Positions 1-64,000 of a DNA stretch of 64,000 nucleotides are shown here, piece after piece; the first letter of the stretch is position 1; each line of letters opens with the position of its first letter. A model generated the notes under the pieces. The model did not search any database. It saw nothing but the letters and a program-made list of their open reading frames with translations, and was not told the origin of the DNA. The stretch covers positions 2,790,001-2,854,000 of the forward strand of contig NZ_CP128360.1 in NCBI RefSeq assembly GCF_030345095.1. Reading direction: 5' to 3'. The DNA is from Solwaraspora sp. WMMA2056 (GTDB lineage Bacteria > Actinomycetota > Actinomycetes > Mycobacteriales > Micromonosporaceae). The position numbers and the translations under genes are program-made.

Positions 1-74
1 CGGATCCGGCGGCGGCGCGGGGCACCGCGGACGCCTGCTGCGCGACCGACTCTGACGTGGTGCCGGCCGACTGA
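1..74 (+). CDS. possible 3' end of an upstream gene (partial)
   Basis: The frame entering at base 3 stays open with strongly G/C-ending codons and stops with TGA at 72-74. It would encode only about 23 C-terminal residues, ending ...DVVPAD, so no family can be assigned. The stop lies inside a strong hairpin, which fits a gene end plus terminator. A second frame, ending at 53-55, is also possible, so this is a weak call. Confidence 0.3.
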   Translation, partial: DPAAARGTADACCATDSDVVPAD

Positions 75-105
75 CGGCCGGTACGCCGGCCGCCAGTCGA
101 CCGGC
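62..105 (+). terminator. long nested hairpin, probable terminator
   Basis: Arms CCGG-c-CGACTG-ac-GGCCGG and CCGGCC-gc-CAGTCG-a-CCGG pair around a TAC loop, giving a long GC-rich stem with small internal loops. No U-tract follows. It separates the upstream gene end from the promoter region of the ABC importer operon. Confidence 0.5.
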
Positions 106-157
106 CACGGGGAAATATCCACATTAGCCCGAGCGTCCGGAAATCAGACGTTCACAA

Positions 158-174
158 TCGCGATACGGTCCCGA
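158..174. promoter_or_regulatory. IclR-like operator dyad, site 1 (ABC importer operon)
   Basis: TCGCGA-TACGG-TCCCGA matches 8 of 12 positions of the island dyad GCGAGA-N5-TCTCGC. Over 18 bases it aligns at 14 with the perfect copy at 49438. A possible promoter, TTGGAT (198-203), 17 bases, TAATCC (221-226), lies downstream, before the ATG at 260. Binding by an IclR protein is inferred. Confidence 0.45.
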
Positions 175-259
175 ATTGGGTACCGCAGATCATGGTTTTG
201 GATCCAATCCTGATGAAATTTAATCCATCTTCGTCCCATACCCTGCCGAGGAGCGCACT

Positions 260-1906
260 ATGTCGGACGATTTCCGCAATCTTCCACAGAACCTGATATC
301 CCGTCGCGCGATGCTGCGCGGCGCCGGCCTGCTCGGCCTCGGCTTCGGCGCCAGCAGCCTGCTCGCGGCCTGTGGCGTCGCGTCTGACGGCAACGACGAC
401 GGCGACGACAGCGGCACCACCGGCGGCACCCTGACCCTCGGGATCGACGCCACCAGCGCCGTCAACGACCCCGCTTTCTACACCTCGCTCGGTGACTGGA
501 TGGCCGTCGACTGCATCTGCCGGGGCCTGACCTTCATCTCGTTCGAGACCACCGAGCCGCAGGCCGACCTGGCCGAGAGCTGGGAAATCTCCGACGACGG
601 ACTGACCTACACGTTCACCCTGCGCCAGGGGGTGACCTTCCACGACGGCAACACCTTCACCTCCGCCGACGTGCTGGCCAGTCTCGGCCGGCAGTTCAAC
701 GCCGACGACCCGACCCTGCCCGACGGTGCCTCCCGGCCGTTGAACAGCCTCGGCGCCAACGTCGCCTCGCTCGACGCCCCCGACGAGTACACCGTGGTGA
801 TGGTGCTCAACACCCCCGACGCGACGGTGCTCAACCGGCTGTCCGACATCGGTGGGCGGATCATCTCCAAGGCCGCCCTCGACGAGTACGGCGCCGACAT
901 CGGCAAGAACCTCGTCGGCACCGGGCCGTTCAAGTTCTCCTCGGCGACCGCCGGCCAGCAGGTGGTGCTGACCGCGTTCGACGACTACCGCACCGGCCGT
1001 CCCAAGGTCGACCGGTTGGTGCTGCAGCAGGTGCAGGACCCGTCGACGATCGTGAGCTCGCTGCTCAGCGGCGACCTGTCCGCCACCCAGTTCACCCCGT
1101 ACTCGGCGATCGAACAGCTGAAGGCCGACGACGCGGTGACCTTCCACGAGACGCCGTACAGCTTCGACGCCATGATGATGATCGACGCCCGGCGGATCCC
1201 GGAGCTGGAGGTGCGCCAGGCCATCAACCTGGCGATCGACCGGGAAGCGATCATCGCCCAGGCGTTCTTCGGCATCGCGGCCCTGCCCGAGGGATACACC
1301 ATCCCGCCGTCGCAGAACGGCTACGACCCGAGCCTGGCCGACCTGAGCCGGTTCGACCCCGACGAGGCCCGCCGGCTGATCGAGGCCGCCGGTGCCACCG
1401 GTCGTGAGGTCGCCCTGATGGCCGCCAGCGACTCGTGGCACCCGCGTGCCGCCCAGATCGTCGCGCAGAACCTCACCGACATCGGGCTGACCGTGGTCAC
1501 CGACTCGGTCGACCCGGCCACCTACTTCAGCCGGCTGCTCGACCCGGACGACCCGTTCCACGAGCTGATGATCTGGGAACGCAACTCCTACATCCCGGAC
1601 CCGGACAACATGATCGGCGCGATGGGGATGCCGTCCGGTGTGTACGGCGACTTCACCTCCGGGTTCAAGACCCTGCCCGGGTCGGAGGCGTTCGCCGCCG
1701 ACCTGGCCGCGGCGAAGAACCTGCCCAACGGCGACGAGCGCACCGCCGCGTACACCGACATCCAGCGTCGCTTCGCCGAGCAGTACATGGTGCTGTCGAT
1801 GCTCTGCTACTCGGCCAACCCGGTGGTCACCGGCGCCAACGTCGAAGGTGCCAACGTCGCCGCGCTCGGCAGCCACCGCTGCTTCATGGAGAACGCCAGT
1901 GTCTGA
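260..1906 (+). CDS. ABC transporter substrate-binding lipoprotein (SBP_bac_5, Dpp/Opp type)
   Basis: This is the extracellular solute receptor of a peptide/opine/nickel-type ABC importer. The 548 residues match the family length. The N terminus has a twin-arginine motif (SRRAML, Arg15-Arg16), a hydrophobic stretch and a lipobox LLAAC with Cys38, so it is probably exported by Tat and lipid-anchored. The body has typical family 5 segments such as FTLRQGVTFHDG near residue 120. ATG at 260 is preceded by GAGGAG. It is the first gene of a 13-gene co-directional run and is followed by its two permeases. The ligand cannot be read from sequence; the downstream amidases suggest an amide-containing small molecule rather than bulk peptides. 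Confidence 0.93.
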   Translation: MSDDFRNLPQNLISRRAMLRGAGLLGLGFGASSLLAACGVASDGNDDGDDSGTTGGTLTLGIDATSAVNDPAFYTSLGDWMAVDCICRGLTFISFETTEPQADLAESWEISDDGLTYTFTLRQGVTFHDGNTFTSADVLASLGRQFNADDPTLPDGASRPLNSLGANVASLDAPDEYTVVMVLNTPDATVLNRLSDIGGRIISKAALDEYGADIGKNLVGTGPFKFSSATAGQQVVLTAFDDYRTGRPKVDRLVLQQVQDPSTIVSSLLSGDLSATQFTPYSAIEQLKADDAVTFHETPYSFDAMMMIDARRIPELEVRQAINLAIDREAIIAQAFFGIAALPEGYTIPPSQNGYDPSLADLSRFDPDEARRLIEAAGATGREVALMAASDSWHPRAAQIVAQNLTDIGLTVVTDSVDPATYFSRLLDPDDPFHELMIWERNSYIPDPDNMIGAMGMPSGVYGDFTSGFKTLPGSEAFAADLAAAKNLPNGDERTAAYTDIQRRFAEQYMVLSMLCYSANPVVTGANVEGANVAALGSHRCFMENASV

Positions 1907-1936
1907 GTCCACCCCCTCGGCCCGTCCGGGGGAGCA

Positions 1937-2806
1937 GTGACGGTCGCAGGGGCGCGGCCGGTCGGGCGATGGAGAGCCGGCTACGCCCGGCGCTCCATCG
2001 CCCGGTCCTGGCTGGCCGCCGTCTCGTGGCTGGTGCTGATCGGGTTCATCCTGATCGCTCTGGTCGGCCCGCTGCTCGTCGGCGCCGACCCGGAACGCCA
2101 GACCAACGTGACGCTGGCCGGGGTCGGCGCGGCCGGGCATCCGCTCGGCACCGACGACCTCGGCCGCGACTTCCTCGCCCGGCTGGTGTACGGCGCCCGA
2201 CCGCTGTTGCAGGTCGCCTTCCTCGCCACCGGCCTCGCCGCGGCCATCGGCACCACCGTCGGGATGCTCGCCGGCTACCTCGGCGGCTGGGGGGAGCAGA
2301 TCCTGATGCGGTTGACCGACATCGGGCTGGCCTTCCCGTCGATGCTTCTGATCATCCTGGTCGTCGCGGCCAGCGGTCCCGGCGTCACCAGCCTGGTGAT
2401 CGGCGTCGGGATCGCCCTGTCACCCGGGTTGGCCCGGCTGGCCCGGGCGCTGACCGCCCGCGAGGCCGCGCGGGACTACGTCCTCGCCGCCCGCCTCGGC
2501 GGCACCCGGTCGCCCCGGATCATCGTGCAGGAGATCCTGCCAAACATCGCCGGCCCGATGCTCGCCCAGGTGGTGATGACCCTCTCCGTCGCCGCCGGGT
2601 TCGCCGCCGGCCTGTCCTACCTGGGGCTGGGCATCCAGCCGCCGACCCCGGACTGGGGCTACATGGTGCAGGCCGGGCAGGAGTTCATCTACTCGGCACC
2701 CCGACTGGTGGTGCTGCCCGCCGCGCTGACGCTGACCTTCGTGGTCGCCGGCAACTTCGTCGGCGACGACCTGCGCGACGCGCTGGACCCGAGGAGCCGC
2801 CGATGA
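1937..2806 (+). CDS. ABC transporter permease, DppC type
   Basis: Inner-membrane subunit of the importer (289 aa). It has an N-terminal membrane segment, a DLGRDFLARLVYGAR segment typical of DppC/OppC proteins, several further hydrophobic helices and the cytoplasmic EAA loop (EAARDYVLAARLGG, around residue 180) that contacts the ATPases. The GTG start at 1937 follows GGGGAG, 30 bases after the binding-protein gene. Its TGA overlaps the ATG of the next permease (ATGA). The gene order C before B reverses the usual dppB-dppC order. Confidence 0.92.
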   Translation: MTVAGARPVGRWRAGYARRSIARSWLAAVSWLVLIGFILIALVGPLLVGADPERQTNVTLAGVGAAGHPLGTDDLGRDFLARLVYGARPLLQVAFLATGLAAAIGTTVGMLAGYLGGWGEQILMRLTDIGLAFPSMLLIILVVAASGPGVTSLVIGVGIALSPGLARLARALTAREAARDYVLAARLGGTRSPRIIVQEILPNIAGPMLAQVVMTLSVAAGFAAGLSYLGLGIQPPTPDWGYMVQAGQEFIYSAPRLVVLPAALTLTFVVAGNFVGDDLRDALDPRSRR

Positions 2807-3855
2807 TCCGGCTGCTGCGCGGCAGGTCGCTGCCGATGCTGACGGTACGCCGGCTCGCCAGCGTCCCGCTGGTGCTGTTCGTCCTCGCCTCGCTGGTGTT
2901 CCTGGCCATCCGCCGGCTGCCCGGCTCGCCGTCGTCGACGCTGGCCGTCAGCGGCACCCAGGGGCTCACCGCCGAACAGATCTCCGCCAACGAGGCCCGG
3001 ATCAACGAGGCGCTCGGCCTGGACCGGCCGGTCTGGGAGCAGTACCTCACCTACCTCGGTGACCTGGCCCGGCTCGACCTCGGTCGGTCGTTCTACGGCG
3101 GCAACGACGTACTGGGCCTGCTCGGTGGGGCGCTGCCGGCGACCATCGAGCTGACCGTCGCCGCGATGCTGATCGCCGTGGTGCTCGGCGTGGTCACCGG
3201 GGTGATCGCCGCGTTGCGCAAGGACACCTGGGTGGACACCACCACCCGGTCCATCGCCACGGTCAGCTTCTCGCTGCCCTGGTTCGCCCTCGGCGTACTC
3301 AGCATCGTGATCTTCGGGGTGTGGCTGCGCTGGCTGCCGGTCATCGGCCGGCTGCCCAGCCAGCTCGACTACCGGCCCACCACCAACTTCGTGCTGCTCG
3401 ACGCGATCCTGCAGGACCGGCCGGAGCTCGTCTGGCCCTGGCTGCAGTACCTGATCCTGCCGGCCACGACCCTGGCGTTGGCGATGGCCGGGTTCATCAC
3501 CCGGATCGTGCGGGCCTCGGTGCTGGAGGTGCTCAGCGACGACTTCGTGCGGACCGCCCGGATGAAGGGCCTGCGGGAGCGGACCATCCTGCGCCGGCAC
3601 GTGCTGCGCAACGCCGGGCTGCCCATCGTGACCGTGCTCGGCCTTCAGTTCGGCTCGCTGCTCGGCGGCTCGGTGATCACTGAGACCGTCTTCTCCTATC
3701 CCGGCGTCGGCAATCTGCTGGTCAGCTCGGTGCTGCAACGCGACTACCCGGTCGTCCAGGGAGCCGCGTTGGCGATCGCGTTGCTCTTCGTACTGGTCAA
3801 CGCCGCCGTCGACCTGTTCTACCTGGTCCTCGATCCCCGCCTGCGGAAAGGATGA
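2803..3855 (+). CDS. ABC transporter permease, DppB type
   Basis: Second membrane subunit of the importer (350 aa). An N-terminal transmembrane helix (RLASVPLVLFVLASLVFLAI) is followed by the periplasmic stretch with LGLDRPVWEQYLTYLG that is characteristic of DppB/OppB. A core of about five helices and the EAA loop (FVRTARMKGLRERTIL) follow. ATG at 2803 overlaps the preceding stop. The same frame is open far upstream as an antisense-type shadow, but similarity to the family begins only here. Confidence 0.92.
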   Translation: MIRLLRGRSLPMLTVRRLASVPLVLFVLASLVFLAIRRLPGSPSSTLAVSGTQGLTAEQISANEARINEALGLDRPVWEQYLTYLGDLARLDLGRSFYGGNDVLGLLGGALPATIELTVAAMLIAVVLGVVTGVIAALRKDTWVDTTTRSIATVSFSLPWFALGVLSIVIFGVWLRWLPVIGRLPSQLDYRPTTNFVLLDAILQDRPELVWPWLQYLILPATTLALAMAGFITRIVRASVLEVLSDDFVRTARMKGLRERTILRRHVLRNAGLPIVTVLGLQFGSLLGGSVITETVFSYPGVGNLLVSSVLQRDYPVVQGAALAIALLFVLVNAAVDLFYLVLDPRLRKG

Positions 3856-3862
3856 GTCCATC

Positions 3863-4555
3863 ATGGATATTGTGCTGGTGCACGGTGCCGGCGGCACCCC
3901 GAGCACCTGGTCCGGCGTCGCACCGCTGCTGCGCGCCGCCGGCCACCGGGTGCAGCTGGTCACCAATCCGATGAACTCGCTGCGGGAGGACGTGGCCAAC
4001 ACCGCCGCCCTTCTCGACGCCACCGCCGGGCCGGTGCTGCTGGTCGGCCACTCCTACGGCGGCGCGGTGATCACCAACGTCGGCCGGGACGAGCGGGTGG
4101 CCGGGCTCGTCTACGTCTGCGCGTTCGCCCCCGACGAAGGCGAATCCATCCAGGACATCATCGGCCGGTATCCGCCGGCCGAGGTCAGCCGGCACATGCG
4201 GCGTGGACCCGACGGCGAATGGTTCTCCGACCACAGCCCCGAGTACTGGGCCGAGATCGGCTGGGATGTGCCCGAGGACGAACGGGCCAGCTTCGACGCC
4301 GACTCGCGGCCCAGCTCCAACGCGATCTTCGCCGAGCCCACCGGGGTGCCCGCCTGGCGCACCACGCCGGCCTGGTACCTGGTCGCCGCGCAGGACAAGA
4401 CGCTGCGTCCGGACACCCAACGGGACATGGCGGCCCGCGCCGGCGCCACCGTCGCCGAGATCACCGGCAGCCACTTCACCCCCCGGGTCTGGCCCCGCGA
4501 GGTGGCCGACCTGGTGGAGCGGGCCGCCGCCAGCCTCGCCGGAGCGCCCCGGTGA
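3863..4555 (+). CDS. alpha/beta hydrolase (esterase/amidase-like)
   Basis: Soluble alpha/beta-hydrolase of 230 residues. It starts directly at the first strand (MDIVLVHGAGG, oxyanion-hole HGAGG) and has the nucleophile elbow GHSYGG around residue 60. A late GSHFTPRVWP supplies the catalytic His. It resembles the EstC/salicylate-esterase-like group with short lids. It lies between the permease and ATPase genes of the importer, 7 bases after the permease stop, and overlaps the next gene by GTGA. It therefore probably acts on the imported compound as a first ester or amide cleavage step. Exact substrate unknown. Confidence 0.88.
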   Translation: MDIVLVHGAGGTPSTWSGVAPLLRAAGHRVQLVTNPMNSLREDVANTAALLDATAGPVLLVGHSYGGAVITNVGRDERVAGLVYVCAFAPDEGESIQDIIGRYPPAEVSRHMRRGPDGEWFSDHSPEYWAEIGWDVPEDERASFDADSRPSSNAIFAEPTGVPAWRTTPAWYLVAAQDKTLRPDTQRDMAARAGATVAEITGSHFTPRVWPREVADLVERAAASLAGAPR

Positions 4556-5595
4556 CCTCCGCCCCGGCGGCCCCGGCACCGCCCGTACTGTCCGTACGCG
4601 GGCTGCGGGTCGAGTTCGACGTGCCCGCCGGACGGCTGCCTGCCGTCGCCGGCGTCGACCTCGACCTGTACGCCGGGGAGATCCTCGCCCTGGTCGGCGA
4701 GTCCGGTTCCGGCAAGTCCGCCCTGGCGATGAGCCTGGTCGGGCTCAACCGCGCACCGGGCACCCACATCAGCGGCGAGGTCGACTTCAACGGGTGCAAC
4801 CTCGCCACCGCCAGCGAGGCCACCCTGCGCCAGGTCCGGGGCAGGGACGTCTCGGTGGTGTTCCAGGACGCCCTCGCCGCGCTCAACCCGCTGCAACGCG
4901 CCGGTGCCCAGGTCGCCGAGATGATCCGCACCCACCAGCGGGTCAGCCGGGCGCAGGCCTGGCGGCGGGCCGAGGAACTGCTCGCCGACGTCGGTATCGC
5001 CAACCCGGCCCGTAACGCCCGCGCCTACCCGCACCAGCTTTCCGGCGGGATGCGGCAACGCGTCATGATCGCCATCGGGCTGGCCAACGACCCGACCGTG
5101 CTCATCGCCGACGAGCCGACCACCGCCCTGGACGTGACCATCCAGGCCCAGGTGCTGGCCACCCTCAAACGGCTGCAGGCCGAGCACGGCACCTCGATCG
5201 TGCTGATCACCCACGACCTGGGGGTGGTCGCCGAGGTGGCCGACCGGGTGGCCGTCATGTACGGCGGCCGCATCGTCGAACAGGGCACCCGCGACCAGGT
5301 GCTGTACCAGCCGCAACACCCGTACACGATGGGCCTGCTGGACTCGGTGCCCCGGGTCGACGGTCCGGTCGCCGACGCGTTGCCAGCCATCCCCGGCAGC
5401 CCGCTCACCGGCGTCACCCGCCCGCCGGGCTGCGGCTTCGCCCCGCGCTGCGCGCTGCACCACGACGGCTGCGACACCGCGCCACCCGAGCTGATCCGCC
5501 GGTACGGCGACGCCGGCCACCTCGACGCCTGCCTGCTCGACGCGGCAGCCCGCCACGCCGCCCGTAGCCCCGCACGAGTCGGAGGTCAGCCGTGA
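4552..5595 (+). CDS. ABC transporter ATP-binding protein, DppD type
   Basis: ATPase of the importer, 347 residues from the GTG at 4552, which overlaps the hydrolase stop. It shows Walker A GESGSGKS near residue 45, signature LSGGMRQR, Walker [13 protein letters not shown] and the H-loop ITHDLG. The C-terminal extension with GCGFAPRC is the oligopeptide-type domain with conserved cysteines. It works with the DppF-type ATPase that follows (overlap GTGA at 5592). Confidence 0.93.
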
Positions 5596-6599
5596 CCGGT
5601 GTGCCGCTGATCCAGCTGACCGGCCTGCGGGTGGAGTACCCCGGGCGCGGCGGGGACCCGGTCCGCGCCGTGCGCGACGTCGACCTGGAGATCCGGTCGG
5701 GGGAGACCCTCGGCCTGGTCGGCGAGTCCGGCTGCGGCAAGTCCACCCTCGGCCGGGCCATCCTGCGGATCACCGAACCCACCGCCGGCAGCATCCGACT
5801 GCTCGGCAAGGAGATCACCGGCCTGCGCGGCACGGTGTTCCGGCAGACCCGCGCCGACCTGCAGATGGTGTTCCAGGATCCGTTCAGCTCGTTGAACCCC
5901 CGGCGGCGGATCGCCGACAGCGTCGCCGAGCCGCTGCTGCGCGGCCGGGGCATGAGCCGGGCCCAGGCCCGCCGTACCGTTGACGACCTGCTCGACCTCG
6001 TCGGGCTGGGCCGCGACGCCGGCCGGCGCCGGCCGCACGAGTTCTCCGGCGGGCAGCGGCAACGGATCGGCATCGCCCGCGCGCTCGCCCCGTCCCCCCG
6101 GTTCATCGTCGCCGACGAGCCGGTCTCCGCCCTCGACGTCTCCATCCAGGCCCAGGTGGTCAACCTGCTCGCCGACCTGACCCGCGAGCGCGGCCTGACC
6201 ATGCTGTTCATCTCGCACGACCTGGGCGTGGTGCGGCACATCGCCGATCGGATCGCCGTCATGTACCTCGGCCAGATCATCGAGGTCGCCGACCGCGACG
6301 CGTTCTTCGCCGGCCCGGCGCACCCGTACAGCGAGGCACTGCTGTCGGCCGTACCGACGCTGGACCGCACCGGCGGGCGGGAGCGGATCGTGCTCGCCGG
6401 CGAGCTGCCCGATCCTGCGCATCCGCCGGCCGGCTGCCTGTTCCACACCAGATGCCGGTACGCCGTCGACCGCTGCCGCAGCGAACCCCCCGCGTTGCGG
6501 CCCATCGCCGCGGACCGCACGGTCCGCTGCCATCTGCCCCTGGTGCCGGCCGACATCCCGGCACCATCGACCGTCACCACCGGAGGCGCACCACGATGA
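5592..6599 (+). CDS. ABC transporter ATP-binding protein, DppF type
   Basis: Second ATPase subunit (335 aa) of the importer. Walker A is GESGCGKS, signature FSGGQRQR, Walker [13 protein letters not shown] and H-loop ISHDLG. The C terminus has the oligopeptide-type tail ([17 protein letters not shown]). The GTG start at 5592 overlaps the previous stop, and the gene's TGA overlaps the ATG of the next gene, so translation is probably coupled throughout. Confidence 0.93.
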
Positions 6600-7360
6600 T
6601 CATCGACGCGTACAACACCACCCAGGACGTACGGGGCCGGTCCGACTACCTCACCGGTGCCCGTCCCGGCCAGGCCCCGCCGCCGTACACACCGTTCGAC
6701 CCGCGCCGCATCCTGGACCGGATGGACGCCGCCGGGGTGGACATGGCGATGGTCTGCTCGCTGGCCCAGCGGATCGAGAACGACTTCATCATCGGCCTGA
6801 CGAAGGCGTACCCCGACCGGCTGTTCGGGTTCGGGCAGGTCCGCCCGGCCGACGACGACGCGCTCGACGAGATCGCCCGGATCGCCGACGCCGGCCTCAA
6901 GGGCCTCAAACTGCATCCGAGCATGCACGGCTACCACGTCGCCGACCACGGTCTGCTCGACCCGGTCTTCGCCGCCTGCGCCGAACACGGTCTGATGGTG
7001 CTGATCAACGCGCTCGACGACGCGTTCTGCGCACCCCTGGCGATCGAGGAGATCGCCAAGGGCCACCCGCAGGTGCCGACGATCATCGCCCACATGGGCG
7101 CGGTGTGGAACGTCCCGGAGGCGATCATCGTCGCCGAACGCAACCCGCACATCTACCTGGAGACCTCGGCGACGCTGATCAGCGACGTCCGGCGCGCGTA
7201 CGCCCGGCTCGGCCCGGAGCAGATCCTGCTCGGCAGCGAGTGGCCCGGCTCCGACTTCGACCTGGAACGGATGAAGATCGCCAAGGCGATCCCGGACGCG
7301 GCCGACCGGGCCCTGGTCGAGGGCGGCAACATGGCGAAACTCCTCGGGATCTCCGCGTGA
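6596..7360 (+). CDS. amidohydrolase-2 family protein with an altered metal site
   Basis: TIM-barrel protein of the amidohydrolase_2 (COG2159) type, 254 residues. It shows the later His motifs [10 protein letters not shown] and IIAHMG and a final GSEWPGSDF near residue 220. The first-strand HxH metal motif of the family is absent: the protein begins [11 protein letters not shown] where IDxHxH is expected, and the last Asp position reads Glu. It may be metal-free, use another ion, or act as a decarboxylase or hydrolase variant. ATG at 6596 overlaps the ATPase stop. It sits inside the catabolic operon, so a role in converting the imported compound is inferred. Confidence 0.8.
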
Positions 7361-7812
7361 CCGCCGCCGACGTCGCCCCGGTGCCGCCGCCGGCCGACAT
7401 GGCCCCGGGCGACGTCGAACTGCTCGACGTCGCCCAGCGGCTGCTGTCGAAGGTCTGGGTCGCCGGCCGACACGAGGTCGCCACCGCGCTGCGTACCCCC
7501 GACGGTGCCATCCACACCGGCGTCCACCTGGAAGGGTCATGCCGGCGCAGCTCCATCTGCGCCGAGGGGGTCGCCCTCGGGGCGGCCCGTGGCGCGCTGG
7601 CACCGGACGCACCGCTCACCGTCGACAGCGTCGTCTCCGTCCAGATCAAACCCGCCGGACGGTTCCGGATCATCGCCCCGTGCGGCGTGTGCCGGGAGCT
7701 GATCAGTGACTACAGCCCGCAGACCCGCGTCTGGATCACCACCGTCGACGGTGCCGTCACCGCCATGGCGGCCATCGACCTGCTCCCGGAGAAGTCCCGC
7801 CGCGCCTGGTGA
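7357..7812 (+). CDS. cytidine deaminase-like zinc hydrolase
   Basis: Small deaminase-fold protein, 151 residues from the GTG at 7357, which overlaps the previous stop. The zinc and catalytic motifs are visible: CAE in [13 protein letters not shown] (about residue 70, with catalytic Glu) and PCGVCREL (about residue 108). This is the three-Cys arrangement of cytidine or blasticidin-S deaminases. It probably deaminates an amino-heterocycle. The operon context of amidohydrolases and importers suggests a pathway intermediate rather than nucleoside salvage, but that is inference. Confidence 0.85.
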
Positions 7813-7891
7813 GGCGACCCGACCGCGAAACCCGCGCCGACCACGACCGTGCGGCCCGCGCCGACCACGTCCACGTACCGAGAGGAACACC

Positions 7892-8704
7892 GTGTCCGAC
7901 CAGTCCCACACCGACCTCGACCGGGCGGCGCTCGCCGCCGAACTCGGCGGCCCCGGCACCCCGGTTGCCTGGGCCGACCTGACCTGGCCGGAGGCCGGCC
8001 AGACGGCGACCACGGTCGATGCGGTGATCGTCCCGGTCGGTGCCACCGAACAGCACGGCCCGCACCTGCCGCTCGCCGTCGACACGCTGATCTGCGACGC
8101 GGTCGCCCGCGAGGTCTCCGCGCTCACCGGCGTACCCGTGGTGCCGCCGATCGGCTACGGCGTCTCCGCCTCACACGGCGACTTCGCCGGCACCATCGCG
8201 CTACGCCCGGAAACCCTCATCGCCGTCGTCGAAGACGTCATCGACTCGCTGCACGCCAGCGGTGTCCGGCAGTTCATCCTGCTCAACGGGCACATCTGGA
8301 ACGCCGGCTCGCTCGACGTCTCGGCCGAGAAGCTGCGGGTACGCCACCGCGACGCCCGGGTGCGGGCCCTGGCCTACGTGACCATGTACCCCGGGCCGGA
8401 GGTCGACGGGCACGTCTACTACGGCCGCGGCCTGATGCACGCCAACTACTTCGAGACCTCGGTGATGCTGCACCTGCACCCGGACCTGGTCCAGATGGCG
8501 AAGGCCACCTCGCACCGCGACGTCGACTCCTTCTGGGACTACCGGATGGACCAGGTCAGCGACACCGGCGTGTGGGGCCGCGACGTCGCCGACGCCACCG
8601 CCGAGCACGGCCGCGCCGAGTTCGACCGCTGCGTGGCCACCACCGCCCGGGCCGTCGCCGCCGCCGTCCGGGAACCCTGGCCCGACCCCACCCACCGGCC
8701 CTGA
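7892..8704 (+). CDS. creatininase-family amidohydrolase
   Basis: Creatininase/creatinine amidohydrolase family, 270 residues. Motifs VPVGATEQHGPHLPLAVDT (metal ligands Glu, His, Asp), GYGVSASH and ILLNGHIWNAG are all present. The family hydrolyses cyclic or linear amides, as in creatinine or MftE-type peptide cleavage. The GTG at 7892 follows AGAGGAAC. A 79-base spacer upstream carries nothing obvious. It is one of several amide-bond enzymes in this operon. Confidence 0.88.
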   Translation: MSDQSHTDLDRAALAAELGGPGTPVAWADLTWPEAGQTATTVDAVIVPVGATEQHGPHLPLAVDTLICDAVAREVSALTGVPVVPPIGYGVSASHGDFAGTIALRPETLIAVVEDVIDSLHASGVRQFILLNGHIWNAGSLDVSAEKLRVRHRDARVRALAYVTMYPGPEVDGHVYYGRGLMHANYFETSVMLHLHPDLVQMAKATSHRDVDSFWDYRMDQVSDTGVWGRDVADATAEHGRAEFDRCVATTARAVAAAVREPWPDPTHRP

Positions 8705-8790
8705 CCGTCACGCCCCGGTTCTGACCGTCCTGCACGGCCCCGACCGCCCGCGCCCTGACCGTCCCGCCACGCTCTGCCCGGAGGACCCGC

Positions 8791-9423
8791 GTGAAGATCT
8801 ACGACATCACCCTGCCGATCCACCCGAAGATGCTGCACTGGGGCCGCAAACCCGAGGTGGAGATCGTCGAGTCGCTGGCCAACGGCGACGCCTCCAACGT
8901 CACCCGGTGGCGGCTCGGCGCACACACCGGCACCCACGTCGACGCCCCCGCGCACTTCGTCGACGGTGCCACCCCGATCGACGAGGTCGCCCTGGAGACC
9001 CTGGTCGGCCCGGCGGTCGTCGCCGACCTGACCGGTGTCGACGGTGACGTGACCGTCGACGACCTGGTCGCCGCCGGCGTCTCCGGGGCGTCGCGGGTGC
9101 TGCTCAAGACCAGCAACTCGGCCGGCCCGCTGCGCGAGACCGAACGTGCCGAGTCCTGGGTCGGGCTCTCCCCGGAAGCCGCCCGTTGGCTGATCGACCA
9201 GCAGGTCGCGCTGATCGGCATCGACTACCTGACCATCGAGAGCCACCGGCGCACCGACACCTGGGACGCCCACCACGCGCTGCTCGGCTCCGGCGTGATC
9301 ATCCTGGAGAACGCCGACCTCGACGCCGTGCCACCGGGGGAGTACGAACTGGTCTGCCTGCCCACCAAACTGGTCGGCGCCGACGGGGCGTTCGCCCGTA
9401 CCATCCTGATCCAGCGCGACTGA
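8791..9423 (+). CDS. cyclase-family hydrolase (kynurenine formamidase / isatin hydrolase-like)
   Basis: PF04199-type metal hydrolase of 210 residues, full length for the family. The signature HTGTHVDAPAHF (residues about 47-58) supplies the metal ligands, and IGIDYLTIES follows at about residue 146. Members open N-formylkynurenine, isatin or cyclic imide/lactone rings. The GTG at 8791 is preceded by GGAGGAC. Inside this operon it is a good candidate for hydrolytic ring opening of a heterocycle. Confidence 0.88.
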   Translation: MKIYDITLPIHPKMLHWGRKPEVEIVESLANGDASNVTRWRLGAHTGTHVDAPAHFVDGATPIDEVALETLVGPAVVADLTGVDGDVTVDDLVAAGVSGASRVLLKTSNSAGPLRETERAESWVGLSPEAARWLIDQQVALIGIDYLTIESHRRTDTWDAHHALLGSGVIILENADLDAVPPGEYELVCLPTKLVGADGAFARTILIQRD

Positions 9424-9441
9424 CCGGCGAGACTGATCCGC

Positions 9442-11004
9442 ATGCCGACCGAGATCGCGATCGCCGCACCACACCCGTCCGCGTTGGACGCCGCCGCCGA
9501 CGTGGTGGCCGCCGGAGGCGGCGTCGTCGACGCCGCCCTCGCCGCCGCTGCCGCGCTCACCGTCGCCTACCCGCACCAGTGCTCGGCCGGCGGTGACCTG
9601 ATCGCGCTGGTCCGTACCCCCGACGACCAGGTCCGGGCGGTGCTGTCGGTCGGTGCGGCCGCCGTCGGCATCGACGTCGCGGCGCTGCGTGCCACCGCCG
9701 ACCGGATGCCGCCGGGCGGGCCGCTGACCGTCACCGTGCCCGGCGTCGTCGCCGGCTGGGCAGCGCTGGCCGACCTCGGCGGCCAGCTGCCGCTGGCCCG
9801 GGTGCTGGCACCGGCGGTGGAGCTGGCCGCCGGCGGCGTACCGGTCAGCCCCGGCCTGGCTGCGGCGATCCTGCGCCGCCTCGACGTGGTCCGCGCCGAT
9901 CCCGGCCTCGCGGCGCTGCTGCTCGACGGCGACGGTACGCCGCTGCCGACCGGGTCGGTGCTGCGTCAGCCGGCGCTGGCCCGCACCCTCGGCACGGTCG
10001 GTGCCGACTGGCGCGACTACTACCAGGGCGAACTCGCCGAGGCGCTGGCCGCCGGGCTGGCCGCCCTCGGAAGCCCGTTGACCGCCGCCGACCTCGCCGG
10101 CCACGCCGCCGAGATCACCGACCCACTGCGGTACGCCGCCGCCGGCTCCGAGGTGACCTGGTCTGTCGCCCCGCCGCCCAGCCAGGGGGCCACCCTGCTT
10201 GCCATGCTCTCCGGAGCAACCGCCGACACTGCTACTGCCACCGCAGCGACCACCACCGCCCCCGCCAACCACCTGTCGGCCGCGCTGACCACCGCCCGGA
10301 CCGCCGAGCAGCGGCGCGACGCCCTGCTCGGCGACCCTCGGACCGGCCCGATCGACCTCGACGGACTGCTGCTGCGCACCGGCACCCCCACCGGACCGAC
10401 CCCGCCGACCGGTCCGAAACCTGCCGGGGACACCGTCGCCGTCACCGCCGTCGGCAGCGACGGCACCGCCGTCACCCTGATCCAGAGCGTGTTCCAGACC
10501 TTCGGTGCCGGCATCTGCGAACCCGGCACCGGCCTGGTGCTGCACAACCGGGGGTCGGTGTTTAGCCTCGACCCGGCCCACCCCGGCCGGCTGCGCCCCG
10601 GTGCCCGCCCACCGCACACCCTCTGCCCGGCGATCGCCACCGGCCCGGACCGGGTGCTCGCGCTGGGCTGCCAGGGTGGCCGGGCTCAGCCGTGGATCCT
10701 TGCCCAGGTCGCCGCCGACGCGTTGACCACCACCGACCCGGCCGGGCTGCTGGCCCGCCCCCGGTGGGTGATCGGTGCCCGCGACGTCGGCCAGGACCGG
10801 CCCAGCCTGCTGCTGGAGCCGGACACCCCGGACACCGACGCGCTGCGCGCCACCGCCGCCGACCTCGACCTGCAGGTGGTCCAGTTGCCGCAGCGTCACG
10901 ACGACGCCGGGCACGTGCAACTGGCCCGGCTCACCCCGGCCGGCCTCGACGCCGCCAGCGACCCCCGCGCCGACGGCGCCGCCCGGGTGCTGCGAGGCGG
11001 CTGA
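9442..11004 (+). CDS. gamma-glutamyltransferase-like N-terminal nucleophile hydrolase
   Basis: A 520-residue GGT-family protein without a signal peptide, so probably cytoplasmic. The N-terminal part follows GGT (AADVVAAGGGVVDAALAAAA; later GGPLTVTVPGVVAGW). The autoprocessing and nucleophile Thr is at about residue 331 (GDTVAVTAVGSDGTAV), aligning with the TT of E. coli GGT. The C-terminal part has FGAGICEPGTGLVLHNRG. An Ala/Thr-rich insert of about 30 residues (about 255-285) precedes the processing site. It may remove a gamma-glutamyl group or cleave an acyl-amide. Start ATG at 9442. Confidence 0.88.
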   Translation: MPTEIAIAAPHPSALDAAADVVAAGGGVVDAALAAAAALTVAYPHQCSAGGDLIALVRTPDDQVRAVLSVGAAAVGIDVAALRATADRMPPGGPLTVTVPGVVAGWAALADLGGQLPLARVLAPAVELAAGGVPVSPGLAAAILRRLDVVRADPGLAALLLDGDGTPLPTGSVLRQPALARTLGTVGADWRDYYQGELAEALAAGLAALGSPLTAADLAGHAAEITDPLRYAAAGSEVTWSVAPPPSQGATLLAMLSGATADTATATAATTTAPANHLSAALTTARTAEQRRDALLGDPRTGPIDLDGLLLRTGTPTGPTPPTGPKPAGDTVAVTAVGSDGTAVTLIQSVFQTFGAGICEPGTGLVLHNRGSVFSLDPAHPGRLRPGARPPHTLCPAIATGPDRVLALGCQGGRAQPWILAQVAADALTTTDPAGLLARPRWVIGARDVGQDRPSLLLEPDTPDTDALRATAADLDLQVVQLPQRHDDAGHVQLARLTPAGLDAASDPRADGAARVLRGG

Positions 11005-12977
11005 TGGACTCCGCCGACGCGGCGGCGGTGCTCGCCGCCCCGTACCGACTCGGGCCGGTCGGGCTGCGGTCCCGGATCGTCAAGGCGCCCACCTCGACCG
11101 GCGCGGCCGACGCCGCCGGGTTCGCCCAGCCGTGGCACCGGGACCACTACGGGCGGGTCGGCCGGGGTGCCGCGTTGACCATCGTGGAGTTCACCGCGAT
11201 CGACGACGACACCGCCCGCGGCTTCCCCGGCCATCTCAGCATCGCCAGCGACGACCACGCCGCCGCGCTCGCCGCCGTCGCCGAGCGGATCGCCGCCGCC
11301 GGAGCGGTGCCCGGTCTGCAGATCGCCCACGCCGGCCGGCAACGCACCCTGCCCGGCGAAGCCGTCGCCGCCTCGGAGGTGCCCTGGCCGACCATCGAAC
11401 GCCGCCTCGGGCTGCGCCCACGCTCCATCACCGTCGACGAGATCGCCGAGGTCGTCGCCGGGTTCGCCCGGGCCGCCGACCGCGCCGCCCGGGCCGGGTT
11501 CCGGGTCGTGGAGATCCAGGCCGCCAACGGCTACCTGCTCGCCGGGTTCCTGTCGCCGCACACCAACCGCCGTACCGACGGCTACGGCGGCGACCCGGCC
11601 CGGCGACGCCGCATCCTGCTGGAGGTCGTCGCCCGCTGCCGGGCCGCGTTGCCCCCCGAGGTGGCGCTCACCGTACGGCTGTCCGACCGCGACCACGAGC
11701 CCGGCGGCCAGGACCTCGCCGAGACCGCCGCCCTGGTGCGCACCCTGGCCGCCGCCGGCCAGGTCGACGCCGTGCACGTCTCGTCCGGCAACCACGAGAC
11801 CCGGGTACGGCAGGTGCCGCCGGCCGCCGTACCGCCCGGTGCCGCCTGGCGGTCGGCCGGTGACCTGCGCCGGTACGGACTGCCCGTCATCGCCTGCGGT
11901 GGGGTGACCGACCCGGTGCAGGCCGCCACCCTGATCCGCGACGGCGCCGCCGACCTGGTCGCGCTCGGCCGGGCCTTCCTCGCCGACCCCGACTGGGCCG
12001 GGAAAGCCCTGGCCGGCACCGCCGACCGGATCCGTCCGTGCGTACGCGGCAACGACGGCTGCCACGCCCGCGCCGCCCTGGTCGGCCGTCCGGTCGCCTG
12101 CACCGTCAACCCGGCGCTGAGTCGACCGGATCGCACCGCGCCGCGCCGGTCCACGGTGGATCTTCCAGTGCCCGTCGCCGGTGCCGGTGTGCCGCCGGTG
12201 CTCGTCGCCGGCGCCGGTCCGGCCGGCCTGGAAGCCGCCCACGCACTCGCCGAGCGTGGCCACCGGGTCCGCCTGTACACCGGCGGCCGACTCGGCGGTG
12301 CGCTGCGCGACGCCGTGGACACCGGCGTGCACGACAGTTTCGCCCCGTACCTGCGCTGGTTGACGGCCCGGCTGGCGGCCAGCGACGTCGAGGTCGTCGA
12401 CGCCCCGCTGCACCCCGGTGAGCTGGGCGGGGAGTGGGCCGGGTTGGTGGTCGCCACCGGCAGCGACCAGCGGGTGCTGCCCGGTGCCGTACCCGCGCTC
12501 GACGTGCTGCGCGGCACTGTGCCGCCGCCGTCCGACGGCCCGGTGGTGGTGATCGGTGCCGGCCGGACCGGCACCAGCACCGCCGCCGCGTTGGCCCGCC
12601 GGGGTGCCGACGTCACCCTGATCGGCGACACCACCCGGGTGCTCGACACCGAACCCCCCGACGACCCGCCGACCTGGACCGATCTGCTCGCCGACCTCGG
12701 CGTCCGGCTCGTCCTCGGCGGCCGGGCCAGGATCATCGAGGAACGGCAGGTGCAGGTGAACGGCGAGACGGTGCCGGCTGGACTGATCGTCGCGGCGGTC
12801 GGCCGCGAGCCCCGCAACGACCTGTACGACGATGCTACGGCGGTCGCCGCCGGCCGACCGGTGCTGCGCTGCGGCGACGCGCTGCGCCCGGCACGGCTGC
12901 ACGACGCGGTGCACGCCGGGGCGGACACCGCCCGTACCCTGCACGACGCGCTCACCATCCGGCAGGTGACATCGTGA
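11004..12977 (+). CDS. FMN/FAD oxidoreductase, Old Yellow Enzyme fused to a TrxR-like domain (dienoyl-CoA reductase type)
   Basis: 657 residues: an FMN TIM barrel (about 1-350) followed by an FAD/NAD(P) domain starting at VLVAGAGPAGLEAAHALAERG. This is the layout of 2,4-dienoyl-CoA reductase and trimethylamine dehydrogenase. Two departures are visible. The 4Fe-4S motif normally written CxxCxxxC reads CVRGNDGC, so one Cys is replaced by Gly; the fourth Cys (ACTVNP) is present. The substrate pair usually seen as HxxN reads QAAN. ATG at 11004 overlaps the preceding stop (TGATG). It probably reduces an enone or oxidises an amine intermediate. Confidence 0.88.
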   Translation: MDSADAAAVLAAPYRLGPVGLRSRIVKAPTSTGAADAAGFAQPWHRDHYGRVGRGAALTIVEFTAIDDDTARGFPGHLSIASDDHAAALAAVAERIAAAGAVPGLQIAHAGRQRTLPGEAVAASEVPWPTIERRLGLRPRSITVDEIAEVVAGFARAADRAARAGFRVVEIQAANGYLLAGFLSPHTNRRTDGYGGDPARRRRILLEVVARCRAALPPEVALTVRLSDRDHEPGGQDLAETAALVRTLAAAGQVDAVHVSSGNHETRVRQVPPAAVPPGAAWRSAGDLRRYGLPVIACGGVTDPVQAATLIRDGAADLVALGRAFLADPDWAGKALAGTADRIRPCVRGNDGCHARAALVGRPVACTVNPALSRPDRTAPRRSTVDLPVPVAGAGVPPVLVAGAGPAGLEAAHALAERGHRVRLYTGGRLGGALRDAVDTGVHDSFAPYLRWLTARLAASDVEVVDAPLHPGELGGEWAGLVVATGSDQRVLPGAVPALDVLRGTVPPPSDGPVVVIGAGRTGTSTAAALARRGADVTLIGDTTRVLDTEPPDDPPTWTDLLADLGVRLVLGGRARIIEERQVQVNGETVPAGLIVAAVGREPRNDLYDDATAVAAGRPVLRCGDALRPARLHDAVHAGADTARTLHDALTIRQVTS

Positions 12978-14596
12978 CCGGCGGTGACCTGCTGGTCGTC
13001 GGCGACGTGCACACGATGGACCCGGCCGGCCCGCGCGCCGAAGCCGTGGCGGTGCGCGCCGGCCGGATCGTCGCCGTCGGTGACCTGCGCGCCGTCCGCG
13101 ATGCCGTCCCCACTGGTACGCCGCAGCTCGCCCCGCCCGGCGGGGTCGTGCTGCCCGGCTTCGTCGACAGTCACGTGCACCTGATCTGGGCCGGCCGGGC
13201 CGCCGCCCGCGTCGGCCTGGACGACGCGACCAGCGTCCGCGACATCTGCGACCGGATCACCCGGTACGCCCGCCGGTACCCCACCCGCCGGTGGATCGAG
13301 GCCGACGCCGGCTTCGACCCCGGTGACCTGGCCGAACACCGCCTGCCGTCGGCAGCCGAGTTGGAAGCCGCCGCCCCGGGTCGGCCGGTGCTGCTGGACC
13401 GCAAGGGCCACGACGGCATCGCCAACCTGACCGCGTTGCGGCTGGCCGGGATCACCGCCGCCACCCCGGACCCGCCGGGCGGGCGGATCGACCGGTATGC
13501 CGACGGCAGCCCGACCGGGCTGCTCGTCGAGCATCCGGCGGTCGCCCTGGTCCGTGCGGTGATCCCGGAGCCGGATCAGCGGACGAGGATCGACTGGATC
13601 ACCGCCGGACAGGCGCAACTGCTCGCCCACGGCATCACCACCGCCGTCGACCCGGCGCTGCCGGCCGCCGAACTGGCCGCGTACGCCGCCGCCGGGCGGT
13701 CCGGCGCGTTGCGGCTGCGCACCGTCGCGATGCCGCTGGGCGGCGACGACGTGGACGACGCGCAGGTACGGCGTACCCTCGATGAACTTGATCTTGACAG
13801 GGTCGCACCCGGGCTGTTGCGCGCCGGGCCGACGAAGCTCTTCCTCGACGGCGGCGGCTCGCTCGGCACCGCACTGCGCTCGTCGCCCTGGCCGGGCACC
13901 GACGGCTACCACGGCAACCAGAGTCTGCGCACCGAGACGGTGCGGGCGCACTGCGCCGCTGCGGCGGCGCACGGTCGGGGCGTCGGCGTGCACGCCGTCG
14001 GCGACGCCGCGATCGACCTGACCCTGTCGGTCTTCGCCGAGGTCGCGGCCGGTACGCCGATCGCCGGCCTGGGCTTCCACCTGATCCACGCCTACCTCGG
14101 GCCGGGGCCGGCGGCGATGGCGACCGCCCGGCGACTCGGCGTGCCGGTGTCGGCGCACCCGGCGCTGCAGTGGGCGTTCGGGCTCAACCTGATCGAGCGG
14201 CTCGGCGAGCCGGCGGCGGCCGCCGCGAACCCGCTGCGAACCTGGCTGGACGCTGGCGTGACGGTCGGTGGCGGCTCCGACGGGCCGGGACCGCCGATGT
14301 CGGTGCTGCACGGCATCTGGCAGGCCCGCACCCGTCGGGTCCGGGGCCGCGACGAGCCGCTCGGGCCGGATCAGGCGGTCACCGCCGCCGAGGCGCTGGC
14401 ACTGTTCACTACCGGCGCGGCGCAGGTGGCGGGCAGTCCGCAGGCCGGCTGGGGCGGTGGCGTGCTGCGGGTCGGCGAGCCGGCGGACCTGACCGTGCTC
14501 GACGTCGATCCGCTCACCCCGGACGCCGACGCGCTGCTCGCCGGCACCGTCCTGGCCACCGTGGTCGCCGGCGAGGTCCGCTACACGGTGGAGTGA
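12974..14596 (+). CDS. amidohydrolase family protein, YtcJ type
   Basis: 540-residue metal-dependent amidohydrolase. The metal site looks complete: HxH in GFVDSHVHLIW (about residue 62), Lys in GPTKLFLDGG, His in GVHAVGDAAI and HLIHAYLGP, and Asp in GGGSDGPGPP. YtcJ-type enzymes hydrolyse N-acyl or amide bonds in small molecules. The GTG at 12974 overlaps the previous stop. It is the last gene of the importer operon and is followed by a convergent gene. Confidence 0.88.
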   Translation: MTGGDLLVVGDVHTMDPAGPRAEAVAVRAGRIVAVGDLRAVRDAVPTGTPQLAPPGGVVLPGFVDSHVHLIWAGRAAARVGLDDATSVRDICDRITRYARRYPTRRWIEADAGFDPGDLAEHRLPSAAELEAAAPGRPVLLDRKGHDGIANLTALRLAGITAATPDPPGGRIDRYADGSPTGLLVEHPAVALVRAVIPEPDQRTRIDWITAGQAQLLAHGITTAVDPALPAAELAAYAAAGRSGALRLRTVAMPLGGDDVDDAQVRRTLDELDLDRVAPGLLRAGPTKLFLDGGGSLGTALRSSPWPGTDGYHGNQSLRTETVRAHCAAAAAHGRGVGVHAVGDAAIDLTLSVFAEVAAGTPIAGLGFHLIHAYLGPGPAAMATARRLGVPVSAHPALQWAFGLNLIERLGEPAAAAANPLRTWLDAGVTVGGGSDGPGPPMSVLHGIWQARTRRVRGRDEPLGPDQAVTAAEALALFTTGAAQVAGSPQAGWGGGVLRVGEPADLTVLDVDPLTPDADALLAGTVLATVVAGEVRYTVE

Positions 14597-14621
14597 GTCG
14601 GGCTCTCGCGCAGCCCCCGAC
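14597..14621. terminator. weak hairpin between convergent genes
   Basis: GTCGGGCT and AGCCCCCGAC pair with a two-base bulge directly after the stop at 14596. No U-tract follows. It may act as a bidirectional terminator between the importer operon and the convergent hydrolase. Confidence 0.35.
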
Positions 14622-14681
14622 GACTGCTGGCCACGTTTCCGGCCTTATCGAGGCCGCTGCCCCAGGGCCGGGTCTGGGCGG

Positions 14682-15668
14682 CTATCGACCGGACGCGGCG
14701 AGGAAGTCGGCGATGTCGGCGGCGATCCGGTCCGGGTACTCGCCGTTGATGGCGTGGGAGGCGTCCGGGTAGACGACCACGGTCGCCTCGGGCAGCGTGC
14801 TGTCGGCGACCTCGGCCGCTTCGGCGGTGTCGTGCATCCGGGACTCGCCGGCGAGCAGCGCCAGCGTCGGAGTCCGTACCCCGGCCAGGTCCTCAGGCGT
14901 GATCCGGTGTGGGGCGGAGAGCTTCAGCGCGTACGTCTGCATGCCGGCCTCGATCATCTGGGCGACCGGTACGTCCTCGACGGGCGCGTCGTTGGCGGTC
15001 CAGCTGGCGAAGTCGTCGCGCCATGACCTGGGGAACCAGCGGACACTGGCCGGGATCGACCGGAGGATCGCCTGCCAGGACAGGTCAGCGAAGACCAGGA
15101 CCGGATCGAGCAGGGTGACACTGGCGATCTTCTCCGGCCGGTGCACCGCCAGGTTCATCGCGGTCCAGCCGCCGATCGAGAGCCCGACCAGGTGGATGGC
15201 CGGCTCCGGCAATTCCACCAGCACCTCGTGTAGCCACTGCGCGTGGTCGCTGGGGGTTTCGATCGGCCGCTGCTGGATGCTCATCCCCGGCTCGCCGAGC
15301 AGGTCGATGGTGTAGACGCTGCGCAGTCGAAGCAGCGCGGGCAGGTTGTCGGCCCAGACCGGCGAGGCCGCCGTCCGGCCCGGCAACAGCAGCAGCGGAT
15401 TGGCGTCCGGCTCGGCACCGGCGAAGTGGTAGAGCCGCACCACGCCGTAGCTGGTCCGCACGTCGTGGGTCTGATCGGGCCTGGGGAGCTCAGCCATGGC
15501 CTGCCGGTAAGCGGCCAGGAAGCGGTCGTGCGCGGCGGCCGAGGTGAAATGGCCGACCGGCGCTGGGGCGCGCATGGCGAGGGCAGCGATCAGGAGTGTG
15601 ACGGCGATCAGGGCGGCGCCACCGATGATCAGCCAGCGGCGGCGCGGGCGGGGGAGTGGACGGCGCAC
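14682..15668 (-). CDS. membrane-anchored alpha/beta hydrolase
   Basis: 328 residues beginning with a basic segment and one transmembrane helix (WLIIGGAALIAVTLLIAAL, about 12-30), so it is probably anchored with the catalytic domain outside. The alpha/beta-hydrolase core shows the nucleophile elbow GLSIGGW (about residue 165) and the terminal DASHAINGEYP with the catalytic His. Its GTG start follows AGGAGGACGCAG. It is divergent from the TetR gene, and the 97-base region between them contains inverted repeats, so control by that regulator is likely. Confidence 0.88.
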   Translation of the reverse strand: MRRPLPRPRRRWLIIGGAALIAVTLLIAALAMRAPAPVGHFTSAAAHDRFLAAYRQAMAELPRPDQTHDVRTSYGVVRLYHFAGAEPDANPLLLLPGRTAASPVWADNLPALLRLRSVYTIDLLGEPGMSIQQRPIETPSDHAQWLHEVLVELPEPAIHLVGLSIGGWTAMNLAVHRPEKIASVTLLDPVLVFADLSWQAILRSIPASVRWFPRSWRDDFASWTANDAPVEDVPVAQMIEAGMQTYALKLSAPHRITPEDLAGVRTPTLALLAGESRMHDTAEAAEVADSTLPEATVVVYPDASHAINGEYPDRIAADIADFLAASGR

Positions 15669-15708
15669 CTGCGTCCTCCTTGCGGGCTCCGGGTCGGCGG
15701 ACTTATCG

Positions 15709-15756
15709 TACGGTCAGAAGTCTAACCGCACGGTAGAATTTCTGCCTGACCGGTAA
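15709..15756. promoter_or_regulatory. probable TetR operator / divergent promoter
   Basis: Inverted halves CGGTCAG (15711-15717) and CTGACCG (15746-15752) flank a third dyad, ACCG-CA-CGGT (15725-15734). A possible -10 TAGAAT (15734-15739) for the TetR gene and TACGAT for the hydrolase (reverse strand, 15705-15710) overlap the block. Binding by the adjacent TetR protein is inferred from position. Confidence 0.5.
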
Positions 15757-15765
15757 GCTCACCCC

Positions 15766-16425
15766 ATGTCATCGACCGGTCCGGACCTGGCGGGCAAACC
15801 GCTGACGATCACCGAGCGAGCCCGGCGGGCGCAGTTCGTCCAGGTGACCATCGACCTCATCGCCGAGCACGGGTATCCCGGCACGTCGCTGGCCCGGATC
15901 GCCGAGGCCGCCGAGGTCTCCAAGGCGGCCGTGCTCTACCACTTTCCGACCAAGGGCGCCGTGGTCCGGGCCGCGTACCAGTCGGTGATCGACGCGCTCA
16001 CCAGCGCGGTCGGCGCGGCGGTCGCCGACCAGTCGGGCGCGCAGGCCCTGTACGCGTACATCCGGGCGCTGGTCGGCCACCTCGACGCCCGTCCCGATCA
16101 CGCTCGCATGATCATCGAGGCGATCACCGCCGAGGCCGGGGTCACCGACAGCCCGGACGACCGGGGCCGCCAGGCGGTGGTCGCGGGGTTGATCGACGCG
16201 GCCGGGGCGGCCGGCGACTACCGCGCCGAGGTCGATTCCCGCAGTACGGCCGTCATCGTCAACGGTGCGATCGACGCGATCGTGGCGCAGCGCCTCGCCG
16301 ACCCTGGCTTCGATGCGGCCGGGGCCGCCGACACGCTCGTCGACCTGCTCGACCGGGCGCTCCGTCAGCTGGCACCCCCCGCCGAGAGTCGGGCTGGCAC
16401 CCCCGCCGAGAGCCGCCAAGATTGA
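15766..16425 (+). CDS. TetR-family transcriptional regulator
   Basis: 219 residues with an N-terminal TetR helix-turn-helix: YPGTSLARIAEAAEVSKAAVLYHFPTK read around residues 35-62, followed by a helical ligand domain. It is divergent from the membrane hydrolase, with dyads in the shared promoter region, the classic arrangement for local repression. The start ATG at 15766 has only a weak ribosome site, so the message may be nearly leaderless. The inducer is unknown. Confidence 0.9.
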   Translation: MSSTGPDLAGKPLTITERARRAQFVQVTIDLIAEHGYPGTSLARIAEAAEVSKAAVLYHFPTKGAVVRAAYQSVIDALTSAVGAAVADQSGAQALYAYIRALVGHLDARPDHARMIIEAITAEAGVTDSPDDRGRQAVVAGLIDAAGAAGDYRAEVDSRSTAVIVNGAIDAIVAQRLADPGFDAAGAADTLVDLLDRALRQLAPPAESRAGTPAESRQD

Positions 16426-16432
16426 TCGTATT

Positions 16433-16449
16433 GCGAGACGGCGTCTCTG
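16433..16449. promoter_or_regulatory. IclR-like operator dyad, site 2 (leader peptide/dioxygenase)
   Basis: GCGAGA-CGGCG-TCTCTG matches 10 of 12 dyad positions and ends one base before a strong -35 box. The same operator-then--35 geometry occurs at 38647. Confidence 0.6.
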
Positions 16450-16478
16450 TTGACGGCCGACGGGCGCTGGCTTAGGCT
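16450..16478 (+). promoter_or_regulatory. sigma70-like promoter
   Basis: TTGACG (16450-16455), 17 bases, TAGGCT (16473-16478). Transcription should start near 16485, about 28 bases before the leader-peptide ATG at 16513. Confidence 0.65.
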
Positions 16479-16512
16479 GGATCGCACGACCACATAGCCG
16501 CAGGAGAACGCC

Positions 16513-16638
16513 ATGATCCGAGTTCCGCAAGGCTCTGGATTGTTGGTGCGCGGTTACGAGGAGCCGCTGCGGGTCCACCCGCCGCGCGAGGGCATGCGCC
16601 CCGGGACCGCTGCCGGGGACCCGCAGACCCCGTTCTGA
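16513..16638 (+). CDS. 41-residue leader or precursor-like peptide
   Basis: Small ORF with ATG at 16513 behind a good ribosome site (AGGAG, spacing 7) and downstream of a well-formed promoter. The peptide begins MIRVPQGSGLLVRGYEEPLR, is rich in Arg, Pro and Gly and ends DPQTPF. It has no Cys and no transmembrane segment. It ends 152 bases before the TauD-type dioxygenase, and that spacer contains several GC-rich inverted repeats. It could be an attenuation-type leader or a substrate peptide. No family recognised. Confidence 0.5.
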   Translation: MIRVPQGSGLLVRGYEEPLRVHPPREGMRPGTAAGDPQTPF

Positions 16639-16790
16639 TTTCGAGTCCCGTCGACCGCCGCGCACGTGTGCGCCGCCGGTCCGGCGGGAAGCCAGCCCTG
16701 TCCTGAAGCACCGGTGCAGAAACGCCACCTGCGTCGCACCGGGACACCGGCACTCTCCCATCAGAATCGACGACCTCGGAGCGCATCATC

Positions 16791-17861
16791 ATGACGACCG
16801 CAATCGACCTCGCACCGATCTCCGGCCCGTCCGCCTGGCGCGGTGACGAGCTGAGCACGTCCACCGAATGGATCTACCACCTCAGCGACGCCGAGCGGAC
16901 CGAACTGGAGACCGTCGGCCGCAAGTTCGTCGCCGACGACCCCGACCTGCGTACGGTGACCGCCGCCGACTACCCGCTGCCGGTCTGCGCCGGCCTCAAC
17001 GCCGAGTGCGCCCAGCAGATGGACTCCGGCCGTGGCTTCATCCTCGTCCGCGGCCTGCGCACCGAGGAGTACGGCGACACCCTGGCCGGCGCGATCTTCT
17101 TCGTGATGGGGCTGCACCTCGGCGTACCGATGGCGCAGAACCAGATGGGCGACGTGCTCGACCACGTCATCGCCACCTCCAACAAGACCCTCGACGACCC
17201 GTCGGCGCTGCCGTCGCGGGTGCGTGACCGGCTGCCGTTCCACTCCGACAGCTCCGACGTCGTCGCGCTGATGTGCCTGCGCGCGGCGAAGGACGGCGGG
17301 GCGAGCAGCCTGGTCAGTGGTACCACCATCTACAACGAGATCCTGCGCCGCCGGCCGGACCTGGCGCCGCTGCTGTTCGAGCCGTGGCACTGGGACTGGT
17401 ACAAGCAGGACCACGACGCCCCGGCGAAGACCTACGAGTCGCCGATCTGCAGCTACGTCGACGGCATCTTCAGCACGTACGCCGGCAGCTCGATGATCTT
17501 CTCGGCGCAGGACTACCCCGAGGTGCCGCGCCTCACCGAGGCGCAGATCGAGCTGCTGCACCTCTACGACGAGATCTCCCAGGAGCCGGGTCTGGCGCTG
17601 GACATGAACTTCCAGCCCGGGGACGTGCAGTGGCTGCTGAACTACGCCGCCCTGCACTCGCGGACCGGCTACGTCGACTACCCGGAGCCGGAGCGTCGTC
17701 GCCACCTGCTGCGGTTGTGGCTCAAGCGCGACGTCGGCCGCCCGCTGGTCGACGGCTTCGGCAAGAACGTGGTCAGCGACCGGGGCGCGGCGGACGTGGT
17801 GCCGGGCGGCCGGTTCCAGATCGCCGAGGCGGCCGAGGTGAACATCGAGTGGGGTAACTGA
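16791..17861 (+). CDS. TauD/TfdA-type Fe(II)/2-oxoglutarate dioxygenase
   Basis: 356-residue member of the TauD fold (PF02668). The facial triad is visible as HSD in FHSDSSDVVAL (about residue 150) and the distal His in LNYAALHSRTGY (about residue 295). The 2-oxoglutarate Arg lies in RRRHLLRLWL. These enzymes hydroxylate or desaturate small molecules or amino acid derivatives. ATG at 16791 follows CGGAGCG. It is transcribed from the operator-controlled promoter at 16450 together with the short peptide, and two terminators follow it. Confidence 0.88.
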   Translation: MTTAIDLAPISGPSAWRGDELSTSTEWIYHLSDAERTELETVGRKFVADDPDLRTVTAADYPLPVCAGLNAECAQQMDSGRGFILVRGLRTEEYGDTLAGAIFFVMGLHLGVPMAQNQMGDVLDHVIATSNKTLDDPSALPSRVRDRLPFHSDSSDVVALMCLRAAKDGGASSLVSGTTIYNEILRRRPDLAPLLFEPWHWDWYKQDHDAPAKTYESPICSYVDGIFSTYAGSSMIFSAQDYPEVPRLTEAQIELLHLYDEISQEPGLALDMNFQPGDVQWLLNYAALHSRTGYVDYPEPERRRHLLRLWLKRDVGRPLVDGFGKNVVSDRGAADVVPGGRFQIAEAAEVNIEWGN

Positions 17862-17878
17862 CCACTCCGGTACGTGGA

Positions 17879-17916
17879 CGGCCCGACACGCTCCAACGTT
17901 GTAGCGTGCCGGGCCG
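17879..17916 (+). terminator. hairpin terminator after the dioxygenase
   Basis: CGGCCCGACACGCT pairs with AGCGTGCCGGGCCG (one G-U pair) around a 10-base loop, 17 bases after the stop. Confidence 0.7.
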
Positions 17917-17965
17917 TCCGCATTAAGCCGACCAGCATCGGTGCCAGGGCATCGGTGACATCACG

Positions 17966-18002
17966 CGAAGGGCGGGACCGGTTCATCCGGTCCCGCCCTT
18001 CG
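17966..18002. terminator. perfect hairpin terminator between convergent genes
   Basis: CGAAGGGCGGGACCGG and its exact reverse complement flank a TTCAT loop. It lies 42 bases from the P450 stop on the other strand, so it probably serves that gene and the dioxygenase. Confidence 0.75.
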
Positions 18003-18043
18003 CCGTCGTACGGCTGGCTCAGCGTTGTCGTCGTACAGCCGGC

Positions 18044-20248
18044 TCAGAGATCGAGCACCAGCCGCTGCGAGCTGCACCGCCCGACGCAGATCATCATGCT
18101 GCGGCCGGCGGCCCGCTCGTCGGCGGTGAGCAGCGAGTCGCGGTGTTCCGGCGTACCGGCCAGCACCCGCGTCTCACACGCGCCGCAGTACCCCTTCTCG
18201 CAGTCGTAGGTCAGCCCGGGTACCGCCTCGCGTAGCACCTCGATCATCCGTTTGTCCTTCGGCACCCGCAGGGTGACGCCGGTGCGGGCCAGGTGCACGT
18301 CGAACTCGGTGTTGGCTGCCGGGTCGAACGGCACCTCCAGGTCGTCGCCGGCGGCGAAGCGTTCCACGTGCAGCTGCCCGCTCCGGCCGGCGTCGGCGCA
18401 CACCCGCTCCACGGCGTTGATCATCGCGCCGGGTCCGCAGCAGTAGATGGCGGTGCCGTCGTTGACGCCGCCGATCAGCGCGGCCAGGTCGGGCAGTCCG
18501 GCCTCGTCCTGCGGGAGCAGGGCGGCCCGGTCACCGGCGAGGGCGGCCAGTTCGTCGGCGAAGGCCATCGAGGCGCGACTGCGGCCGCCGTAGACGACCT
18601 GGTACGGCGTACCGCGCCGGACGGCCTCGCGGACCATGGCCAGGATCGGGGTGATCCCGATGCCGCCGGCCAGGAAAAGGTACGCGGGGGCGTCGACCAG
18701 CGGGAAGTGGTTACGTGGTCCCCGTACGGTCAGGGTCGCGCCGGTGGCCGCGACGGTGTGCAGCTCGACGGAGCCGCCCCGGCCGGCGGTCTCGCGCAGC
18801 ACGCCGATGCGGTAGTGCCCGGTTTCGGCCGGGTCACCGCAGAGCGAGTACTGCCGGAGTCGACCGGAGGGCAGCCGTACCTCCAGATGGGCGCCGGGTG
18901 CCCAGGCCGGCAGCGGTGCGCCGTCGGCGGCGGCCAGCCGTACCTCCAGCACCTCGTCGGCGGCCCGGGTGACCGCCTGGACGACCAGTTCCCGGTCCCC
19001 ACCTGGGCGGCTCGCCACCGGGATACCCCCGGTCGCCGCGTCGGCGGCGCGGCGGCCGGGGGTGAACACGGCCGGGATGGCGTCCCAGCCGGTCTGGTTC
19101 CCCTTGGTGGGGTAGCCGACGAGACCGTCGGTGACAACCTGGTAGTCCGGCAGCCGGGTCAGCACCTGGGTGATCATTTCGCGGAACATCAGCCGGGCCA
19201 GGTGCGCGCCGGCGCAGCGGTGGCTGCCGATGCCGAAGCTGAGGTGACGGGTGGCGTCACGGTCGAGGCGGACCTGTTCGGGCTCGGGGAAGACCGCCGG
19301 GTCGTGGTTGGCGGCGACCCAGGGAATCAGGATCCGCTCGCCGGCGCTGACCGGGCAGCCGCCGACCTCGGCATCGGCGCGGGCCGTGCGGGCCATCGAC
19401 TGCGACGGGGCGAAGACCCGCAGGAACTCCTCGGTGGCGCTGTCGAGCAGGTCCGGGGTGTCGATGAGCCGCTGGCGCTGCTCGGGGTGACGGCTCAGGT
19501 GCACCAGGGTGGATCCGGTCAGCGACGTGGTGGTGTCGACGCCGCCGGCGACCAGCAGCCCGATCACCGAGACGAGTTCGTCGACGCTGAACAGTTCACC
19601 GTCGGCGCGGCGCTGGGCCGCGAGGTAGCTGACCGCGTCGTCGGCGGGTTCGGCGCGCCGGTCGCGGATCAGGTCCCGAATGCGTTCGTCCAGGTACGCC
19701 AGCCCCTGTGCGCCCCGGATGGCGCGGTCGCTGCCGGGCAGGGCGGCGAAGATGTCGTGGATCGGCTTGGCCAGCTTGGCCCAGTCCGACTCCGGGAAGC
19801 CGAGCCAGTCCAGGGTGACGGCGGCCGGCAGCGGGTTGGTCAGGTCGCGGACGAAGTCGACGGAGCCTTCGGTGATGAAGGCGTCGACGACGCGGGTGGT
19901 GTGCCGGGCGATCATCGGGGCGAGTTTCGCCACCGCGTCCTGGGTGAGCAGCGGGTTGATCAGGTCCCGGTAGCCGGTGGCGGCCGGCGGGTCCAGCTCG
20001 ATCGGGTACTGCTCCAGGCCGGGTCCGCGCGGGATGACGATGGCGGTGCCGTCGCCGCCGGCGGTGGCCCTGGCGGAAGAGAAGGTGTCGTCGTCGCGGG
20101 CGACGCGGACCACGTCGGCGTACCGGGTGGTGTAGACGAAGCCGCCGTGCGCGGCGGTCCGCCCGACCGGACATTTTTCCCGGTACGTCCGGTAGTACCC
20201 GACCGGGTCGGCGTTGCACGTGGCGGAGTGGTGGTCGAAGTCAGTCAT
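18044..20248 (-). CDS. self-sufficient cytochrome P450 (heme - reductase - 2Fe-2S ferredoxin fusion)
   Basis: 734 residues in the CYP116B/P450-RhF layout. The P450 domain (about 1-400) has I-helix AGGVDTTTS, EEFLR, and heme loop FGIGSHRCAGAHLAR with Cys345. A phthalate-dioxygenase-reductase-like domain follows (about 415-640; RQYSLCGDP flavin motif, FLAGGIGITPI, CCGP nucleotide motifs). The C terminus is a plant-type ferredoxin (CEKGYCGACETRV and a later C). Electrons pass from NAD(P)H through FMN and 2Fe-2S to heme in one chain, so no partner is required. It is read from a promoter whose -35 box lies in an IclR-like operator. Substrate unknown. Confidence 0.95.
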   Translation of the reverse strand: MTDFDHHSATCNADPVGYYRTYREKCPVGRTAAHGGFVYTTRYADVVRVARDDDTFSSARATAGGDGTAIVIPRGPGLEQYPIELDPPAATGYRDLINPLLTQDAVAKLAPMIARHTTRVVDAFITEGSVDFVRDLTNPLPAAVTLDWLGFPESDWAKLAKPIHDIFAALPGSDRAIRGAQGLAYLDERIRDLIRDRRAEPADDAVSYLAAQRRADGELFSVDELVSVIGLLVAGGVDTTTSLTGSTLVHLSRHPEQRQRLIDTPDLLDSATEEFLRVFAPSQSMARTARADAEVGGCPVSAGERILIPWVAANHDPAVFPEPEQVRLDRDATRHLSFGIGSHRCAGAHLARLMFREMITQVLTRLPDYQVVTDGLVGYPTKGNQTGWDAIPAVFTPGRRAADAATGGIPVASRPGGDRELVVQAVTRAADEVLEVRLAAADGAPLPAWAPGAHLEVRLPSGRLRQYSLCGDPAETGHYRIGVLRETAGRGGSVELHTVAATGATLTVRGPRNHFPLVDAPAYLFLAGGIGITPILAMVREAVRRGTPYQVVYGGRSRASMAFADELAALAGDRAALLPQDEAGLPDLAALIGGVNDGTAIYCCGPGAMINAVERVCADAGRSGQLHVERFAAGDDLEVPFDPAANTEFDVHLARTGVTLRVPKDKRMIEVLREAVPGLTYDCEKGYCGACETRVLAGTPEHRDSLLTADERAAGRSMMICVGRCSSQRLVLDL

Positions 20249-20319
20249 GGCGCACGAGCTCCACGGATGCTGGCTACCGCGCGGTGTTTCCCAGCCGCGC
20301 CACTGGGTGTCTGTCGCCG

Positions 20320-20348
20320 AGAGTAATCGTGTTCACATTACGAGACAA
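20320..20348 (-). promoter_or_regulatory. P450 promoter
   Basis: On the minus strand, TTGTCT (20348-20343), 17 bases, TACTCT (20325-20320). The -35 box is part of the operator at 20340-20356, which predicts repression by a bound regulator. Confidence 0.55.
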
Positions 20349-20356
20349 CGTTTCAC
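20340..20356. promoter_or_regulatory. IclR-like operator dyad, site 3 (P450)
   Basis: ACGAGA-CAACG-TTTCAC matches 9 of 12 dyad positions. A further GAGAC (20360-20364) lies a few bases away and could be an extra half-site. Confidence 0.55.
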
Positions 20357-20408
20357 CTTGAGACACTGTAACTCGCCTGCCTGTCGTGCCAGGGTCTCCG
20401 CGTTGCCT

Positions 20409-20488
20409 CATGATCGCGACGATCTTGCGCTTATCGACCGGGAAATCGGACAAAAGCTCTCGATAACTGCAAGATCGTCGCGATCATG
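20409..20488. repeat. 80-bp palindromic intergenic element (copy 1)
   Basis: CATGATCGCGACGATCTTGC (20409-20428) is repeated as its exact reverse complement at 20469-20488, and the pairing extends inward through TTATCGA. A similar element occurs at 35407. It ends next to the stop codon of the alcohol dehydrogenase. It could be a REP/MITE-like repeat that also acts as a terminator. Confidence 0.75.
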
Positions 20489-20493
20489 GAGGG

Positions 20494-21576
20494 TCAGAAG
20501 GTGAGGACGGCCTTGCCGACCGTACCGCTGCGGACCGCCGCCACGGCCTCGTTGATCTGCGTGAACGGGAAGTAGCTGAGCAGCTTGTCGACCGGGAACC
20601 GCCCAGCGGTGTGCAGGTCCAGCAGTTTCGGCAGGAACACCTGGGGCAGGCTGGCGCCACCGATGATCCCGGTGACGCTGCGTCCGTTGAGGATGCTGCG
20701 CCAGTCGAAACTCATCTGTTCGCTGGGGCCGACCCCGACGATCCCGCACCGGCCCAGCGGACCCAGGGCCTCCACGGCGGTGCGGGCCACCTCTTCGCGG
20801 CCGGTGGCGTCGATGGCGAAGTCGAAGCCGTGCGGTGCGATCGCGGCCAGCAGCTCCTTGGTGTCGCCGGAGCGCGAGTCGACGCCGTGGGTGGCGCCGA
20901 GCAGCCGGGCGGTGTCCAGCTTGTCGGCGTTGACGTCGACGGCGGCGATCGTCGAGCAGCCGGCGACCTTGGCGGCCAGGATCGCCGCGACACCGACCGC
21001 GCCCGCGCCGAACACGGCGATCGTCGACCCCACCGGTGGCCGGAGCACGTTGAGCACCGCGCCCGCGCCGGTGCCGAACCCGCAGCCGAACGGTCCGACC
21101 AGGCGCAGGTCGATCTCCTTGCTGATCGGCACCACCGCGCGGGCGGGGGCGACGACGTGACTGGCGAACGCCGACTGACCGAGGAAGTGCCCGTTGACCG
21201 GTTCGCCGTCGCGCGACAGCGCGCTGCTGCCGTCGGGTCGGCGGCCGGTGAAGTTGACCGCGTCGAAGCTGCGGCAGTAGGCCGGGCTGCCGGTCAGGCA
21301 GAGCGAGCAGGTGCCGCACGAGGTGAAGCTCATCGCGACGTGGTCGCCGACCGAGATTCCGGTGACCCGTTCGCCGACCTGTTCGACCACGCCCGCGCCC
21401 TCATGGCCGAGTACGGCGGGGGTGGGGAAGAAGGTGGCGAACTCCAGGTCGGTGCCGCAGATGCCGACGCTGTGCACCCGGACCAGCACCTCGTCCGGAC
21501 GGGGCCCGGCCAGTTCGACCTCCTCGAGGGCGAACGGACCCCCCGCGTTGTTCACAACCGCCGCCGTGATGCGCAC
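20494..21576 (-). CDS. zinc-dependent alcohol dehydrogenase (medium chain)
   Basis: 360-residue MDR alcohol dehydrogenase. Catalytic zinc ligands appear in VGICGTDLEF (Cys) and LGHEGAGVVE (His, Glu). The structural-zinc lobe is SCGTCSLCLTGSPAYC, and the NAD motif is FGAGAVGVAA. It resembles the aryl-alcohol dehydrogenase group. The GTG start at 21576 has GGGGAGG close upstream; a longer upstream extension in frame overlaps the divergent gene and is rejected. It is divergent from an aldehyde dehydrogenase, and the pair would oxidise an alcohol to an acid. Confidence 0.92.
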   Translation of the reverse strand: MRITAAVVNNAGGPFALEEVELAGPRPDEVLVRVHSVGICGTDLEFATFFPTPAVLGHEGAGVVEQVGERVTGISVGDHVAMSFTSCGTCSLCLTGSPAYCRSFDAVNFTGRRPDGSSALSRDGEPVNGHFLGQSAFASHVVAPARAVVPISKEIDLRLVGPFGCGFGTGAGAVLNVLRPPVGSTIAVFGAGAVGVAAILAAKVAGCSTIAAVDVNADKLDTARLLGATHGVDSRSGDTKELLAAIAPHGFDFAIDATGREEVARTAVEALGPLGRCGIVGVGPSEQMSFDWRSILNGRSVTGIIGGASLPQVFLPKLLDLHTAGRFPVDKLLSYFPFTQINEAVAAVRSGTVGKAVLTF

Positions 21577-21600
21577 ACGACCTCCCCGATGACTCACAAA

Positions 21601-21617
21601 GCGAGACTGCATCTTGA
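21601..21617. promoter_or_regulatory. IclR-like operator dyad, site 4 (divergent ADH/ALDH)
   Basis: GCGAGA-CTGCA-TCTTGA matches 10 of 12 dyad positions. TTGACA (21614-21619), the likely -35 of the aldehyde dehydrogenase gene, overlaps its right half. For the dehydrogenase on the other strand TTGACC-17-CAAGAT places the -10 in the same site. Confidence 0.6.
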
Positions 21618-21649
21618 CATGCGGAACATGAAGGGTCAAGGATTCCACC

Positions 21650-23119
21650 ATGGCTGACCTGGACATTCCCGCTGCCCGCCAGCTGATCGACGGTGCCTGG
21701 GAGGCGGCCGCCGACGGTGGCGAACTCCCTGTCCTCGACCCGGCGACCCGGGAGACGATCCAGCCGGTGGCCCGGGCCCGCGCCGCCGACGTGGACCGCG
21801 CCGTCGCCGCCGCCCGCCGGGCGGCCCCCGCCTGGGCGGCCACGTCGCCGAGCGAGCGGGGCGCGATGCTGCGCCGATGGGCCGACCTGATCGCCGCCCA
21901 TGTCGAGGACCTTGCCGTCCATGAGGCCCGTGACGTGGGCAAACCCCGCTCCGGCGGCCGGCTCAACATGTACATCGCGCACGGCATCGTCGACTACTTC
22001 GCCGGTGCCGCCGACAAGCTCACCGGCGTCACCCTGCCCACCCGTACCCCGGACTACTTCGGCTACACCCAGCCGGAGCCGTACGGGGTCTGTGCGGTGG
22101 TGATCCCGTGGAACGTGCCGGCGGTGCTGACCGCCGCGAACGTCGCCCCGGCCCTGGCCGCCGGCAACACGGTGGTGCTCAAGCCTTCGGAGATCGCACC
22201 GCTGGCCCCGTTCGCGCTGGCCGAGCTGGCCCGCCGGGCCGGCCTGCCGCCCGGGGTGCTCAACGTCGTCACCGGGCTCGGGCCCGAGGCGGGGGTCGCC
22301 CTGACCGGACACCCCGACATCGACCACATCAGCTTCGTCGGCTCCACGGTCACCGGCCGCGCGGTGATGCGGGCCGCCGCCGAGCACCTGGTGCCGGTCA
22401 AGCTCGAACTCGGTGGCAAGTCGCCGAACGTCGTCTTCGCCGACGCCGACCTCGACGCCGCGGTGCCGGCGATCGTCGCGTCGATCACCGAGAACGCCGG
22501 GCAGAACTGCTACGCGGGTTCCCGCCTGGTGGTACAGGAGTCGATCCGCGCCGAGGTGGTCGAGCGGATCGCCGCCGCGATGGCGCAGGTCCGGGTCGGC
22601 TCCTGGGACCAGGACCTGGACATGGGTCCGCTGGTCAGCCAGGCTCAGTACGAGCGGGTCCGGGACTTTCTGGCCGAGGCCCCGGCGGCCGGGGCACGCC
22701 TGGTCACCGGCGGGGCGTCGGCGGCGTCCGGGTCCGGCGACGGCTGGTACGTCGCCCCGACGGTCTTCGACGGCGTCGACTCGACGATGCGGCTGGCCCG
22801 TGAGGAGGTCTTCGGCCCGGTGCTGGCCGTCCAGGGCTTCCGGACCACCGAGGAGGCGGTGTCGATCATGAACGGCACCGACTTCGGCCTGCTGAGCTGC
22901 ATCTGGACCTCGGACGTGTCCCGCGCCCTGCGGGTCGCCGGGCAGGCCCGCAGCGGCCAGGTGACGGTCAACCAGTTCCACGACGCCGGGGTGATCGGTT
23001 TCCCGTTCAACATGCAGAAGGAGAGCGGGTTCAGCCGGGGTGGCGGGTACGCGGCGCTGCGCGAGTACACCCAGGAGAAGGCCGTCGCGGTCCGGCTGCT
23101 CGATCGACCGCCGACGTGA
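21650..23119 (+). CDS. NAD(P)-dependent aldehyde dehydrogenase
   Basis: 489-residue ALDH superfamily enzyme of usual length. Visible are VIPWNVPAVL (cofactor loop), KPSEIAPL, LELGGKSPNVVFADAD with the general-base Glu, and the catalytic Cys in ENAGQNCYAGSRL (about residue 287). It would oxidise an aromatic or semialdehyde intermediate to the acid. It starts with ATG at 21650, follows the operator at 21601, and its stop overlaps the PucR gene (GTGA). Confidence 0.94.
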   Translation: MADLDIPAARQLIDGAWEAAADGGELPVLDPATRETIQPVARARAADVDRAVAAARRAAPAWAATSPSERGAMLRRWADLIAAHVEDLAVHEARDVGKPRSGGRLNMYIAHGIVDYFAGAADKLTGVTLPTRTPDYFGYTQPEPYGVCAVVIPWNVPAVLTAANVAPALAAGNTVVLKPSEIAPLAPFALAELARRAGLPPGVLNVVTGLGPEAGVALTGHPDIDHISFVGSTVTGRAVMRAAAEHLVPVKLELGGKSPNVVFADADLDAAVPAIVASITENAGQNCYAGSRLVVQESIRAEVVERIAAAMAQVRVGSWDQDLDMGPLVSQAQYERVRDFLAEAPAAGARLVTGGASAASGSGDGWYVAPTVFDGVDSTMRLAREEVFGPVLAVQGFRTTEEAVSIMNGTDFGLLSCIWTSDVSRALRVAGQARSGQVTVNQFHDAGVIGFPFNMQKESGFSRGGGYAALREYTQEKAVAVRLLDRPPT

Positions 23120-24375
23120 CCGGCCCGGCCGAACGCCCGGTACCGGCGCGGCCACGGCTGTCGGTGGCGGCCGAGCCGGACCCGGAGCAGTTCGCCCAGT
23201 GGCTGACCGATCTGGCGTTCGGCGGTGCCGGCTGGCCGGTGCTGCTGGCCCGGGTGGCCGAGGTCACCGGCACCGGCGTACGCCTGGTCGGCCCGGCTGG
23301 TGACCTGCTGGCCGACAGCGGCGACAGCGGCCGGGACGACGGTGCCGGGGGAGCGGGCGGCGGGGTCGACCGCCGCCGGGGCGGTTGGTCCGGGGCGCGG
23401 GTGGCGGACCCCGACCTGCTCGGTGCCGAGCGGGTGCGGTGCACCGACGGCTGGCTCGGCCGGGCGGTACCGGTCGGGACCGGCAGCCGGCGACTCGGCG
23501 TACTGCTGCTGGCCGAGCCGGTCGACGGACGCCAGCTCGACTACGGCCGGGCCGCGGTCACCGCGCTGTTGATCGAGGCGGTACGCCGTGAGCCGCCGCA
23601 ACCGCCCGTACCGGTCGGTGCCGATGCGGTGCTGCGGGCGTTGCGTGACGGCCCCGGCGCGGGGGCCGTGGCCGGGCCCGAGGAGCTGTTGCGGGCCGCC
23701 GCCGCGTACGGCTGGCGGTTGGACCAGCCGCACGCGGCGGTCGCCCTGGGCTACACGGGTGCCCAGCGACGGCGGTGGGCCTCGGCGTTGACCTGGCTGG
23801 ACCGGCCGGTGCTGATCGAGGACGGGTACGGCTGGACGCTGTTGCACGACGACCCGCAGCGGGAGGTCGCCCGGTTGCGCCGCCGGCTGGAGCAGATCGT
23901 CGGTGCCGGACAGGTTCTGGTCGCCTGCGGTCGCGCGGTCGCCGATCCGGGTCGGACGCCGGAGTCGTTCCGCGACGCGCGGCTGCTGCTGGGGCTGCTG
24001 CTGCGTCATCCGGCCGGTCCGCCGGGGCTGTCGCCTGGTGGGCCGGCCGGTGAGTTGCCGTTCGACCGGGCCGGGCTGGCCCAGTTGCTGCTGGCGGTCC
24101 CGGACGAGCGGCTGCACTGGTACGTGGACCGCCACCTCGGGCCGATCGCCGGCCGTGACGATCTGCTGCGCACCCTGGACCACTGGTTGGCCAGTGGGGG
24201 CAGCAGGCAAGCTGTGAGTGAGCAACTGCATCTGCACCGTAACTCGGTGGGCTACCGGGTCGGGTTGATCAAGCGGCTGCTGGGGGTGGATCCGCTGGAT
24301 CCGTCGACGGCTGCCGTGCTGCGTACCGCGCTGGTCGCGCGGGAGCTGCTGATCATCGCGGCCGATGCCGGATAA
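23116..24375 (+). CDS. PucR-family transcriptional regulator
   Basis: 419 residues. The C-terminal PucR helix-turn-helix is clear (AVSEQLHLHRNSVGYRVGLI, about residues 370-390). The N-terminal two thirds is a GAF/DNA-binding-regulator type sensor segment with Gly/Pro-rich linkers. Members control purine, amino acid and aromatic catabolism. It is translationally coupled to the aldehyde dehydrogenase and may respond to a pathway intermediate. Confidence 0.88.
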   Translation: MTGPAERPVPARPRLSVAAEPDPEQFAQWLTDLAFGGAGWPVLLARVAEVTGTGVRLVGPAGDLLADSGDSGRDDGAGGAGGGVDRRRGGWSGARVADPDLLGAERVRCTDGWLGRAVPVGTGSRRLGVLLLAEPVDGRQLDYGRAAVTALLIEAVRREPPQPPVPVGADAVLRALRDGPGAGAVAGPEELLRAAAAYGWRLDQPHAAVALGYTGAQRRRWASALTWLDRPVLIEDGYGWTLLHDDPQREVARLRRRLEQIVGAGQVLVACGRAVADPGRTPESFRDARLLLGLLLRHPAGPPGLSPGGPAGELPFDRAGLAQLLLAVPDERLHWYVDRHLGPIAGRDDLLRTLDHWLASGGSRQAVSEQLHLHRNSVGYRVGLIKRLLGVDPLDPSTAAVLRTALVARELLIIAADAG

Positions 24376-24461
24376 CCGCAGGTCGATCGCGATCTTGGCG
24401 GCTGCTGGCGGCCCGCGGATCACAGGCACGTTACGTCGCTGAGCCAGTTTCGGTCGAGGCG

Positions 24462-24490
24462 TTGACAGGCCGCCGGCCCGCAGGCAAAGT
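24462..24490 (+). promoter_or_regulatory. promoter of the reductase/nucleoside-type importer operon
   Basis: TTGACA (24462-24467), 17 bases, CAAAGT (24485-24490). The direct repeat ACGTCGCT(g/a)AGC (24434-24445 and 24491-24502) flanks it. The region 24376-24557 otherwise holds the operator at 24518 and no gene. Confidence 0.5.
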
Positions 24491-24517
24491 ACGTCGCTAA
24501 GCAACCTGCATCACAAT

Positions 24518-24534
24518 GCAAGACGGCATATCGT
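24518..24534. promoter_or_regulatory. IclR-like operator dyad, site 5 (importer operon 2)
   Basis: GCAAGA-CGGCA-TATCGT matches 9 of 12 dyad positions. It lies about 20 bases downstream of the expected transcription start, a roadblock position for a repressor. Confidence 0.5.
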
Positions 24535-24557
24535 TTGGTAGACAGCGGAGGGGCACC

Positions 24558-25586
24558 GTGCGAGCGATGGTTCAGACCGGTTTCGGGGGGCCCGAGGTCG
24601 TGCGCCTGCACGACCTGGCCGAGCCCGTCGCCGGCCCGACCGACGCCGTCGTCGCCGTCGACACCGCCGCACTCAACCGGCTCGACCTGCTGCAGCGGCG
24701 TGGCCCCGGGCTGCTGCCCGGGTTCGCGCTGCCGCACATCGCCGGCATGGACCTCGCCGGCCGGGTGGTCGCCACCGGAGCGGCCGTGACCAGCCTGCGG
24801 GTCGGCGACCGGGTCGTCGTCGACCCCACCACCGGCTGCGGACGCTGCACCGACTGCGTCAGCGGCAACCCGGGCTACTGCGCCACCGTCGCGGTCATCG
24901 GCGGCAACCGCCCCGGCGGCTTCGCCGAGTACGTCGCCGTACCGGCCGCGCTGGCCCACCGGGTGCCCGACCACGTCGCCCTCGCCGACGCCGCCGCGCT
25001 GCCCACCGCCTGGGCGGTCGCCTTCAACGCCCTGCACCGCGTCGGTCAGCTGCGCTCCGGCGAGACGGTGCTGATCCCGGCGGCCACCAGCGCGGTCAGC
25101 ATGGCCGCCATCCAGCTCGCCCGCCAGGCCGGTGCCCGGGTCGTCGCGATCGCCCGGACCGAGGCCAAGCGTGCTGCCGCCGCCGACCTCGGGGCCGACG
25201 TCGTGCTCGACCTCGACGACCGGACGGCCGCCGCCGTCGCCGCGCACACCGACGGCCACGGCGTCGACCTGGTCGTCGACCACGTCGGCGCGGCCACCTG
25301 GGAACTCTCGCTGGCCAGCCTGCGTACCGAGGGGCGGCTGGTCCTGCTCGGCAACACCAGCGGCGACCAGGTCAGCCTGTCACTGGCCAACGTCTACCAC
25401 CGGGGCCTGCGGCTGCTCGGCGCCGGTGCCTACACCCCGGCCGACTTCGCCGCCATGCTCGCCGCCTTCTTCGCCGGTGGCATGCGGGTGGTCCGGGCCG
25501 CCGAATACCCCCTCGCCGACCTCGCCGAGGCGTACGCCCGGCAGGAGTCCGGTGACCTCGTCGGCAAGATCCTGATCCGGCCATGA
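24558..25586 (+). CDS. medium-chain reductase / quinone oxidoreductase-like
   Basis: 342-residue MDR protein, GTG at 24558 behind GGAGGGG. The structural-zinc lobe is kept (GCGRCTDCVSGNPGYC), but the catalytic-zinc ligands are not: the usual Cys and the GHE position read ALNRLD and GMDLAG. It therefore probably reduces C=C or quinone bonds with NADPH rather than oxidising alcohols. It is the first gene of a six-gene operon with an amidohydrolase and an importer, overlapping the next gene by ATGA. Confidence 0.87.
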   Translation: MRAMVQTGFGGPEVVRLHDLAEPVAGPTDAVVAVDTAALNRLDLLQRRGPGLLPGFALPHIAGMDLAGRVVATGAAVTSLRVGDRVVVDPTTGCGRCTDCVSGNPGYCATVAVIGGNRPGGFAEYVAVPAALAHRVPDHVALADAAALPTAWAVAFNALHRVGQLRSGETVLIPAATSAVSMAAIQLARQAGARVVAIARTEAKRAAAADLGADVVLDLDDRTAAAVAAHTDGHGVDLVVDHVGAATWELSLASLRTEGRLVLLGNTSGDQVSLSLANVYHRGLRLLGAGAYTPADFAAMLAAFFAGGMRVVRAAEYPLADLAEAYARQESGDLVGKILIRP

Positions 25587-27052
25587 CCACGCCACCGAAC
25601 CCCGCCCCGGCCGTCGACGGTGCCACCGGCACCGCCGACCTGCTGATCGTCGACGCCGACATCGTCACCATGGCCCCCGGCCGGGAGGTGGTCACCGGCG
25701 CAGCGATCGCCGTCGTCGACGGCCGGATCGCCGACATCGGCCCCACCGGCGCCCTGCGGGTCGCGTACCCGCACGCCCCGGAACTCGACGCCGCCGGCTG
25801 CCTGGTCGTCCCCGGCCTGATCGACGCCCACCAGCACACCACCGCCGACCCGCTGATCCGCAGCAGCATCCCCGACCACGTCCCCGCGCAGCAGGCCATC
25901 TTCGACTGGATCGTGCCGCTGCACGCCGCCGTCACCGGCGACGACGACGAACTGTCGGCGACCCTCACCGCCGTCGAGGCGCTCAGCTACGGCGTCACCA
26001 CCCTGCTGGAGCCGGGCACCGTCGGCCATCCGCTGCGGGTCGCCGCCGGCCTGCGTACCGCCGGCATCCGGGCCCGGGTCGGCGGCTGGGGCTGGGACGT
26101 CGCCGACGCCCCGTACGCGATGCCCGCCGCCGACACCCTCGCCGCCCAGGCCGAGACGGTCACCGCCCTGGCCGGCGACCGTCTGGTCACCGGGTGGGTC
26201 ACCCTGGTCGGCCACGACCTGGCCAGCGACGAGCTGTTCACCGGCGCCGCCGAGTTGGCCCATCGGCTCGACGTACCGATGACCTGGCACCTGTCGCCCA
26301 GCGCCGACGACCCGGCCGCGTACGCGGTGGCCGGTCGCCCCCGCCCGGTGCTGCACCTGCGCGACCTCGGCGTGCTCGGCCCCCGACTGTTGCTCGGCCA
26401 CGCCGTCTGGCTCGACGACGACGAAGTCGACGTGCTCGCCGCCAGCGGCGCCGCCGTCGCCTCCTGCCCCGGCGCCTACCTGCGGCTCGGGCAGGGCTTC
26501 ACCCGGGCCGGCCGACACACCGAACTGCTGCGCGCCGGTGGCCGGTTGGCGTTGGGCTGCGACTCGCACAACGCCGGCGACACCCCGGACGTGTGGCGTG
26601 CCGCCCGGCTCTTCGCCGGGCTGGAACGGGACCGGGGTGCGGCCGACCCGCTGCGCGCCGACGAGGTTTTCGCCCTGGCCACCATCGACGGCGCGGCCGC
26701 CGTCGGGCTCGGGCAGCTGACCGGCTCGATCGAAGTCGGCAAGGCCGCCGACCTGGTCGTGCTGGACACCCGCACCATCGCGTGGACCCCGCCCGGTGAC
26801 CTGGCCACCCAGCTCGTCTGGGGGGCGGCCAGTCACACCGTACGGGACGTACTGGTCGACGGCCGGCCGGTGATCCGGGACCGCCGGATCACCACCGTCG
26901 ACGTCGACGCCCTGCGTACCGAGGCCACGCGACGCCGCGCGGACCTGCTGCGTCGGGCCGGCATCGACATCCCGCATCGCTGGCCTGCCGTGCCGGCGAC
27001 CGAGTACCGCGCACACCGGACCGGCACGGCCGGCGTGACGCCCCCACAGTGA
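25583..27052 (+). CDS. amidohydrolase (guanine deaminase / chlorohydrolase-like)
   Basis: 489-residue amidohydrolase of the SsnA/AtzB/guanine-deaminase type. The mononuclear metal site is complete: HxH in GLIDAHQHTT (about residue 92), His in TWHLSPS, His in LLGHAVWLD, and Asp in LGCDSHNAGD. Such enzymes remove amino or other groups from purines, triazines and related rings. It directly precedes a BMP-type importer, so the imported compound is a likely substrate. Confidence 0.9.
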   Translation: MTTPPNPAPAVDGATGTADLLIVDADIVTMAPGREVVTGAAIAVVDGRIADIGPTGALRVAYPHAPELDAAGCLVVPGLIDAHQHTTADPLIRSSIPDHVPAQQAIFDWIVPLHAAVTGDDDELSATLTAVEALSYGVTTLLEPGTVGHPLRVAAGLRTAGIRARVGGWGWDVADAPYAMPAADTLAAQAETVTALAGDRLVTGWVTLVGHDLASDELFTGAAELAHRLDVPMTWHLSPSADDPAAYAVAGRPRPVLHLRDLGVLGPRLLLGHAVWLDDDEVDVLAASGAAVASCPGAYLRLGQGFTRAGRHTELLRAGGRLALGCDSHNAGDTPDVWRAARLFAGLERDRGAADPLRADEVFALATIDGAAAVGLGQLTGSIEVGKAADLVVLDTRTIAWTPPGDLATQLVWGAASHTVRDVLVDGRPVIRDRRITTVDVDALRTEATRRRADLLRRAGIDIPHRWPAVPATEYRAHRTGTAGVTPPQ

Positions 27053-27063
27053 GAGGAACCGCA

Positions 27064-28143
27064 GTGACAATACGGATTCGTAAGGGTGCGGCGGCGCTGC
27101 TCGCCGGCGCCGTCAGCCTCGCCCTGGTCGGCTGTGCCGACAACGACGCGACCGCACCGGCCCCGGCCGGCAGCGAGGGCGGTGGCACCGTCATCGCCGG
27201 TCAGCCGGACGTCAACGCCGACGGCAAGGTGCTGATCGGGGTGCTCAGCCCCGGTGACATCAACGACAACGGCTACTACGAGAGCTTCGTCGCCGAGGCC
27301 GAGCGGTTCGCCAACGAGCAGGGCTGGGAGGTCATCAAGCGCGGCTCGGTGCCGCCCACCGAGGCACTCAGCGCCGCCCGCGCGCTGTGCCAGCAGGGCG
27401 TGGACATGGTCGCCCTGGGCGCCTCCGAGCTCAAGGACGCCATCCCGGCCTCCACGGAACCGGCCTGCGAGAACGTCGCCTGGTACGTGCCGTCTTCGGA
27501 GAACATCCCGCAGACGCCGGAGATCGTCATCTCCAGCGACGACCCGAACCAGAGCATGCTCGCCGCCGGTTACGCGACCGGGCTGCTGATGGCCGACAGC
27601 GGCGACACCAAGGCCGGGTTCGTCACCGGCATGGAGGTCGACTTCGCCATCAACGCCGCCCGCGCCTTCAAGGCCGGCATCCGGATGGTCGTCCCCGAGG
27701 CCGACCTGGTGATCACCTACACCGGTGACTTCAACGACTCGGCGAAGGCCCGCGAGGCCGTGCAGGCGCAGATCGACCAGGGCGTCGGCGTGGTCTACCC
27801 GTACCTGGGCGGTGCCACCGACGCGGCGGCCGCGCTGGCCAACGAGAACGACGCGTTGACGCTGACCCCGGGTACCGACCGGTGCGAGTCGACCGAGCCG
27901 GAGTTCGACATCTCGGTCATCTTCGACCCGGGTGCCTACTTCGCGGCCGCGCTGACCCTGTTCGCCGACGGCGAGCTGGAGATGGGCACCACGAAGGTGT
28001 GGCAGATCGGTGTCGACCCGTACCCGGCGATCAAGATCTGCAACCCGACGCCGGAGCAGACGGAGAAGATGGACGCGTTCGTGGCGGACGTCGCGAGCGG
28101 CAGCATCGACACCGCCGCCGAGGTGGAGCGGCTGGGTAACTGA
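27064..28143 (+). CDS. BMP-family (nucleoside-type) substrate-binding lipoprotein
   Basis: 359 residues. Signal peptide and lipobox (ALLAGAVSLALVGC, Cys about residue 24) are followed by a BMP/PnrA-like domain (IGVLSPGDINDNGYYESF; FVTGMEVDFAINAARAFKAG; WQIGVDPYP). BMP proteins bind nucleosides or related heterocycles. The GTG at 27064 is chosen because AGAGGA lies 7 bases upstream; a GTG at 27049 would add five residues. It precedes its ATPase and permeases. Confidence 0.9.
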   Translation: MTIRIRKGAAALLAGAVSLALVGCADNDATAPAPAGSEGGGTVIAGQPDVNADGKVLIGVLSPGDINDNGYYESFVAEAERFANEQGWEVIKRGSVPPTEALSAARALCQQGVDMVALGASELKDAIPASTEPACENVAWYVPSSENIPQTPEIVISSDDPNQSMLAAGYATGLLMADSGDTKAGFVTGMEVDFAINAARAFKAGIRMVVPEADLVITYTGDFNDSAKAREAVQAQIDQGVGVVYPYLGGATDAAAALANENDALTLTPGTDRCESTEPEFDISVIFDPGAYFAAALTLFADGELEMGTTKVWQIGVDPYPAIKICNPTPEQTEKMDAFVADVASGSIDTAAEVERLGN

Positions 28144-28203
28144 CCCCGCCACCGAACGCACTCTGACCCCGCTGCCTGAGCCGACAACGAGGTGGAACGG
28201 ACT

Positions 28204-29859
28204 GTGGACACCGACGACCAGCAGGCGCCGGCGCTCACCCTGAGCGCGGTGAGCAAGCGCTACGGTCCGGTCGTCGCCTGCGACGCCGTGGATCTCACCG
28301 TACGACCCGGTGAGATCCACGGCCTCCTCGGCGAGAACGGGGCCGGCAAGTCGACGCTGATGAAGATCCTGCTCGGGCTGGTGCACCGCGACGCCGGCAC
28401 GATCGAGCGGGACGGCCGACCGGTGGAGATCGACACTCCGCAGGTGGCGGCCGAGCTCGGGCTGGGCATGGTGCACCAGCACTTCAGCCTGATCGAGCCG
28501 CTCGCGGTCTGGGAGAACGTGATCCTCGGCGACACCGGCCGGGTCGACAAGGCGGCGGCCTGCGCGCAGGTCGAGCAGGTCGCCACGCGGTACGGCCTGC
28601 CGATCGACCCGCTGGCCCGGGTGGACCGGCTCTCCGCCGGGGAACGTCAGCGGGTCGAACTGATCAAGTGCCTGCGCCGGGACCCGTCGGTGCTCATCCT
28701 GGACGAGCCGACGTCGGTGCTCACCCAGGCGGAGTCGGCCGAACTGTTCACCGTACTGCGCCGGGTGGTGCAGGCGGAGAACCGGGCGGTCATCCTGATC
28801 AGCCACAAACTGGCCGAGATCATCGCGGCCACCGACCGGGTGACCGTACTGCGCCGTGGCGCGGTGGTCTTCCACGGCGCCACCGCCGACACCACCCCGC
28901 AGTTGCTGGCCCGGCAGATGGTCGGCCGGGAGGTGTCACTACGGGCGGAGAGCGCCGCGTTGGGCCTGCTGCCCGTCGAACGGCCGACCACGGAGGCCGG
29001 CGCGTCGGCGGAGGCCGCCGCCCCGGCAGAGGCCGGCGCACCGGCGGAGCCGGCGGCCCCGGCCGACCAGTCGGCGGTGGAGCCACCGGAGCGGCCGACC
29101 GCACCGGCCGCGAAGGCGCCAGCGCTGCGGCTGCACGACGTCACGGTGCTCCTCGGCGACCTGAAGATCCTCGACACGCTCAGCCTGGACGTCGCCGCCG
29201 GCGAGATCGTCGGCCTGTACGGCGTGGAGGGCAACGGCCAGGCCACCCTCGGGGACCTGCTCTCCGGGCTGTTGACCCCCGACGCCGGTACGGTCGAGAT
29301 CGCCGGCGCGGTGGTGGACCTGGCCCGGCCAGGTGCGCTGCACCACGCCGGACTCGGCATCGTGCCCGAGGACCGGCACCGCTCCGGGGTGGTGCTCGAC
29401 ATGACGATCGCCGAGAACCTGGCGATGAAGTCGCTGGCGGCGGTCTACGGTGCCGGCGGCGTGCTCAGCCGGCGCAGGATGCACCAGATCGCCCGGCAGC
29501 GGATGGCCGAGTTCAACATCATCGCTCCGTCGCCGGACACCCCGGTCCGCAGCCTGTCCGGCGGCAACCAGCAGCGGGTGGTCCTGGCCCGCGAGTTGTC
29601 CGCCGGCCCCACCGTGCTGGTCGCCGCCCAACCCACCCACGGGCTCGACGTCGGCGCCATCGAAGACATGTACGTGCGGCTGCGGCGTGCCGCGGCGGAA
29701 GGGGTGGCGGTGTTGCTGATCTCCACAGAGTTGGAGGAGGTGATGGCCCTGGCCGACCGGATCGCGGTGATCTCCTCCGGACGCATCGTCGGGGTGCTCA
29801 CCACGGCGGAGGCCACCGCGGAGCGGCTCGGCATGCTGGTCGGCGGGGTGAGCCACTGA
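28204..29859 (+). CDS. double-domain ABC ATPase of the nucleoside-type importer
   Basis: About 551 residues with two ATPase domains, as in YufO/RbsA-type proteins. The N-terminal site is canonical (GLLGENGAGKST, LSAGERQRVELIK, LILDEPTSV). The C-terminal site is the usual degenerate form (GVEGNGQATLGDLL) with LSGGNQQRVVLARE. Between them is an unusual Ala/Pro/Glu-rich linker of about 55 residues (about 260-310). GTG at 28204 has AGGTGG upstream; GTG at 28192 is the alternative. Confidence 0.9.
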   Translation: MDTDDQQAPALTLSAVSKRYGPVVACDAVDLTVRPGEIHGLLGENGAGKSTLMKILLGLVHRDAGTIERDGRPVEIDTPQVAAELGLGMVHQHFSLIEPLAVWENVILGDTGRVDKAAACAQVEQVATRYGLPIDPLARVDRLSAGERQRVELIKCLRRDPSVLILDEPTSVLTQAESAELFTVLRRVVQAENRAVILISHKLAEIIAATDRVTVLRRGAVVFHGATADTTPQLLARQMVGREVSLRAESAALGLLPVERPTTEAGASAEAAAPAEAGAPAEPAAPADQSAVEPPERPTAPAAKAPALRLHDVTVLLGDLKILDTLSLDVAAGEIVGLYGVEGNGQATLGDLLSGLLTPDAGTVEIAGAVVDLARPGALHHAGLGIVPEDRHRSGVVLDMTIAENLAMKSLAAVYGAGGVLSRRRMHQIARQRMAEFNIIAPSPDTPVRSLSGGNQQRVVLARELSAGPTVLVAAQPTHGLDVGAIEDMYVRLRRAAAEGVAVLLISTELEEVMALADRIAVISSGRIVGVLTTAEATAERLGMLVGGVSH

Positions 29860-31175
29860 TGACCGCGACGACCGGACTCGACGGCACCGCCCGGCGGCTG
29901 CTCGCCCGGCTGAACCCCGGCGTGGGCGGCTGGCAGGTGACCGCCGCGACGGTGGCCACCGTGGCCGCCGCCCTCGGCCTGTCCGCCCTGCTGATCGCCG
30001 TCACCGGCGGCTCGCCGAGCGCCTCGGTGCAGGCCCTCTACCAGGGCAGCATGTCCAGCCCACGGGCATGGAGCAACTCGCTGCTCTACGTCGCGCCGTT
30101 GCTGCTGGTGGCGGTCGGCGCCTGCGTCAGCGCCCGCAGCGGATTCTTCAACATCGGCCAGGAGGGCCAGGTGCTCATCGGCGCGCTGGCCGGTGCCTGG
30201 GTCGGGCTGCGACTCGCGCTGCCCGGGCCGGCGCTGCTGGTCGTGGTGCTGCTGGCCGCGTTGCTGGCTTCCGGTGCCTGGGCCGGCCTGAGCGCGCTGA
30301 TGTACCGCTTCCGGGGTGTCAACGTCGTGGTCAGCACCCTGCTGATGACCTTCCTCGCCCAGCAGTTGGTGGCGTTCGCGGTGAACACCCCCTGGCTGCT
30401 GCAGGAGTCCCGGCTGGGCAGCGGCGTCGTTTCGCCGCAGTCCAACCCGCTGCCGGACAACGGCCGTCTCGGTTCCTTCGGCGAGTACCCGAACCTGCAG
30501 GTCAACGGCGGTCTGATTCTGGCGATCCTGGTCGCTGTCGCGCTCAGCCTGGCGATGACCCGTACCCGCTGGGGTTTCCGACTGAAGATGCTCGGCCTCA
30601 ACCCGGTCACCGCGCAACACGCCGGGGTGCGCGTCGGTGCCCTCGGCGGAATGGCGTTGGCCATCTCGGGGGCGTTCGCCGGTCTCGCCGGGGCGCTGCT
30701 GCTGACCAGCCCGGTCGGCAGCCACCGGTTGCAGCCCGGCATGTCGTTGAACATCGGCTGGGACGGGCTGCTGGTGGCCCTGGTCGCCCGGAACAATCCA
30801 CTGCTGGCCATCCCGGTCGCGGTGCTGTTCGGGGTACTGCGGGCCGGCGGTAGCTTCCTCGCCGCGACCGGCGTGCCGTCGTTCCTGGTCGACGTGGTCA
30901 AGGCGCTGCTGGTGCTGGCCTTCGTCGCACCGCCGGTGGTGATCGGCATGCTGCGCCGGCGCCGGGCCGGTGGCCAGGCGGCCGGCACCCCGCCGCCCGC
31001 CGGTGGGCTGCCCACCCCGACCACCCCGTCGGACGACCCGGCGGCCCCCGGCCGTGACGTGCCGGAGATCGACGTGGCGCAGGCCGACGGGTCCGACCCC
31101 GACGCGTCCGACCCCGACGGTCGTCCCAGGACCGGCGGTAGCAAGGAGAACGCTATGGAAGGCAAGCTGACATGA
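29859..31175 (+). CDS. ABC importer permease 1 (BMP/ribose type)
   Basis: 438-residue permease with about ten hydrophobic helices and the family segment GFFNIGQEGQVLIGALAGAW. The first 350 residues are typical; the last 80 or so are a Pro/Asp/Gly-rich hydrophilic tail, probably cytoplasmic and disordered. ATG at 29859 shares a base with the previous stop. The sister permease follows with an ATGA overlap. Confidence 0.9.
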   Translation: MTATTGLDGTARRLLARLNPGVGGWQVTAATVATVAAALGLSALLIAVTGGSPSASVQALYQGSMSSPRAWSNSLLYVAPLLLVAVGACVSARSGFFNIGQEGQVLIGALAGAWVGLRLALPGPALLVVVLLAALLASGAWAGLSALMYRFRGVNVVVSTLLMTFLAQQLVAFAVNTPWLLQESRLGSGVVSPQSNPLPDNGRLGSFGEYPNLQVNGGLILAILVAVALSLAMTRTRWGFRLKMLGLNPVTAQHAGVRVGALGGMALAISGAFAGLAGALLLTSPVGSHRLQPGMSLNIGWDGLLVALVARNNPLLAIPVAVLFGVLRAGGSFLAATGVPSFLVDVVKALLVLAFVAPPVVIGMLRRRRAGGQAAGTPPPAGGLPTPTTPSDDPAAPGRDVPEIDVAQADGSDPDASDPDGRPRTGGSKENAMEGKLT

Positions 31176-32086
31176 GCGCCGCCGACAACATCGCCACCAT
31201 CCTGTCCAGCGGGGCCCGGCTGACCATCCCCCTGGCGTTCGCCGCCTGCGGCGAGTACGTCGCCCAACGCGCCGGCACCCTGAACATCTCGGTCGAGGCG
31301 ATGATGCTCGGTGCCGCGTTCGGCTCGATCGCGGTCGCCAGCGCGACCGGCAGCGCGACCGTCGGGTTGGCGGCCGGCGCGCTGATCGGAGTGCTGATCG
31401 CGGTGGTGCACGCGAACCTGTCGCACCGGGCCCAGATCAACACCTTCGTCGTCGGTCTGGTGCTCAACGCACTCGTCCTCGGGCTCACCAGCTATCTGAT
31501 CACCATCAGCACCTTCACCGGCCACCAGGTCTGGCGGGTGGACATCCCGGTGTTGCGCGACATCCCCGTCATCGGGCCGATGCTGTTCGTGCAGCGCTGG
31601 CCGGCGTACCTGCTGCTGATCGCGATCCCGTTGACCTGGTGGCTCGTGGAACGCAGCCGGTGGGGTCTGGAGCTGCGGGCGGTCGGCGAGAATCCGCAGG
31701 CGGCCGACGTCAGCGGGATCAAGGTCAACCACCGGCGGCGGCAGGCGCTGCTCTTCTGCGGCCTGCTCGCCGGGCTCGGCGGCGCCTACCTCGCCGTCGG
31801 TGAGGTCGGTTCGTTCAACCAGAACATGACCGCTGGTCGGGGCTACCTGGTGATCGCCGCGGTGATCTTCGGTGCCTGGCGGCTGGGCCGGACCATGATC
31901 GGTTGTGCCGTCTTCGGCCTGGCCGACGCGATGCGGTTGGCCCTGCCGGCGCTCGGCATCACCGTCAACTCGCAGCTGCTGATCGCCGCGCCGTACCTGC
32001 TGGCGCTGCTCGCCATGCTGGTCTTCGCCACCGCGCACCGGGAGCCCAGAGCCCTGGCCCAACCCTTCCAACGCGGCACCACCTAG
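31172..32086 (+). CDS. ABC importer permease 2 (BMP/ribose type)
   Basis: 304-residue second permease, all hydrophobic helices, with AGTLNISVEAMMLGAAFGSI and LLAGLGGAYLAVGEVGSF segments. It forms the channel with the preceding protein. It is the last gene of the operon started at 24558; a perfect hairpin follows 19 bases later. Confidence 0.9.
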   Translation: MSAADNIATILSSGARLTIPLAFAACGEYVAQRAGTLNISVEAMMLGAAFGSIAVASATGSATVGLAAGALIGVLIAVVHANLSHRAQINTFVVGLVLNALVLGLTSYLITISTFTGHQVWRVDIPVLRDIPVIGPMLFVQRWPAYLLLIAIPLTWWLVERSRWGLELRAVGENPQAADVSGIKVNHRRRQALLFCGLLAGLGGAYLAVGEVGSFNQNMTAGRGYLVIAAVIFGAWRLGRTMIGCAVFGLADAMRLALPALGITVNSQLLIAAPYLLALLAMLVFATAHREPRALAQPFQRGTT

Positions 32087-32104
32087 CGCGCCGGCCCCCA
32101 CCGG

Positions 32105-32145
32105 CCCCGGTGCGGTGGCGGTGATTCACCGCCACCGCACCGGGG
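32105..32145 (+). terminator. perfect 19-bp hairpin terminator
   Basis: CCCCGGTGCGGTGGCGGTG and its exact reverse complement flank an ATT loop. It ends importer operon 2. It also excludes an upstream start for the next gene. Confidence 0.8.
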
Positions 32146-32168
32146 TAGGGGAGCGGCATGCCGTACCG

Positions 32169-33272
32169 ATGTCCACCAGAGCTCCCCGACCAGCGCCGCC
32201 GTCCTGGTGCGCGACGACCTGCCGGCCGCAGACGGTGACCGGGTCGACCTGGCCGCTGGCGCCGAGTATCGCCGCGCTCGTGGTCGCCCTGGCGGTCATC
32301 GTCGCCGCCGGTAAGTCACTGGCGACGACCGCCGACACCCTCGCTGACCGGACCGGCATGGGGGAGGCCGTCGCCGGGGCGCTGCTGCTCGGCGCGGTCA
32401 CCTCACTGCCCGGTATCGCCACCACCGCGATCGGCGCGTGGCAGGGCGACGCGCAGTTCGCCATCGCCAACCCGATCGGCGGGATCGCCGTACAGACGGT
32501 CTGGCTGGCCATCGCCGACCTGCTCTACCGGCGGTCCAACATCGAGCACGCCGCCGCCTCGCTGGAGAACATCATGCAGGCGCTGGTGCTGGTGGCACTG
32601 CTCTGTCTGCCGATCGTCGCCTACGCCACCCCGACCCTCAGCGTCGGCTGGGTGCACCCGGTGAGCCTGTTCATTCCGCTCCTCTACCTGTACGGGCTGC
32701 ACCTGGTGCGCCGGCTGCGCCGCAACCCGATGTGGCGGGCCGAGCAGACCTCGGACACCCGCCAGGACGTGCCGGACGACGCCAACGGCGAGGCCGCCGG
32801 TGGGCCGAGCACCCGACGCCTGTGGCTGCGGCTGGCCGCACTCGCCGTCCTGGTCGGCGGCACCGGCTACCTCATCGGGCAGGGCGGCCTCGGGGTGATC
32901 GCCGCGACCGGGCTGCCCAGCGGCTTCGTCGGATTCACCATCACCACCGCGATCACGTCACTGCCGGAGCTGGTCGCGCTGATCGCGGCGGTACGCATCG
33001 GCGCGTTGACCCTCGGCGTCGGCAACATCCTCGGCGGCAATGCCTTCGACTCGCTGATGATCTTCCTTGCCGACGCGACGTACCGGCCAGGGTCGATCTA
33101 CAGTGACGCGGCCTCGGCCGGGCTGCTGTTGGCCGGGGCTACGACCCTGCTGACGGCCACCCTCGCCGCCGGGCTGATCCTGCGCGAGCGGCGCGGGATC
33201 GGGTTCGAGGGCGTCGCCATCCCGGCGATCTATCTCGGCGCGGTGGTGCTGCTGCTGATCCGCGCGGCATGA
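32169..33272 (+). CDS. sodium/calcium exchanger-family membrane protein
   Basis: About 367 residues with roughly ten transmembrane helices and two inverted alpha repeats. The second repeat keeps TSLPEL and GVGNILGGNAFDSL. The first has TSLPGI, so the ion-binding Glu of the GTSLPE motif is replaced by Gly. It may have altered ion selectivity or be inactive as a calcium exchanger. ATG at 32169 is chosen because the region before 32146 is a terminator hairpin; the ribosome site (AGGGGAG) is rather far upstream, so the start is uncertain. Convergent with the next gene. Confidence 0.8.
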   Translation: MSTRAPRPAPPSWCATTCRPQTVTGSTWPLAPSIAALVVALAVIVAAGKSLATTADTLADRTGMGEAVAGALLLGAVTSLPGIATTAIGAWQGDAQFAIANPIGGIAVQTVWLAIADLLYRRSNIEHAAASLENIMQALVLVALLCLPIVAYATPTLSVGWVHPVSLFIPLLYLYGLHLVRRLRRNPMWRAEQTSDTRQDVPDDANGEAAGGPSTRRLWLRLAALAVLVGGTGYLIGQGGLGVIAATGLPSGFVGFTITTAITSLPELVALIAAVRIGALTLGVGNILGGNAFDSLMIFLADATYRPGSIYSDAASAGLLLAGATTLLTATLAAGLILRERRGIGFEGVAIPAIYLGAVVLLLIRAA

Positions 33273-33341
33273 CCGCCGGTTCGCTGGCCGGGTCGCCCGG
33301 CTTGTCGCCCGCCGGCGCTACGGTGCTGGGTGACCGGCTGG

Positions 33342-34367
33342 TCAGCGTCGCCGCAGCGTCGGGTCGGTGAGCGCCGGTGGTTGGTAGCCGGCGTCGGCCG
33401 GGTTGACGTTGCTGCCCGGCGGCACCAGCTCGTCGATGCGGTCCAGCACGTCGGCCGGCAACGTCGCCAGGTCACCGGCGCCGAGCTGGCTGTGCAGCTG
33501 CGGCAGCGTACGCGGTCCGATGATGGCGCTGGTGACCGCCGGATGGCTGAGCACGAAGCCCAACGCCAGGTCGATCAGGGTGAGGCCGGCCTGCGCCGCG
33601 AGGGTGTCCAACTCGCCGACGATGTCGAGTTTGCGCTGCCGGGCAGCGGCGTCACGGAAGTCGAAATGGTCGCCGTTGCGGCCGGCCCGGGAGTCGTCCG
33701 GTACGTCCGTCGAGCGGTACTTGCCGGTCAGCCAGCCGCCGTTGAGCGGGCTGAACGCGAGCACCCCGAGCCGGTGCCGCCGGCAGGTCGGCAGCACACC
33801 GGCCTCCACCCCACGAGCCATGATCGAGTACGGCAGCTGCTCGGTGGTGAAACGCTCCCGCTGGCGCCGGTGCGCCACCCACTGCGCCTCGACGATCTCC
33901 TCGGCGGGGAAGGCCGAGCTGCCGATCATCAGCACCTTGCCCTCGCGGACCAGGTCGGACAAAGCTCCCAGGGTCTCGTCGAGGTCGGTGTCCGGGTCCG
34001 GCCGGTGCACCTGGTAGAGGTCGATCCGGTCGGTGCCGAGCCGCCGTAGGCTGCCCTCGACGGCCTGGCGGATCCAGCGTCGCGAGTTGCCGCGTCGGTT
34101 GCGGTCCTCGCCCATCGGCTCGTGGAACTTGGTCGCCAGCACCACGTCGTCGCGCCGGCCGCGCAGCGCCCGACCCAGGATCTCCTCGGACTCGCCGTGC
34201 GCGTACACGTCGGCGACGTCGACGAAGTTGACACCGGCGTCCATGGCGGCGTCGACGATCCGGTGGCATTCGGCCTCGTCGCGGTTGCCCCAGGCACCGA
34301 ACATCATGGTGCCCAGGCAGAGCGTGCTGACCTCGACCCCGGTGCCGCCGAGCGTGCGGTAACGCAT
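33342..34367 (-). CDS. aldo/keto reductase
   Basis: 341-residue NADPH-dependent AKR. It has MRYRTLGGTGVEVSTLCLGT at the start, the catalytic Asp/Tyr region DVADVYAHGESEEILG (about residues 50-65), DLYQVHRPDPDTDLDETL and the C-terminal cofactor region SAIIGPRTLPQLHSQL. ATG at 34367 follows GGGAGGTCAACTG. It reduces carbonyl compounds or oxidises diols; no dihydrodiol dehydrogenase is otherwise seen for the Rieske enzyme, so it is one candidate. Confidence 0.92.
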   Translation of the reverse strand: MRYRTLGGTGVEVSTLCLGTMMFGAWGNRDEAECHRIVDAAMDAGVNFVDVADVYAHGESEEILGRALRGRRDDVVLATKFHEPMGEDRNRRGNSRRWIRQAVEGSLRRLGTDRIDLYQVHRPDPDTDLDETLGALSDLVREGKVLMIGSSAFPAEEIVEAQWVAHRRQRERFTTEQLPYSIMARGVEAGVLPTCRRHRLGVLAFSPLNGGWLTGKYRSTDVPDDSRAGRNGDHFDFRDAAARQRKLDIVGELDTLAAQAGLTLIDLALGFVLSHPAVTSAIIGPRTLPQLHSQLGAGDLATLPADVLDRIDELVPPGSNVNPADAGYQPPALTDPTLRRR

Positions 34368-34544
34368 CAGTTGACCTCCCAGACGTGTACCGACCACGCT
34401 GGCACGGGCGGGGGCCGTGGGCACCGTCCCACCGGATCGAAGCACTGTCTCCCGGTTTGTGTCCCCGGCACATGGTCGCTCGGTACCGTGCTGAATAGCC
34501 TGGTAGACGCGGAAGTAACAGCTTTTCGGCACCTGGAGGTTCCT

Positions 34545-34991
34545 GTGGCCACCGGCCTGACCCACGCCCGCTGGACGCACGTGGCACTGCCCACCGGCGA
34601 CCTCGACAAGGCCATCTCGTTCTACACCTCGCTCACCCCGCTGGTGGTGGTCGAACGGTTCGCCGACGCTGACGGCGAGAGCGTCTGGCTCTCCAACGAC
34701 AAGCAGGTCGAGACGCCGTTCGTGCTCGTACTGGTCTCGTTCAACAAGGACAAGGGCGGCCAGCTCGGGCTGCTGCACCCGTTCGCGCACATCGGCATCG
34801 AGGTGCCGAACCGGTCCGACGTCGACGAGATCGCCGATCGCGCCCGTGAGCTGGGCTGCCTGCACTGGGAGCCGCGGCAGATGCCGCCGCCGGTCGGCTA
34901 CATCTGCGCGCTGAAGGACCCCGACGGCAACGTCATCGAGATCTCCCACGACCAGCAGGTGTTCGACACCGTACGGCGGCTGTGGGCCTGA
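34545..34991 (+). CDS. VOC-superfamily (glyoxalase-like) protein
   Basis: 148-residue single-unit vicinal-oxygen-chelate protein. THARWTHVALPTGDLDKAISFY is read at the start, with the first ligand His near residue 9. PFAHIGIEV and ALKDPDGNVIEIS close the fold with His and Glu. GTG at 34545 is preceded by GGAGG. It overlaps the next gene by 10 bases and could act as an isomerase, dioxygenase or lyase in the pathway. Confidence 0.85.
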   Translation: MATGLTHARWTHVALPTGDLDKAISFYTSLTPLVVVERFADADGESVWLSNDKQVETPFVLVLVSFNKDKGGQLGLLHPFAHIGIEVPNRSDVDEIADRARELGCLHWEPRQMPPPVGYICALKDPDGNVIEISHDQQVFDTVRRLWA

Positions 34992-35401
34992 CCGGCGAGC
35001 GCACCGGCGAGGCGGTACGGCGCTACCTGGCCGCGCTCAACGCCCGGGACGCCGACGCGGTCGCCGACTGCGTCAGCGCCGGTTTCGTCAACGAGCACAC
35101 CGCCGCGTTGGGACGTACCGTCACCGGCCGGGCCGCGTACCGGGCCCGGCTGGACGGCTTTCTGGCCGAGTTCGCCGACCTGCACTACGAGGTCGAGGAG
35201 ATGCTGGTGGACGGCGACCGGGCGGCGGTGGCGTACCGGATGTCGTTCCGGTTGGTCTCGGCGGGCAAGGTGCCGGTGCGTATCCGTGGCATGTTCCGCT
35301 TCAAGGTCGACGCCGACGGCCTTGTTGCGCACCGGATCGACTACTGGGACTCCGCCGAGGTGCACCGTCAACTCGCCGCTGGCCGGACCGCTTCCGACTG
35401 A
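34982..35401 (+). CDS. SnoaL / NTF2-like protein
   Basis: 139-residue alpha+beta barrel of the SnoaL type (AVRRYLAALNARDADAVADC; ending in HRIDYWDS). The family includes small cyclases, isomerases and decarboxylase-like enzymes without a cofactor. GTG at 34982 overlaps the VOC gene, suggesting co-translation and a joint role. Its stop is followed within 5 bases by the second palindromic repeat. Confidence 0.83.
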   Translation: MGLTGERTGEAVRRYLAALNARDADAVADCVSAGFVNEHTAALGRTVTGRAAYRARLDGFLAEFADLHYEVEEMLVDGDRAAVAYRMSFRLVSAGKVPVRIRGMFRFKVDADGLVAHRIDYWDSAEVHRQLAAGRTASD

Positions 35402-35406
35402 CCGCT

Positions 35407-35478
35407 CATGATCGCGACGATCTTGCGCTCATCGCGAAGAAATGTCCGGATTGTCGGACGATAAGTGCAAGATCGTCG
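35407..35478. repeat. palindromic intergenic element (copy 2, right arm shortened)
   Basis: The left arm CATGATCGCGACGATCTTGC (35407-35426) is identical to that of the element at 20409. The right arm is only GCAAGATCGTCG (35467-35478), missing the outer bases seen in copy 1. Both copies are followed by GAGGGTCAG or AGGGTCAG. It lies between the SnoaL-like and IclR genes. Confidence 0.7.
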
Positions 35479-35490
35479 AGGGTCAGGGGT

Positions 35491-36294
35491 GTGCGGGTAG
35501 GTAGAGTGGCGCCCGTGGTGGTCACAGGCCGGCCGGCGAACCCGACTGACGAGGTGACCGGCGACGGGCCGGCCATCCAGACGGTGCAGCGCGCCGCGAC
35601 GATCCTGCAGGCGTTCACCGTGGAACGGCCCCGGCTCACCCTGGCGGAGCTGACCGCCGACCTGGCGATCAGCCGGGCCACCGCCCACCGGTACGCGCGG
35701 GCGCTGCGCGCCGCCAACCTGCTGCGCTTCGACGTCGCCACCGCCACCTACACGTTGGGTCCGCAGATCCTGGCGATGGAGGCGGCGGCCCGCGCCGCGC
35801 TGCCGATCGTCACCGTCGCCGAGCCCTTCCTGGACCAGCTGACCAGATCGACGAATCAGACCTCGGTGCTCAGCGTCTGGAACGGCGAGGCCCCCACCGT
35901 GGTCCGCTGCATGGACAACACCAGCGGCGACGTGCGGCTCAGTGTGCGTACCGGGTCGCCGTTGGATCTGACCCGCTCGGCGCAGGGCCGGGTGTTCTGT
36001 GCCTACCTCCCGGAGCGGGACAGCCCGGTGGTGGCCCGGCAGTTGCGGTTGTCGGCCGCGCTGCGTGAGGTGGTCGCGCAGGTCCGCCGCGACGGCGTCG
36101 CGGTCAACTCGCCGGAGGACTTCGGGGTACGGGTGATCGCCGCCCCGGTGTTCGAGCGTGCCCAGGTGGTGGCCGCGTTGGCGGTGCTCGGCACCAGCGT
36201 GGCGTTGGCCGGCGCGGCCCAGGCGGCGGCGGCCGATCTGCTGCGGCAGGTGGCGGGGGAGTTGTCCGAGGCGCTGGGGGCGATCGCCGGTTAG
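35491..36294 (+). CDS. IclR-family transcriptional regulator 1
   Basis: 267 residues from GTG at 35491; GTGs at 35506, 35515 and 35518 are alternatives. The winged HTH covers AIQTVQRAATILQAF to about residue 90 (LTADLAISRATAHRYARAL), followed by the IclR effector domain (SVLSVWNGEAPTVVR). It is paralogous to the convergent IclR gene at 36291, and their ends overlap by 4 bases. IclR proteins commonly control aromatic catabolism; it is one candidate for binding the island dyads. No dyad is seen in its own upstream region. Confidence 0.9.
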   Translation: MRVGRVAPVVVTGRPANPTDEVTGDGPAIQTVQRAATILQAFTVERPRLTLAELTADLAISRATAHRYARALRAANLLRFDVATATYTLGPQILAMEAAARAALPIVTVAEPFLDQLTRSTNQTSVLSVWNGEAPTVVRCMDNTSGDVRLSVRTGSPLDLTRSAQGRVFCAYLPERDSPVVARQLRLSAALREVVAQVRRDGVAVNSPEDFGVRVIAAPVFERAQVVAALAVLGTSVALAGAAQAAAADLLRQVAGELSEALGAIAG

Positions 36295-37199
36295 CGCCGG
36301 CCGCCGCGCCCGGTTGCGCCACCAGCGGTACGCCCGTTGCCGTTGCCCGGGTGGTGGCCGTTGCCGGCGACGCTGCCCAACTCGGCGGTGACGACCGCGG
36401 CGGCCCGTTGCAGGGCGGCGGCGAGCGGGCTGTCGGTGCCCTCCGGCACCGAGGTGGTGGTCCCGACGATCGCCATGGCGGCGATCAGCGTCTGACCCCG
36501 GAAGATCGGCGCGGCGATGCTGCGGACCCCGTTGACCGACGGGGTGTTGGCGGAGATCCCGGTCCGGCGGATCTTGTCGACCTCGTGCCGCAGCTCGGCC
36601 GAAGCGGCCAGGTCGTCGGCGAGGCCGGGGACGTCCTCGGCGGGCAGGAAGGCGCAGAAGACCCGCCCCTGGGCGGATTCGGTCCGCGACAGCCGGGAGC
36701 CGGTCCGCACGCTGACCCGGATCACCCGGTCGGTGTTGTCGTCGGCACGGACCACCACGGCGGTGTCGCCGTCCCAGACGCTGAGCACCACGGTCTCGTC
36801 GACCTCGCGGACGAGCTGCTGCATGTGCGGGCCGGCGATGCTGATCACCGGCATCGCGGCGCGGGCGGCGGCGGACAGGGTGAGGATCTGCGGGCCGAGG
36901 GAGTAGAGGCCTTCGCGTTCGTCGTAGCGCAGCAGGTTGCTCTCCCGCAACGCCTTGGTGTAGCGGTGGGCGGTGGCCTTGCTGGTGCCGAGGCTGGCGG
37001 TGAGCTCGTTGAGGCTCAACCGGGGGCGGGCGGCGGTGAACGCGTTGAGGATCACCGCGGCGCGCTGCACGGTCTGGATCGCCGGGGCGCTCTGCTCGGC
37101 CACCGCCGGGCCGGCCACTGCGGGCTCCGCAGGCTCGGCCACTGCGGGCTCCGCCACCGGGGCGCTCTGCCCGGCAGCCGGGGGGCTGTCGTCCGCCAT
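36291..37199 (-). CDS. IclR-family transcriptional regulator 2
   Basis: 302 residues from ATG 37199, which follows AGGAAG. An Ala/Pro/Glu-rich N-terminal stretch of about 45 residues precedes the HTH (AIQTVQRAAVILNAF; LTASLGTSKATAHRYTKAL). The effector domain (TVVLSVWDGDTAVVVRADDN) and a Gly/Asn-rich tail follow. It is clearly related to regulator 1 along the whole domain. An island dyad lies about 100 bases upstream (37301), consistent with autoregulation. Confidence 0.9.
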   Translation of the reverse strand: MADDSPPAAGQSAPVAEPAVAEPAEPAVAGPAVAEQSAPAIQTVQRAAVILNAFTAARPRLSLNELTASLGTSKATAHRYTKALRESNLLRYDEREGLYSLGPQILTLSAAARAAMPVISIAGPHMQQLVREVDETVVLSVWDGDTAVVVRADDNTDRVIRVSVRTGSRLSRTESAQGRVFCAFLPAEDVPGLADDLAASAELRHEVDKIRRTGISANTPSVNGVRSIAAPIFRGQTLIAAMAIVGTTTSVPEGTDSPLAAALQRAAAVVTAELGSVAGNGHHPGNGNGRTAGGATGRGGRR

Positions 37200-37300
37200 C
37201 TGGCTTCCTAACGAGAGGCGCGGCATGTGCGGCGAAGGCGCGGGGTGGTGGCTGCGCCGCGACGGCGTCGATACATCGACCGCCGATACATGCACGGAAA

Positions 37301-37317
37301 GTGAGACAGCATCATGG
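37301..37317. promoter_or_regulatory. IclR-like operator dyad, site 6 (IclR 2)
   Basis: GTGAGA-CAGCA-TCATGG matches 8 of 12 dyad positions. Closer to the gene a direct repeat GATACAT occurs twice (37270-37292). Both could contribute to control of the regulator. Confidence 0.4.
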
Positions 37318-37328
37318 CATACGGTACC

Positions 37329-38615
37329 TTATCTTGTCGATGCACCCGCGTGCCGTAGCGCGATGTCGGTGTAGATGTCGGCGAACCGGACGAGGTCGGC
37401 GATGGCGTACCGGTCCAGCCGGGGATCGGTCGGGTCCGGTCCGCGCGACGGCGGCCCGAGTCGGACCGTGGGCACCCCGCGACCCCGCAGTACGACCCCG
37501 TCGGTGGACCCGGTCCATCCGGTGACCGGCGACGGCGGCGTGCCGTGGGCCGCCGCCCAGGCGTCGGCGGCGTGCCGCGCGATGGGCGCGTCCGCCCCGG
37601 TGGCGGCGGCCGGATGCACCAGCTGCCCGTCCACCGCGACGCCGCAGCCGGCCAGTGGGGTGCCAGCGAGAGCGGCGGTCAGTGCGGTGTGCAGTCCGGC
37701 GCGGATCCGCGCCGGGTCGTCGCCGGGCACGGTCACCAGATAGAGGTACAGGTCGAGCCGTCCGGGCAGCAGATCGGGCTTGCCGGGCTGCCCGGCCCGG
37801 ACCGCGCCGATGCCGAGCTCGGCGCCGACCGGTGCTGTCGGGTCGGCGCGGTCGGCCAGGTGCCGGCACCGGAACTCCTCCAGCGCCGCGATCACGGTGC
37901 CGAGGTGGGCGAGCATGCCCCCGGGCGGTACGGCGCTCTCGCGGGCGAGTACCGGGTGGAACGCGGTGCTCAGCCGTACCCGTAGGAACATCGCCCCGGG
38001 TTCGGCGGTGAGCACCCCGGCCGGGCCGGTCTTGGCGACCACCGCCGCCGCTGGCGGCGGGTGGCGGTCCAGGTGATGCAGTACGCCGCTGGGCTGGTCG
38101 CCGTGCGGGTGGTACCGGTGGGTGCCGGCGGCGGCCAGCAGCAGGGTGAGCCGGTGCGGCCGGCCGGCGGCCCGCAGCGCGTCGGCGGCGGTGGTGAACC
38201 CGACCAGGGCGCTGGCTGCGGCGGCCCGGGCGACGCCGAGGCCGAAGGCGCTGACCAGCGTGGCGCCGTCCGGTTCGGTGGACCGGCGGAAGCCGCCGAC
38301 CGGACACGGCCCTGCGGCGCCGCCGGAGGTGCCGGTGACCGGTTCGTCGAATTCCGCCGCGCCGGTCAGCGAGGTGTCGAGGTGGGAGTAGATGAGCAGT
38401 TCGGGTGCCCCGCTGCCGAGTTGCGCGGTGGCGACCAGGTTGGCGCTGTGTGGTGCCTCGGCGCTGACCGGCAGCGGGTCGACCCGCCAGTCCAGTTGCG
38501 GCCAGGTGGCCCGGCCCCAGCCGGCGAGTCGACGCGCGGTCGCCTGCTCGTGACCGTACGGGGTCGGTCCGGCGGTCAGCACCGCCAGCGTCTCGACGAT
38601 CCGCTGCTCGCTCAT
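37329..38615 (-). CDS. M20-peptidase-like protein lacking the metal and catalytic residues
   Basis: 428 residues with M20/deacetylase fold cues: IYSHLDTS (HxD) near residue 77, a lid-type central domain, and GSTDGVVLRGRGVPTVRLGP near the end. Key positions are altered. GRGxxDxKG, with the bridging Asp, reads GLGVARAAAA. The DEE/EEE pair after the LTLLL strand reads AAAGT. No terminal His ligand is visible. It may be a pseudoenzyme, a binding protein or a different chemistry. It lies upstream of the ferredoxin operon on the opposite strand. Confidence 0.78.
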   Translation of the reverse strand: MSEQRIVETLAVLTAGPTPYGHEQATARRLAGWGRATWPQLDWRVDPLPVSAEAPHSANLVATAQLGSGAPELLIYSHLDTSLTGAAEFDEPVTGTSGGAAGPCPVGGFRRSTEPDGATLVSAFGLGVARAAAASALVGFTTAADALRAAGRPHRLTLLLAAAGTHRYHPHGDQPSGVLHHLDRHPPPAAAVVAKTGPAGVLTAEPGAMFLRVRLSTAFHPVLARESAVPPGGMLAHLGTVIAALEEFRCRHLADRADPTAPVGAELGIGAVRAGQPGKPDLLPGRLDLYLYLVTVPGDDPARIRAGLHTALTAALAGTPLAGCGVAVDGQLVHPAAATGADAPIARHAADAWAAAHGTPPSPVTGWTGSTDGVVLRGRGVPTVRLGPPSRGPDPTDPRLDRYAIADLVRFADIYTDIALRHAGASTR

Positions 38616-38646
38616 CGCCTCATCCCATCACCGCCGTGACAGTTAT

Positions 38647-38663
38647 CCAAGATGACGTCTCGC
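38647..38663. promoter_or_regulatory. IclR-like operator dyad, site 7 (ferredoxin/aldolase operon)
   Basis: CCAAGA-TGACG-TCTCGC matches 10 of 12 dyad positions and sits 3 bases upstream of the -35 box. It also lies 31 bases upstream of the divergent M20-like gene. Confidence 0.6.
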
Positions 38664-38666
38664 ATG

Positions 38667-38696
38667 TTGACATAGCCGGGGCGCTGTCTCTAGCGT
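38667..38696 (+). promoter_or_regulatory. sigma70-like promoter of the ferredoxin/aldolase operon
   Basis: TTGACA (38667-38672), 18 bases, TAGCGT (38691-38696), predicting a leader of about 100 bases before the ferredoxin ATG. Confidence 0.65.
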
Positions 38697-38800
38697 GACG
38701 TGACATCAACCAGGTCGCCGCCCCACCCGATGAGCGCAGGTCGCGGAGGGTGCCGGGACGCCCGGACCGGCGACTGCCCCCCATTGGCGCAGGAGGACCG

Positions 38801-39112
38801 ATGACCTACGTGGTCACCGACGAATGTGTGGACGTGCAGGACCGGTCGTGCGTCGAGGAATGCCCCGTGGACTGCATCTACGAGGGCGACCGGATGATGT
38901 ACATCAACCCGGACGAGTGCGTCGACTGCGGTCGGTGCGAACCGGTCTGCCCGGTCACCTCGATCTTCCACCTGGACGACCTGCCCGCCGATCAGGCCCG
39001 GTTCGGCCCGATCAACGCCGAGTTCTTCACCGAGATCGGCACCCCGGGCGGCGCCCGCAAGATCGGCCGGATCGGCCACGACCATCCGGCGGTCAGCGGC
39101 GGGGCCAGCTGA
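38801..39112 (+). CDS. FdxA-type ferredoxin (3Fe-4S / 4Fe-4S)
   Basis: 103-residue bacterial ferredoxin. DRSCVEECPVDCIYEG and DECVDCGRCEPVCPV give two cluster motifs of the seven-iron type. ATG at 38801 is preceded by GGAGGACC. It is followed, with stop/start overlap, by a ferredoxin reductase. The pair can supply electrons to the Rieske oxygenase encoded at 49531, which has no reductase of its own nearby; that link is inferred. Confidence 0.92.
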   Translation: MTYVVTDECVDVQDRSCVEECPVDCIYEGDRMMYINPDECVDCGRCEPVCPVTSIFHLDDLPADQARFGPINAEFFTEIGTPGGARKIGRIGHDHPAVSGGAS

Positions 39113-40092
39113 TGAGCATCGAACACGAGGTCGACCTCGCCATCGTCGGTGCCGGCCCGGCCGGGCTCTACGCCGCCTACTATGCCGGATTCCGGGGGAT
39201 GACGGTCGCGATCGTCGACTCGCTGCCCGAACCGGGTGGGCAGATCGCCGCCCTCTACCCGGAGAAGGAGATCTTCGACATCGCCGGCCTGCCGGCGATC
39301 AAGGGGCAGCAGCTCGTCGACGCCCTGCTCACCCAGGCCGCCACCGCCAAACCCACCTTCCTGCTGGGCGAGAGCGCCGTGGAGCTGACCAACGCCGACG
39401 ACCACGTACGGATCGGCACCGACGCCGGCAGCCAGGTCCGCGCCAAGGCGGTTCTGCTGACCGCCGGGATCGGCACCTTCACCCCACGCGAACTGCCCGT
39501 CGGCAACGACCACCTCGGCCGGGGACTGCGCTACTTCGTGCCCCGGCTGGAGGAGCTCGCCGGCCAGGACGTGGTGGTCGTCGGTGGCGGGGACTCCGCC
39601 GTCGACTGGGCGTTGGCCCTGGAGCCGTACGCCACCAGCGTCACCCTGGTGCACCGTCGGCCCCAGTTCCGGGCCCACGAACGCAGCGTCGAGCAGTTGC
39701 ACGCCTCCACCGTGCGGGTGGTCACCCCGTACGAGGTCAGTGGCATCGCCGGCGACCCGCAGCTGACCTCGGTGACCATCAGCGAGGTCCGCGGCGACGG
39801 GCGCGAGGAGCTGCCCGCCCAGGCGGTGGTGGCCGCTCTCGGCTTCATCGCCGACCTCGGACCGATGCGGCAGTGGGGACTGGAGATGACCAACCGGCAC
39901 ATCGCCGTCGACCGGTCGATGCGTACCAACCTGCCCCGGGTCTTCGCCGCCGGCGACGTCACCGACTATCCCGGCAAGGTGCGGTTGATCTCGGTCGGCT
40001 TCGGTGAAGCCGCCGCCGCCGTCAACAACCTGGCACCGCTGGTCAATCCGGCGCTGAGCACCGTCCCCGGCCACTCCTCGGACGCCGCGTGA
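39112..40092 (+). CDS. ferredoxin-NAD(P) reductase, thioredoxin-reductase-like
   Basis: 326-residue flavoprotein of the YumC type. FAD motif LAIVGAGPAGLYAAYYAGF at the N terminus, NAD(P) motif VVVVGGGDSAVDWALAL (about residue 160), and FAAGDVTDYPGKVRL near the end. There is no CxxC pair, which separates it from thioredoxin reductase. ATG at 39112 overlaps the ferredoxin stop; the C terminus overlaps the next gene by GTGA. Confidence 0.92.
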   Translation: MSIEHEVDLAIVGAGPAGLYAAYYAGFRGMTVAIVDSLPEPGGQIAALYPEKEIFDIAGLPAIKGQQLVDALLTQAATAKPTFLLGESAVELTNADDHVRIGTDAGSQVRAKAVLLTAGIGTFTPRELPVGNDHLGRGLRYFVPRLEELAGQDVVVVGGGDSAVDWALALEPYATSVTLVHRRPQFRAHERSVEQLHASTVRVVTPYEVSGIAGDPQLTSVTISEVRGDGREELPAQAVVAALGFIADLGPMRQWGLEMTNRHIAVDRSMRTNLPRVFAAGDVTDYPGKVRLISVGFGEAAAAVNNLAPLVNPALSTVPGHSSDAA

Positions 40093-41063
40093 GCGCCCCG
40101 GCCGCCGACGCGCGGCGTACCCCCGGCACCGGCCAGACCGTGGGCACCGACGCACCGACCGGGCTCGCGCTGCTCGCCACCCGGCGCGGGCTGGCCCGCA
40201 TCTGCGGTGACGGCACCGCCGAACTGCTCGATCTGCCGTACCGTGACGTGGCCGACCTGCTGCGGGCCGGCGCCGGCCTCGCCCCGGCGGCGACCGCGTC
40301 GGCGCGCGAGCGGCTACCGCTGGACACCCTCACCGCCGAGCTGGTCGCCCCGCTGGGCAGCACCCGGGCGGTCTGGGGCGTCGGCCTCAACTACCACTGC
40401 AAGGCCCGGGCCGCCGGCCGGGCGCTGCCCGCCGAACCGGTGCTCTACCTCAAGTCGGCAAGCGCCGGCTCCGGCCCGGACGCCACCGTGGCACTGCCCG
40501 CCTCGGTCAGCAGCCAACCCGACTACGAAGGCGAGATCGCCCTGGTCATCGGGGCCCGGATGCACCGTACGCCGGCCGAACAGGCCTGGTCGCACGTCGC
40601 GGCGATCACCGCCGCCAACGACCTGACCGCCCGGGACGTGATGGCTACCTCGGCCAACCCGACCCTGGCCAAGAGTTTCCCCGGCTTCGGCGCGCTCGGC
40701 ACCTCGGTGCTCGACATCGCCGCCGTGCCCGACCGCGACGCCATCGAAGTGCGGACCACGGTCAACGGCGAGGTACGCCAGGAAGCGACCAGCGCGGACC
40801 TGATCTTCCCGGTGCCGCAGCTGCTCGCCTGGATCACCCGGTACGTGATCCTCGAACCGGGTGACGTAGTGCTCACCGGAACCCCGGCCGGCACCGGCCA
40901 GGACCGGGGCTGCTTCCTACGCCCCGGTGACCTGGTCGAGGTCTCGGTCGGCGGGGTGCTGCCGCTGCGTACCCGGTTCTGCGCCGAGACCCCCACCGAG
41001 ACCCCCGCCGGTGATCCGGCCGAAAACTCTCCTTCGCACAGAAAGCCGCACACCCATGACTGA
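40089..41063 (+). CDS. fumarylacetoacetate hydrolase-family enzyme
   Basis: 324-residue FAH-family protein. WGVGLNYHCKARAAG, LYLKSASAGSG, YEGEIALVIG (metal-binding Glu) and the closing GDVVLTGTPAGTGQDRGCFLRPGD are typical. Family members are hydrolases, isomerases or decarboxylases such as HpaG, HpcG and MhpD-like hydratases in meta-cleavage pathways. The 30-residue N-terminal leader before the domain is longer than usual. It overlaps the next gene by 8 bases. Confidence 0.92.
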   Translation: MSAPAADARRTPGTGQTVGTDAPTGLALLATRRGLARICGDGTAELLDLPYRDVADLLRAGAGLAPAATASARERLPLDTLTAELVAPLGSTRAVWGVGLNYHCKARAAGRALPAEPVLYLKSASAGSGPDATVALPASVSSQPDYEGEIALVIGARMHRTPAEQAWSHVAAITAANDLTARDVMATSANPTLAKSFPGFGALGTSVLDIAAVPDRDAIEVRTTVNGEVRQEATSADLIFPVPQLLAWITRYVILEPGDVVLTGTPAGTGQDRGCFLRPGDLVEVSVGGVLPLRTRFCAETPTETPAGDPAENSPSHRKPHTHD

Positions 41064-42243
41064 GAATGCTCCCCGGTACGACCTGGTGCTGGCCGGCGGC
41101 GAGGTGTTCGACTCGGCCACCGGCGCCAGCCAGGTCGCTGACGTCGCGGTGACCGGCGACCGGATCGCCCGGATCGCCCCCGGCCTGTCCGGCGACGCCC
41201 GCGAGGTGATCGACTGCGCCGGCCGGTACGTGCTGCCCGGCCTGGTCGAGGGGCACACCCACATCTTCGCCGAGGTCTCCAAGGTGGGAGCCCCGCCGGA
41301 CGAGGCGCATCTGCACCGGGGTGTCGTCGCCGCCTGCGACGCCGGCACCGTCGGCGCCTCCACCTTCGCCGCCTTCGAGCGGTACGTGGCCGCGCCGGCG
41401 CGGATGCGGCTGGTCAACTTCCTCAACGTCAGCGTCCTCGGGCTGATCGACTTCCGGTTCGGCGAGCTGATCAACCCGGACACCCTGGTGATCGAGGATG
41501 CCCTGGCGGTCGCCGCCGACAACCCGCACCGGGTCCGCGGCTTCAAGATCCGGCTCTCCGAGGACGTCGTCGGCCACGACTGGCGCCCGCTGCTCAAGCG
41601 GTCCCTGGAGCTGTCCGCCGACGCCGACCTGCCGCTCATGATCCACATCGGGGAGACCCCGGAGCCGCTGCCGGCCGTGCTGGAGATGCTGCGCCCCGGC
41701 GACGTCGTCGCGCACTGCTACACCGGCAAGCCGTACGGCATCATGGCCGACGGCACCGTGCTGCCCGAGGTGTACGCCGCCCGGGAGCGCGGTGTGCTGT
41801 TCGAGTCGGCGCACGGCAAGAGCAACCTCAGCTTCAAGGTGGCCGAGCCGGCGATCGCGCAGGGCTTCTACCCGGACGTGATCACCTCCGACACCTCGGC
41901 CCGCAACTGGCGTGGCCCGGTGTTCGACCTGGTCACCAGCATGGCCAAGCTGCGGGCGCTGGGCATGACGATGGAGCAGATCGTGCCCCGGGTGACCAGC
42001 GCCCCGGCCCGGCTGACCGGCCTGGACGCCGAAGGCTACGGCAGCCTCGTCGAGGGCGGCCCGGCGCACGTCACCGTGCTCGCCGATGCCGACGAGGCGG
42101 TGCTGCCCGACGCGGCCGGCAACCAGATCACCGCCCCCCGGCTGGAGCCGGAAGTGGTGCTGTTGGCCGGCGAGCGGGTGCCGACCGTACCGTGGCGCGG
42201 CCTGCCCGCCGACCAGGCCGGGGCTGCCGGCCGGGCCGGCTGA
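41056..42243 (+). CDS. dihydroorotase-like amidohydrolase/deacetylase
   Basis: 395-residue binuclear amidohydrolase: HxH in GLVEGHTHIF, carbamylated-Lys position in RGFKIRLSEDV (about residue 175), His in MIHIGETP and VVAHCYTG, and Asp in ITSDTSA. The metal site is complete. It resembles the deacetylase-type group annotated as amidohydrolase/deacetylase metallohydrolases. ATG at 41056. It probably removes an acyl or opens a cyclic amide in the same pathway. Confidence 0.9.
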   Translation: MTENAPRYDLVLAGGEVFDSATGASQVADVAVTGDRIARIAPGLSGDAREVIDCAGRYVLPGLVEGHTHIFAEVSKVGAPPDEAHLHRGVVAACDAGTVGASTFAAFERYVAAPARMRLVNFLNVSVLGLIDFRFGELINPDTLVIEDALAVAADNPHRVRGFKIRLSEDVVGHDWRPLLKRSLELSADADLPLMIHIGETPEPLPAVLEMLRPGDVVAHCYTGKPYGIMADGTVLPEVYAARERGVLFESAHGKSNLSFKVAEPAIAQGFYPDVITSDTSARNWRGPVFDLVTSMAKLRALGMTMEQIVPRVTSAPARLTGLDAEGYGSLVEGGPAHVTVLADADEAVLPDAAGNQITAPRLEPEVVLLAGERVPTVPWRGLPADQAGAAGRAG

Positions 42244-42252
42244 GGGCCGACC

Positions 42253-43053
42253 GTGATGCGTACGGGGGTACACACCGGCCGGGCCGCGCTGCGTGAGCGG
42301 CTGCGGCGCGGCCGGCGGGTGGTCGGCACGTTTGTCAAACTGCCCGGCACCGACGCGGTCGAGCTGGCCGCCCAGGCCGGCCTCGACTTCGTCGTGGTCG
42401 ACCTGGAGCACTCCGGGTTGGACGAGCGGACCGCCGCCGGGCAGCTGCGGCACGCCGCCCTGCTCGGTCTGCCGGCCCTGGTCCGGCTGGCGGCGGTCGA
42501 CCCGGCGCAGGTCAACCGGCTGCTGGAGGCCGGCGCGGCCGGGGTGCAGCTGTCCACCGTACGGGCCCGCGCGCAGGTCGCCGCGCTGCAGGCCGCCGTC
42601 CGGTACGCCCCCGTCGGCCGGCGCAGCATCAGCCTGGCCCACCCGGCGGCCGGCTACGGGGCCGCCGGCCTGGACGCCTACCTGGCCGCCGAGGCCGCCG
42701 ACCCGCCGCTGCTGGTGGCCCAGATCGAGACCGCCGACACCGACGACCCGCTGCCCGACCTGCTCACCGACGCCCGTGGCGCGCCGAGCGTCGACGTCGC
42801 CTTCGCCGGCACCACCGACCTGGCGGTCAGTCTCGGCCTGGCCACCACCGACGACCAGGCGCCGCTGCTCCGCCGGGTCGGTGAGATCACCGACGCCGCC
42901 CGCGCCGCCGGTGTCACCCTGGGCGGGTGGGCGCCGGGCCGTGCCGACGACATCCTGCGGCGGTACGGCCTGACCAGCGCCACCTACCTGGTCGCCGGCT
43001 CCGACCTGCAACTGCTCGGCGCCGGACTGCGCCACCTCGCCACCGACAGCTGA
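42253..43053 (+). CDS. HpcH/HpaI-type aldolase
   Basis: 266-residue class II pyruvate aldolase fold. VGTFVKLPGTDAVELAAQAG and FVVVDLEHSG at the start, VNRLLEAGAAGVQLSTV, AQIETAD-type metal-ligand strand (VAQIETADTDD) and VAFAGTTDLAVSLG. Members split 4-hydroxy-2-oxo acids into pyruvate plus an aldehyde, the last step of meta-cleavage routes. Start is GTG 42253 or the ATG immediately after it. Confidence 0.92.
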   Translation: MMRTGVHTGRAALRERLRRGRRVVGTFVKLPGTDAVELAAQAGLDFVVVDLEHSGLDERTAAGQLRHAALLGLPALVRLAAVDPAQVNRLLEAGAAGVQLSTVRARAQVAALQAAVRYAPVGRRSISLAHPAAGYGAAGLDAYLAAEAADPPLLVAQIETADTDDPLPDLLTDARGAPSVDVAFAGTTDLAVSLGLATTDDQAPLLRRVGEITDAARAAGVTLGGWAPGRADDILRRYGLTSATYLVAGSDLQLLGAGLRHLATDS

Positions 43054-43075
43054 ACCCCTCGAAGGGAGTCCGGAC

Positions 43076-43453
43076 GTGCTGAACCCGCAGCTCTACCGCA
43101 CCTCGGTCAACTGGGACGACATCCCCGCCACCGACGTGCGCCCCGGCGTGCGACGCAAGGTGTACGCCACCGACGAGGTGGTGCTCGCCTGGCACGAACT
43201 CGCCGTCGGGATGGACCTCAACCCGCACACCCACGACGACTTCGACCAGCTGGTGATGATCCTCGGCGGCCGGTGCAACTACTACGTCGACGGCGTGCCG
43301 CACGACATGGGTCCGGGCTCGATGCTGCTGGTGCCGCGCGGTGCCGAGCACTACGTCGAGCCGACCGAGGGGCCCTGCATCAACCTGGACGTGTTCGCCC
43401 CGCCGCGTGCCGACTTCCTGGCGCACGCCTGGCGTCCCGCCACGCAGGACTGA
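43076..43453 (+). CDS. cupin-domain protein
   Basis: 125-residue single cupin. Motif 1 GMDLNPHTHDDFDQLVMILGG supplies two His and an acidic ligand; motif 2 is GSMLLVPRGAEHYVEP. GTG at 43076 follows AAGGGAG. It could be a dioxygenase, isomerase or sugar-related epimerase. It sits between the aldolase and ribokinase. Confidence 0.88.
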   Translation: MLNPQLYRTSVNWDDIPATDVRPGVRRKVYATDEVVLAWHELAVGMDLNPHTHDDFDQLVMILGGRCNYYVDGVPHDMGPGSMLLVPRGAEHYVEPTEGPCINLDVFAPPRADFLAHAWRPATQD

Positions 43454-43459
43454 GCTGAG

Positions 43460-44374
43460 ATGCCCGACATCGTGGTGGTCGGCAGCCTCAACGTCGACGT
43501 GGTGGTGCCCCTGGATCGGCTGCCCGACCCCGGGCAGACGGTGCTCAGCGCCGCCGACCATTCCCGGGCCGGTGGCGGCAAGGGTGCCAACCAGGCGGTG
43601 GCGGCCGCCCGGCTCGGTCGTTCGGTGGCGATGGTCGGCGCGGTAGGCGACGACCCGGAAGGGCAGTGGCTGACCGGGCTGCTGGCCGCCGAAGGCGTCG
43701 ACACCTCGGCGGTGCTGCGCGCCCCCCGCCCCACCGGGCAGGCGATCGTGCTGGTCACCGCCGACGGCGACAGCACCATCGCGGTCAGCTCCGGGGCCAA
43801 CATGTGGCTCGCCGCCGAGCACCTGCGGCCGTACGCCGACCTGATCGGTGACGCCGCCGCCGTACTGCTGCAGCAGGAGGTCGACGCGGCGGTGGTGGCC
43901 GCGGCGGTGGCCGCCGCCCGCGGCCTGGTCGTGGTGAACCCGGCGCCGGCCCGACCGGTCGACGCGGCGACCCTGGCCCGGGTCGACGTGCTGGTGCCCA
44001 ACCGGGGCGAACTGGCGGCGCTGGCCGGTGCCGGCTCGTCGGTGTCCGGTGGCGGGGCCGGCGATGCCGCCGCGCTGGCCGCGATGGCCCGATCGCTGCG
44101 CACCCGGGGGCCGGTGGTGGTGACGCTCGGCGTCGACGGCGCCCTGGTGGTGACCGCCGACCGGGAGCTTCTGGTGCCGGCCGAGCAGGTCGACGCGGTG
44201 GACGCCACCGGTGCCGGGGACACCTTCTGCGCGGCGTTGGCCGACGCGCTGCTCGACGGGGCGGCGATCGTCGACGCGGCCCGGTGGGCCAGCCGGGCGG
44301 CGGCGGTGACGGTGACCCGGCCCGGCGCGATGGCCGCCGCCCCGCGCCGGGCCGAGGTGCTCGCCGTCGGCTAG
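43460..44374 (+). CDS. rbsK: ribokinase (PfkB family)
   Basis: 304-residue PfkB carbohydrate kinase. GGKGANQAVAAARLG near residue 38 and the anion-hole motif DATGAGDTFCAALADAL (about residue 250) fit ribokinase best. It would phosphorylate ribose or a related sugar released from a nucleoside-like substrate, which fits the BMP-type importer in the window. Last gene of the operon; its stop overlaps a convergent gene by 4 bases. Confidence 0.88.
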   Translation: MPDIVVVGSLNVDVVVPLDRLPDPGQTVLSAADHSRAGGGKGANQAVAAARLGRSVAMVGAVGDDPEGQWLTGLLAAEGVDTSAVLRAPRPTGQAIVLVTADGDSTIAVSSGANMWLAAEHLRPYADLIGDAAAVLLQQEVDAAVVAAAVAAARGLVVVNPAPARPVDAATLARVDVLVPNRGELAALAGAGSSVSGGGAGDAAALAAMARSLRTRGPVVVTLGVDGALVVTADRELLVPAEQVDAVDATGAGDTFCAALADALLDGAAIVDAARWASRAAAVTVTRPGAMAAAPRRAEVLAVG

Positions 44375-45573
44375 GCGGTCTGCCGGCGCCGCATGATCCG
44401 GTGCACGGTCAACCCGGTCGCCATCAGCAGAGCCACCACGAACAGGTCGAAGCCGAACAGGCCGAAGCCGGTGCACGCGCTGAGCACGCCCAGGCCGAAC
44501 GTGACGAGGGTCAGCGTCCAGCCGACCCGGGTGGGCGTGGACCTGGCGGCGACCCGGCGCGGCGCGCTGCCGCGCGGTCGGCGGGACACCGCCAGGATGA
44601 CCCCCGCTGCGAGGGTGGCGAGGATCGTCGGGGCGAGCAGCAGCAGGCCTTCGTCACCGGGCACGGTCCACGACCAGATCGGTCCCTCATGCAACGAGAA
44701 GCCCTGGTCGACGATCGTCAGGTAGTCCCGAACGACGAAGTTGATCAGGAAGAACGAGTTGCCGGCCGCGATGATGGCCAGCAGGGCGAGGACGCCGCTG
44801 GCCGCCGTGCTGTGCTCGGTCCGGCGGCTCGCCCAACCGGCGAGGAGCCAGCCGAGGGCCATGCCGGCAAGGCCGCCGGCGGCGAAACCGACCGGCATCC
44901 CGGCCGGCTCGACCCGGCGTACCGAGACCTCGAACCAGCCCCCGTCGGCCGGTTCCAGCGTCTGGTAGGTGTTGGCGAAGGTCAGCAACCAGCCGTCCTT
45001 GGTAGCGGTCAGGATCTCGGCGGTACGCAGATCGGCGTGGCCCGAGTAGGAGAGCGGGCCGAGCCGCCAACCGTCCGCGGTCAGCCGGTCGGCGACCTCG
45101 GCGTCGTACGCGCGCAGGTCGGATATCGGGGCAGCGTGTTCGGCCTGGTACCGGACCTGGCCGAACTGTGCCTCGCCGTTGCCGTTGACGAAGACCTGCT
45201 CGTGCCGCTCCAGTGGCGGTACCTCGACGTCCGGGGTGACCAGCCCGGCGATGGTGGTCATTTCGGCCGTGCTGGGCAGCGGCCGGTCGGTTTCGCCGTA
45301 GGCGCGGGCGGTCAGCGACGCGGCGACGAAGCCGCTGAGGATCGAGACGATGACGGCGACCAGCACCACGAGGCGGTTGCCCGGCCGCCCCAGCCGGGCG
45401 CGCGGGGCGTGCCGGAGCACGTTGCCGACCTCGCGGGCGCTCGGGCGTCGGCGGCCGGTGTCCTCGGCGACCATCAGCATGGTGTCGAGCAGTTCGGCGC
45501 GACGGGGCCCGGGCGGGTAGGCATGGGCGAGCAGGCGGTAACGCCGGAAGCGGGCGGGCGCGGTCCGGCTCAT
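44371..45573 (-). CDS. membrane protein of unknown function downstream of PadR
   Basis: 400 residues. A short soluble start (PPGPRRAELLDTMLMVAEDTGR, a permease-prefix-like segment) is followed by a transmembrane helix at about 68-88, a hydrophilic extracytoplasmic region of about 120 residues, then about six further helices. No transporter signature recognised. It overlaps the PadR gene by 4 bases, as in many PadR-plus-membrane-protein pairs where the regulator controls the membrane protein. Confidence 0.8.
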   Translation of the reverse strand: MSRTAPARFRRYRLLAHAYPPGPRRAELLDTMLMVAEDTGRRRPSAREVGNVLRHAPRARLGRPGNRLVVLVAVIVSILSGFVAASLTARAYGETDRPLPSTAEMTTIAGLVTPDVEVPPLERHEQVFVNGNGEAQFGQVRYQAEHAAPISDLRAYDAEVADRLTADGWRLGPLSYSGHADLRTAEILTATKDGWLLTFANTYQTLEPADGGWFEVSVRRVEPAGMPVGFAAGGLAGMALGWLLAGWASRRTEHSTAASGVLALLAIIAAGNSFFLINFVVRDYLTIVDQGFSLHEGPIWSWTVPGDEGLLLLAPTILATLAAGVILAVSRRPRGSAPRRVAARSTPTRVGWTLTLVTFGLGVLSACTGFGLFGFDLFVVALLMATGLTVHRIMRRRQTA

Positions 45574-45911
45574 CCGAACGCCACCGTGGCCGGCCCGGCC
45601 GGTGGGCGCAGCGCGTCCAGCAGCCGGGACGCGGTGGCCACCTTGCGGCTCAGCCGTTGCGTCTCGGCGGCCAGCGCGGCGCCACCGGAGTCGGTGAGCC
45701 GGTAGTAGCGGCGCAGCCGCCCGTCGACCGCCTCCTCCCGGTCGACGGCCACCAGACCCTCGGCGGCCAGCCGGTCCAGCGCGGCGTAGAGGGTCGCCGC
45801 CAGCAGCCGCGTCTCACCCCCGGACAGCCTGGTGACCTGCTGGATCACCCCGTATCCGTGTCGTGGCTGGTCGACCAGCGCGGTCAGGATCCAGAACGTC
45901 GGTTCTCTCAT
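45570..45911 (-). CDS. PadR-family transcriptional regulator
   Basis: 113-residue PadR winged-helix protein starting MREPTFWILTALVDQPRHGY, with ATLYAALDRLAAEGLVAVDREE and RRYYRLTDSG. ATG at 45911 is preferred over the ATG at 45944 because family similarity begins at MREP. A TATATT box lies about 15-20 bases upstream of that ATG, so the message may be short-leadered or leaderless. Downstream gene is the membrane protein, upstream an MFS exporter. Confidence 0.88.
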   Translation of the reverse strand: MREPTFWILTALVDQPRHGYGVIQQVTRLSGGETRLLAATLYAALDRLAAEGLVAVDREEAVDGRLRRYYRLTDSGGAALAAETQRLSRKVATASRLLDALRPPAGPATVAFG

Positions 45912-45948
45912 TGGACGTGTCACGCGGTTGAATATACAAACCATTTGA

Positions 45949-47127
45949 CTATCTGGCCAGTGGGTCGACCGGAACGAGCGCGTGCCGACGGCCCACCACC
46001 CACAGGGCCAGGGCGAAGCAACTCAGCCCCACCCCGGCCAGCGACACCGCCGTCCAGCCGCCGGCCACCCAGAGCATCGCGGCGGCGGCCGAGCCAGCGG
46101 CGCCGCCGAGGAAGTTCGCGGTCACGTACGCCGTGTTCAGCCGGCTGCGTGCCTCGTGTGAGACGGCCATCACTCGCAACTGGTTGAGGATCCCGGCCGC
46201 CTGCAACGCGGCGTCGAGCACGACCACCACGACGATCACCAGCAGGACGCTGCGGCCGGCGAACAACGCCACCACGAACGAGGCGAGCACCAGGACCCAC
46301 GCCGCGCCGGTGGCGGGCAACGACCAGCCCAGGTCGTGCAGCCGGCCGCTGCGCTGCGCGGCGACCGCGCCAGCCAGCCCGGCGAGGCCGAACAGCCCGA
46401 TCACCGACACCGGATAGTCGAACGGCGGGCCACTGAGCAGGAACGTCAACGCCGTCCAGAACATGGTGAACGCGGCGAAGCCGGTAGCGGACAGCACCAA
46501 CGTCCACCGGACCGCGCGTTCGCGGGCGACCACCACGGCGACGGACGCGATCAGCGCCGGGTACGCCAGCCGGGTCTTCGGTGCCAGCGACGGGATCGCC
46601 CGGTACATCACCACGGCGAAGCCGACCGCGACCACCGCCGCCAACAGGAAGATCGCCCGCCAGCCGGCGACGTCGGCGACCAGGCCGCTGATGGTCCGCG
46701 AGGCGAGGATGCCGGTCAGGATCCCGGCGACGACCGTACCGACCGCCCTGCCTCGGCGGGCATCGTCGGCGAGATCGCTGGCGAGCGGGGTCAGCAACTG
46801 CCCGGAGACCGTGGCCACCCCGAGCACGGTGATCGCCACGAGCAGCACGCCGAACGACGGCGCGAGCGCGCACGCCACCAGCGTGCCCGCCGCGCAGAGC
46901 ATCAGCACCGGTACCAGCCGGCGTCGGTCGAGAATGTCGCCCAGCGGCACCAGGAACAGGATCCCGACGGCGTAGCCGACCTGGGTGGCGGTGACCAGCA
47001 GACCGGCCGTCGCGGTGGTGACGTCGAGGTCGGCGGCGATGAGGTCGAGCAGCGGTTGCGCCCAGTAGAGGTTGGCGACAGCGGCACCGGCGGCCACCGC
47101 GAACAGGAAGGTCAGCCCCCGGCGCAT
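45949..47127 (-). CDS. MFS transporter
   Basis: 392 residues with 12 predicted helices. The motif-A-like loop LVPLGDILDRRRLVPV lies between helices 2 and 3. It resembles the YgaY/arabinose-efflux-type drug exporters. It lies 38 bases upstream of the PadR gene on the same strand, so the three genes may form one unit for efflux of a toxic compound. Substrate not predictable. Confidence 0.9.
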   Translation of the reverse strand: MRRGLTFLFAVAAGAAVANLYWAQPLLDLIAADLDVTTATAGLLVTATQVGYAVGILFLVPLGDILDRRRLVPVLMLCAAGTLVACALAPSFGVLLVAITVLGVATVSGQLLTPLASDLADDARRGRAVGTVVAGILTGILASRTISGLVADVAGWRAIFLLAAVVAVGFAVVMYRAIPSLAPKTRLAYPALIASVAVVVARERAVRWTLVLSATGFAAFTMFWTALTFLLSGPPFDYPVSVIGLFGLAGLAGAVAAQRSGRLHDLGWSLPATGAAWVLVLASFVVALFAGRSVLLVIVVVVVLDAALQAAGILNQLRVMAVSHEARSRLNTAYVTANFLGGAAGSAAAAMLWVAGGWTAVSLAGVGLSCFALALWVVGRRHALVPVDPLAR

Positions 47128-47184
47128 GGCGTACCCCGGTCGGCGTCGGAACAGATCACGCCCGACCGTACGCCACGGACGGGA

Positions 47185-47915
47185 TCAGGCCAGCGTGACC
47201 GGGTTGGTCAGGGCCGCCAGCCGCCCATCGAGGTGGCGCACCTCGACCCGGACGAACACCGACGCCGTGGCATCTGTGCGCCATCGGATGCTGCCGGCGC
47301 CGTCGGCGGACAATGCGGCGCGGTACGCCGTACCCCGGTCGGTGTGGATCTCGACCACGCCCGACGGCACGCCACGGACCTCGACCTCGACGGTGGCCGT
47401 GGCTCCGCCGGTGTCGAGCCGGCGATCCAGCTGTGACCGGCGGCGATGCCGGCCAGCAGTGCCTCCACCGTGCGTTCACCAGCGCGCACCACGGTGTGCG
47501 GGATGCCGATCTGGCCGGCGAGATGGGTGTCGCTGTTACCGATCGCCGGCCGCCAGCCACCCCTGTGGAGGTCGGCCGCCAGGCTCGCGGTCCAGTCGGC
47601 CAACGCCGCCTCGTTGTCGGCGTTCCACGGCAGGTCCGATGCCCACTGTCCGTTCCAGACCTCGACGGCGTCGAAGCCCTGGTACGGGTACTCGAACGTG
47701 CCCGACGGGTAGGGCGCGTACGGGTGCGCCACCACGCACAGCCCGCCGGCGTGGTCGACCCAGTCGGCGTACCCGTCGGTGGTGTTGTGCTCGGTGACGG
47801 CGACGAAGTCGAGCCCGGCCGCGTGGGCGGCGGCGGTGAGCTGCGCCGGGGTCAGCTCGCCCCCGGTCGACCGCACGGAGTGCAGGTGGCAGTCGCCCCG
47901 GTACCAGCCGGCCAT
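47185..47915 (-). pseudogene. PHP-domain metal-dependent hydrolase, frameshifted near its end
   Basis: The N-terminal 170 residues form a PHP domain (GDCHLHSVRSTGG, VAVTEHNTTDGY, VVAHPYAPYP, GNSDTHLAG) with its metal ligands. After GHSWIAGS the frame becomes low-quality Arg/Ser/Pro sequence that ends at 47208. The neighbouring frame carries a sensible C-terminal beta domain (VEIHTDRGTAYRAALSADG... to VTLA) ending at 47185. A one-base indel at about 47405-47420 would join them. It could be a true mutation or a sequencing error. Confidence 0.72.
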
Positions 47916-48020
47916 TGTGCCAGCCTATGCGGTTCGGGCCTGGCGGACCGCCCCGTGAGTGGACGTTCGCCCCGTGCGTGGACGCTCGCACCGCGCGTCG
48001 CGGACAGGTGTGGTTCAGTC

Positions 48021-48062
48021 CAGTATTCCTGTGAGGAATAGTTATTCCTCACAGGAATACTG
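48021..48062. promoter_or_regulatory. tandem 17-bp palindromes (operator-like)
   Basis: TATTCCT-gtg-AGGAATA and TATTCCT-cac-AGGAATA are separated by GT, so each unit is a dyad and the pair is a 42-base perfect inverted repeat. It lies in the 209-base gap between the PHP gene (5' side) and the acetamidase gene (3' side). The AT-rich arms argue for protein binding; a terminator role for the acetamidase gene does not fit, since the element is past its stop by 60 bases without a U-tract. Confidence 0.65.
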
Positions 48063-48124
48063 CCTTGCAGCGATAGGTATCCGCCGGACCCGTCGGTCGA
48101 CCCGGTCCGGCGCGGGCGAGCACC

Positions 48125-49231
48125 TCAGATGTGGGCCGGGAAGTCGGCCTTGCGGATCAGGCAGTGCACGCCCTTGACCGCGTCGACGACCTGGCTGACC
48201 TCGAAGTCGGCGGCGGCGCTCAGGTAGGCCAGGGCGGTGTCGCGGGGCATGCCCTGGGTGCGGGCCAGGAAGTCGACCGCGGCGCGGACCGCTCGGCGCA
48301 TCGCCTCGTTGAGGTCGGCGTCCAGGCCGACGGGAATCCAGTGGGTGGCGGTCTCGGCCAGGGGCGCCTCACCGGCGCCGACCAGCAGGCCGGCCTGCGC
48401 CGCCGGGATGACGCTCAACCGCAGAGTGGCCCGCAGCGGTGCCTCCAGGGCGGTCAACGCAACCTCGCCGTCGCCCTGGGCGTAGTGCGGGTCGCCGGCG
48501 TAGAAGCCGGCTCCGGGCAGCTGCACCGGCAGGTAGAGGCTGGAGCCGACCTGCAGCTCGTTGATGTCCAGGTTGCCGCCGTGCCCGCCGGGCGGCACCG
48601 AGTGCACCATCTCGTCGGTGTCGACGGCGACGCCCATCAGGCCGAGGAACGGCGCGAGCGGGAACCGGGCGGCCCGGCCGTCGCCGAACGGCAGGACCCC
48701 GTACAGTCGGCCGCCGCTGCTCACGACCTCGGTGAAGTGGCAGACGCTGCCGTACTCCCGAGGGTCGCTGCCCGGCCCGGTGTCGATCGGGGTGAGCGGG
48801 AACTCGCCGGGCAGCGCGCCGTAGCCGTGCCGGCTGCTGACGAAGCCGTACGGGGCCCGGATCGTCAGGTCGAGCACGTCGACCCGGAGCAGGTCGCCGG
48901 GCTGCGCGCCGTCGACGGTGATCGGGCCGGTGACCACGTGCGGTCCGTCGTCGTCGTAGTCGTGGGCGACGTCGGAGGCGGCCAGGTCCCGGGCGTCGGC
49001 GAGGACACCGTCGGCGGGTACGTCGTACTGCTTGAGGTAGCCGACCGGGTCGCGGCCCTGGTCCTCGAGGATGCTCTCGTGGCTGAGGGTGTCGATGGTC
49101 ACGGTCTCCCCGGAGCGGACCCGCAGCACCTCGGCGTGGCTGCGGTTGGGGAGCCGACCCCACAGGCAGGTGTCAGGGGTGGTCGGCAGGTAGTGGGTGC
49201 CGGCGATCGGTCCCTGGTGCGGCTGGAGCAT
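48125..49231 (-). CDS. acetamidase/formamidase-family amidase
   Basis: 368-residue FmdA/AmdA-type amidase. Typical segments are THYLPTTPDTCLWGRLPNRS, the metal region VPPGGHGGNLDINEL (about residue 210) and GDPHYAQGDGEVALTALEAP. It releases ammonia from small amides such as formamide or acetamide. ATG at 49231 has GGAGGAACC upstream. It is divergent from the Rieske operon and could deal with the amide released by ring or side-chain cleavage. Confidence 0.92.
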   Translation of the reverse strand: MLQPHQGPIAGTHYLPTTPDTCLWGRLPNRSHAEVLRVRSGETVTIDTLSHESILEDQGRDPVGYLKQYDVPADGVLADARDLAASDVAHDYDDDGPHVVTGPITVDGAQPGDLLRVDVLDLTIRAPYGFVSSRHGYGALPGEFPLTPIDTGPGSDPREYGSVCHFTEVVSSGGRLYGVLPFGDGRAARFPLAPFLGLMGVAVDTDEMVHSVPPGGHGGNLDINELQVGSSLYLPVQLPGAGFYAGDPHYAQGDGEVALTALEAPLRATLRLSVIPAAQAGLLVGAGEAPLAETATHWIPVGLDADLNEAMRRAVRAAVDFLARTQGMPRDTALAYLSAAADFEVSQVVDAVKGVHCLIRKADFPAHI

Positions 49232-49401
49232 CGGTTCCTCCGGAAGGGGTACCCGGCCGGGCGGGCGCAGGACGCGCGGCGGTGGGCGCCGCTGGCGGGC
49301 CGGGTGACGGGTGGATGACCGGATCGTTTCCGGCGGACCCGCTCGGATGTGTTGCTGTCCTGTTAACAGTCGGTAACCCGGCTACGGAGGATGTCCTGCT
49401 C

Positions 49402-49407
49402 TTGACA
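49402..49407 (+). promoter_or_regulatory. -35 box of the Rieske operon
   Basis: TTGACA lies 31 bases upstream of the operator. The -10 is unclear (candidates at 49423-49431, around GATAGCAGCAT). The 299-base region 49232-49530 contains this box, the operator and the divergent acetamidase start; no gene is seen. Confidence 0.45.
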
Positions 49408-49437
49408 GGTGACCGGCTCTGATAGCAGCATCGGAGG

Positions 49438-49454
49438 GCGAGATACTGTCTCGC
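49438..49454. promoter_or_regulatory. IclR-like operator dyad, site 8 (Rieske operon; perfect copy)
   Basis: GCGAGA-TACTG-TCTCGC is a perfect 6-5-6 dyad and defines the island motif. It lies just downstream of the likely start of transcription of the Rieske operon, in a repressor position. Confidence 0.7.
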
Positions 49455-49530
49455 ATTTCGTAGCGCCGCCGAGGGTTGGCGGAGCACCGCCGAAAGCTGG
49501 CGGACCGGACGAGGAAGAGGGCGGTGGGTG

Positions 49531-50955
49531 ATGACGCAGCAGACGCCGGTGCGACCGCTCGGCGGAGCCGATGGCGCGCTGATCGACGAGGACTGGGAGG
49601 CGATGCGCTTCCGGGTGCACCGGTCGGCGTACCGCGACCCGGGTCTGTTCCGCGACGAGATCGCCAAGATCTGGGGCCACACCTGGCTCTACCTCGGCCA
49701 CGAGACCGAGATCCCCAACGCCGGCGACTTCAAGACCCGTACCCTCGGGGGCCGACCGCTGATCTTCTGCCGGGACTCCGCCGGCGAGGTGAAGGTGTTC
49801 CTCAACTCCTGCACCCACCGCGGCACCATCCTGTGCCGGCACAACGAGGGCAACACCAAGTTCTTCCAGTGCTTCTACCACGCCTGGGCGTTCAGCAACT
49901 CCGGTGAGCTCGCCGCGCTGCCCGGCGACGAGAGCTACCCCGACGACCCCGGCTTCCGCGAGTCGATGCGGCTGCGCCAGGTGCCCCGACTGCAGATCCA
50001 CGAGGGTTTCGTCTTCATCGCGTTCGACCCCGACGTGCCTGATCTGCTCACCCACCTCGGCCCGGCCGCGCACTACATGTCGCTGACCGCCAAGATCGGC
50101 GAGCACGGCATGCAGACCCTGCCCGGCGTGCAGCTCTACAGCGTCAAGGGCAACTGGAAGCTCGCCGTCGAGAACGCCATGGACGGCTACCACTTCGCGC
50201 CGACCCACAACACCTTCGTCGGCTACCTGCGGGAGACCGGCTTCGCCGTCACCGACGACGACCAGTACGCCTACGACCTCGGCGGCGGCCACGGGCTGCT
50301 CGTGCTCACCGGGCACAACGGCCGGATCGGGATGGTCTGGGAGCCGCGCTTCGGCGACGAGGAGAAGGCCCGTACCGTCGCCAAGCGCAACGAGATGATC
50401 GCCCGGCTCGGGCCGGAACTCGCCGCCGAGATCGCCGACGCCAGCCGGATCCTCTTCGTCTTCCCGAACCTGCTGCTGTTCGACCTGGAAGCCCTGACCA
50501 TCCGCCAGCTCGAACCGGTCGCCGCCGACCGCACCGACGTGCGGGCCTGGCAGTTCGTCGAGACCGGCGAGCCGGAGTCGGTCCGCGCGCTGCGGATCAA
50601 GACCATGGTCAGCTTCGTCGGCCCCGGCGGCCTGGCCACCCCGGACGACATCGAGGCGTACGAGGCGGTGCAGCGCGGCATCGTCGCCACCGCCGACTCG
50701 GCCGACCCGGCCCACGACTGGTCGGACATGTCGCGCGGCATGGCCAACGAGAAGCAGGGCAACCAGGGCCGCTCCATCGACGAAGGCGCGATGCGCAGCT
50801 TCTGGCGGCAGTGGGCCGACCGGGTCGGGGCGGCCACCGCCGTCGCCGGTGACCCGCCGGCCGACCCCGGCGCCCCCGGCCCGTCCACGGCACTGGCCGG
50901 CGGACCGGCGGCCACCGCAGGATCCGCCGCCGCCACCACCAGCGGGAAGGAGTGA
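49531..50955 (+). CDS. Rieske non-heme iron oxygenase, alpha subunit
   Basis: 474 residues. Rieske ligands are Cys94/His96 (CTHRG) and Cys114/His117 (CFYH). The catalytic domain has ENAMDGYHFAPTH with bridging Asp218 and iron ligands His221 and His226, and the later TPDDIEAY supplies the third Asp. The last 45 residues are an Ala/Pro/Gly-rich tail. ATG at 49531 is used; GTG at 49528 is equally possible. With the beta subunit downstream it should cis-dihydroxylate an aromatic ring, using a ferredoxin and reductase encoded elsewhere. Confidence 0.95.
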   Translation: MTQQTPVRPLGGADGALIDEDWEAMRFRVHRSAYRDPGLFRDEIAKIWGHTWLYLGHETEIPNAGDFKTRTLGGRPLIFCRDSAGEVKVFLNSCTHRGTILCRHNEGNTKFFQCFYHAWAFSNSGELAALPGDESYPDDPGFRESMRLRQVPRLQIHEGFVFIAFDPDVPDLLTHLGPAAHYMSLTAKIGEHGMQTLPGVQLYSVKGNWKLAVENAMDGYHFAPTHNTFVGYLRETGFAVTDDDQYAYDLGGGHGLLVLTGHNGRIGMVWEPRFGDEEKARTVAKRNEMIARLGPELAAEIADASRILFVFPNLLLFDLEALTIRQLEPVAADRTDVRAWQFVETGEPESVRALRIKTMVSFVGPGGLATPDDIEAYEAVQRGIVATADSADPAHDWSDMSRGMANEKQGNQGRSIDEGAMRSFWRQWADRVGAATAVAGDPPADPGAPGPSTALAGGPAATAGSAAATTSGKE

Positions 50956-50959
50956 CCCG

Positions 50960-51481
50960 ATGCCCCCGACGACCAACGGAGCAGTGCTGCACGTTGGCAC
51001 CCGCGAGGTGACCCGGGCGCAGGTGGAGGACTTCCTCTACCGGGAGGCGCAACTGCTCGACGAGTGGCGTCTCGACGAGTGGTTCACCCTGTTCGAGGCC
51101 GACGCCCGGATGGAGGTGCCGACCACCGACTGGGCCGGCTGGGACGCCACCACCGCCGGGTTCTTCGTCTGTGACGACTACGACCTGATCCGGGCCCGGG
51201 TGAAGCGGCTGAAGAGCCGCAAGGCGCACGCCGAGAACCCGCACTCGCGTACCCACCGGATGGTCTCCAACGTGATCCTGCTGGAGGCCGGCGCGGAAAC
51301 GGTGTGGATCAGCGCCAACTTCCTGATCCACCGCTACCGCGACAACGGTGCCTACACCTACGTGGGCCGCTACGAGCACGTCCTCAAGGTCGACGACGAC
51401 GGCCTGCGTTTCCGGGTCCGCCGCGCCATCCCGGTGATGGAGTCGATGGACCCCGGCGCCCGACTCAGCTTCATCCTCTAG
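50960..51481 (+). CDS. aromatic-ring-hydroxylating dioxygenase, beta subunit
   Basis: 173-residue small subunit (SnoaL-like fold): VEDFLYREAQLLDEWRLDEW at the start and YTYVGRYEHVLKVDDDGLRF later. It builds the alpha3beta3 oligomer with the alpha subunit and has no cofactor. ATG at 50960 follows GAAGGAG, 4 bases after the alpha-subunit stop. Confidence 0.92.
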   Translation: MPPTTNGAVLHVGTREVTRAQVEDFLYREAQLLDEWRLDEWFTLFEADARMEVPTTDWAGWDATTAGFFVCDDYDLIRARVKRLKSRKAHAENPHSRTHRMVSNVILLEAGAETVWISANFLIHRYRDNGAYTYVGRYEHVLKVDDDGLRFRVRRAIPVMESMDPGARLSFIL

Positions 51482-51492
51482 GACGGGCCGCC

Positions 51493-51798
51493 GTGATCAC
51501 CCACATGCTGGCGTTCAAGTTCCGCGACGACCTGCCGGCCGGCGTCGCCGAGTCGGTCCTAGCCGAACTGGACACCTTCCCGCAGAAGTACCCGGCGATG
51601 CGCAACTGGCGCAGCGGGGTCAACGTCAGCACCCGCGACACCACGATGACGCACGGCTTCGTCGTGGAGTTCGCCACCGAGCAGGAGCTGCTCGACTACC
51701 TGCACAGCGAGTCGCACGAGCGGTTCGTCCGGGAACGCTGGCGTCCGGTCGTCGAACGCCAGGTCATCGTCAGCCTCCCCACCGCCGGGGACGCGTAA
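51493..51798 (+). CDS. Dabb (stress-responsive alpha/beta barrel) protein
   Basis: 101-residue Dabb-family protein (ITHMLAFKFRDDLPAGVAES; FVVEFATEQELLDYLHSESH). Family members are dimeric barrels; some act as cyclases or decarboxylase-like enzymes. GTG at 51493 lies 11 bases after the beta-subunit gene. In this operon it could act on a labile ring-cleavage product. Confidence 0.86.
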   Translation: MITHMLAFKFRDDLPAGVAESVLAELDTFPQKYPAMRNWRSGVNVSTRDTTMTHGFVVEFATEQELLDYLHSESHERFVRERWRPVVERQVIVSLPTAGDA

Positions 51799-51819
51799 CT
51801 CATCAAGAAGGGGTCGCAG

Positions 51820-52713
51820 ATGTCCACCGAGGCCGCCACCCGCCGTCGCGGGCCCTACGGCATGGAGTACGCCCGGATCGAGGTGCCGGATCTGGCCGCC
51901 TCCATCGAGTTCCTGCAGTACCACGTCGGCCTGCAGTTGGAGCAGCACACCGACGAGCACGCGTACCTGCGCGCCGACATCGAGCACCACAGCATCGAGT
52001 TGATCGCCGCCCCGCAGCGCACCGAGAGCTGGACCACCGCGATCGGGTTCAGCGTCGAGTCCGACGAGGTTCTCGACGACCTGCGGGAGCGGGTCGTCGC
52101 CGGCGGCCACGAGGTGCTCGAACTGCACGAGCGGATGAAGGGCCTGTGCCAGCGCGGGTTCGCCGTACGTGACCCCAACGGGCTGATCGTCGAGCTGTTC
52201 ACCGAGTTCGTCGAGTACGCCGAACCGCCGCTGATCGAGCTCCGCCCGCAGGACCTGGTGCACCCCTTCCTCGCCACCGACAAGTACGAGGAGTCGCTCG
52301 ACTTCTACACCAACGTGCTCGGCTTCCTGCCCAGCGACTACGTCGGCGACGTCACCGTCTTCCTGCGCTGCGAGGACCGTTACCACCACAGCCTGGCGTT
52401 GCAGCGCAACAAGGAGTTCTACGTCGCGCATCTGTGCTTCAAGATGAAAAGCTTCGACCACGTGATGCGGGGCCGGGCGCGGGCCCAGTACAAGAAGGTG
52501 CCGATCGCCTCCGACCTGGTCAACCACTCGGCGTCGACGTCGATCGCGTTCTACATGCACGACCCGAAGCACGGGCCGCGCTACGAGCTGTGCGACCGGC
52601 ACCGGGTCTTCACCCCGGAGGAGCACGCCACGCACCGGGCCCGGCGGATGGCCGTCGACCCGCGCAACATCGACGTGTGGCGGCCGGCCGCCGACGACTG
52701 GGGTCGTTTCTGA
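51820..52713 (+). CDS. two-domain extradiol ring-cleavage dioxygenase (VOC type)
   Basis: 297-residue type I extradiol dioxygenase-like protein: two VOC units, the second catalytic. Ligand candidates are His in DLVHPFLAT (about 147), His in YVAHLCFK (about 206) and Glu in GPRYELCDRH (about 258). An ATG start at 51820 follows AAGAAGGGG. It should open a catechol-like ring next to the hydroxyls, feeding the dehydrogenase, FAH enzyme and aldolase. Last gene of the Rieske operon. Confidence 0.92.
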   Translation: MSTEAATRRRGPYGMEYARIEVPDLAASIEFLQYHVGLQLEQHTDEHAYLRADIEHHSIELIAAPQRTESWTTAIGFSVESDEVLDDLRERVVAGGHEVLELHERMKGLCQRGFAVRDPNGLIVELFTEFVEYAEPPLIELRPQDLVHPFLATDKYEESLDFYTNVLGFLPSDYVGDVTVFLRCEDRYHHSLALQRNKEFYVAHLCFKMKSFDHVMRGRARAQYKKVPIASDLVNHSASTSIAFYMHDPKHGPRYELCDRHRVFTPEEHATHRARRMAVDPRNIDVWRPAADDWGRF

Positions 52714-52736
52714 TCATCGCCGTCCGACAAGCATGA

Positions 52737-52770
52737 ACGACCCTCGGGGAATATCCCCGGGGGTCGTTTT
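52737..52770 (+). terminator. rho-independent terminator of the Rieske operon
   Basis: ACGACCCTCGGGGA and TCCCCGGGGGTCGT pair (one G-U) and run into TTTT. This is the clearest classical terminator in the window and the right limit of the catabolic island. Confidence 0.85.
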
Positions 52771-52883
52771 CTCGTGGTGTCCCGACATTCGTCTATTCCA
52801 TCCTGGACTATCCATCTGGATCAGTGGGAGGATGCCCTCAGCGGACAACAACCACCACACCACGACATTGGGGTGATCCAAAC

Positions 52884-53657
52884 GTGAGTGAGCTCAGCGT
52901 CGAGATCCGGCGACTTCGAATCGCCGGTGGGATGAATCAGAGTCAGCTTGGCGCCGCGCTGCGGGTGTCCAAGTCGCTCGTCGCGGGATTCGAGTCGGGG
53001 CGGCACATCCCGCAGGCGGACACCGCCACCAACCTGGATCGGGTGTTCGGCACCGATGACAAGTTCCAGAAGTTGTCGACGGAGGCGCGGCAGGACCGGT
53101 ACCCGTGGATGCGTCCGTGGGTCGAGCACGAGCGTCGGGCGCTGCTGTTACGCACCTACCAGCCGCTCGTCATCCCCGGACTGCTTCAGACCGAGGGCTA
53201 CATGCGGGCGTTGTTGGCGACCTCCACGATGAACGACGGGCGGATCGACGACCTGGTGCGCACCCGGCTGGAGCGACAGGCCGCGACGCTCGGCCGGGAC
53301 AACCCGGTGGTGGTCTCGGCCATCATCAATGAGTTCGCGCTCAGCCGAGGTCCTCGCGAGGTGATGAAGAATCAACTGGGCCACCTGGTGGACCTCGGCC
53401 ACCGGCCGTCGGTCAAAGTCCGGGTGCTGCCGGACGACGCCGGGCTGCACCTCGGTCTCGGTGGCGCGTTCGTGATCGCCAACCTGCCGGACGGTCGGCG
53501 CTGCGGCTACCTCGACAACCAGTTGAAGGGCGCCGTGGTGTCCAGCCATGGCGAAGTGGCCGAGCTGGAACTAGCCTGGGAATCCGTGGACGGACTCGCG
53601 CTGCCGGTGGTGCAGTCCCAGGATCTGATGCTGAGGATGATCGATGAGCGCAAGTGA
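52884..53657 (+). CDS. XRE-family regulator with DUF5753
   Basis: 257 residues. An N-terminal XRE helix-turn-helix (LRIAGGMNQSQLGAALRVSK, about residues 10-30) is followed by the DUF5753 (Scr1-type) domain, with YQPLVIPGLLQTEGYMRALL and VRVLPDDAGLHLGLGGAFVI. GTG at 52884 is preferred. The gene overlaps a DUF397 gene by 14 bases, the common actinobacterial pair in which the small protein counteracts or partners the regulator. Codon GC is slightly lower than in the island. Confidence 0.9.
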   Translation: MSELSVEIRRLRIAGGMNQSQLGAALRVSKSLVAGFESGRHIPQADTATNLDRVFGTDDKFQKLSTEARQDRYPWMRPWVEHERRALLLRTYQPLVIPGLLQTEGYMRALLATSTMNDGRIDDLVRTRLERQAATLGRDNPVVVSAIINEFALSRGPREVMKNQLGHLVDLGHRPSVKVRVLPDDAGLHLGLGGAFVIANLPDGRRCGYLDNQLKGAVVSSHGEVAELELAWESVDGLALPVVQSQDLMLRMIDERK

Positions 53658-53844
53658 ACCGCGCTGGCGGAAGTCCAGCCGATCGGCCAACGGCGGCGAC
53701 AGCTGCGTCGAGGTCGCCGACAACCTTCCCGATCGAATCCTGGTCCGCGACACCAAGGACCGCGACGGCGGTACGTTGACCTTCGGCCCGGCCGCCTGGT
53801 CGGCGTTCGTCGAGTCGACCAAGGACGCCAACCCCACCGCCTGA
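53644..53844 (+). CDS. DUF397 protein
   Basis: 66-residue DUF397 protein (RWRKSSRSANGGDSCVEVAD; RDTKDRDGGTLTFGPAAW). Partner of the XRE/DUF5753 regulator directly upstream, in overlapping arrangement. The 208 bases after it (53845-54052) show no gene. Confidence 0.9.
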   Translation: MSASEPRWRKSSRSANGGDSCVEVADNLPDRILVRDTKDRDGGTLTFGPAAWSAFVESTKDANPTA

Positions 53845-54070
53845 CCCGCTTCCGTAGCGCTCCCCGGAACCCCGGCCACCCGTACCAGGTGACCGGGGTT
53901 CCTTCGACGCGCTCTGGCGCATCCCAGCTGGATACCCACCTGGAAGCGCGAATCGACTACAGGTCCGCGGGGCGCTCAGTCGCTCCGGCCGGTCCTGGGA
54001 CGTTCGGACCATCGACGGATGTGCCGGGTGGGGAGGTGTCTCCTTTGGATCCGTGGTTAGATCCCTGACC

Positions 54071-54763
54071 ATGGCGGGAATCTGGCGTTGGATCGTCGGC
54101 TTCGTGGGACTACTCCTGCTCGCTGCGGGGGTGTGGCAGACCGCGTGGGTACCGGACGGTGGCGGTGGTGTTGTCGCCGTCGTTGCGGCGGGCGCGTTGC
54201 TGGCTGTCAGCCCACTCGTGGTCGACCGGGTGACGGGGTTGGCGATCGGGCTGGAGGGCGTGAGTGTCGGGCTCGTTTCGGACATCGAGCATATTGCTCC
54301 CCAATCGGCAGGGATCCTGAGGCAGACGGAGTTGGTCGGTCTCGCGGAGTCCTACGCGCTGGTGTACGAGGAACTGCGTGGCGCTGAGCACTATGCGGCT
54401 AGGGTCGCGTTGCAGGATCTGCTCGTGAAGCACGCGGCGTCTCTGGCGTTGCGTCGAAAGTTCGACCCGGCTGAGGTCCGGCGACTGTTCGCGGAAGGGG
54501 CTCCAGCAGTCCGGGTTCTCGCGCTCGGGTTGATGAAAGGTGACTCGGCGTTGGCTGATGTGGACACTATCCGCGCGGCTATCACGGAGTCTCGAACGGG
54601 CAATGAGCAGTATCAGGGCCTGCGGCTCGCTGAGTCGCAGTGGCGCGGATTGAGTGCGTCCGACAAGTCCTTGATCTTGGCATCCATCGACGCCGCCCGG
54701 ATCGAAGCGGGCAGCGACCGAGCATCCATCGCTGATCGGCTACGGTCGCGTTCGAGCGCGTGA
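54071..54763 (+). CDS. hypothetical membrane-anchored protein
   Basis: 230 residues from ATG at 54071; GTG at 54053 would add six. Two hydrophobic helices (IWRWIVGFVGLLLLAAGVW and VVAVVAAGALLAVSPLVV) precede a soluble helical C-terminal region of about 150 residues rich in Ala, Arg and Glu. No family recognised. Its codon use has more A/T third positions than the island genes, so recent transfer is possible. Confidence 0.65.
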   Translation: MAGIWRWIVGFVGLLLLAAGVWQTAWVPDGGGGVVAVVAAGALLAVSPLVVDRVTGLAIGLEGVSVGLVSDIEHIAPQSAGILRQTELVGLAESYALVYEELRGAEHYAARVALQDLLVKHAASLALRRKFDPAEVRRLFAEGAPAVRVLALGLMKGDSALADVDTIRAAITESRTGNEQYQGLRLAESQWRGLSASDKSLILASIDAARIEAGSDRASIADRLRSRSSA

Positions 54764-54815
54764 CGGTAGCGCGACGCCGCGCCATCGCGACGATCGATCA
54801 GCGGCCGACGCTGTG

Positions 54816-55595
54816 CTAGAGGGTCGTCCGGTGGGTGGCGAGCCAGCCGACGGCGAAGTCGACCAACGGGCGCTGGCGCATCAGCCGGCATTCGGCTTCG
54901 CGGACCTGTCCGATCGATACGCCGCCGGTGGCCTCGAAAGCGGCACCCACCTGGTCGAAGTCGCCTTCGTCGATGTCGACGTCCTGCCAGTGGGTCCAGG
55001 CGCGACCGGTGGGGGTGCGTACGGCCGAGCCTTCCTGCTTGCGCGGCGGGTCCGGCAGCCGGTATTCGGCCAGGTGCAGCGAGGTGTTGCTGTGATGCCC
55101 GACGCCCAGCAGCAGGACATCGCCGTCGAGTCGGTAGACGGCGCCGACGGGGGAGTGTTCGCCCAGCATCTCGTCGAGTCGGTGCCCGCCCACCACGGCG
55201 TCGGCGAGTGGGCCGACGGCCGCGAACGACACCTGCGGGTGGTCGCTGCGTCGCGCGCCCGGCCAGGTACGGGTGGTCTCCGCGATGGCGCCCATCCAGC
55301 GGCTCGGCGTCACCGCCGGATCGAATCCGGGCGTGTGGGTGCGGATCACCGGCCACCACGACTGCGGTACGGGCGGGTTCCGCCAGCAGGCGGGGTCGGT
55401 GTTGTCCGGCGTGTGGGTCGGCACCACCAGGGTGCCGTCCGGACCCAGCGCGTCGAGCAGCGCCTGGACCACCGCGACCGGGCCGCCGCAGACCCAGCCG
55501 AGCGCCTTGAGTGACGAGTGCACGAGCAGCACCGATCCGCGCCGTACCCCGAGTGCGGCCAGGTCGTCGGCGAGCGCGGCGCGCGTGTGCGGCAT
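54816..55595 (-). CDS. AAC(3)-family aminoglycoside N-acetyltransferase-like
   Basis: 259-residue antibiotic acetyltransferase of the AAC(3)/FrbF type: VLLVHSSLKALGWVCGG, SWWPVIRTHTPGFDP, RSDHPQVSFAAVGPLA and LLLGVGHHSNTSLHLAEYR carry the acetyl-CoA and active-site regions. It transfers acetyl from acetyl-CoA to an amine, often the 3-amine of aminoglycosides. ATG at 55595 is chosen by family alignment. It lies 26 bases after the MarR gene on the same strand, so drug-responsive control is plausible. Confidence 0.88.
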   Translation of the reverse strand: MPHTRAALADDLAALGVRRGSVLLVHSSLKALGWVCGGPVAVVQALLDALGPDGTLVVPTHTPDNTDPACWRNPPVPQSWWPVIRTHTPGFDPAVTPSRWMGAIAETTRTWPGARRSDHPQVSFAAVGPLADAVVGGHRLDEMLGEHSPVGAVYRLDGDVLLLGVGHHSNTSLHLAEYRLPDPPRKQEGSAVRTPTGRAWTHWQDVDIDEGDFDQVGAAFEATGGVSIGQVREAECRLMRQRPLVDFAVGWLATHRTTL

Positions 55596-55621
55596 GGCGG
55601 TGTCGATCGGCTGACCGTACC

Positions 55622-56026
55622 TCAGTCGGTTTCGGTGGCGAGGGTGCGCCAGGCCGCTTCGATCTGCGCGATGCCGGTCCGGCCCTTGTCGGTCAGCACG
55701 ATCCGGGTGAGGCGCCGGTCGCCTGGCACGGATTGTCGGACGAACCAGCCGCCGGGTTCGAGACGGCTGAGGCTGCGGGTCACCGTCGGTTGCTCCACGC
55801 CGAGTCGGGCGGCGACCTCGGAGACCGTCAGGCCGCCGGGCTCCTGCCCGATGATCCACAGTAGGACGTCCTGCCCCGGGTGCAGGGCGAGCCCGGCCAG
55901 TACGTCGGCCTGCGCGCTGCGGTACAGCTTGGCCACCGCTGACCCACCCGTACGGGACGTGCCGCCGGCCGGCCGGCCGCGCCGGCCGGCCGGCCGCGCC
56001 CGCCGGCCCGCCGGACAGCGGGTCAT
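55622..56026 (-). CDS. MarR-family transcriptional regulator
   Basis: Winged-helix MarR protein: LTVSEVAARLGVEQPTVTRS and the wing SVPGDRRLTRIVLTDKG. The first 30 codons are a GC-rich GGCCGGCC-type tract (about 55967-56010) encoding Arg/Gly/Pro, unlike the family. The true start may be the GTG at 55936 (104 residues) or a damaged N terminus. A small dyad CGACC/GGTCG lies at 56027-56043. Co-directional with the acetyltransferase. Confidence 0.72.
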   Translation of the reverse strand: MTRCPAGRRARPAGRRGRPAGGTSRTGGSAVAKLYRSAQADVLAGLALHPGQDVLLWIIGQEPGGLTVSEVAARLGVEQPTVTRSLSRLEPGGWFVRQSVPGDRRLTRIVLTDKGRTGIAQIEAAWRTLATETD

Positions 56027-56080
56027 CGACCATCTGCTGGTCGGTCGAGCTGATCCAGCCGACCGGTCTCCAGGTGCGAG

Positions 56081-56377
56081 ATGTCGCCGTCGGAGTCGAG
56101 CGCGGCCGTCGCCCTCGACCGGGTCGGGGGTCTACCGGGCTGGCGGCCGCTGTGGCTGGTCGTCGGCGCGGTGCTGGTCCCGGCCGCGATGATCGTCACC
56201 TTCGTCGGCTGGTCGCACGGCGTGGTCGACTATCGGACGGCGGCGCTGATCAGCCTGGCCTGCGCCGTCGTCGGAGTGATCGTGGCCGGCCGGCAGGGTG
56301 CCTGCTGGGCCGAATCCGCTCTACGGTCCGCCGGGCAGCCGGGGTCCCGCCCGGCACCACGGCCAGGCGTCGACTGA
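56081..56377 (+). CDS. small two-helix membrane protein
   Basis: 98 residues with two hydrophobic helices (PLWLVVGAVLVPAAMIVTFVG and AALISLACAVVGVIVAG). It is divergent from the MarR gene. No family recognised; the ribosome site is weak. Confidence 0.55.
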   Translation: MSPSESSAAVALDRVGGLPGWRPLWLVVGAVLVPAAMIVTFVGWSHGVVDYRTAALISLACAVVGVIVAGRQGACWAESALRSAGQPGSRPAPRPGVD

Positions 56378-56408
56378 CCGGCGGCGGCTCAGGTACCTCG
56401 GGCGTGCG

Positions 56409-56654
56409 TCACGCCGCTTCCGGATCCAGGCTCGACACGTCCAGCCCGGCGGCGCGCAGCGCCGACGTCCGGTCGTCGCGGGTCGACTCCTCGCGGGCGA
56501 GCAGGTTGGCGTACTCGGCGATGCCGGCCGCGTCCGGCACCGTGCCCATCTGGTCCAGGAAGCGGGCGGTCTGGGTGGTGGCGTCGGCGTGGGCCCGCGC
56601 TGCCCGTACCGCCTGCGCGAGCGCGGCGTCACCAGCCCTGTCGTCGTCAGCCAC
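56409..56654 (-). CDS. small hypothetical protein
   Basis: 81 residues, mainly helical (AVRAARAHADATTQTARFLD; AEYANLLAREESTRDDR). GTG at 56654 is chosen because GGGGGAT lies just upstream; earlier starts give improbable Arg-rich sequence. Function unknown. Confidence 0.55.
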   Translation of the reverse strand: MADDDRAGDAALAQAVRAARAHADATTQTARFLDQMGTVPDAAGIAEYANLLAREESTRDDRTSALRAAGLDVSSLDPEAA

Positions 56655-56844
56655 GTGATCCCCCGGTACGTCGTCCGCAGCCCACGGTCGATGCCACCGT
56701 CGGCCGATTCTGGCTCTACCCGCTCGCGGGCAGAACATGCGCGTCGGCCGGGAAAGGTGCCGGGTCCGCCGGGAAGCGCCGCCCACGACACCTCCCGGCG
56801 CACGCCGCGTACCGATCGAATGGGCGATGTCCGGTGCGTCGGCC

Positions 56845-57645
56845 TCAGCGGAGGTCGGCGAACTGGCCGGGCCGGCGGCCCGGTCCGGCCGGACCCCGGT
56901 ACGCCTGGGCGATGTCCAGCCACTGGTCGGCCTGCGTGCCTTCGGCGGTCAATGCCAGGTCGGCCCGGTGCCGGCGGCGGGTGACCAGCAGGCAGAAGTC
57001 CTCGGCCGGCCCGGTGATTCGCTGCGCCGAGTCCGCCGGTCCGTACTCCCAGACCGTGCCGGACGGGGCGGTCAGTTCGAACCGGAACTCGACGTCCGGC
57101 GTCGGCATCTCCCGCGCCAGGTAGCCGAAGTCCCAGGTGCGTACGGCGAAGCCGACGAGGAAGCCGATCCGGTCGGTACGCGTCAGCCGGACGCCGAGCG
57201 CGTCGGCGATGTCCTGGCCGTGCCCGAACAGTTCCATCATCCCGGCGGCGGCGAGCACCGCCGGCGGTAGCGGCCGGACCAGCCAGGGCACCACCTGGCC
57301 GGCCGGGACGGCGGCCAGCGCCTTCTCCGCTGCGGCGCGTTCTGCACGCCACCTGCTGAGCAGCACCAGCGGTGGGTCCGCGAGGTACTCCGCGAGCGCC
57401 CGGTCCACGTTGGCGTTGAAGTCGGGGCTCAACCTGGCGGCCATCGCGGTGAAGCCCGCCGGGTCGGCGGCAGCCAGCGCAGCCATCCGGAAGGTCGCCG
57501 CCAGATGGGCGATCTGGTGGCCGATCGTCCAGCCGGGCGACGGGGTCTCGAGCTTCCACTTCGCCGGGTCGAGCCCACTGACCAGTTCGTCGACGAGGGC
57601 ACCTTCGGCGGACAGCGCTGAGATCACATCCGATTTCTGGGACAT
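56845..57645 (-). CDS. DinB-like / mycothiol maleylpyruvate isomerase-related protein (TIGR03084 type)
   Basis: 266 residues. The N-terminal four-helix DinB/MDMPI-like domain has the metal-ligand histidines in GWTIGHQIAHLAA (about residues 38-50) and FGHGQDIADALG (about 140). A C-terminal beta-rich domain follows. The family is typical of mycothiol-producing actinobacteria and may catalyse thiol-dependent isomerisation. ATG at 57645. The 250 bases upstream to 57895 contain the promoter region of the next operon and no gene. Confidence 0.85.
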   Translation of the reverse strand: MSQKSDVISALSAEGALVDELVSGLDPAKWKLETPSPGWTIGHQIAHLAATFRMAALAAADPAGFTAMAARLSPDFNANVDRALAEYLADPPLVLLSRWRAERAAAEKALAAVPAGQVVPWLVRPLPPAVLAAAGMMELFGHGQDIADALGVRLTRTDRIGFLVGFAVRTWDFGYLAREMPTPDVEFRFELTAPSGTVWEYGPADSAQRITGPAEDFCLLVTRRRHRADLALTAEGTQADQWLDIAQAYRGPAGPGRRPGQFADLR

Positions 57646-57895
57646 GGCGTTTCCCTTCCGGTGATCTGGAGTCAGCGGTCAGCCTAGGTATCCGGGACGG
57701 ATTCGTGCGTCTCGCACGTTGCCGACCTGCCGCAGAACCGGTCGTGGGCGTCAAGCAACCGTGAAGATGATGGTGGAGATCGGCGGCCTCAGCATTGGAC
57801 AGTAACGGCCCATATTCGACGGTCGGTCGCGTCGTCGAGGGTCGGGATCCGATTTACGCTGCCGCTCGTGCCCAGTTTCAGCAGGAGGATCTCCC

Positions 57896-58459
57896 GTGAA
57901 TTCAGCTCCCGCCGACGACGTGATGGGTATGACGCTTGAGGCATACGCCGACACGATTCTGCCCGGTGAGAAACGGTCGCCCGACGATCACGCGGTGGCC
58001 GGCGCCGCACCCGGTGGCAGTGCCGCCACCGCCGGCGCCCTGGCGGTGCTGCAAAGCCCGGAGGGCGGGATGGAACCTGCCCTCGCGACGCTCGCCGAGC
58101 AGCTCAACGAGCATGCCGACCGGTTCGCCGCCGAGCGTGGTCTGGCACTCGAGCCGTCGCTTCCGCCGTTCGTCGCCCTTGCCCACCCCGAGCGGGTCGC
58201 ACTGGTTCAGGAACTCACCGACCCCGGGCACAGCGAGCGGGAACTGTGGGTCAGTCTCGCGATGTTCAGCACGATCGCCTTCGACTCCGGATCCCACCTG
58301 CACACCGTCGACGCGATCGCGGCGGGCCATCCCGGGCTGGCCACGCTCGGTTACTTCCCACCGGACGCCGACGGGCTCTGGCGGTTCCCCGCCTACTCGT
58401 ACGGCCGGCCACTGGCCCGTCCGCATCCCGACACGACCCCCTCAGGGAGCCCGGCATGA
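57896..58459 (+). CDS. DUF5987-type small subunit next to a GMC oxidoreductase
   Basis: 187-residue soluble protein (LEAYADTILPGEKRSPDDHA; ending SYGRPLARPHPDT). It resembles the small companion (gluconate-2-dehydrogenase subunit-3-like) that precedes GMC oxidoreductases in actinobacteria. GTG at 57896 follows AGGAGG. Its stop overlaps the next gene by ATGA, which supports a two-protein complex. Confidence 0.82.
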   Translation: MNSAPADDVMGMTLEAYADTILPGEKRSPDDHAVAGAAPGGSAATAGALAVLQSPEGGMEPALATLAEQLNEHADRFAAERGLALEPSLPPFVALAHPERVALVQELTDPGHSERELWVSLAMFSTIAFDSGSHLHTVDAIAAGHPGLATLGYFPPDADGLWRFPAYSYGRPLARPHPDTTPSGSPA

Positions 58460-60108
58460 GCAGCATCGAGAGCACCGACGTCCTGGTGATCGGCAGTGGC
58501 TTCGGTGGTGCCATCACGGCCTACCACCTCGCCGCCGGTGGCGCCCGGGTGACCGTTCTGGAACGCGGCCCCTGGCTGACCGGCACCGACTTCGACCAGG
58601 ATTTCAAGTTCGGGTCGTCGACGACGCGGGCCTTCGACTTCGTCATCGGGGACGGGATGAGCGTGCTCGGCGGCAACTGCGTCGGCGGCGGCAGCGTCGT
58701 CTACTTCGCCGCGATGCCTCGCGCGCCACGGTTCATCTTCGACCGTCGCGGCAGCATCGGGCGGCGGATGTGGCCGGCGGCCATTTCCCGGGACACCCTC
58801 GACCCCTGGTACGACCGGGTCGCCGAAGCCCTGCCGGTCACCCAGCAGCAGTGGCAGAACGTGCCGTACGCGGGCGGACTGTGGGCGGCCGCCTGCGACC
58901 ACGCCGGCCGTACCGCCAATCCGGTGCCGGTCGCGATCGACGAAGCGAAATGCACCAACTGCAACTGGATGATGTCCGGTTGCCGGTTCGACGCCAAGCG
59001 GTCCCTGCTGCTGAACTACCTGCCGGCCGCGGTCGCCCACGGCGCCGAGATCCGCCCGCTGCACGAGGTCCAGCACCTGACCCGCACCGCCGACGGTGGC
59101 TACCGGGTGCACTACAACGTGATGGACGAGGTCGACTACCGGGTGGAGGTGGCGAGCGGGGCGATCGACGCCAAGATCGTCGTGGTGGCGGCCGGGGCCG
59201 GCGCGACCCCGGTGATCCTGCAGCGGTCGGCACCGTACCTGGGGCGGATGCCGGACGCGGTCGGCCGCTACTTCTCGGGCAACGGCGAGCGGCTGAACAC
59301 TGCCGTCGTCGACGACGACCGGGTACGGGAGGTCCTCGGGCTGCAGCGGGCCGACGGCGTCGGCTACCAGGCGTACCAGATCGGCAAGGGGCCGGCGGTG
59401 GCGAGCTGGGACAAGTTGGATCCGGCGCTGCCGGAGTACGAGCGGTACTCGCTGGAGCAGCTGTACTTCCCGCCCGGCTTCGGCACCATCCTGGCCCAGG
59501 TCCCGGACGCCTCCGGCCCGACCTGGTTCGGGGCGGAGAAGAAGGAACTGATCCGCAAGTGGCAGTCCTGGCTGACCATTTTCATCATGAGCGAGGACGA
59601 CAACGAAGGGGTGTTCGGCGAGCCGCCGCCTTCCGGCAACGGGGTCCGGCTGTCCCAGCAGATGCTCGTCCGGGGTCCGTTGCGGTACCGGCCGACGGCG
59701 AATACCCTGCGGGGCTGGGCCGCCGCCGACGCCGACATCCGGGACATTCTCGAACGCGACGGGCTGGCCCGGGTGATGCCGTGGACCAACGACCTGGTCG
59801 GCGCGTACACCGTGCATCCGCTCGCGTCCTGCCGCATCGGTGACGATCCCGCGACCTCGGCTCTCGACGACCGTCACGAGCTGCGGGGACACCCGGGGAT
59901 CTTCGTCACCGACGGATCGGCGGTGCCCGGTGCGTTGACCGTCAATCCGGCGATGACGATCGCCGCGCTCGCCGAGCGGGCGGTGCCGGCGATCGTCGAG
60001 GCGGCGCGGCAACGGGGCCTGTCGGTGACGTACGGTGCACCGGCACCGGGCGGTGAGACCGCAGGCCGGCGGGCCACGCTGCAGCAGACGGGTACCGCGC
60101 ACCGCTGA
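58456..60108 (+). CDS. GMC-family FAD oxidoreductase (cholesterol-oxidase-like)
   Basis: 550 residues. FAD motif VLVIGSGFGGAITAYHLAAGG at the N terminus, a GGNCVGGGSVVYFAAMPRAP loop, and the C-terminal active-site strand VTDGSAVPGALTVNPAMTIA with the conserved Asn. YTVHPLASCRIG has the catalytic His. It oxidises an alcohol, possibly a sterol, using FAD. Middle gene of a three-gene operon. ATG at 58456 overlaps the previous stop. Confidence 0.92.
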   Translation: MSSIESTDVLVIGSGFGGAITAYHLAAGGARVTVLERGPWLTGTDFDQDFKFGSSTTRAFDFVIGDGMSVLGGNCVGGGSVVYFAAMPRAPRFIFDRRGSIGRRMWPAAISRDTLDPWYDRVAEALPVTQQQWQNVPYAGGLWAAACDHAGRTANPVPVAIDEAKCTNCNWMMSGCRFDAKRSLLLNYLPAAVAHGAEIRPLHEVQHLTRTADGGYRVHYNVMDEVDYRVEVASGAIDAKIVVVAAGAGATPVILQRSAPYLGRMPDAVGRYFSGNGERLNTAVVDDDRVREVLGLQRADGVGYQAYQIGKGPAVASWDKLDPALPEYERYSLEQLYFPPGFGTILAQVPDASGPTWFGAEKKELIRKWQSWLTIFIMSEDDNEGVFGEPPPSGNGVRLSQQMLVRGPLRYRPTANTLRGWAAADADIRDILERDGLARVMPWTNDLVGAYTVHPLASCRIGDDPATSALDDRHELRGHPGIFVTDGSAVPGALTVNPAMTIAALAERAVPAIVEAARQRGLSVTYGAPAPGGETAGRRATLQQTGTAHR

Positions 60109-60147
60109 GTCGACGACGACACCGGTCCGGACGAGGAGGGGCGGTAC

Positions 60148-61233
60148 ATGCGCGGGTGGCTCATCCGTACCGGCGTGGAACGGTCGTTGGCCGAGGTGCG
60201 CCACGTGACCCCGGTCGCCCGGGGCGTCGCCGATGGACTGGTCGCCGACACCTACCGGCAGGTGGAGCAGGAGTTCGGCGTACTGGCGCCGCCCCTGGTG
60301 CTGCACTCGCCGAACCCGGCCGTGCTGGCGGCGGTGTGGTCGATGCTCCAGGCCACCCTCGTCCGTCCCGGCGTGGTGCCCCGTGCGGACAAGGAAGCGG
60401 TGGCCGCTGCGGTATCCGTGGGCAACCGCTGTCCGTACTGCGTGGAGGTGCACAGTTCGGTGCTGGGTGGCCTCGGCGGTGGTCGGGCGGCCGAGTTGAT
60501 CGGTCAGGGCCGCATCGACGAGCTGCCGCCGGGGCCGCTACGTCGCGTCGCCCGCTGGGCACGGCAATCGTCGTGCCTGGACGCCGACCCGGCGCCGCCG
60601 CCCTTCGCCGCCGGCGCCGCCGCCGAGCACATCGGGGTGGTGGTGACCTTCCACCTGATCAACCGGATGGTCAACATCTTCCTTCAGGAGTCACCGATGC
60701 CGTCGGGGGCACCGCCGATGGTGCGCCGGGCGCTGCGGCGGGGACTCGGCCGGGTGATGCGGCTGGCCGCCGCACGCCTGCCCGATCAGGGTCGGGCGTT
60801 GCTGCCGGTGGCAACGCATGTGCCCGACGACCTCGCCTGGGCGCAGGGCAACGCCGCTGTCGCGACCGCGTTGGGCCGGGCCGTCGCCGCGATCGAGCAG
60901 GCGGGCCATCGGACGGTGCCGGATCCCGTCCGGGAACTGGTCGTCGAACGAGTGGTGAGCTGGGCCGGCGACCCGCCCGGACTCAGCCGCGACTGGGTCC
61001 GGGCCGCCACCGACGGACTGTCGGCCGGGGACCTGCCGCTGGGCCGGCTCGCGGTGCTCGCCGCGTTCGCCTCCTACCAGGTCGATGACGAGACCGTCGC
61101 CGCCTGCCGTCGGACGGGGGCCGACGACGGGACGCTGATCGGGTTGACCGCGTGGGCGAGTCTGCAGGCGGCGCGGCGGGTCGGTGCCCGGCTGGGCGGC
61201 TCACCGCCGCCCACCCGACCCTTGTCGCCGTGA
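60148..61233 (+). CDS. AhpD/carboxymuconolactone-decarboxylase-like protein
   Basis: 361 residues. An AhpD-like helical domain carries the redox pair in NRCPYCVEVHS (about residue 93). A second, more diverged half (DRALLPV to end) may be a repeat of the fold. ATG at 60148 follows GAGGGGCGG. It is the last gene of the GMC operon and may handle peroxide generated by the oxidase; that role is inferred. Confidence 0.85.
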   Translation: MRGWLIRTGVERSLAEVRHVTPVARGVADGLVADTYRQVEQEFGVLAPPLVLHSPNPAVLAAVWSMLQATLVRPGVVPRADKEAVAAAVSVGNRCPYCVEVHSSVLGGLGGGRAAELIGQGRIDELPPGPLRRVARWARQSSCLDADPAPPPFAAGAAAEHIGVVVTFHLINRMVNIFLQESPMPSGAPPMVRRALRRGLGRVMRLAAARLPDQGRALLPVATHVPDDLAWAQGNAAVATALGRAVAAIEQAGHRTVPDPVRELVVERVVSWAGDPPGLSRDWVRAATDGLSAGDLPLGRLAVLAAFASYQVDDETVAACRRTGADDGTLIGLTAWASLQAARRVGARLGGSPPPTRPLSP

Positions 61234-61250
61234 CCGTAGGTCCTATTGCG

Positions 61251-61262
61251 GGATCAGGAAGC
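61251..61262. repeat. 12-bp target-site duplication, left
   Basis: GGATCAGGAAGC, identical to 62622-62633, directly abuts the left end of the IS element. Confidence 0.8.
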
Positions 61263-62621
61263 AACGTCGTTCAGATAGGGCGCGTGTCGGGGCCGGCGCG
61301 GTGAGCTGACGTCGATTGTGGAGGCCGGTACGGTGGCTGGCCGTGACGTCATCGGTGGAGCAACGGCCGCAGGGTCGGTTGACCGACCATATCGGGTTGG
61401 GTGTGGTGTCGGCCCGGTTCGGCCGTGACCTGCTGGAAGAGGTCCTCAACCGCAGCGGGGCGGCGGGAGAAACGCTCGCGGCGGCTACCGGCACACGTGA
61501 TGGTCCGGTACGTGATCGCGATGGGGCTGTTCTTCGCCGAGTCGTATGACGAGGTGATGCGCCGGCTGGTCGGTAACCTGCGCAGACTCGGCTCGTGGGA
61601 CGACGACTGGCAGGTCCCCACCAGGTCCGCGATCACCCAGGCCCGGCAGCGACTCGGGCCCGAGCCGATGAAGGCGTTGTTCGAACGGGCCGCGGTGCCC
61701 CTGGCCACACCGGGCACGAAAGGCGCCTTCATCGGCCGACGCCGGCTGGTGGCGATCGACGCGACCAGCTTCGACGTGGCCGACACACCGGACAAATCTG
61801 CAACGGTTCGGCCGGACGGGCTCGGGGCCGAAAGCGTCGGCGTATCCGAAACTGCACGTCACCGCTGTGGCCGAGTGCGGCAGCCACGCGATCGTGGGCG
61901 CGGTGCTCGGTGGCTGCCGCACCGGGGAACGCACCCTGGCCGCCGACCTCACCGGCACGGTCGGGCCGGGCATGTTGGTGATGGCCGACGCCGGCCTGTA
62001 CTCCTGGGAACTGTTCAACCGGTACGCGGCCACCGGCGCGGACCTGGCCTGGCGCATCGGCGCGTCGGTGTCGGTCGGGCACCTGAACTGGCTCGCGGAC
62101 GGCTCCTACCACGCGTTGATCTACGCCCCCGGCCTGAGCGCCGCCCGTCGGGCGAGGCTGGCCGAACAGGCCAGAGCCGGCCACCAGGTTCCCGCCGCGC
62201 TGGCCCGCCTCGTGCGGATGGTCGAGTACACCGTCCCGGACCGCAACCCCGACGGTGACCTGATCGTGGGGACTGCTGCTGGCCCACTACGCCATCCGTG
62301 CCCTCCTGCTCGACGCCGCCGACCCCGCCGGCTACGACCTGGACCGCATGTCGTTCGTCAAGGCCTCCGCGTCGTACGCCGCCAGGTCACCGACCAGGCG
62401 GCCATCACCCCTGAGGACCTTTCCGAGGCCCTGACCGACGCTCTCGCCGAGATCCGCCACCAGCCCAACCCGCCCCGCCGCCACCGGACCTGTCCCCGCG
62501 TCGTCAAACGCGCCCGCCACAACTCCTACCGCGTCAAACGCCCCACCGACCGCGACACCCGCCACCCCGGACCACCCACACCCCACCTGGCCTGCCCAGA
62601 CACCCCAATCTGAACGGCATT
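61263..62621 (+). mobile_element. decayed IS4-family insertion sequence (1359 bp)
   Basis: Terminal inverted repeats AACGTCGTTCAGATAGGG (61263-61280) and, read from the right end, AATGCCGTTCAGATTGGG match at 15 of 18 positions. Both ends are flanked by the 12-bp repeat GGATCAGGAAGC, in the 11-13 bp range known for some IS4-family elements. The transposase inside is broken. The right copy of the repeat is the stop-codon region of the MerR gene. Confidence 0.85.
61343..62613 (+). pseudogene. IS4-family transposase, frameshifted and internally deleted
   Basis: Coding pieces occur in successive frames: RLTDHIGLGVVSARFGRDLL; then RREKRSRRLPAHVMVRYVIA to VAIDATSFDVADT; then AVAECGSHAIVGAVLGGCRTG to RMVEYTVPDRNPDGDLIV; then LLLAHYAIRALLLDAADP; then VRRQVTDQAAITPEDL. 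Frameshifts lie near 61457, 61821 and 62371. About 100 codons, including the YREK region, are missing near 62270. The element cannot encode an active transposase. Confidence 0.85.
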
Positions 62622-62633
62622 GGATCAGGAAGC
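62622..62633. repeat. 12-bp target-site duplication, right
   Basis: GGATCAGGAAGC, second copy, overlaps the last codons and stop of the MerR gene. Confidence 0.8.
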
Positions 62634-63278
62634 GTCGTCCGTTTTTCGTGCTTTGCCGGCCCGGGCGGCGATAATGTGCTCATGCGCCATGCCGCGTAGA
62701 GTGCACCAGGCGACCTCGAAGAGAACGGTTCGTGCGACCAGCATCAGCGCGGCTTCATCTTCGTCCGCGTCGACCGGGATAGTGTCGACTTCCCGACTCG
62801 CGATCCGTGCAGCCGCCTGCTGATAGGGGACGAACACGTCCACGTCGTCGTCCCAGCCGAGCAGGCGTAGCGCGGTCAGAACCTGCGTCAGGGTCGACCG
62901 GCCCGGTGCCCCCGGCTCGACGTTCCAGTTCAGGCCGTCGACGAAGGTGTCCACCTGATACCGCGCGGTCGTCCCGATCGAGCCGGCCTCTTCCTCCCGG
63001 TCCAGCGGAACCAGTGCCTTGTTGATGACCCGGCAGAGTCCGTCCAGTTGCGTGCCGCGGTCGTCCAGGGCGGTGACGATCTCCCTGACCGCCGACAGCG
63101 GAAGCCGTCCGACAACGGTCAACGTCGTAATGAGGTACAGCCGGCTGAGATGGTCGTCGCCGTAGTCTGCCTGGTTGCGTGCCGTCCGCTTACCGGGCGG
63201 CAGCAGGCCCTCGCGCAGATAGAACTTGATGGTCGCGACGGGGAGCCCGCTTTTCTGGCTCAGTTCTGAGATTCGCAT
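62625..63278 (-). CDS. MerR-family transcriptional regulator
   Basis: 217 residues from ATG 63278, with GGAG upstream. The MerR helix-turn-helix and wing are clear (MRISELSQKSGLPVATIKFY, then LREGLLPPGKRTARNQADYG), followed by a helical effector domain without obvious metal Cys. The IS element ends directly after its stop codon and leaves it intact. Upstream lie a small ORF and a 15-bp dyad that it might bind. Confidence 0.88.
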   Translation of the reverse strand: MRISELSQKSGLPVATIKFYLREGLLPPGKRTARNQADYGDDHLSRLYLITTLTVVGRLPLSAVREIVTALDDRGTQLDGLCRVINKALVPLDREEEAGSIGTTARYQVDTFVDGLNWNVEPGAPGRSTLTQVLTALRLLGWDDDVDVFVPYQQAAARIASREVDTIPVDADEDEAALMLVARTVLFEVAWCTLRGMAHEHIIAARAGKARKTDDAS

Positions 63279-63344
63279 CGAGCTCCGTGGCGGCGTCGAG
63301 GGGTAGCGACATTCATCAGTCTTCCACATGGCGTCGCCGGGTAC

Positions 63345-63464
63345 CTACTTGTTGTTTGCCTGGCAGTTCTGGCAACTTGTCGTTCTAAGGAGCAAATATT
63401 ATCTTGTTCCGATTTGTTCGACTAGGTCGTTTAACTCCATTTCTTCGGTCATGTCGGCTGGCAT
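63345..63464 (-). other. stop-interrupted small ORF resembling a lanthipeptide precursor
   Basis: ATG at 63464 (or 63452) behind AAAGG opens an acidic 21-residue peptide, starting MPADMTEEMELND and ending at a TAA (63399-63401). The same frame continues as YLLLRTTSCQNCQANNK to a TAG. The whole resembles an acidic leader plus a Thr/Ser/Cys core split by a nonsense codon. It uses A/T-ending codons including TTA, unlike the window. It may be a decayed precursor or chance. Confidence 0.3.
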
Positions 63465-63488
63465 CCTTTCTTCAAGATTGCCTTAAGT

Positions 63489-63503
63489 GTAACTGGTAGT
63501 TAC
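63489..63503. promoter_or_regulatory. 15-bp dyad GTAACT-GGT-AGTTAC
   Basis: Perfect 6-3-6 palindrome, 25 bases upstream of the small ORF and about 210 upstream of the MerR gene, both read on the minus strand. Form and place fit a MerR-type operator; binding is inferred. Confidence 0.45.
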
Positions 63504-63882
63504 CTTGGGTCGCTCCGGCGATGGTCGGCGAATGCTGCGGAGTGTGAAGTGCTGCGACTCACCTGGCTCGCGCCGTGTCTGCATGCGTTCCGATGGTGGG
63601 TGCGTGGCGAACTGCCGTTCCCTGTTTGGAAATATTGACCGTCGTTGTGCTGCCTGGCGCTTCGTCCATTGGATATTGCGACAATCTGGGGGGTTATTGT
63701 CCGATCGGTCCGGTATGCAATAGTGCTTCCGCAACGATGGCGTGCGTTTGTCTGCGTCGTCAAGCAATCAATGGATAGTGGGGATCTCCACCAACCAGGT
63801 GTGTCCTGGGCGGCGAATGCGTCCAGTGACGCCCGCCTTTAACCAATCGGTCACTCATGGTGATCGGTGGAGCGACTAATCG

Positions 63883-63911
63883 TTGCCCACCTGCCGGTGA
63901 TGGGTTAGCAT
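63883..63911 (+). promoter_or_regulatory. possible promoter reading off the right edge
   Basis: TTGCCC (63883-63888), 17 bases, TAGCAT (63906-63911). Downstream to 64000 there is no start codon with a good frame, only small inverted repeats (CGGCA/TGCCG near 63970). The stretch 63504-64000 is AT-richer than the rest of the window and no gene is supported in it. Confidence 0.4.
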
Positions 63912-64000
63912 CGATCCGGATCTAGATGATCGGCAGGCGAAAGCCGGGGCCTGTTGATTTGCTGGCGGTCGGCATTTTGGTGCCGGCTAGCGGTGTTATC

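Follow-up and report, generated by a model that had tools for sequence, protein, structure and literature searches.

Seven copies of an inverted repeat in the window (the whole stretch of DNA analysed, 64,000 nt of Solwaraspora sp. WMMA2056, NZ_CP128360.1, positions 2,790,001–2,854,000) are, with good confidence, predicted operators of one IclR-family regulon over a catabolic island resembling the lumichrome (lum) cluster, and this confidence extends to the mechanism proposed below. The predicted operator is GCGAGAY-N3-RTCTCGC with A/T flanks, which is a better form than the bare 12-letter dyad GCGAGA-N5-TCTCGC. Since this signal is found together with one kind of regulator gene in many actinobacteria, the dyad is very likely the switch of a lumichrome-type pathway, and the best reading is that the regulon serves flavin-derived heteroaromatics. 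The predicted operators and the genes of the island are summarized in Table 1.

Table 1. Predicted operators and genes of the island, in window positions. Identities refer to P. simplex proteins; Lum letters were given by gene order, product, and size; bits are from the foreign matrix.
Feature	Position	Strand	Remarks
TetR protein	15766-16425		alternative binder
Operator GCGAGACGGCGTCTCTG	16433..16449	+	25.6 bits; heads leader peptide and TauD; abuts TTGACG -35, +9 from centre
Leader peptide, 41 aa, ending RPGTAAGDPQTPF	16513..16638	+	between operator and TauD
TauD/TfdA-family dioxygenase	16791..17861	+	Pfam TauD 3.7e-25
Self-sufficient P450, LumU-like	18044..20248	-	heme, reductase, and ferredoxin domains in one chain
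Operator ACGAGACAACGTTTCAC	20340..20356	-	25.8 bits; upstream of P450 gene
Zinc alcohol dehydrogenase ADH1	20494..21582	-	
Operator GCGAGACTGCATCTTGA	21601..21617	.	25.0 bits; between divergent ADH1 and ALDH; perfect core; overlaps presumed ALDH -35
Aldehyde dehydrogenase ALDH, LumN-like	21650..23119	+	61%
PucR/CdaR-type regulator	23116..24375	+	alternative binder, not favoured
ADH2	24516..25586	+	longest frame; start probably GTG 24558
Operator GCAAGACGGCATATCGT	24518..24534	+	30.0 bits; upstream of ADH2-amidohydrolase-Bmp ABC operon
Amidohydrolase, deaminase-like	25583..27052	+	
Bmp-type ABC importer	27049..32086	+	binding protein, ATPase (49%), two permeases (one 55%)
VOC-family protein and SnoaL-like protein	34122..35401	+	cluster neighbours in many loci
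IclR1	35491..36294	+	recognition helix SRATAHRY
IclR2	36291..37295 (longest frame)	-	recognition helix SKATAHRY
Operator GTGAGACAGCATCATGG	37301..37317	-	20.1 bits; upstream of IclR2
LumF-like protein	37329..38615	-	47%; no Pfam or NCBIfam family
Operator CCAAGATGACGTCTCGC	38647..38663	.	29.7 bits; perfect core; TTGACA at +12; between LumF-like gene and ferredoxin-reductase operon
Presumed ferredoxin-reductase operon	38824..44374	+	ferredoxin reductase (63%), FAA hydrolase (LumV-like, 55%), amidohydrolase (LumW-like, 67%), HpcH aldolase (LumX-like, 58%), cupin (LumY-like by Pfam and place) and PfkB ribokinase-like
FmdA/AmdA-family amidase	48125..49231	-	divergent from Rieske operon
Operator GCGAGATACTGTCTCGC	49438..49454	.	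25.6 bits; perfect core; TTGACA 44 bp ahead of centre, Rieske direction
Rieske dioxygenase alpha and beta, LumC/LumD-like	49528..51481	+	67 and 57%
Dabb-like frame and extradiol dioxygenase	51493..52713	+	jointly match fused LumE-like protein

The operator in the window and in the genome

The original prediction had listed eight copies of the bare dyad, at 158 (8 matches out of 12), 16433 (10), 20340 (9), 21601 (10), 24518 (9), 37301 (8), 38647 (10), and 49438 (12), and its sequences and counts were correct on recounting. These match counts alone say little, because 225 positions of the window match the bare motif in at least 8 of 12 letters. The listed sites are distinctive because of Y at position 7 and R at position 11, present in all eight, and because of their A/T-rich flanks. 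In a scan with a symmetric 23-bp matrix, the top eight positions of the window were the eight listed sites (lowest score, 18.6; next position, 12.5), and each site ranked 6th–9th among 63,978 positions when it was omitted from the matrix. The seven sites other than 158 stayed at rank 7 or better with matrices lacking flanks or carrying 6-bp flanks; in the leave-one-out analysis, site 158 ranked 83rd and 15th, respectively. A foreign matrix of 27 bp, for which 186 unique sites were taken from other genomes (some of these within the genus or family), gave 20–30 bits for the seven sites and 5.9 bits for site 158, which is lower than a chance position (6.7). Site 158 was therefore rejected as an operator, and the other seven are confirmed; the counterpart of site 158 in G003 scored 12.8 with the window matrix. 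Of the two importers first assigned to the regulon, the Opp-type importer drops out with site 158 and the Bmp-type ABC operon stays, and the extent is reduced from 50 kb to approximately 33 kb (16.4–49.5 kb).

The high-scoring sites were confined to the island. The 7.01-Mb genome holds 3 copies of the perfect core CRAGAYNNNRTCTYG (21601, 38647, and 49438), all within the window; the letters of this core were selected with knowledge of the sites. With up to one mismatch, the core occurred at background level (54 vs 71). Genome searches with two models (window plus foreign sites, and foreign sites only) agreed on 4 places at E≤10, each of them inside the window (8 and 7 rows, respectively), with 150 scored out of 874 and 824 candidates, so that weaker places could be missed. 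Because the foreign sites were initially chosen via the window matrix, the foreign-matrix scores and the foreign-only search are not wholly independent of it. In the comparison with random genome frequency that had been proposed at the outset, the bare 12-letter motif with up to 2 mismatches showed no enrichment over the whole genome (186 vs 261 in a reversed control) and the refined operator did not behave as random.

Co-occurrence of the operator with an IclR clade

We gathered 65 loci (1.19 Mb), many from close relatives, through their IclR2-related gene, after removing one further locus (39% over 49 residues). They contained 215 sites at ≥16 bits, compared with 2 in first-order random copies, a co-occurrence that any gene constantly linked to the IclR gene would also show, since that gene was used to find the loci. 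At least one such site was present in 60 of the loci and none in the other 5. At the same threshold, no site was found in 20 control segments (400 kb; 1 site at ≥14 bits) or in the 51.6 kb around 14 non-orthologous IclR genes (best, 13.3). The operator was present at 13/13 orthologs of the Rieske genes (64–100% identity, the window's own counted) and upstream of 0/16 Rieske paralogs (39–43%), three paralog places without a locus having been left out of the scan. A second Rieske copy (62%) in G097, on a contig other than that of the IclR gene, had no operator.

A matrix-free dyad search, which is independent of the window matrix, returned the same dyad in 37–40 of 43 non-Micromonospora Rieske upstream regions, where any dyad in shuffled sequences reached at most 12. 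Upstream of TauD, the operator dyad (16–17 of 19 regions) ranked below GC-rich dyads (18); in the regions preceding the FAA hydrolase gene, it was joint top with 24/34. Across species, the conserved operator stands upstream of the regulator's own IclR gene and of linked pathway genes. That the dyads are chance products of a GC-rich genome has a negligible probability: such a view would fit the background frequencies of the bare motif and of the one-mismatch core, as well as site 158, but not the leave-one-out and foreign-matrix scores, the confinement of the perfect core to the window, the matrix-free search, the operator counts at IclR2-relative loci against controls, the difference between Rieske orthologs and paralogs, or the conservation of the seven sites across families. 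The comparative evidence strongly favours one IclR-type regulon, as originally proposed: across many actinobacteria the operator accompanies this IclR clade, and it was not found with the window's other regulators.

In regards to the binder, IclR1 (HTH_IclR, 5.4e-10; IclR_C, 4e-18) and IclR2 (1.4e-12 and 2.6e-20) are IclR-family proteins with a winged HTH and a C-terminal effector domain, and among PDB sequences IclR2 was matched best by 5y6i, a KdgR structure. Both fell inside the operator-bearing clade (SH-aLRT 98) in a quick tree, whose 14 outgroup rows include five of unsure placement. The conservation of the recognition helix in the loci L074–L138 is partly a matter of selection, because SKATAHRY and NLLRYDER served as patterns for finding these loci; neither the G-loci nor the IclR1 rows were chosen in this way. 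The binder may be IclR1, IclR2, or both. The PucR/CdaR-type and TetR regulators also lie in the island, and the PucR gene follows ALDH behind operator 21601; nevertheless, tblastn at 1e-15 found PucR in 0/65 and TetR in 0/65 of the loci bearing the 215 sites, PucR occurred among the G-stretches only in G003, G009, and, at 39%, G117, and the dyad layout resembles that of the IclR group 2 motifs in the main text of PMC8222616 (cf. KdgR). We rejected both as binder, an assignment that is highly improbable; the exclusion covers these two proteins and not a regulator unlinked to the island. A division of work between the paralogs, with IclR1 and IclR2 responding to different inducers and competing for the same operators, is possible, if not the favoured arrangement. 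Both paralogs lie in the operator-bearing clade, IclR1 grouping weakly with single-copy regulators (SH-aLRT 89), and their recognition helices are nearly identical, but no site in the window differs so as to predict such a division. A search of the openly accessible literature, main texts only, brought up no published regulator for lumichrome use or for the island, and papers combining IclR, gcgaga, and binding site included none, by title, on this system.

Promoter geometry and the proposed mode of control

Almost all sites had been placed at -35/-10 boxes. Over 16300–25000 and 37000–50000, a strict sigma-70 scan detected one such pair at a site (37340–37311, minus strand); the -35 boxes are supported by the preferred distances of TTGAC from orthologous operators. 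In 18/19 TauD-associated sites of other loci, TTGAC began at +9 to +13 relative to the centre. It lay at +12 in 11/46 ferredoxin-reductase sites and 49–51 bp before the centre in 17/46, 43–50 bp before the centre in 40/66 Rieske sites, and 30 bp before it in 7/7 ADH1 sites. In the latter three groups, with TTGAC ahead of the centre, the operator would lie at or downstream of the presumed transcription start.

The placement relative to TTGAC is mixed (upstream, overlapping, and downstream) and fits either direction of control, repression being the more probable. PcaU and PobR are activators of the IclR family, and the clade could likewise recruit RNA polymerase beside the -35 box, the downstream sites being secondary. 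The TauD sites and the 11 ferredoxin-reductase sites with TTGAC at +12 are consistent with this, but the 40 Rieske, 17 ferredoxin-reductase, and 7 ADH1 sites at or after the presumed start speak against it, and we consider general activation rather unlikely. In the preferred mechanism, the inverted repeat would be bound by a dimer, formed by IclR2, IclR1, or both. With a second copy 20 bp off, or a third half-site 12 bp from the centre, two dimers could sit together, an arrangement reported for IclR-family proteins. The regulator would most likely keep the promoters off, its own included, and would be released when a flavin-derived intermediate occupies its C-terminal domain. At the TauD and ferredoxin-operon promoters, whose operator immediately precedes the -35 box, the regulator may activate instead.

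Comparison with the lum cluster and known IclR operators

Lumichrome is a rhizosphere signal. The lum cluster of Nocardioides/Pimelobacter simplex ATCC 6946 encodes the catabolism of lumichrome, derived from vitamin B2 (PMC12746152; comment, PMC12752717), and bacterial lumichrome breakdown was reconstituted only in 2025, in that first paper, whose main text names no regulator. The cluster and the window have in common orthologs of the ferredoxin reductase, Rieske alpha and beta, extradiol dioxygenase, LumF-like protein, ALDH, P450, FAA hydrolase, LumW-like protein, aldolase, and ABC importer. LumU, LumC/D, LumE, and LumV/W/X were matched at 55–75% identity, and the importer as given in Table 1. 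The P450 is 61% identical to the P. simplex protein at 321267–323573, and aligns to 6kbh over residues 4–733 of 734 and to 6laa over residues 3–734. Operators also occur at the lum operons of P. simplex, at 299202, 299327, 303836, 314439, 321269, and 323718 (18.8–23.1 bits with a window-only matrix), and were likewise recovered with the foreign matrix. Judged by sequence identity, the lower pathway of the island is orthologous to most of the lum lower pathway. The island would differ in its upper pathway, and perhaps in its substrate, since the window showed no match to LumI, J, and K/L of the pyrimidine and pyrazine ring steps and matched LumH, of the same steps, only over short stretches of 63–98 residues. 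The best LumH candidate in the genome (34%) was rejected, and the amidohydrolase as LumM (28%) and ADH1 as LumT (32%) were too distant for orthologs. Unlike the lum cluster, the window contains TauD with its leader peptide, SnoaL, a second VOC protein, ADH2, FmdA, and the ribokinase-like PfkB.

Vitamin B2 catabolism has two halves, which PMC12746152 found only in separate strains; a regulon of complete riboflavin use under one IclR switch would unite them in one organism. The Bmp-type importer would take up riboflavin, the TauD dioxygenase would oxidise the first ribityl carbon to give ribose and lumichrome, the PfkB kinase would handle the ribose, and the P450-to-aldolase pathway would consume the lumichrome. 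The IclR protein would sense a flavin fragment, and the leader peptide, conserved in RPGTA[AV]G and the end Q[TV]PF in 19/19 leaders examined (window plus 18), would be a second control on TauD. This peptide belongs to no NCBIfam family, and a riboswitch in the TauD leader was rejected as it had no Rfam match. We regard complete riboflavin use as speculative and on the unlikely side. PDB matches of the importer binding protein include Treponema TpN38(b) (4iil, 1.6e-7), which binds riboflavin, but the best was another Treponema lipoprotein, TmpC (2e-10), which binds purine nucleosides. TauD orthologs (64–91%) occurred in 8/14 genomes tested. The absence of TauD from four Nocardioides/Pimelobacter genomes and Dactylosporangium roseum hints at riboflavin use; LumJ was present in all five of these loci, and LumH and LumI also in the four Nocardioides/Pimelobacter loci. 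Against it, Streptomyces uncialis lacks TauD, yet its 20-kb locus lacks LumH, I, and J. Middle steps would need other enzymes, because LumH–L are absent from the window.

The operator may serve as a sequence tag for the control of the lumichrome pathway that predicts member genes across many actinobacteria; among these genes are TauD, SnoaL, VOC, and leader-peptide genes unseen in the P. simplex cluster. The operator also makes the question of the inducer, lumichrome or a later product, directly approachable with two purified proteins.

Tandem sites 18–22 bp apart are typical of IclR proteins according to the main text of Suvorova and Gelfand 2021 (PMC8222616), and a 20-bp spacing in orthologous loci was therefore counted in favour of an IclR binder. 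Site-to-site spacings peaked at 20 bp (21), 25 bp (17), and 45 bp (17), with others at ≤4, and a third half-site GCGAGA at +12 with at least 5/6 letters was found in 13.7% of ortholog flanks, compared with ≤3.8% at other offsets. The tandem and three-box layout (18–22 bp, alternating third box) is thus present in orthologs. In the window, the third half-sites (best, 4/6) and the tandem partners, each 20 bp off, at 20360 (3.5 bits; operator 20340) and 37321 (5.4 bits; operator 37301) were weak. The group 2 and three-box operators described there and the operator reported here are both palindromes with short half-sites and a small gap, both with tandems of approximately 20 bp and an alternating third half-site (here in orthologs). 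They differ in the half-site, GCGAGAY here and TGRAAC there, and in our 25- and 45-bp spacings. By eye, the group 2 consensus TGRAACAN1-2TGTTYCA agrees in layout and in approximately 4/7 letters per half, and the letters GAGAC are absent from the main text of that paper. NdgR/LtbR of actinobacteria (PMC4340878) is likewise an IclR-family protein with an actinobacterial regulon; its motif, KTYCRSMWYSYGRRM (PMC8222616, main text), differs from our operator, and neither GAGAC nor GTCTC appears in the main text of PMC4340878. The KdgR operator RWWGAAACGNCGTTTCAKKA, given in the main text of PMC8222616, has the same arrangement as the island operator, GAAAC-GNC-GTTTC compared with GAGAY-GNC-RTCTC; one half-site letter differs, and the KdgR genes are those of pectin and galacturonate use.

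Putative operator sites in the window

The original prediction listed eight copies of the dyad GCGAGA-N5-TCTCGC, and a recount on the window sequence gave the same 17-mers and match counts. At least 8 of 12 matches to the bare motif were found at 225 window positions. All eight sites have C or T at position 7 and A or G at position 11, and the repeats are flanked by three A/T-rich bases. We ranked 63,978 window positions with a symmetric 23-bp matrix derived from the sites. The eight sites headed the ranking (lowest score, 18.6; next position, 12.5), and on leave-one-out each omitted site ranked 6th to 9th. Site 158 was the sole unstable site (rank 83 without flanks, 15 with longer flanks). 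A matrix of 186 unique sites from other genomes (the foreign matrix), which included members of the same genus or family, retained seven sites at 20.1–30.0 bits, followed by an unrelated position at 6.7 bits and then by site 158 at 5.9 bits. Site 158 was therefore rejected, and with it the assignment of the Opp-type importer lost its support; of the two importers proposed for the regulon, the assignment at site 24518 stands.

The original prediction turned on the motif not occurring at random across the genome, and the outcome depended on its form. The bare motif with up to 2 mismatches was not enriched in the 7.01-Mb genome (186 occurrences versus 261 for a reversed control), whereas the perfect core CRAGAYNNNRTCTYG, the letters of which were picked with the sites in view, occurred at three genome places, all within the window (0.9% of the genome). 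With up to one mismatch, the core was at background (54 versus 71). A model built from 15 foreign sites in both orientations gave four genome places at E ≤ 10, none of them outside the window, in a non-exhaustive search (150 of 824 candidates scored). The dyads seen by eye, site 158 excepted, are very probably a true operator family.

The Opp-type importer region adjoins the regulon and has no supported operator with the foreign matrix; it also encodes a creatininase, a cyclase, a gamma-glutamyltranspeptidase, an OYE and an amidohydrolase, and is perhaps a separate amide-degrading cluster. A dispersed palindromic intergenic repeat matched 70 genome stretches, many of them overlapping opposite-strand pairs of one copy, which corresponds to approximately 40 copies; no match was found in the plasmid collection.

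Features of the window and of P. simplex, and preferred TTGAC distances from the operator centre
Feature	Position	Strand	Details
Operator	16433		25.6 bits (foreign matrix)
Operator	20340		25.8 bits (foreign matrix)
Operator	21601		25.0 bits (foreign matrix)
Operator	24518		30.0 bits (foreign matrix)
Operator	37301		20.1 bits (foreign matrix)
Operator	38647		29.7 bits (foreign matrix)
Operator	49438		25.6 bits (foreign matrix)
Weak tandem partners	20360, 37321
Opp-type importer region	260-14596
Leader peptide	16513-16638	+	41-residue frame ending RPGTAAGDPQTPF, between operator 16433 and TauD
Intergenic repeat	20417-20497, 35398-35478
IclR2	36291-37295	-
PadR regulator and MFS transporter	45570-47127	-
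LumE-like	51493-52713		two adjacent frames
P. simplex operators	299202, 299327		divergent reductase/Rieske region (window-only matrix)
P. simplex operator	303836		before LumH-like gene (window-only matrix)
P. simplex operator	314439		ALDH/importer region; weak partner 20 bp on (window-only matrix)
P. simplex operator	321269		P450 (window-only matrix; only 14.4 bits with foreign matrix)
P. simplex operator	323718		before FAA hydrolase (window-only matrix)
TTGAC, TauD sites	+9 to +13		18/19
TTGAC, ferredoxin-reductase sites	+12; -49 to -51		11/46; 17/46
TTGAC, Rieske sites	-43 to -50		40/66
TTGAC, FAA-hydrolase sites (n=49)	-11; +12 or +14; -30 or -31		18; 21; 8
TTGAC, ADH1 sites	-30		7/7
TTGAC, ALDH sites	+5		6/6

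Conservation and the probable regulator

Each of the six genus members searched had an ortholog of IclR2, one of the two IclR-family genes of the island, as did genomes G009, G037, G117, G008, G068 and four of one genus in family f13. With the window matrix, all 15 orthologs had a site scoring 16 bits or more in the neighbourhood fetched for them, which spanned 3.8 kb only in some cases and 20–80 kb in others; for G117 and G068, the 3.8-kb loci (L032 and L034) lacked a site, and several appeared in their 40-kb stretches. A scan of named genomes gave 65 IclR2 relatives, including members of Micromonospora, Microtetraspora, Streptosporangium, Nocardioides, Pimelobacter, Blastococcus, Streptomyces, Pseudonocardia, Actinomadura, Rhodococcus, Williamsia, Acidimicrobia and two Chloroflexi bins. 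At a threshold of 16 bits, their loci (1.19 Mb) contained 215 sites, compared with 2 in first-order random copies, and 60 of the 65 had at least one. Because close relatives are numerous among them, these are not independent counts; unique 35-mers numbered 186. Control DNA (20 segments, 400 kb, six segments from the own genome) gave no site that reached 16 bits and a single one that reached 14, and 14 loci of non-orthologous IclR genes gave none at 16 bits (best score, 13.3).

Gapped dyads were also counted without a matrix upstream of 43 non-Micromonospora Rieske genes, with shuffled sequence as the control. The top eight all represented a single dyad, in different registers or in closely similar forms, with GAGACG-N1-CGTCTC in 40 and GCGAGA-N5-TCTCGC in 37 of the 43 upstreams (any dyad in shuffles, ≤12). 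The dyad was present upstream of 16–17 of 19 TauD genes, where GC-rich dyads reached 18 (shuffles, 1 to 7), and of 24 of 34 FAA-hydrolase genes, where TCTTGC-N3-GCAAGA gave an equal count (24) and the everted TCTCGC-N3-GCGAGA a slightly lower one (22). The dyad is therefore not the sole leader at these two genes.

A Rieske alpha-like protein was found at E ≤ 1e-80 in 29 of 397 genomes of the order, and 30 of 33 Rieske places were scanned for the operator. All 13 Rieske orthologs (64–100% identity, window included) had the operator, at 21.6–28.5 bits, and none of the 16 paralogs (39–43%) did; it was also absent from a second copy in G097 (62%), on a different contig from the IclR gene. The IclR gene was present in all 13 genomes with an operator-bearing ortholog (including G301, G305, G317, G293, G439 and G097), in the draft G293 on a different contig from the Rieske ortholog, and in none of four paralog genomes tested. 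The operator thus occurs together with the IclR gene in 13/13 Rieske-ortholog genomes and beside 0/14 non-orthologous IclR genes, which agrees with the single IclR-type regulon originally proposed. The rival binders PucR and TetR, each found in 0/65 loci of the IclR2 relatives, were rejected.

In a quick tree, IclR1 and IclR2 fell within the operator-bearing clade (SH-aLRT 98); of 14 outgroup rows, nine lay far outside it and five nearer, on very long branches. IclR1 grouped weakly with single-copy regulators of other genera (SH-aLRT 89) and also occurs in Microtetraspora and Streptosporangium, which indicates that the IclR1/IclR2 duplication predates the genus. The operator was probably inherited by both. 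The recognition helices are SRATAHRY in IclR1 (SKPTAHRY in some rows) and SKATAHRY in IclR2; those of the outgroup mostly differ, two being close ([KR]STAHRY). On these grounds, we make no choice between IclR1 and IclR2 as the binder.

In Microtetraspora (L081-L084, L089), an IclR2-like gene (80–85%) is separate from the catabolic cluster. One site of at least 15 bits precedes this gene, and no further cluster gene was seen in its vicinity; it is possibly a stand-alone regulator copy. A PadR regulator beside an MFS transporter in the island has no such operator among the top-scoring positions of the foreign matrix.

Operator architecture, presumed promoters and leader peptide

Distances between neighbouring sites were 20 bp (21 counts), 25 bp (17) and 45 bp (17), with any other at ≤4, strong pairs being counted twice. 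The 20-bp spacing resembles the tandem spacing of approximately 20 bp described for IclR proteins (PMC8222616). A third half-site, alternating in direction, was found as GCGAGA at flank +12 to +17; at least 5/6 letters matched at +12 in 13.7% of flanks, compared with ≤3.8% at other offsets. The tandem partners in the window are weak, and its third half-sites match 4/6 at best.

TTGAC was taken as the -35 start. No preferred distance was seen for 4 P450, 11 LumF-like and 9 FmdA sites. By these distances, the operator precedes the presumed promoter at some genes, overlaps it at others and follows it at still others. In the favoured reading, the regulator would repress and an intermediate would relieve repression; activation may occur at TauD.

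A peptide with RPGTA[AV]G, ending in QTPF or QVPF, is encoded in the window and in 18/18 other leaders, taken from TauD loci with the operator 200–450 bp upstream. The leader had no NCBIfam or Rfam match. The peptide points to a possible further control of TauD, at the level of translation.

Comparison with the lumichrome cluster

Judged by its organism and gene content, the Pimelobacter simplex ATCC 6946 cluster (297.9–326.6 kb of G458, reached via L098) corresponds to the lumichrome (lum) cluster of Sinha et al. 2025 (PMC12746152); the Lum letters are our own assignment. The Rieske alpha/beta, ferredoxin reductase, extradiol dioxygenase, P450, aldehyde dehydrogenase, FAA hydrolase, LumW-like hydrolase and aldolase of the window share 55–75% identity with proteins of this cluster; the importer ATPase shows 49%, one permease 55% and the LumF-like protein 47%. 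The P. simplex operators score 18.8–23.1 bits with the window-only matrix. The main text of PMC12746152 uses none of the terms IclR, regulator, repressor or promoter, and the operator was not found in print by literature searches, with supplements and subscription papers outside their coverage. The system appears to be of an ordinary kind, an IclR regulon; the pathway it would control was described only in 2025. The substrate in the window may be lumichrome or riboflavin.

The LumE-like region has a Dabb-like frame followed by an extradiol dioxygenase frame, which form one fused 402-aa protein in P. simplex. The same operator is found over two cluster forms, LumH/I/J in Nocardioides and Pimelobacter versus TauD/SnoaL/VOC in many others (L094-L138 and L205-L207 [P. 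simplex]).

The P. simplex lum cluster has LumI, J and K/L, whereas these had no match in the window, and LumH matched in short stretches only. LumH and LumI occurred in 5 and LumJ in 7 of the 65 loci (read up to 10 kb on each side of the IclR gene), and TauD, SnoaL, a VOC protein and ADH2 often occur as partners in other places. Accordingly, the window and P. simplex clusters seem to have a common lower pathway and a different upper part.
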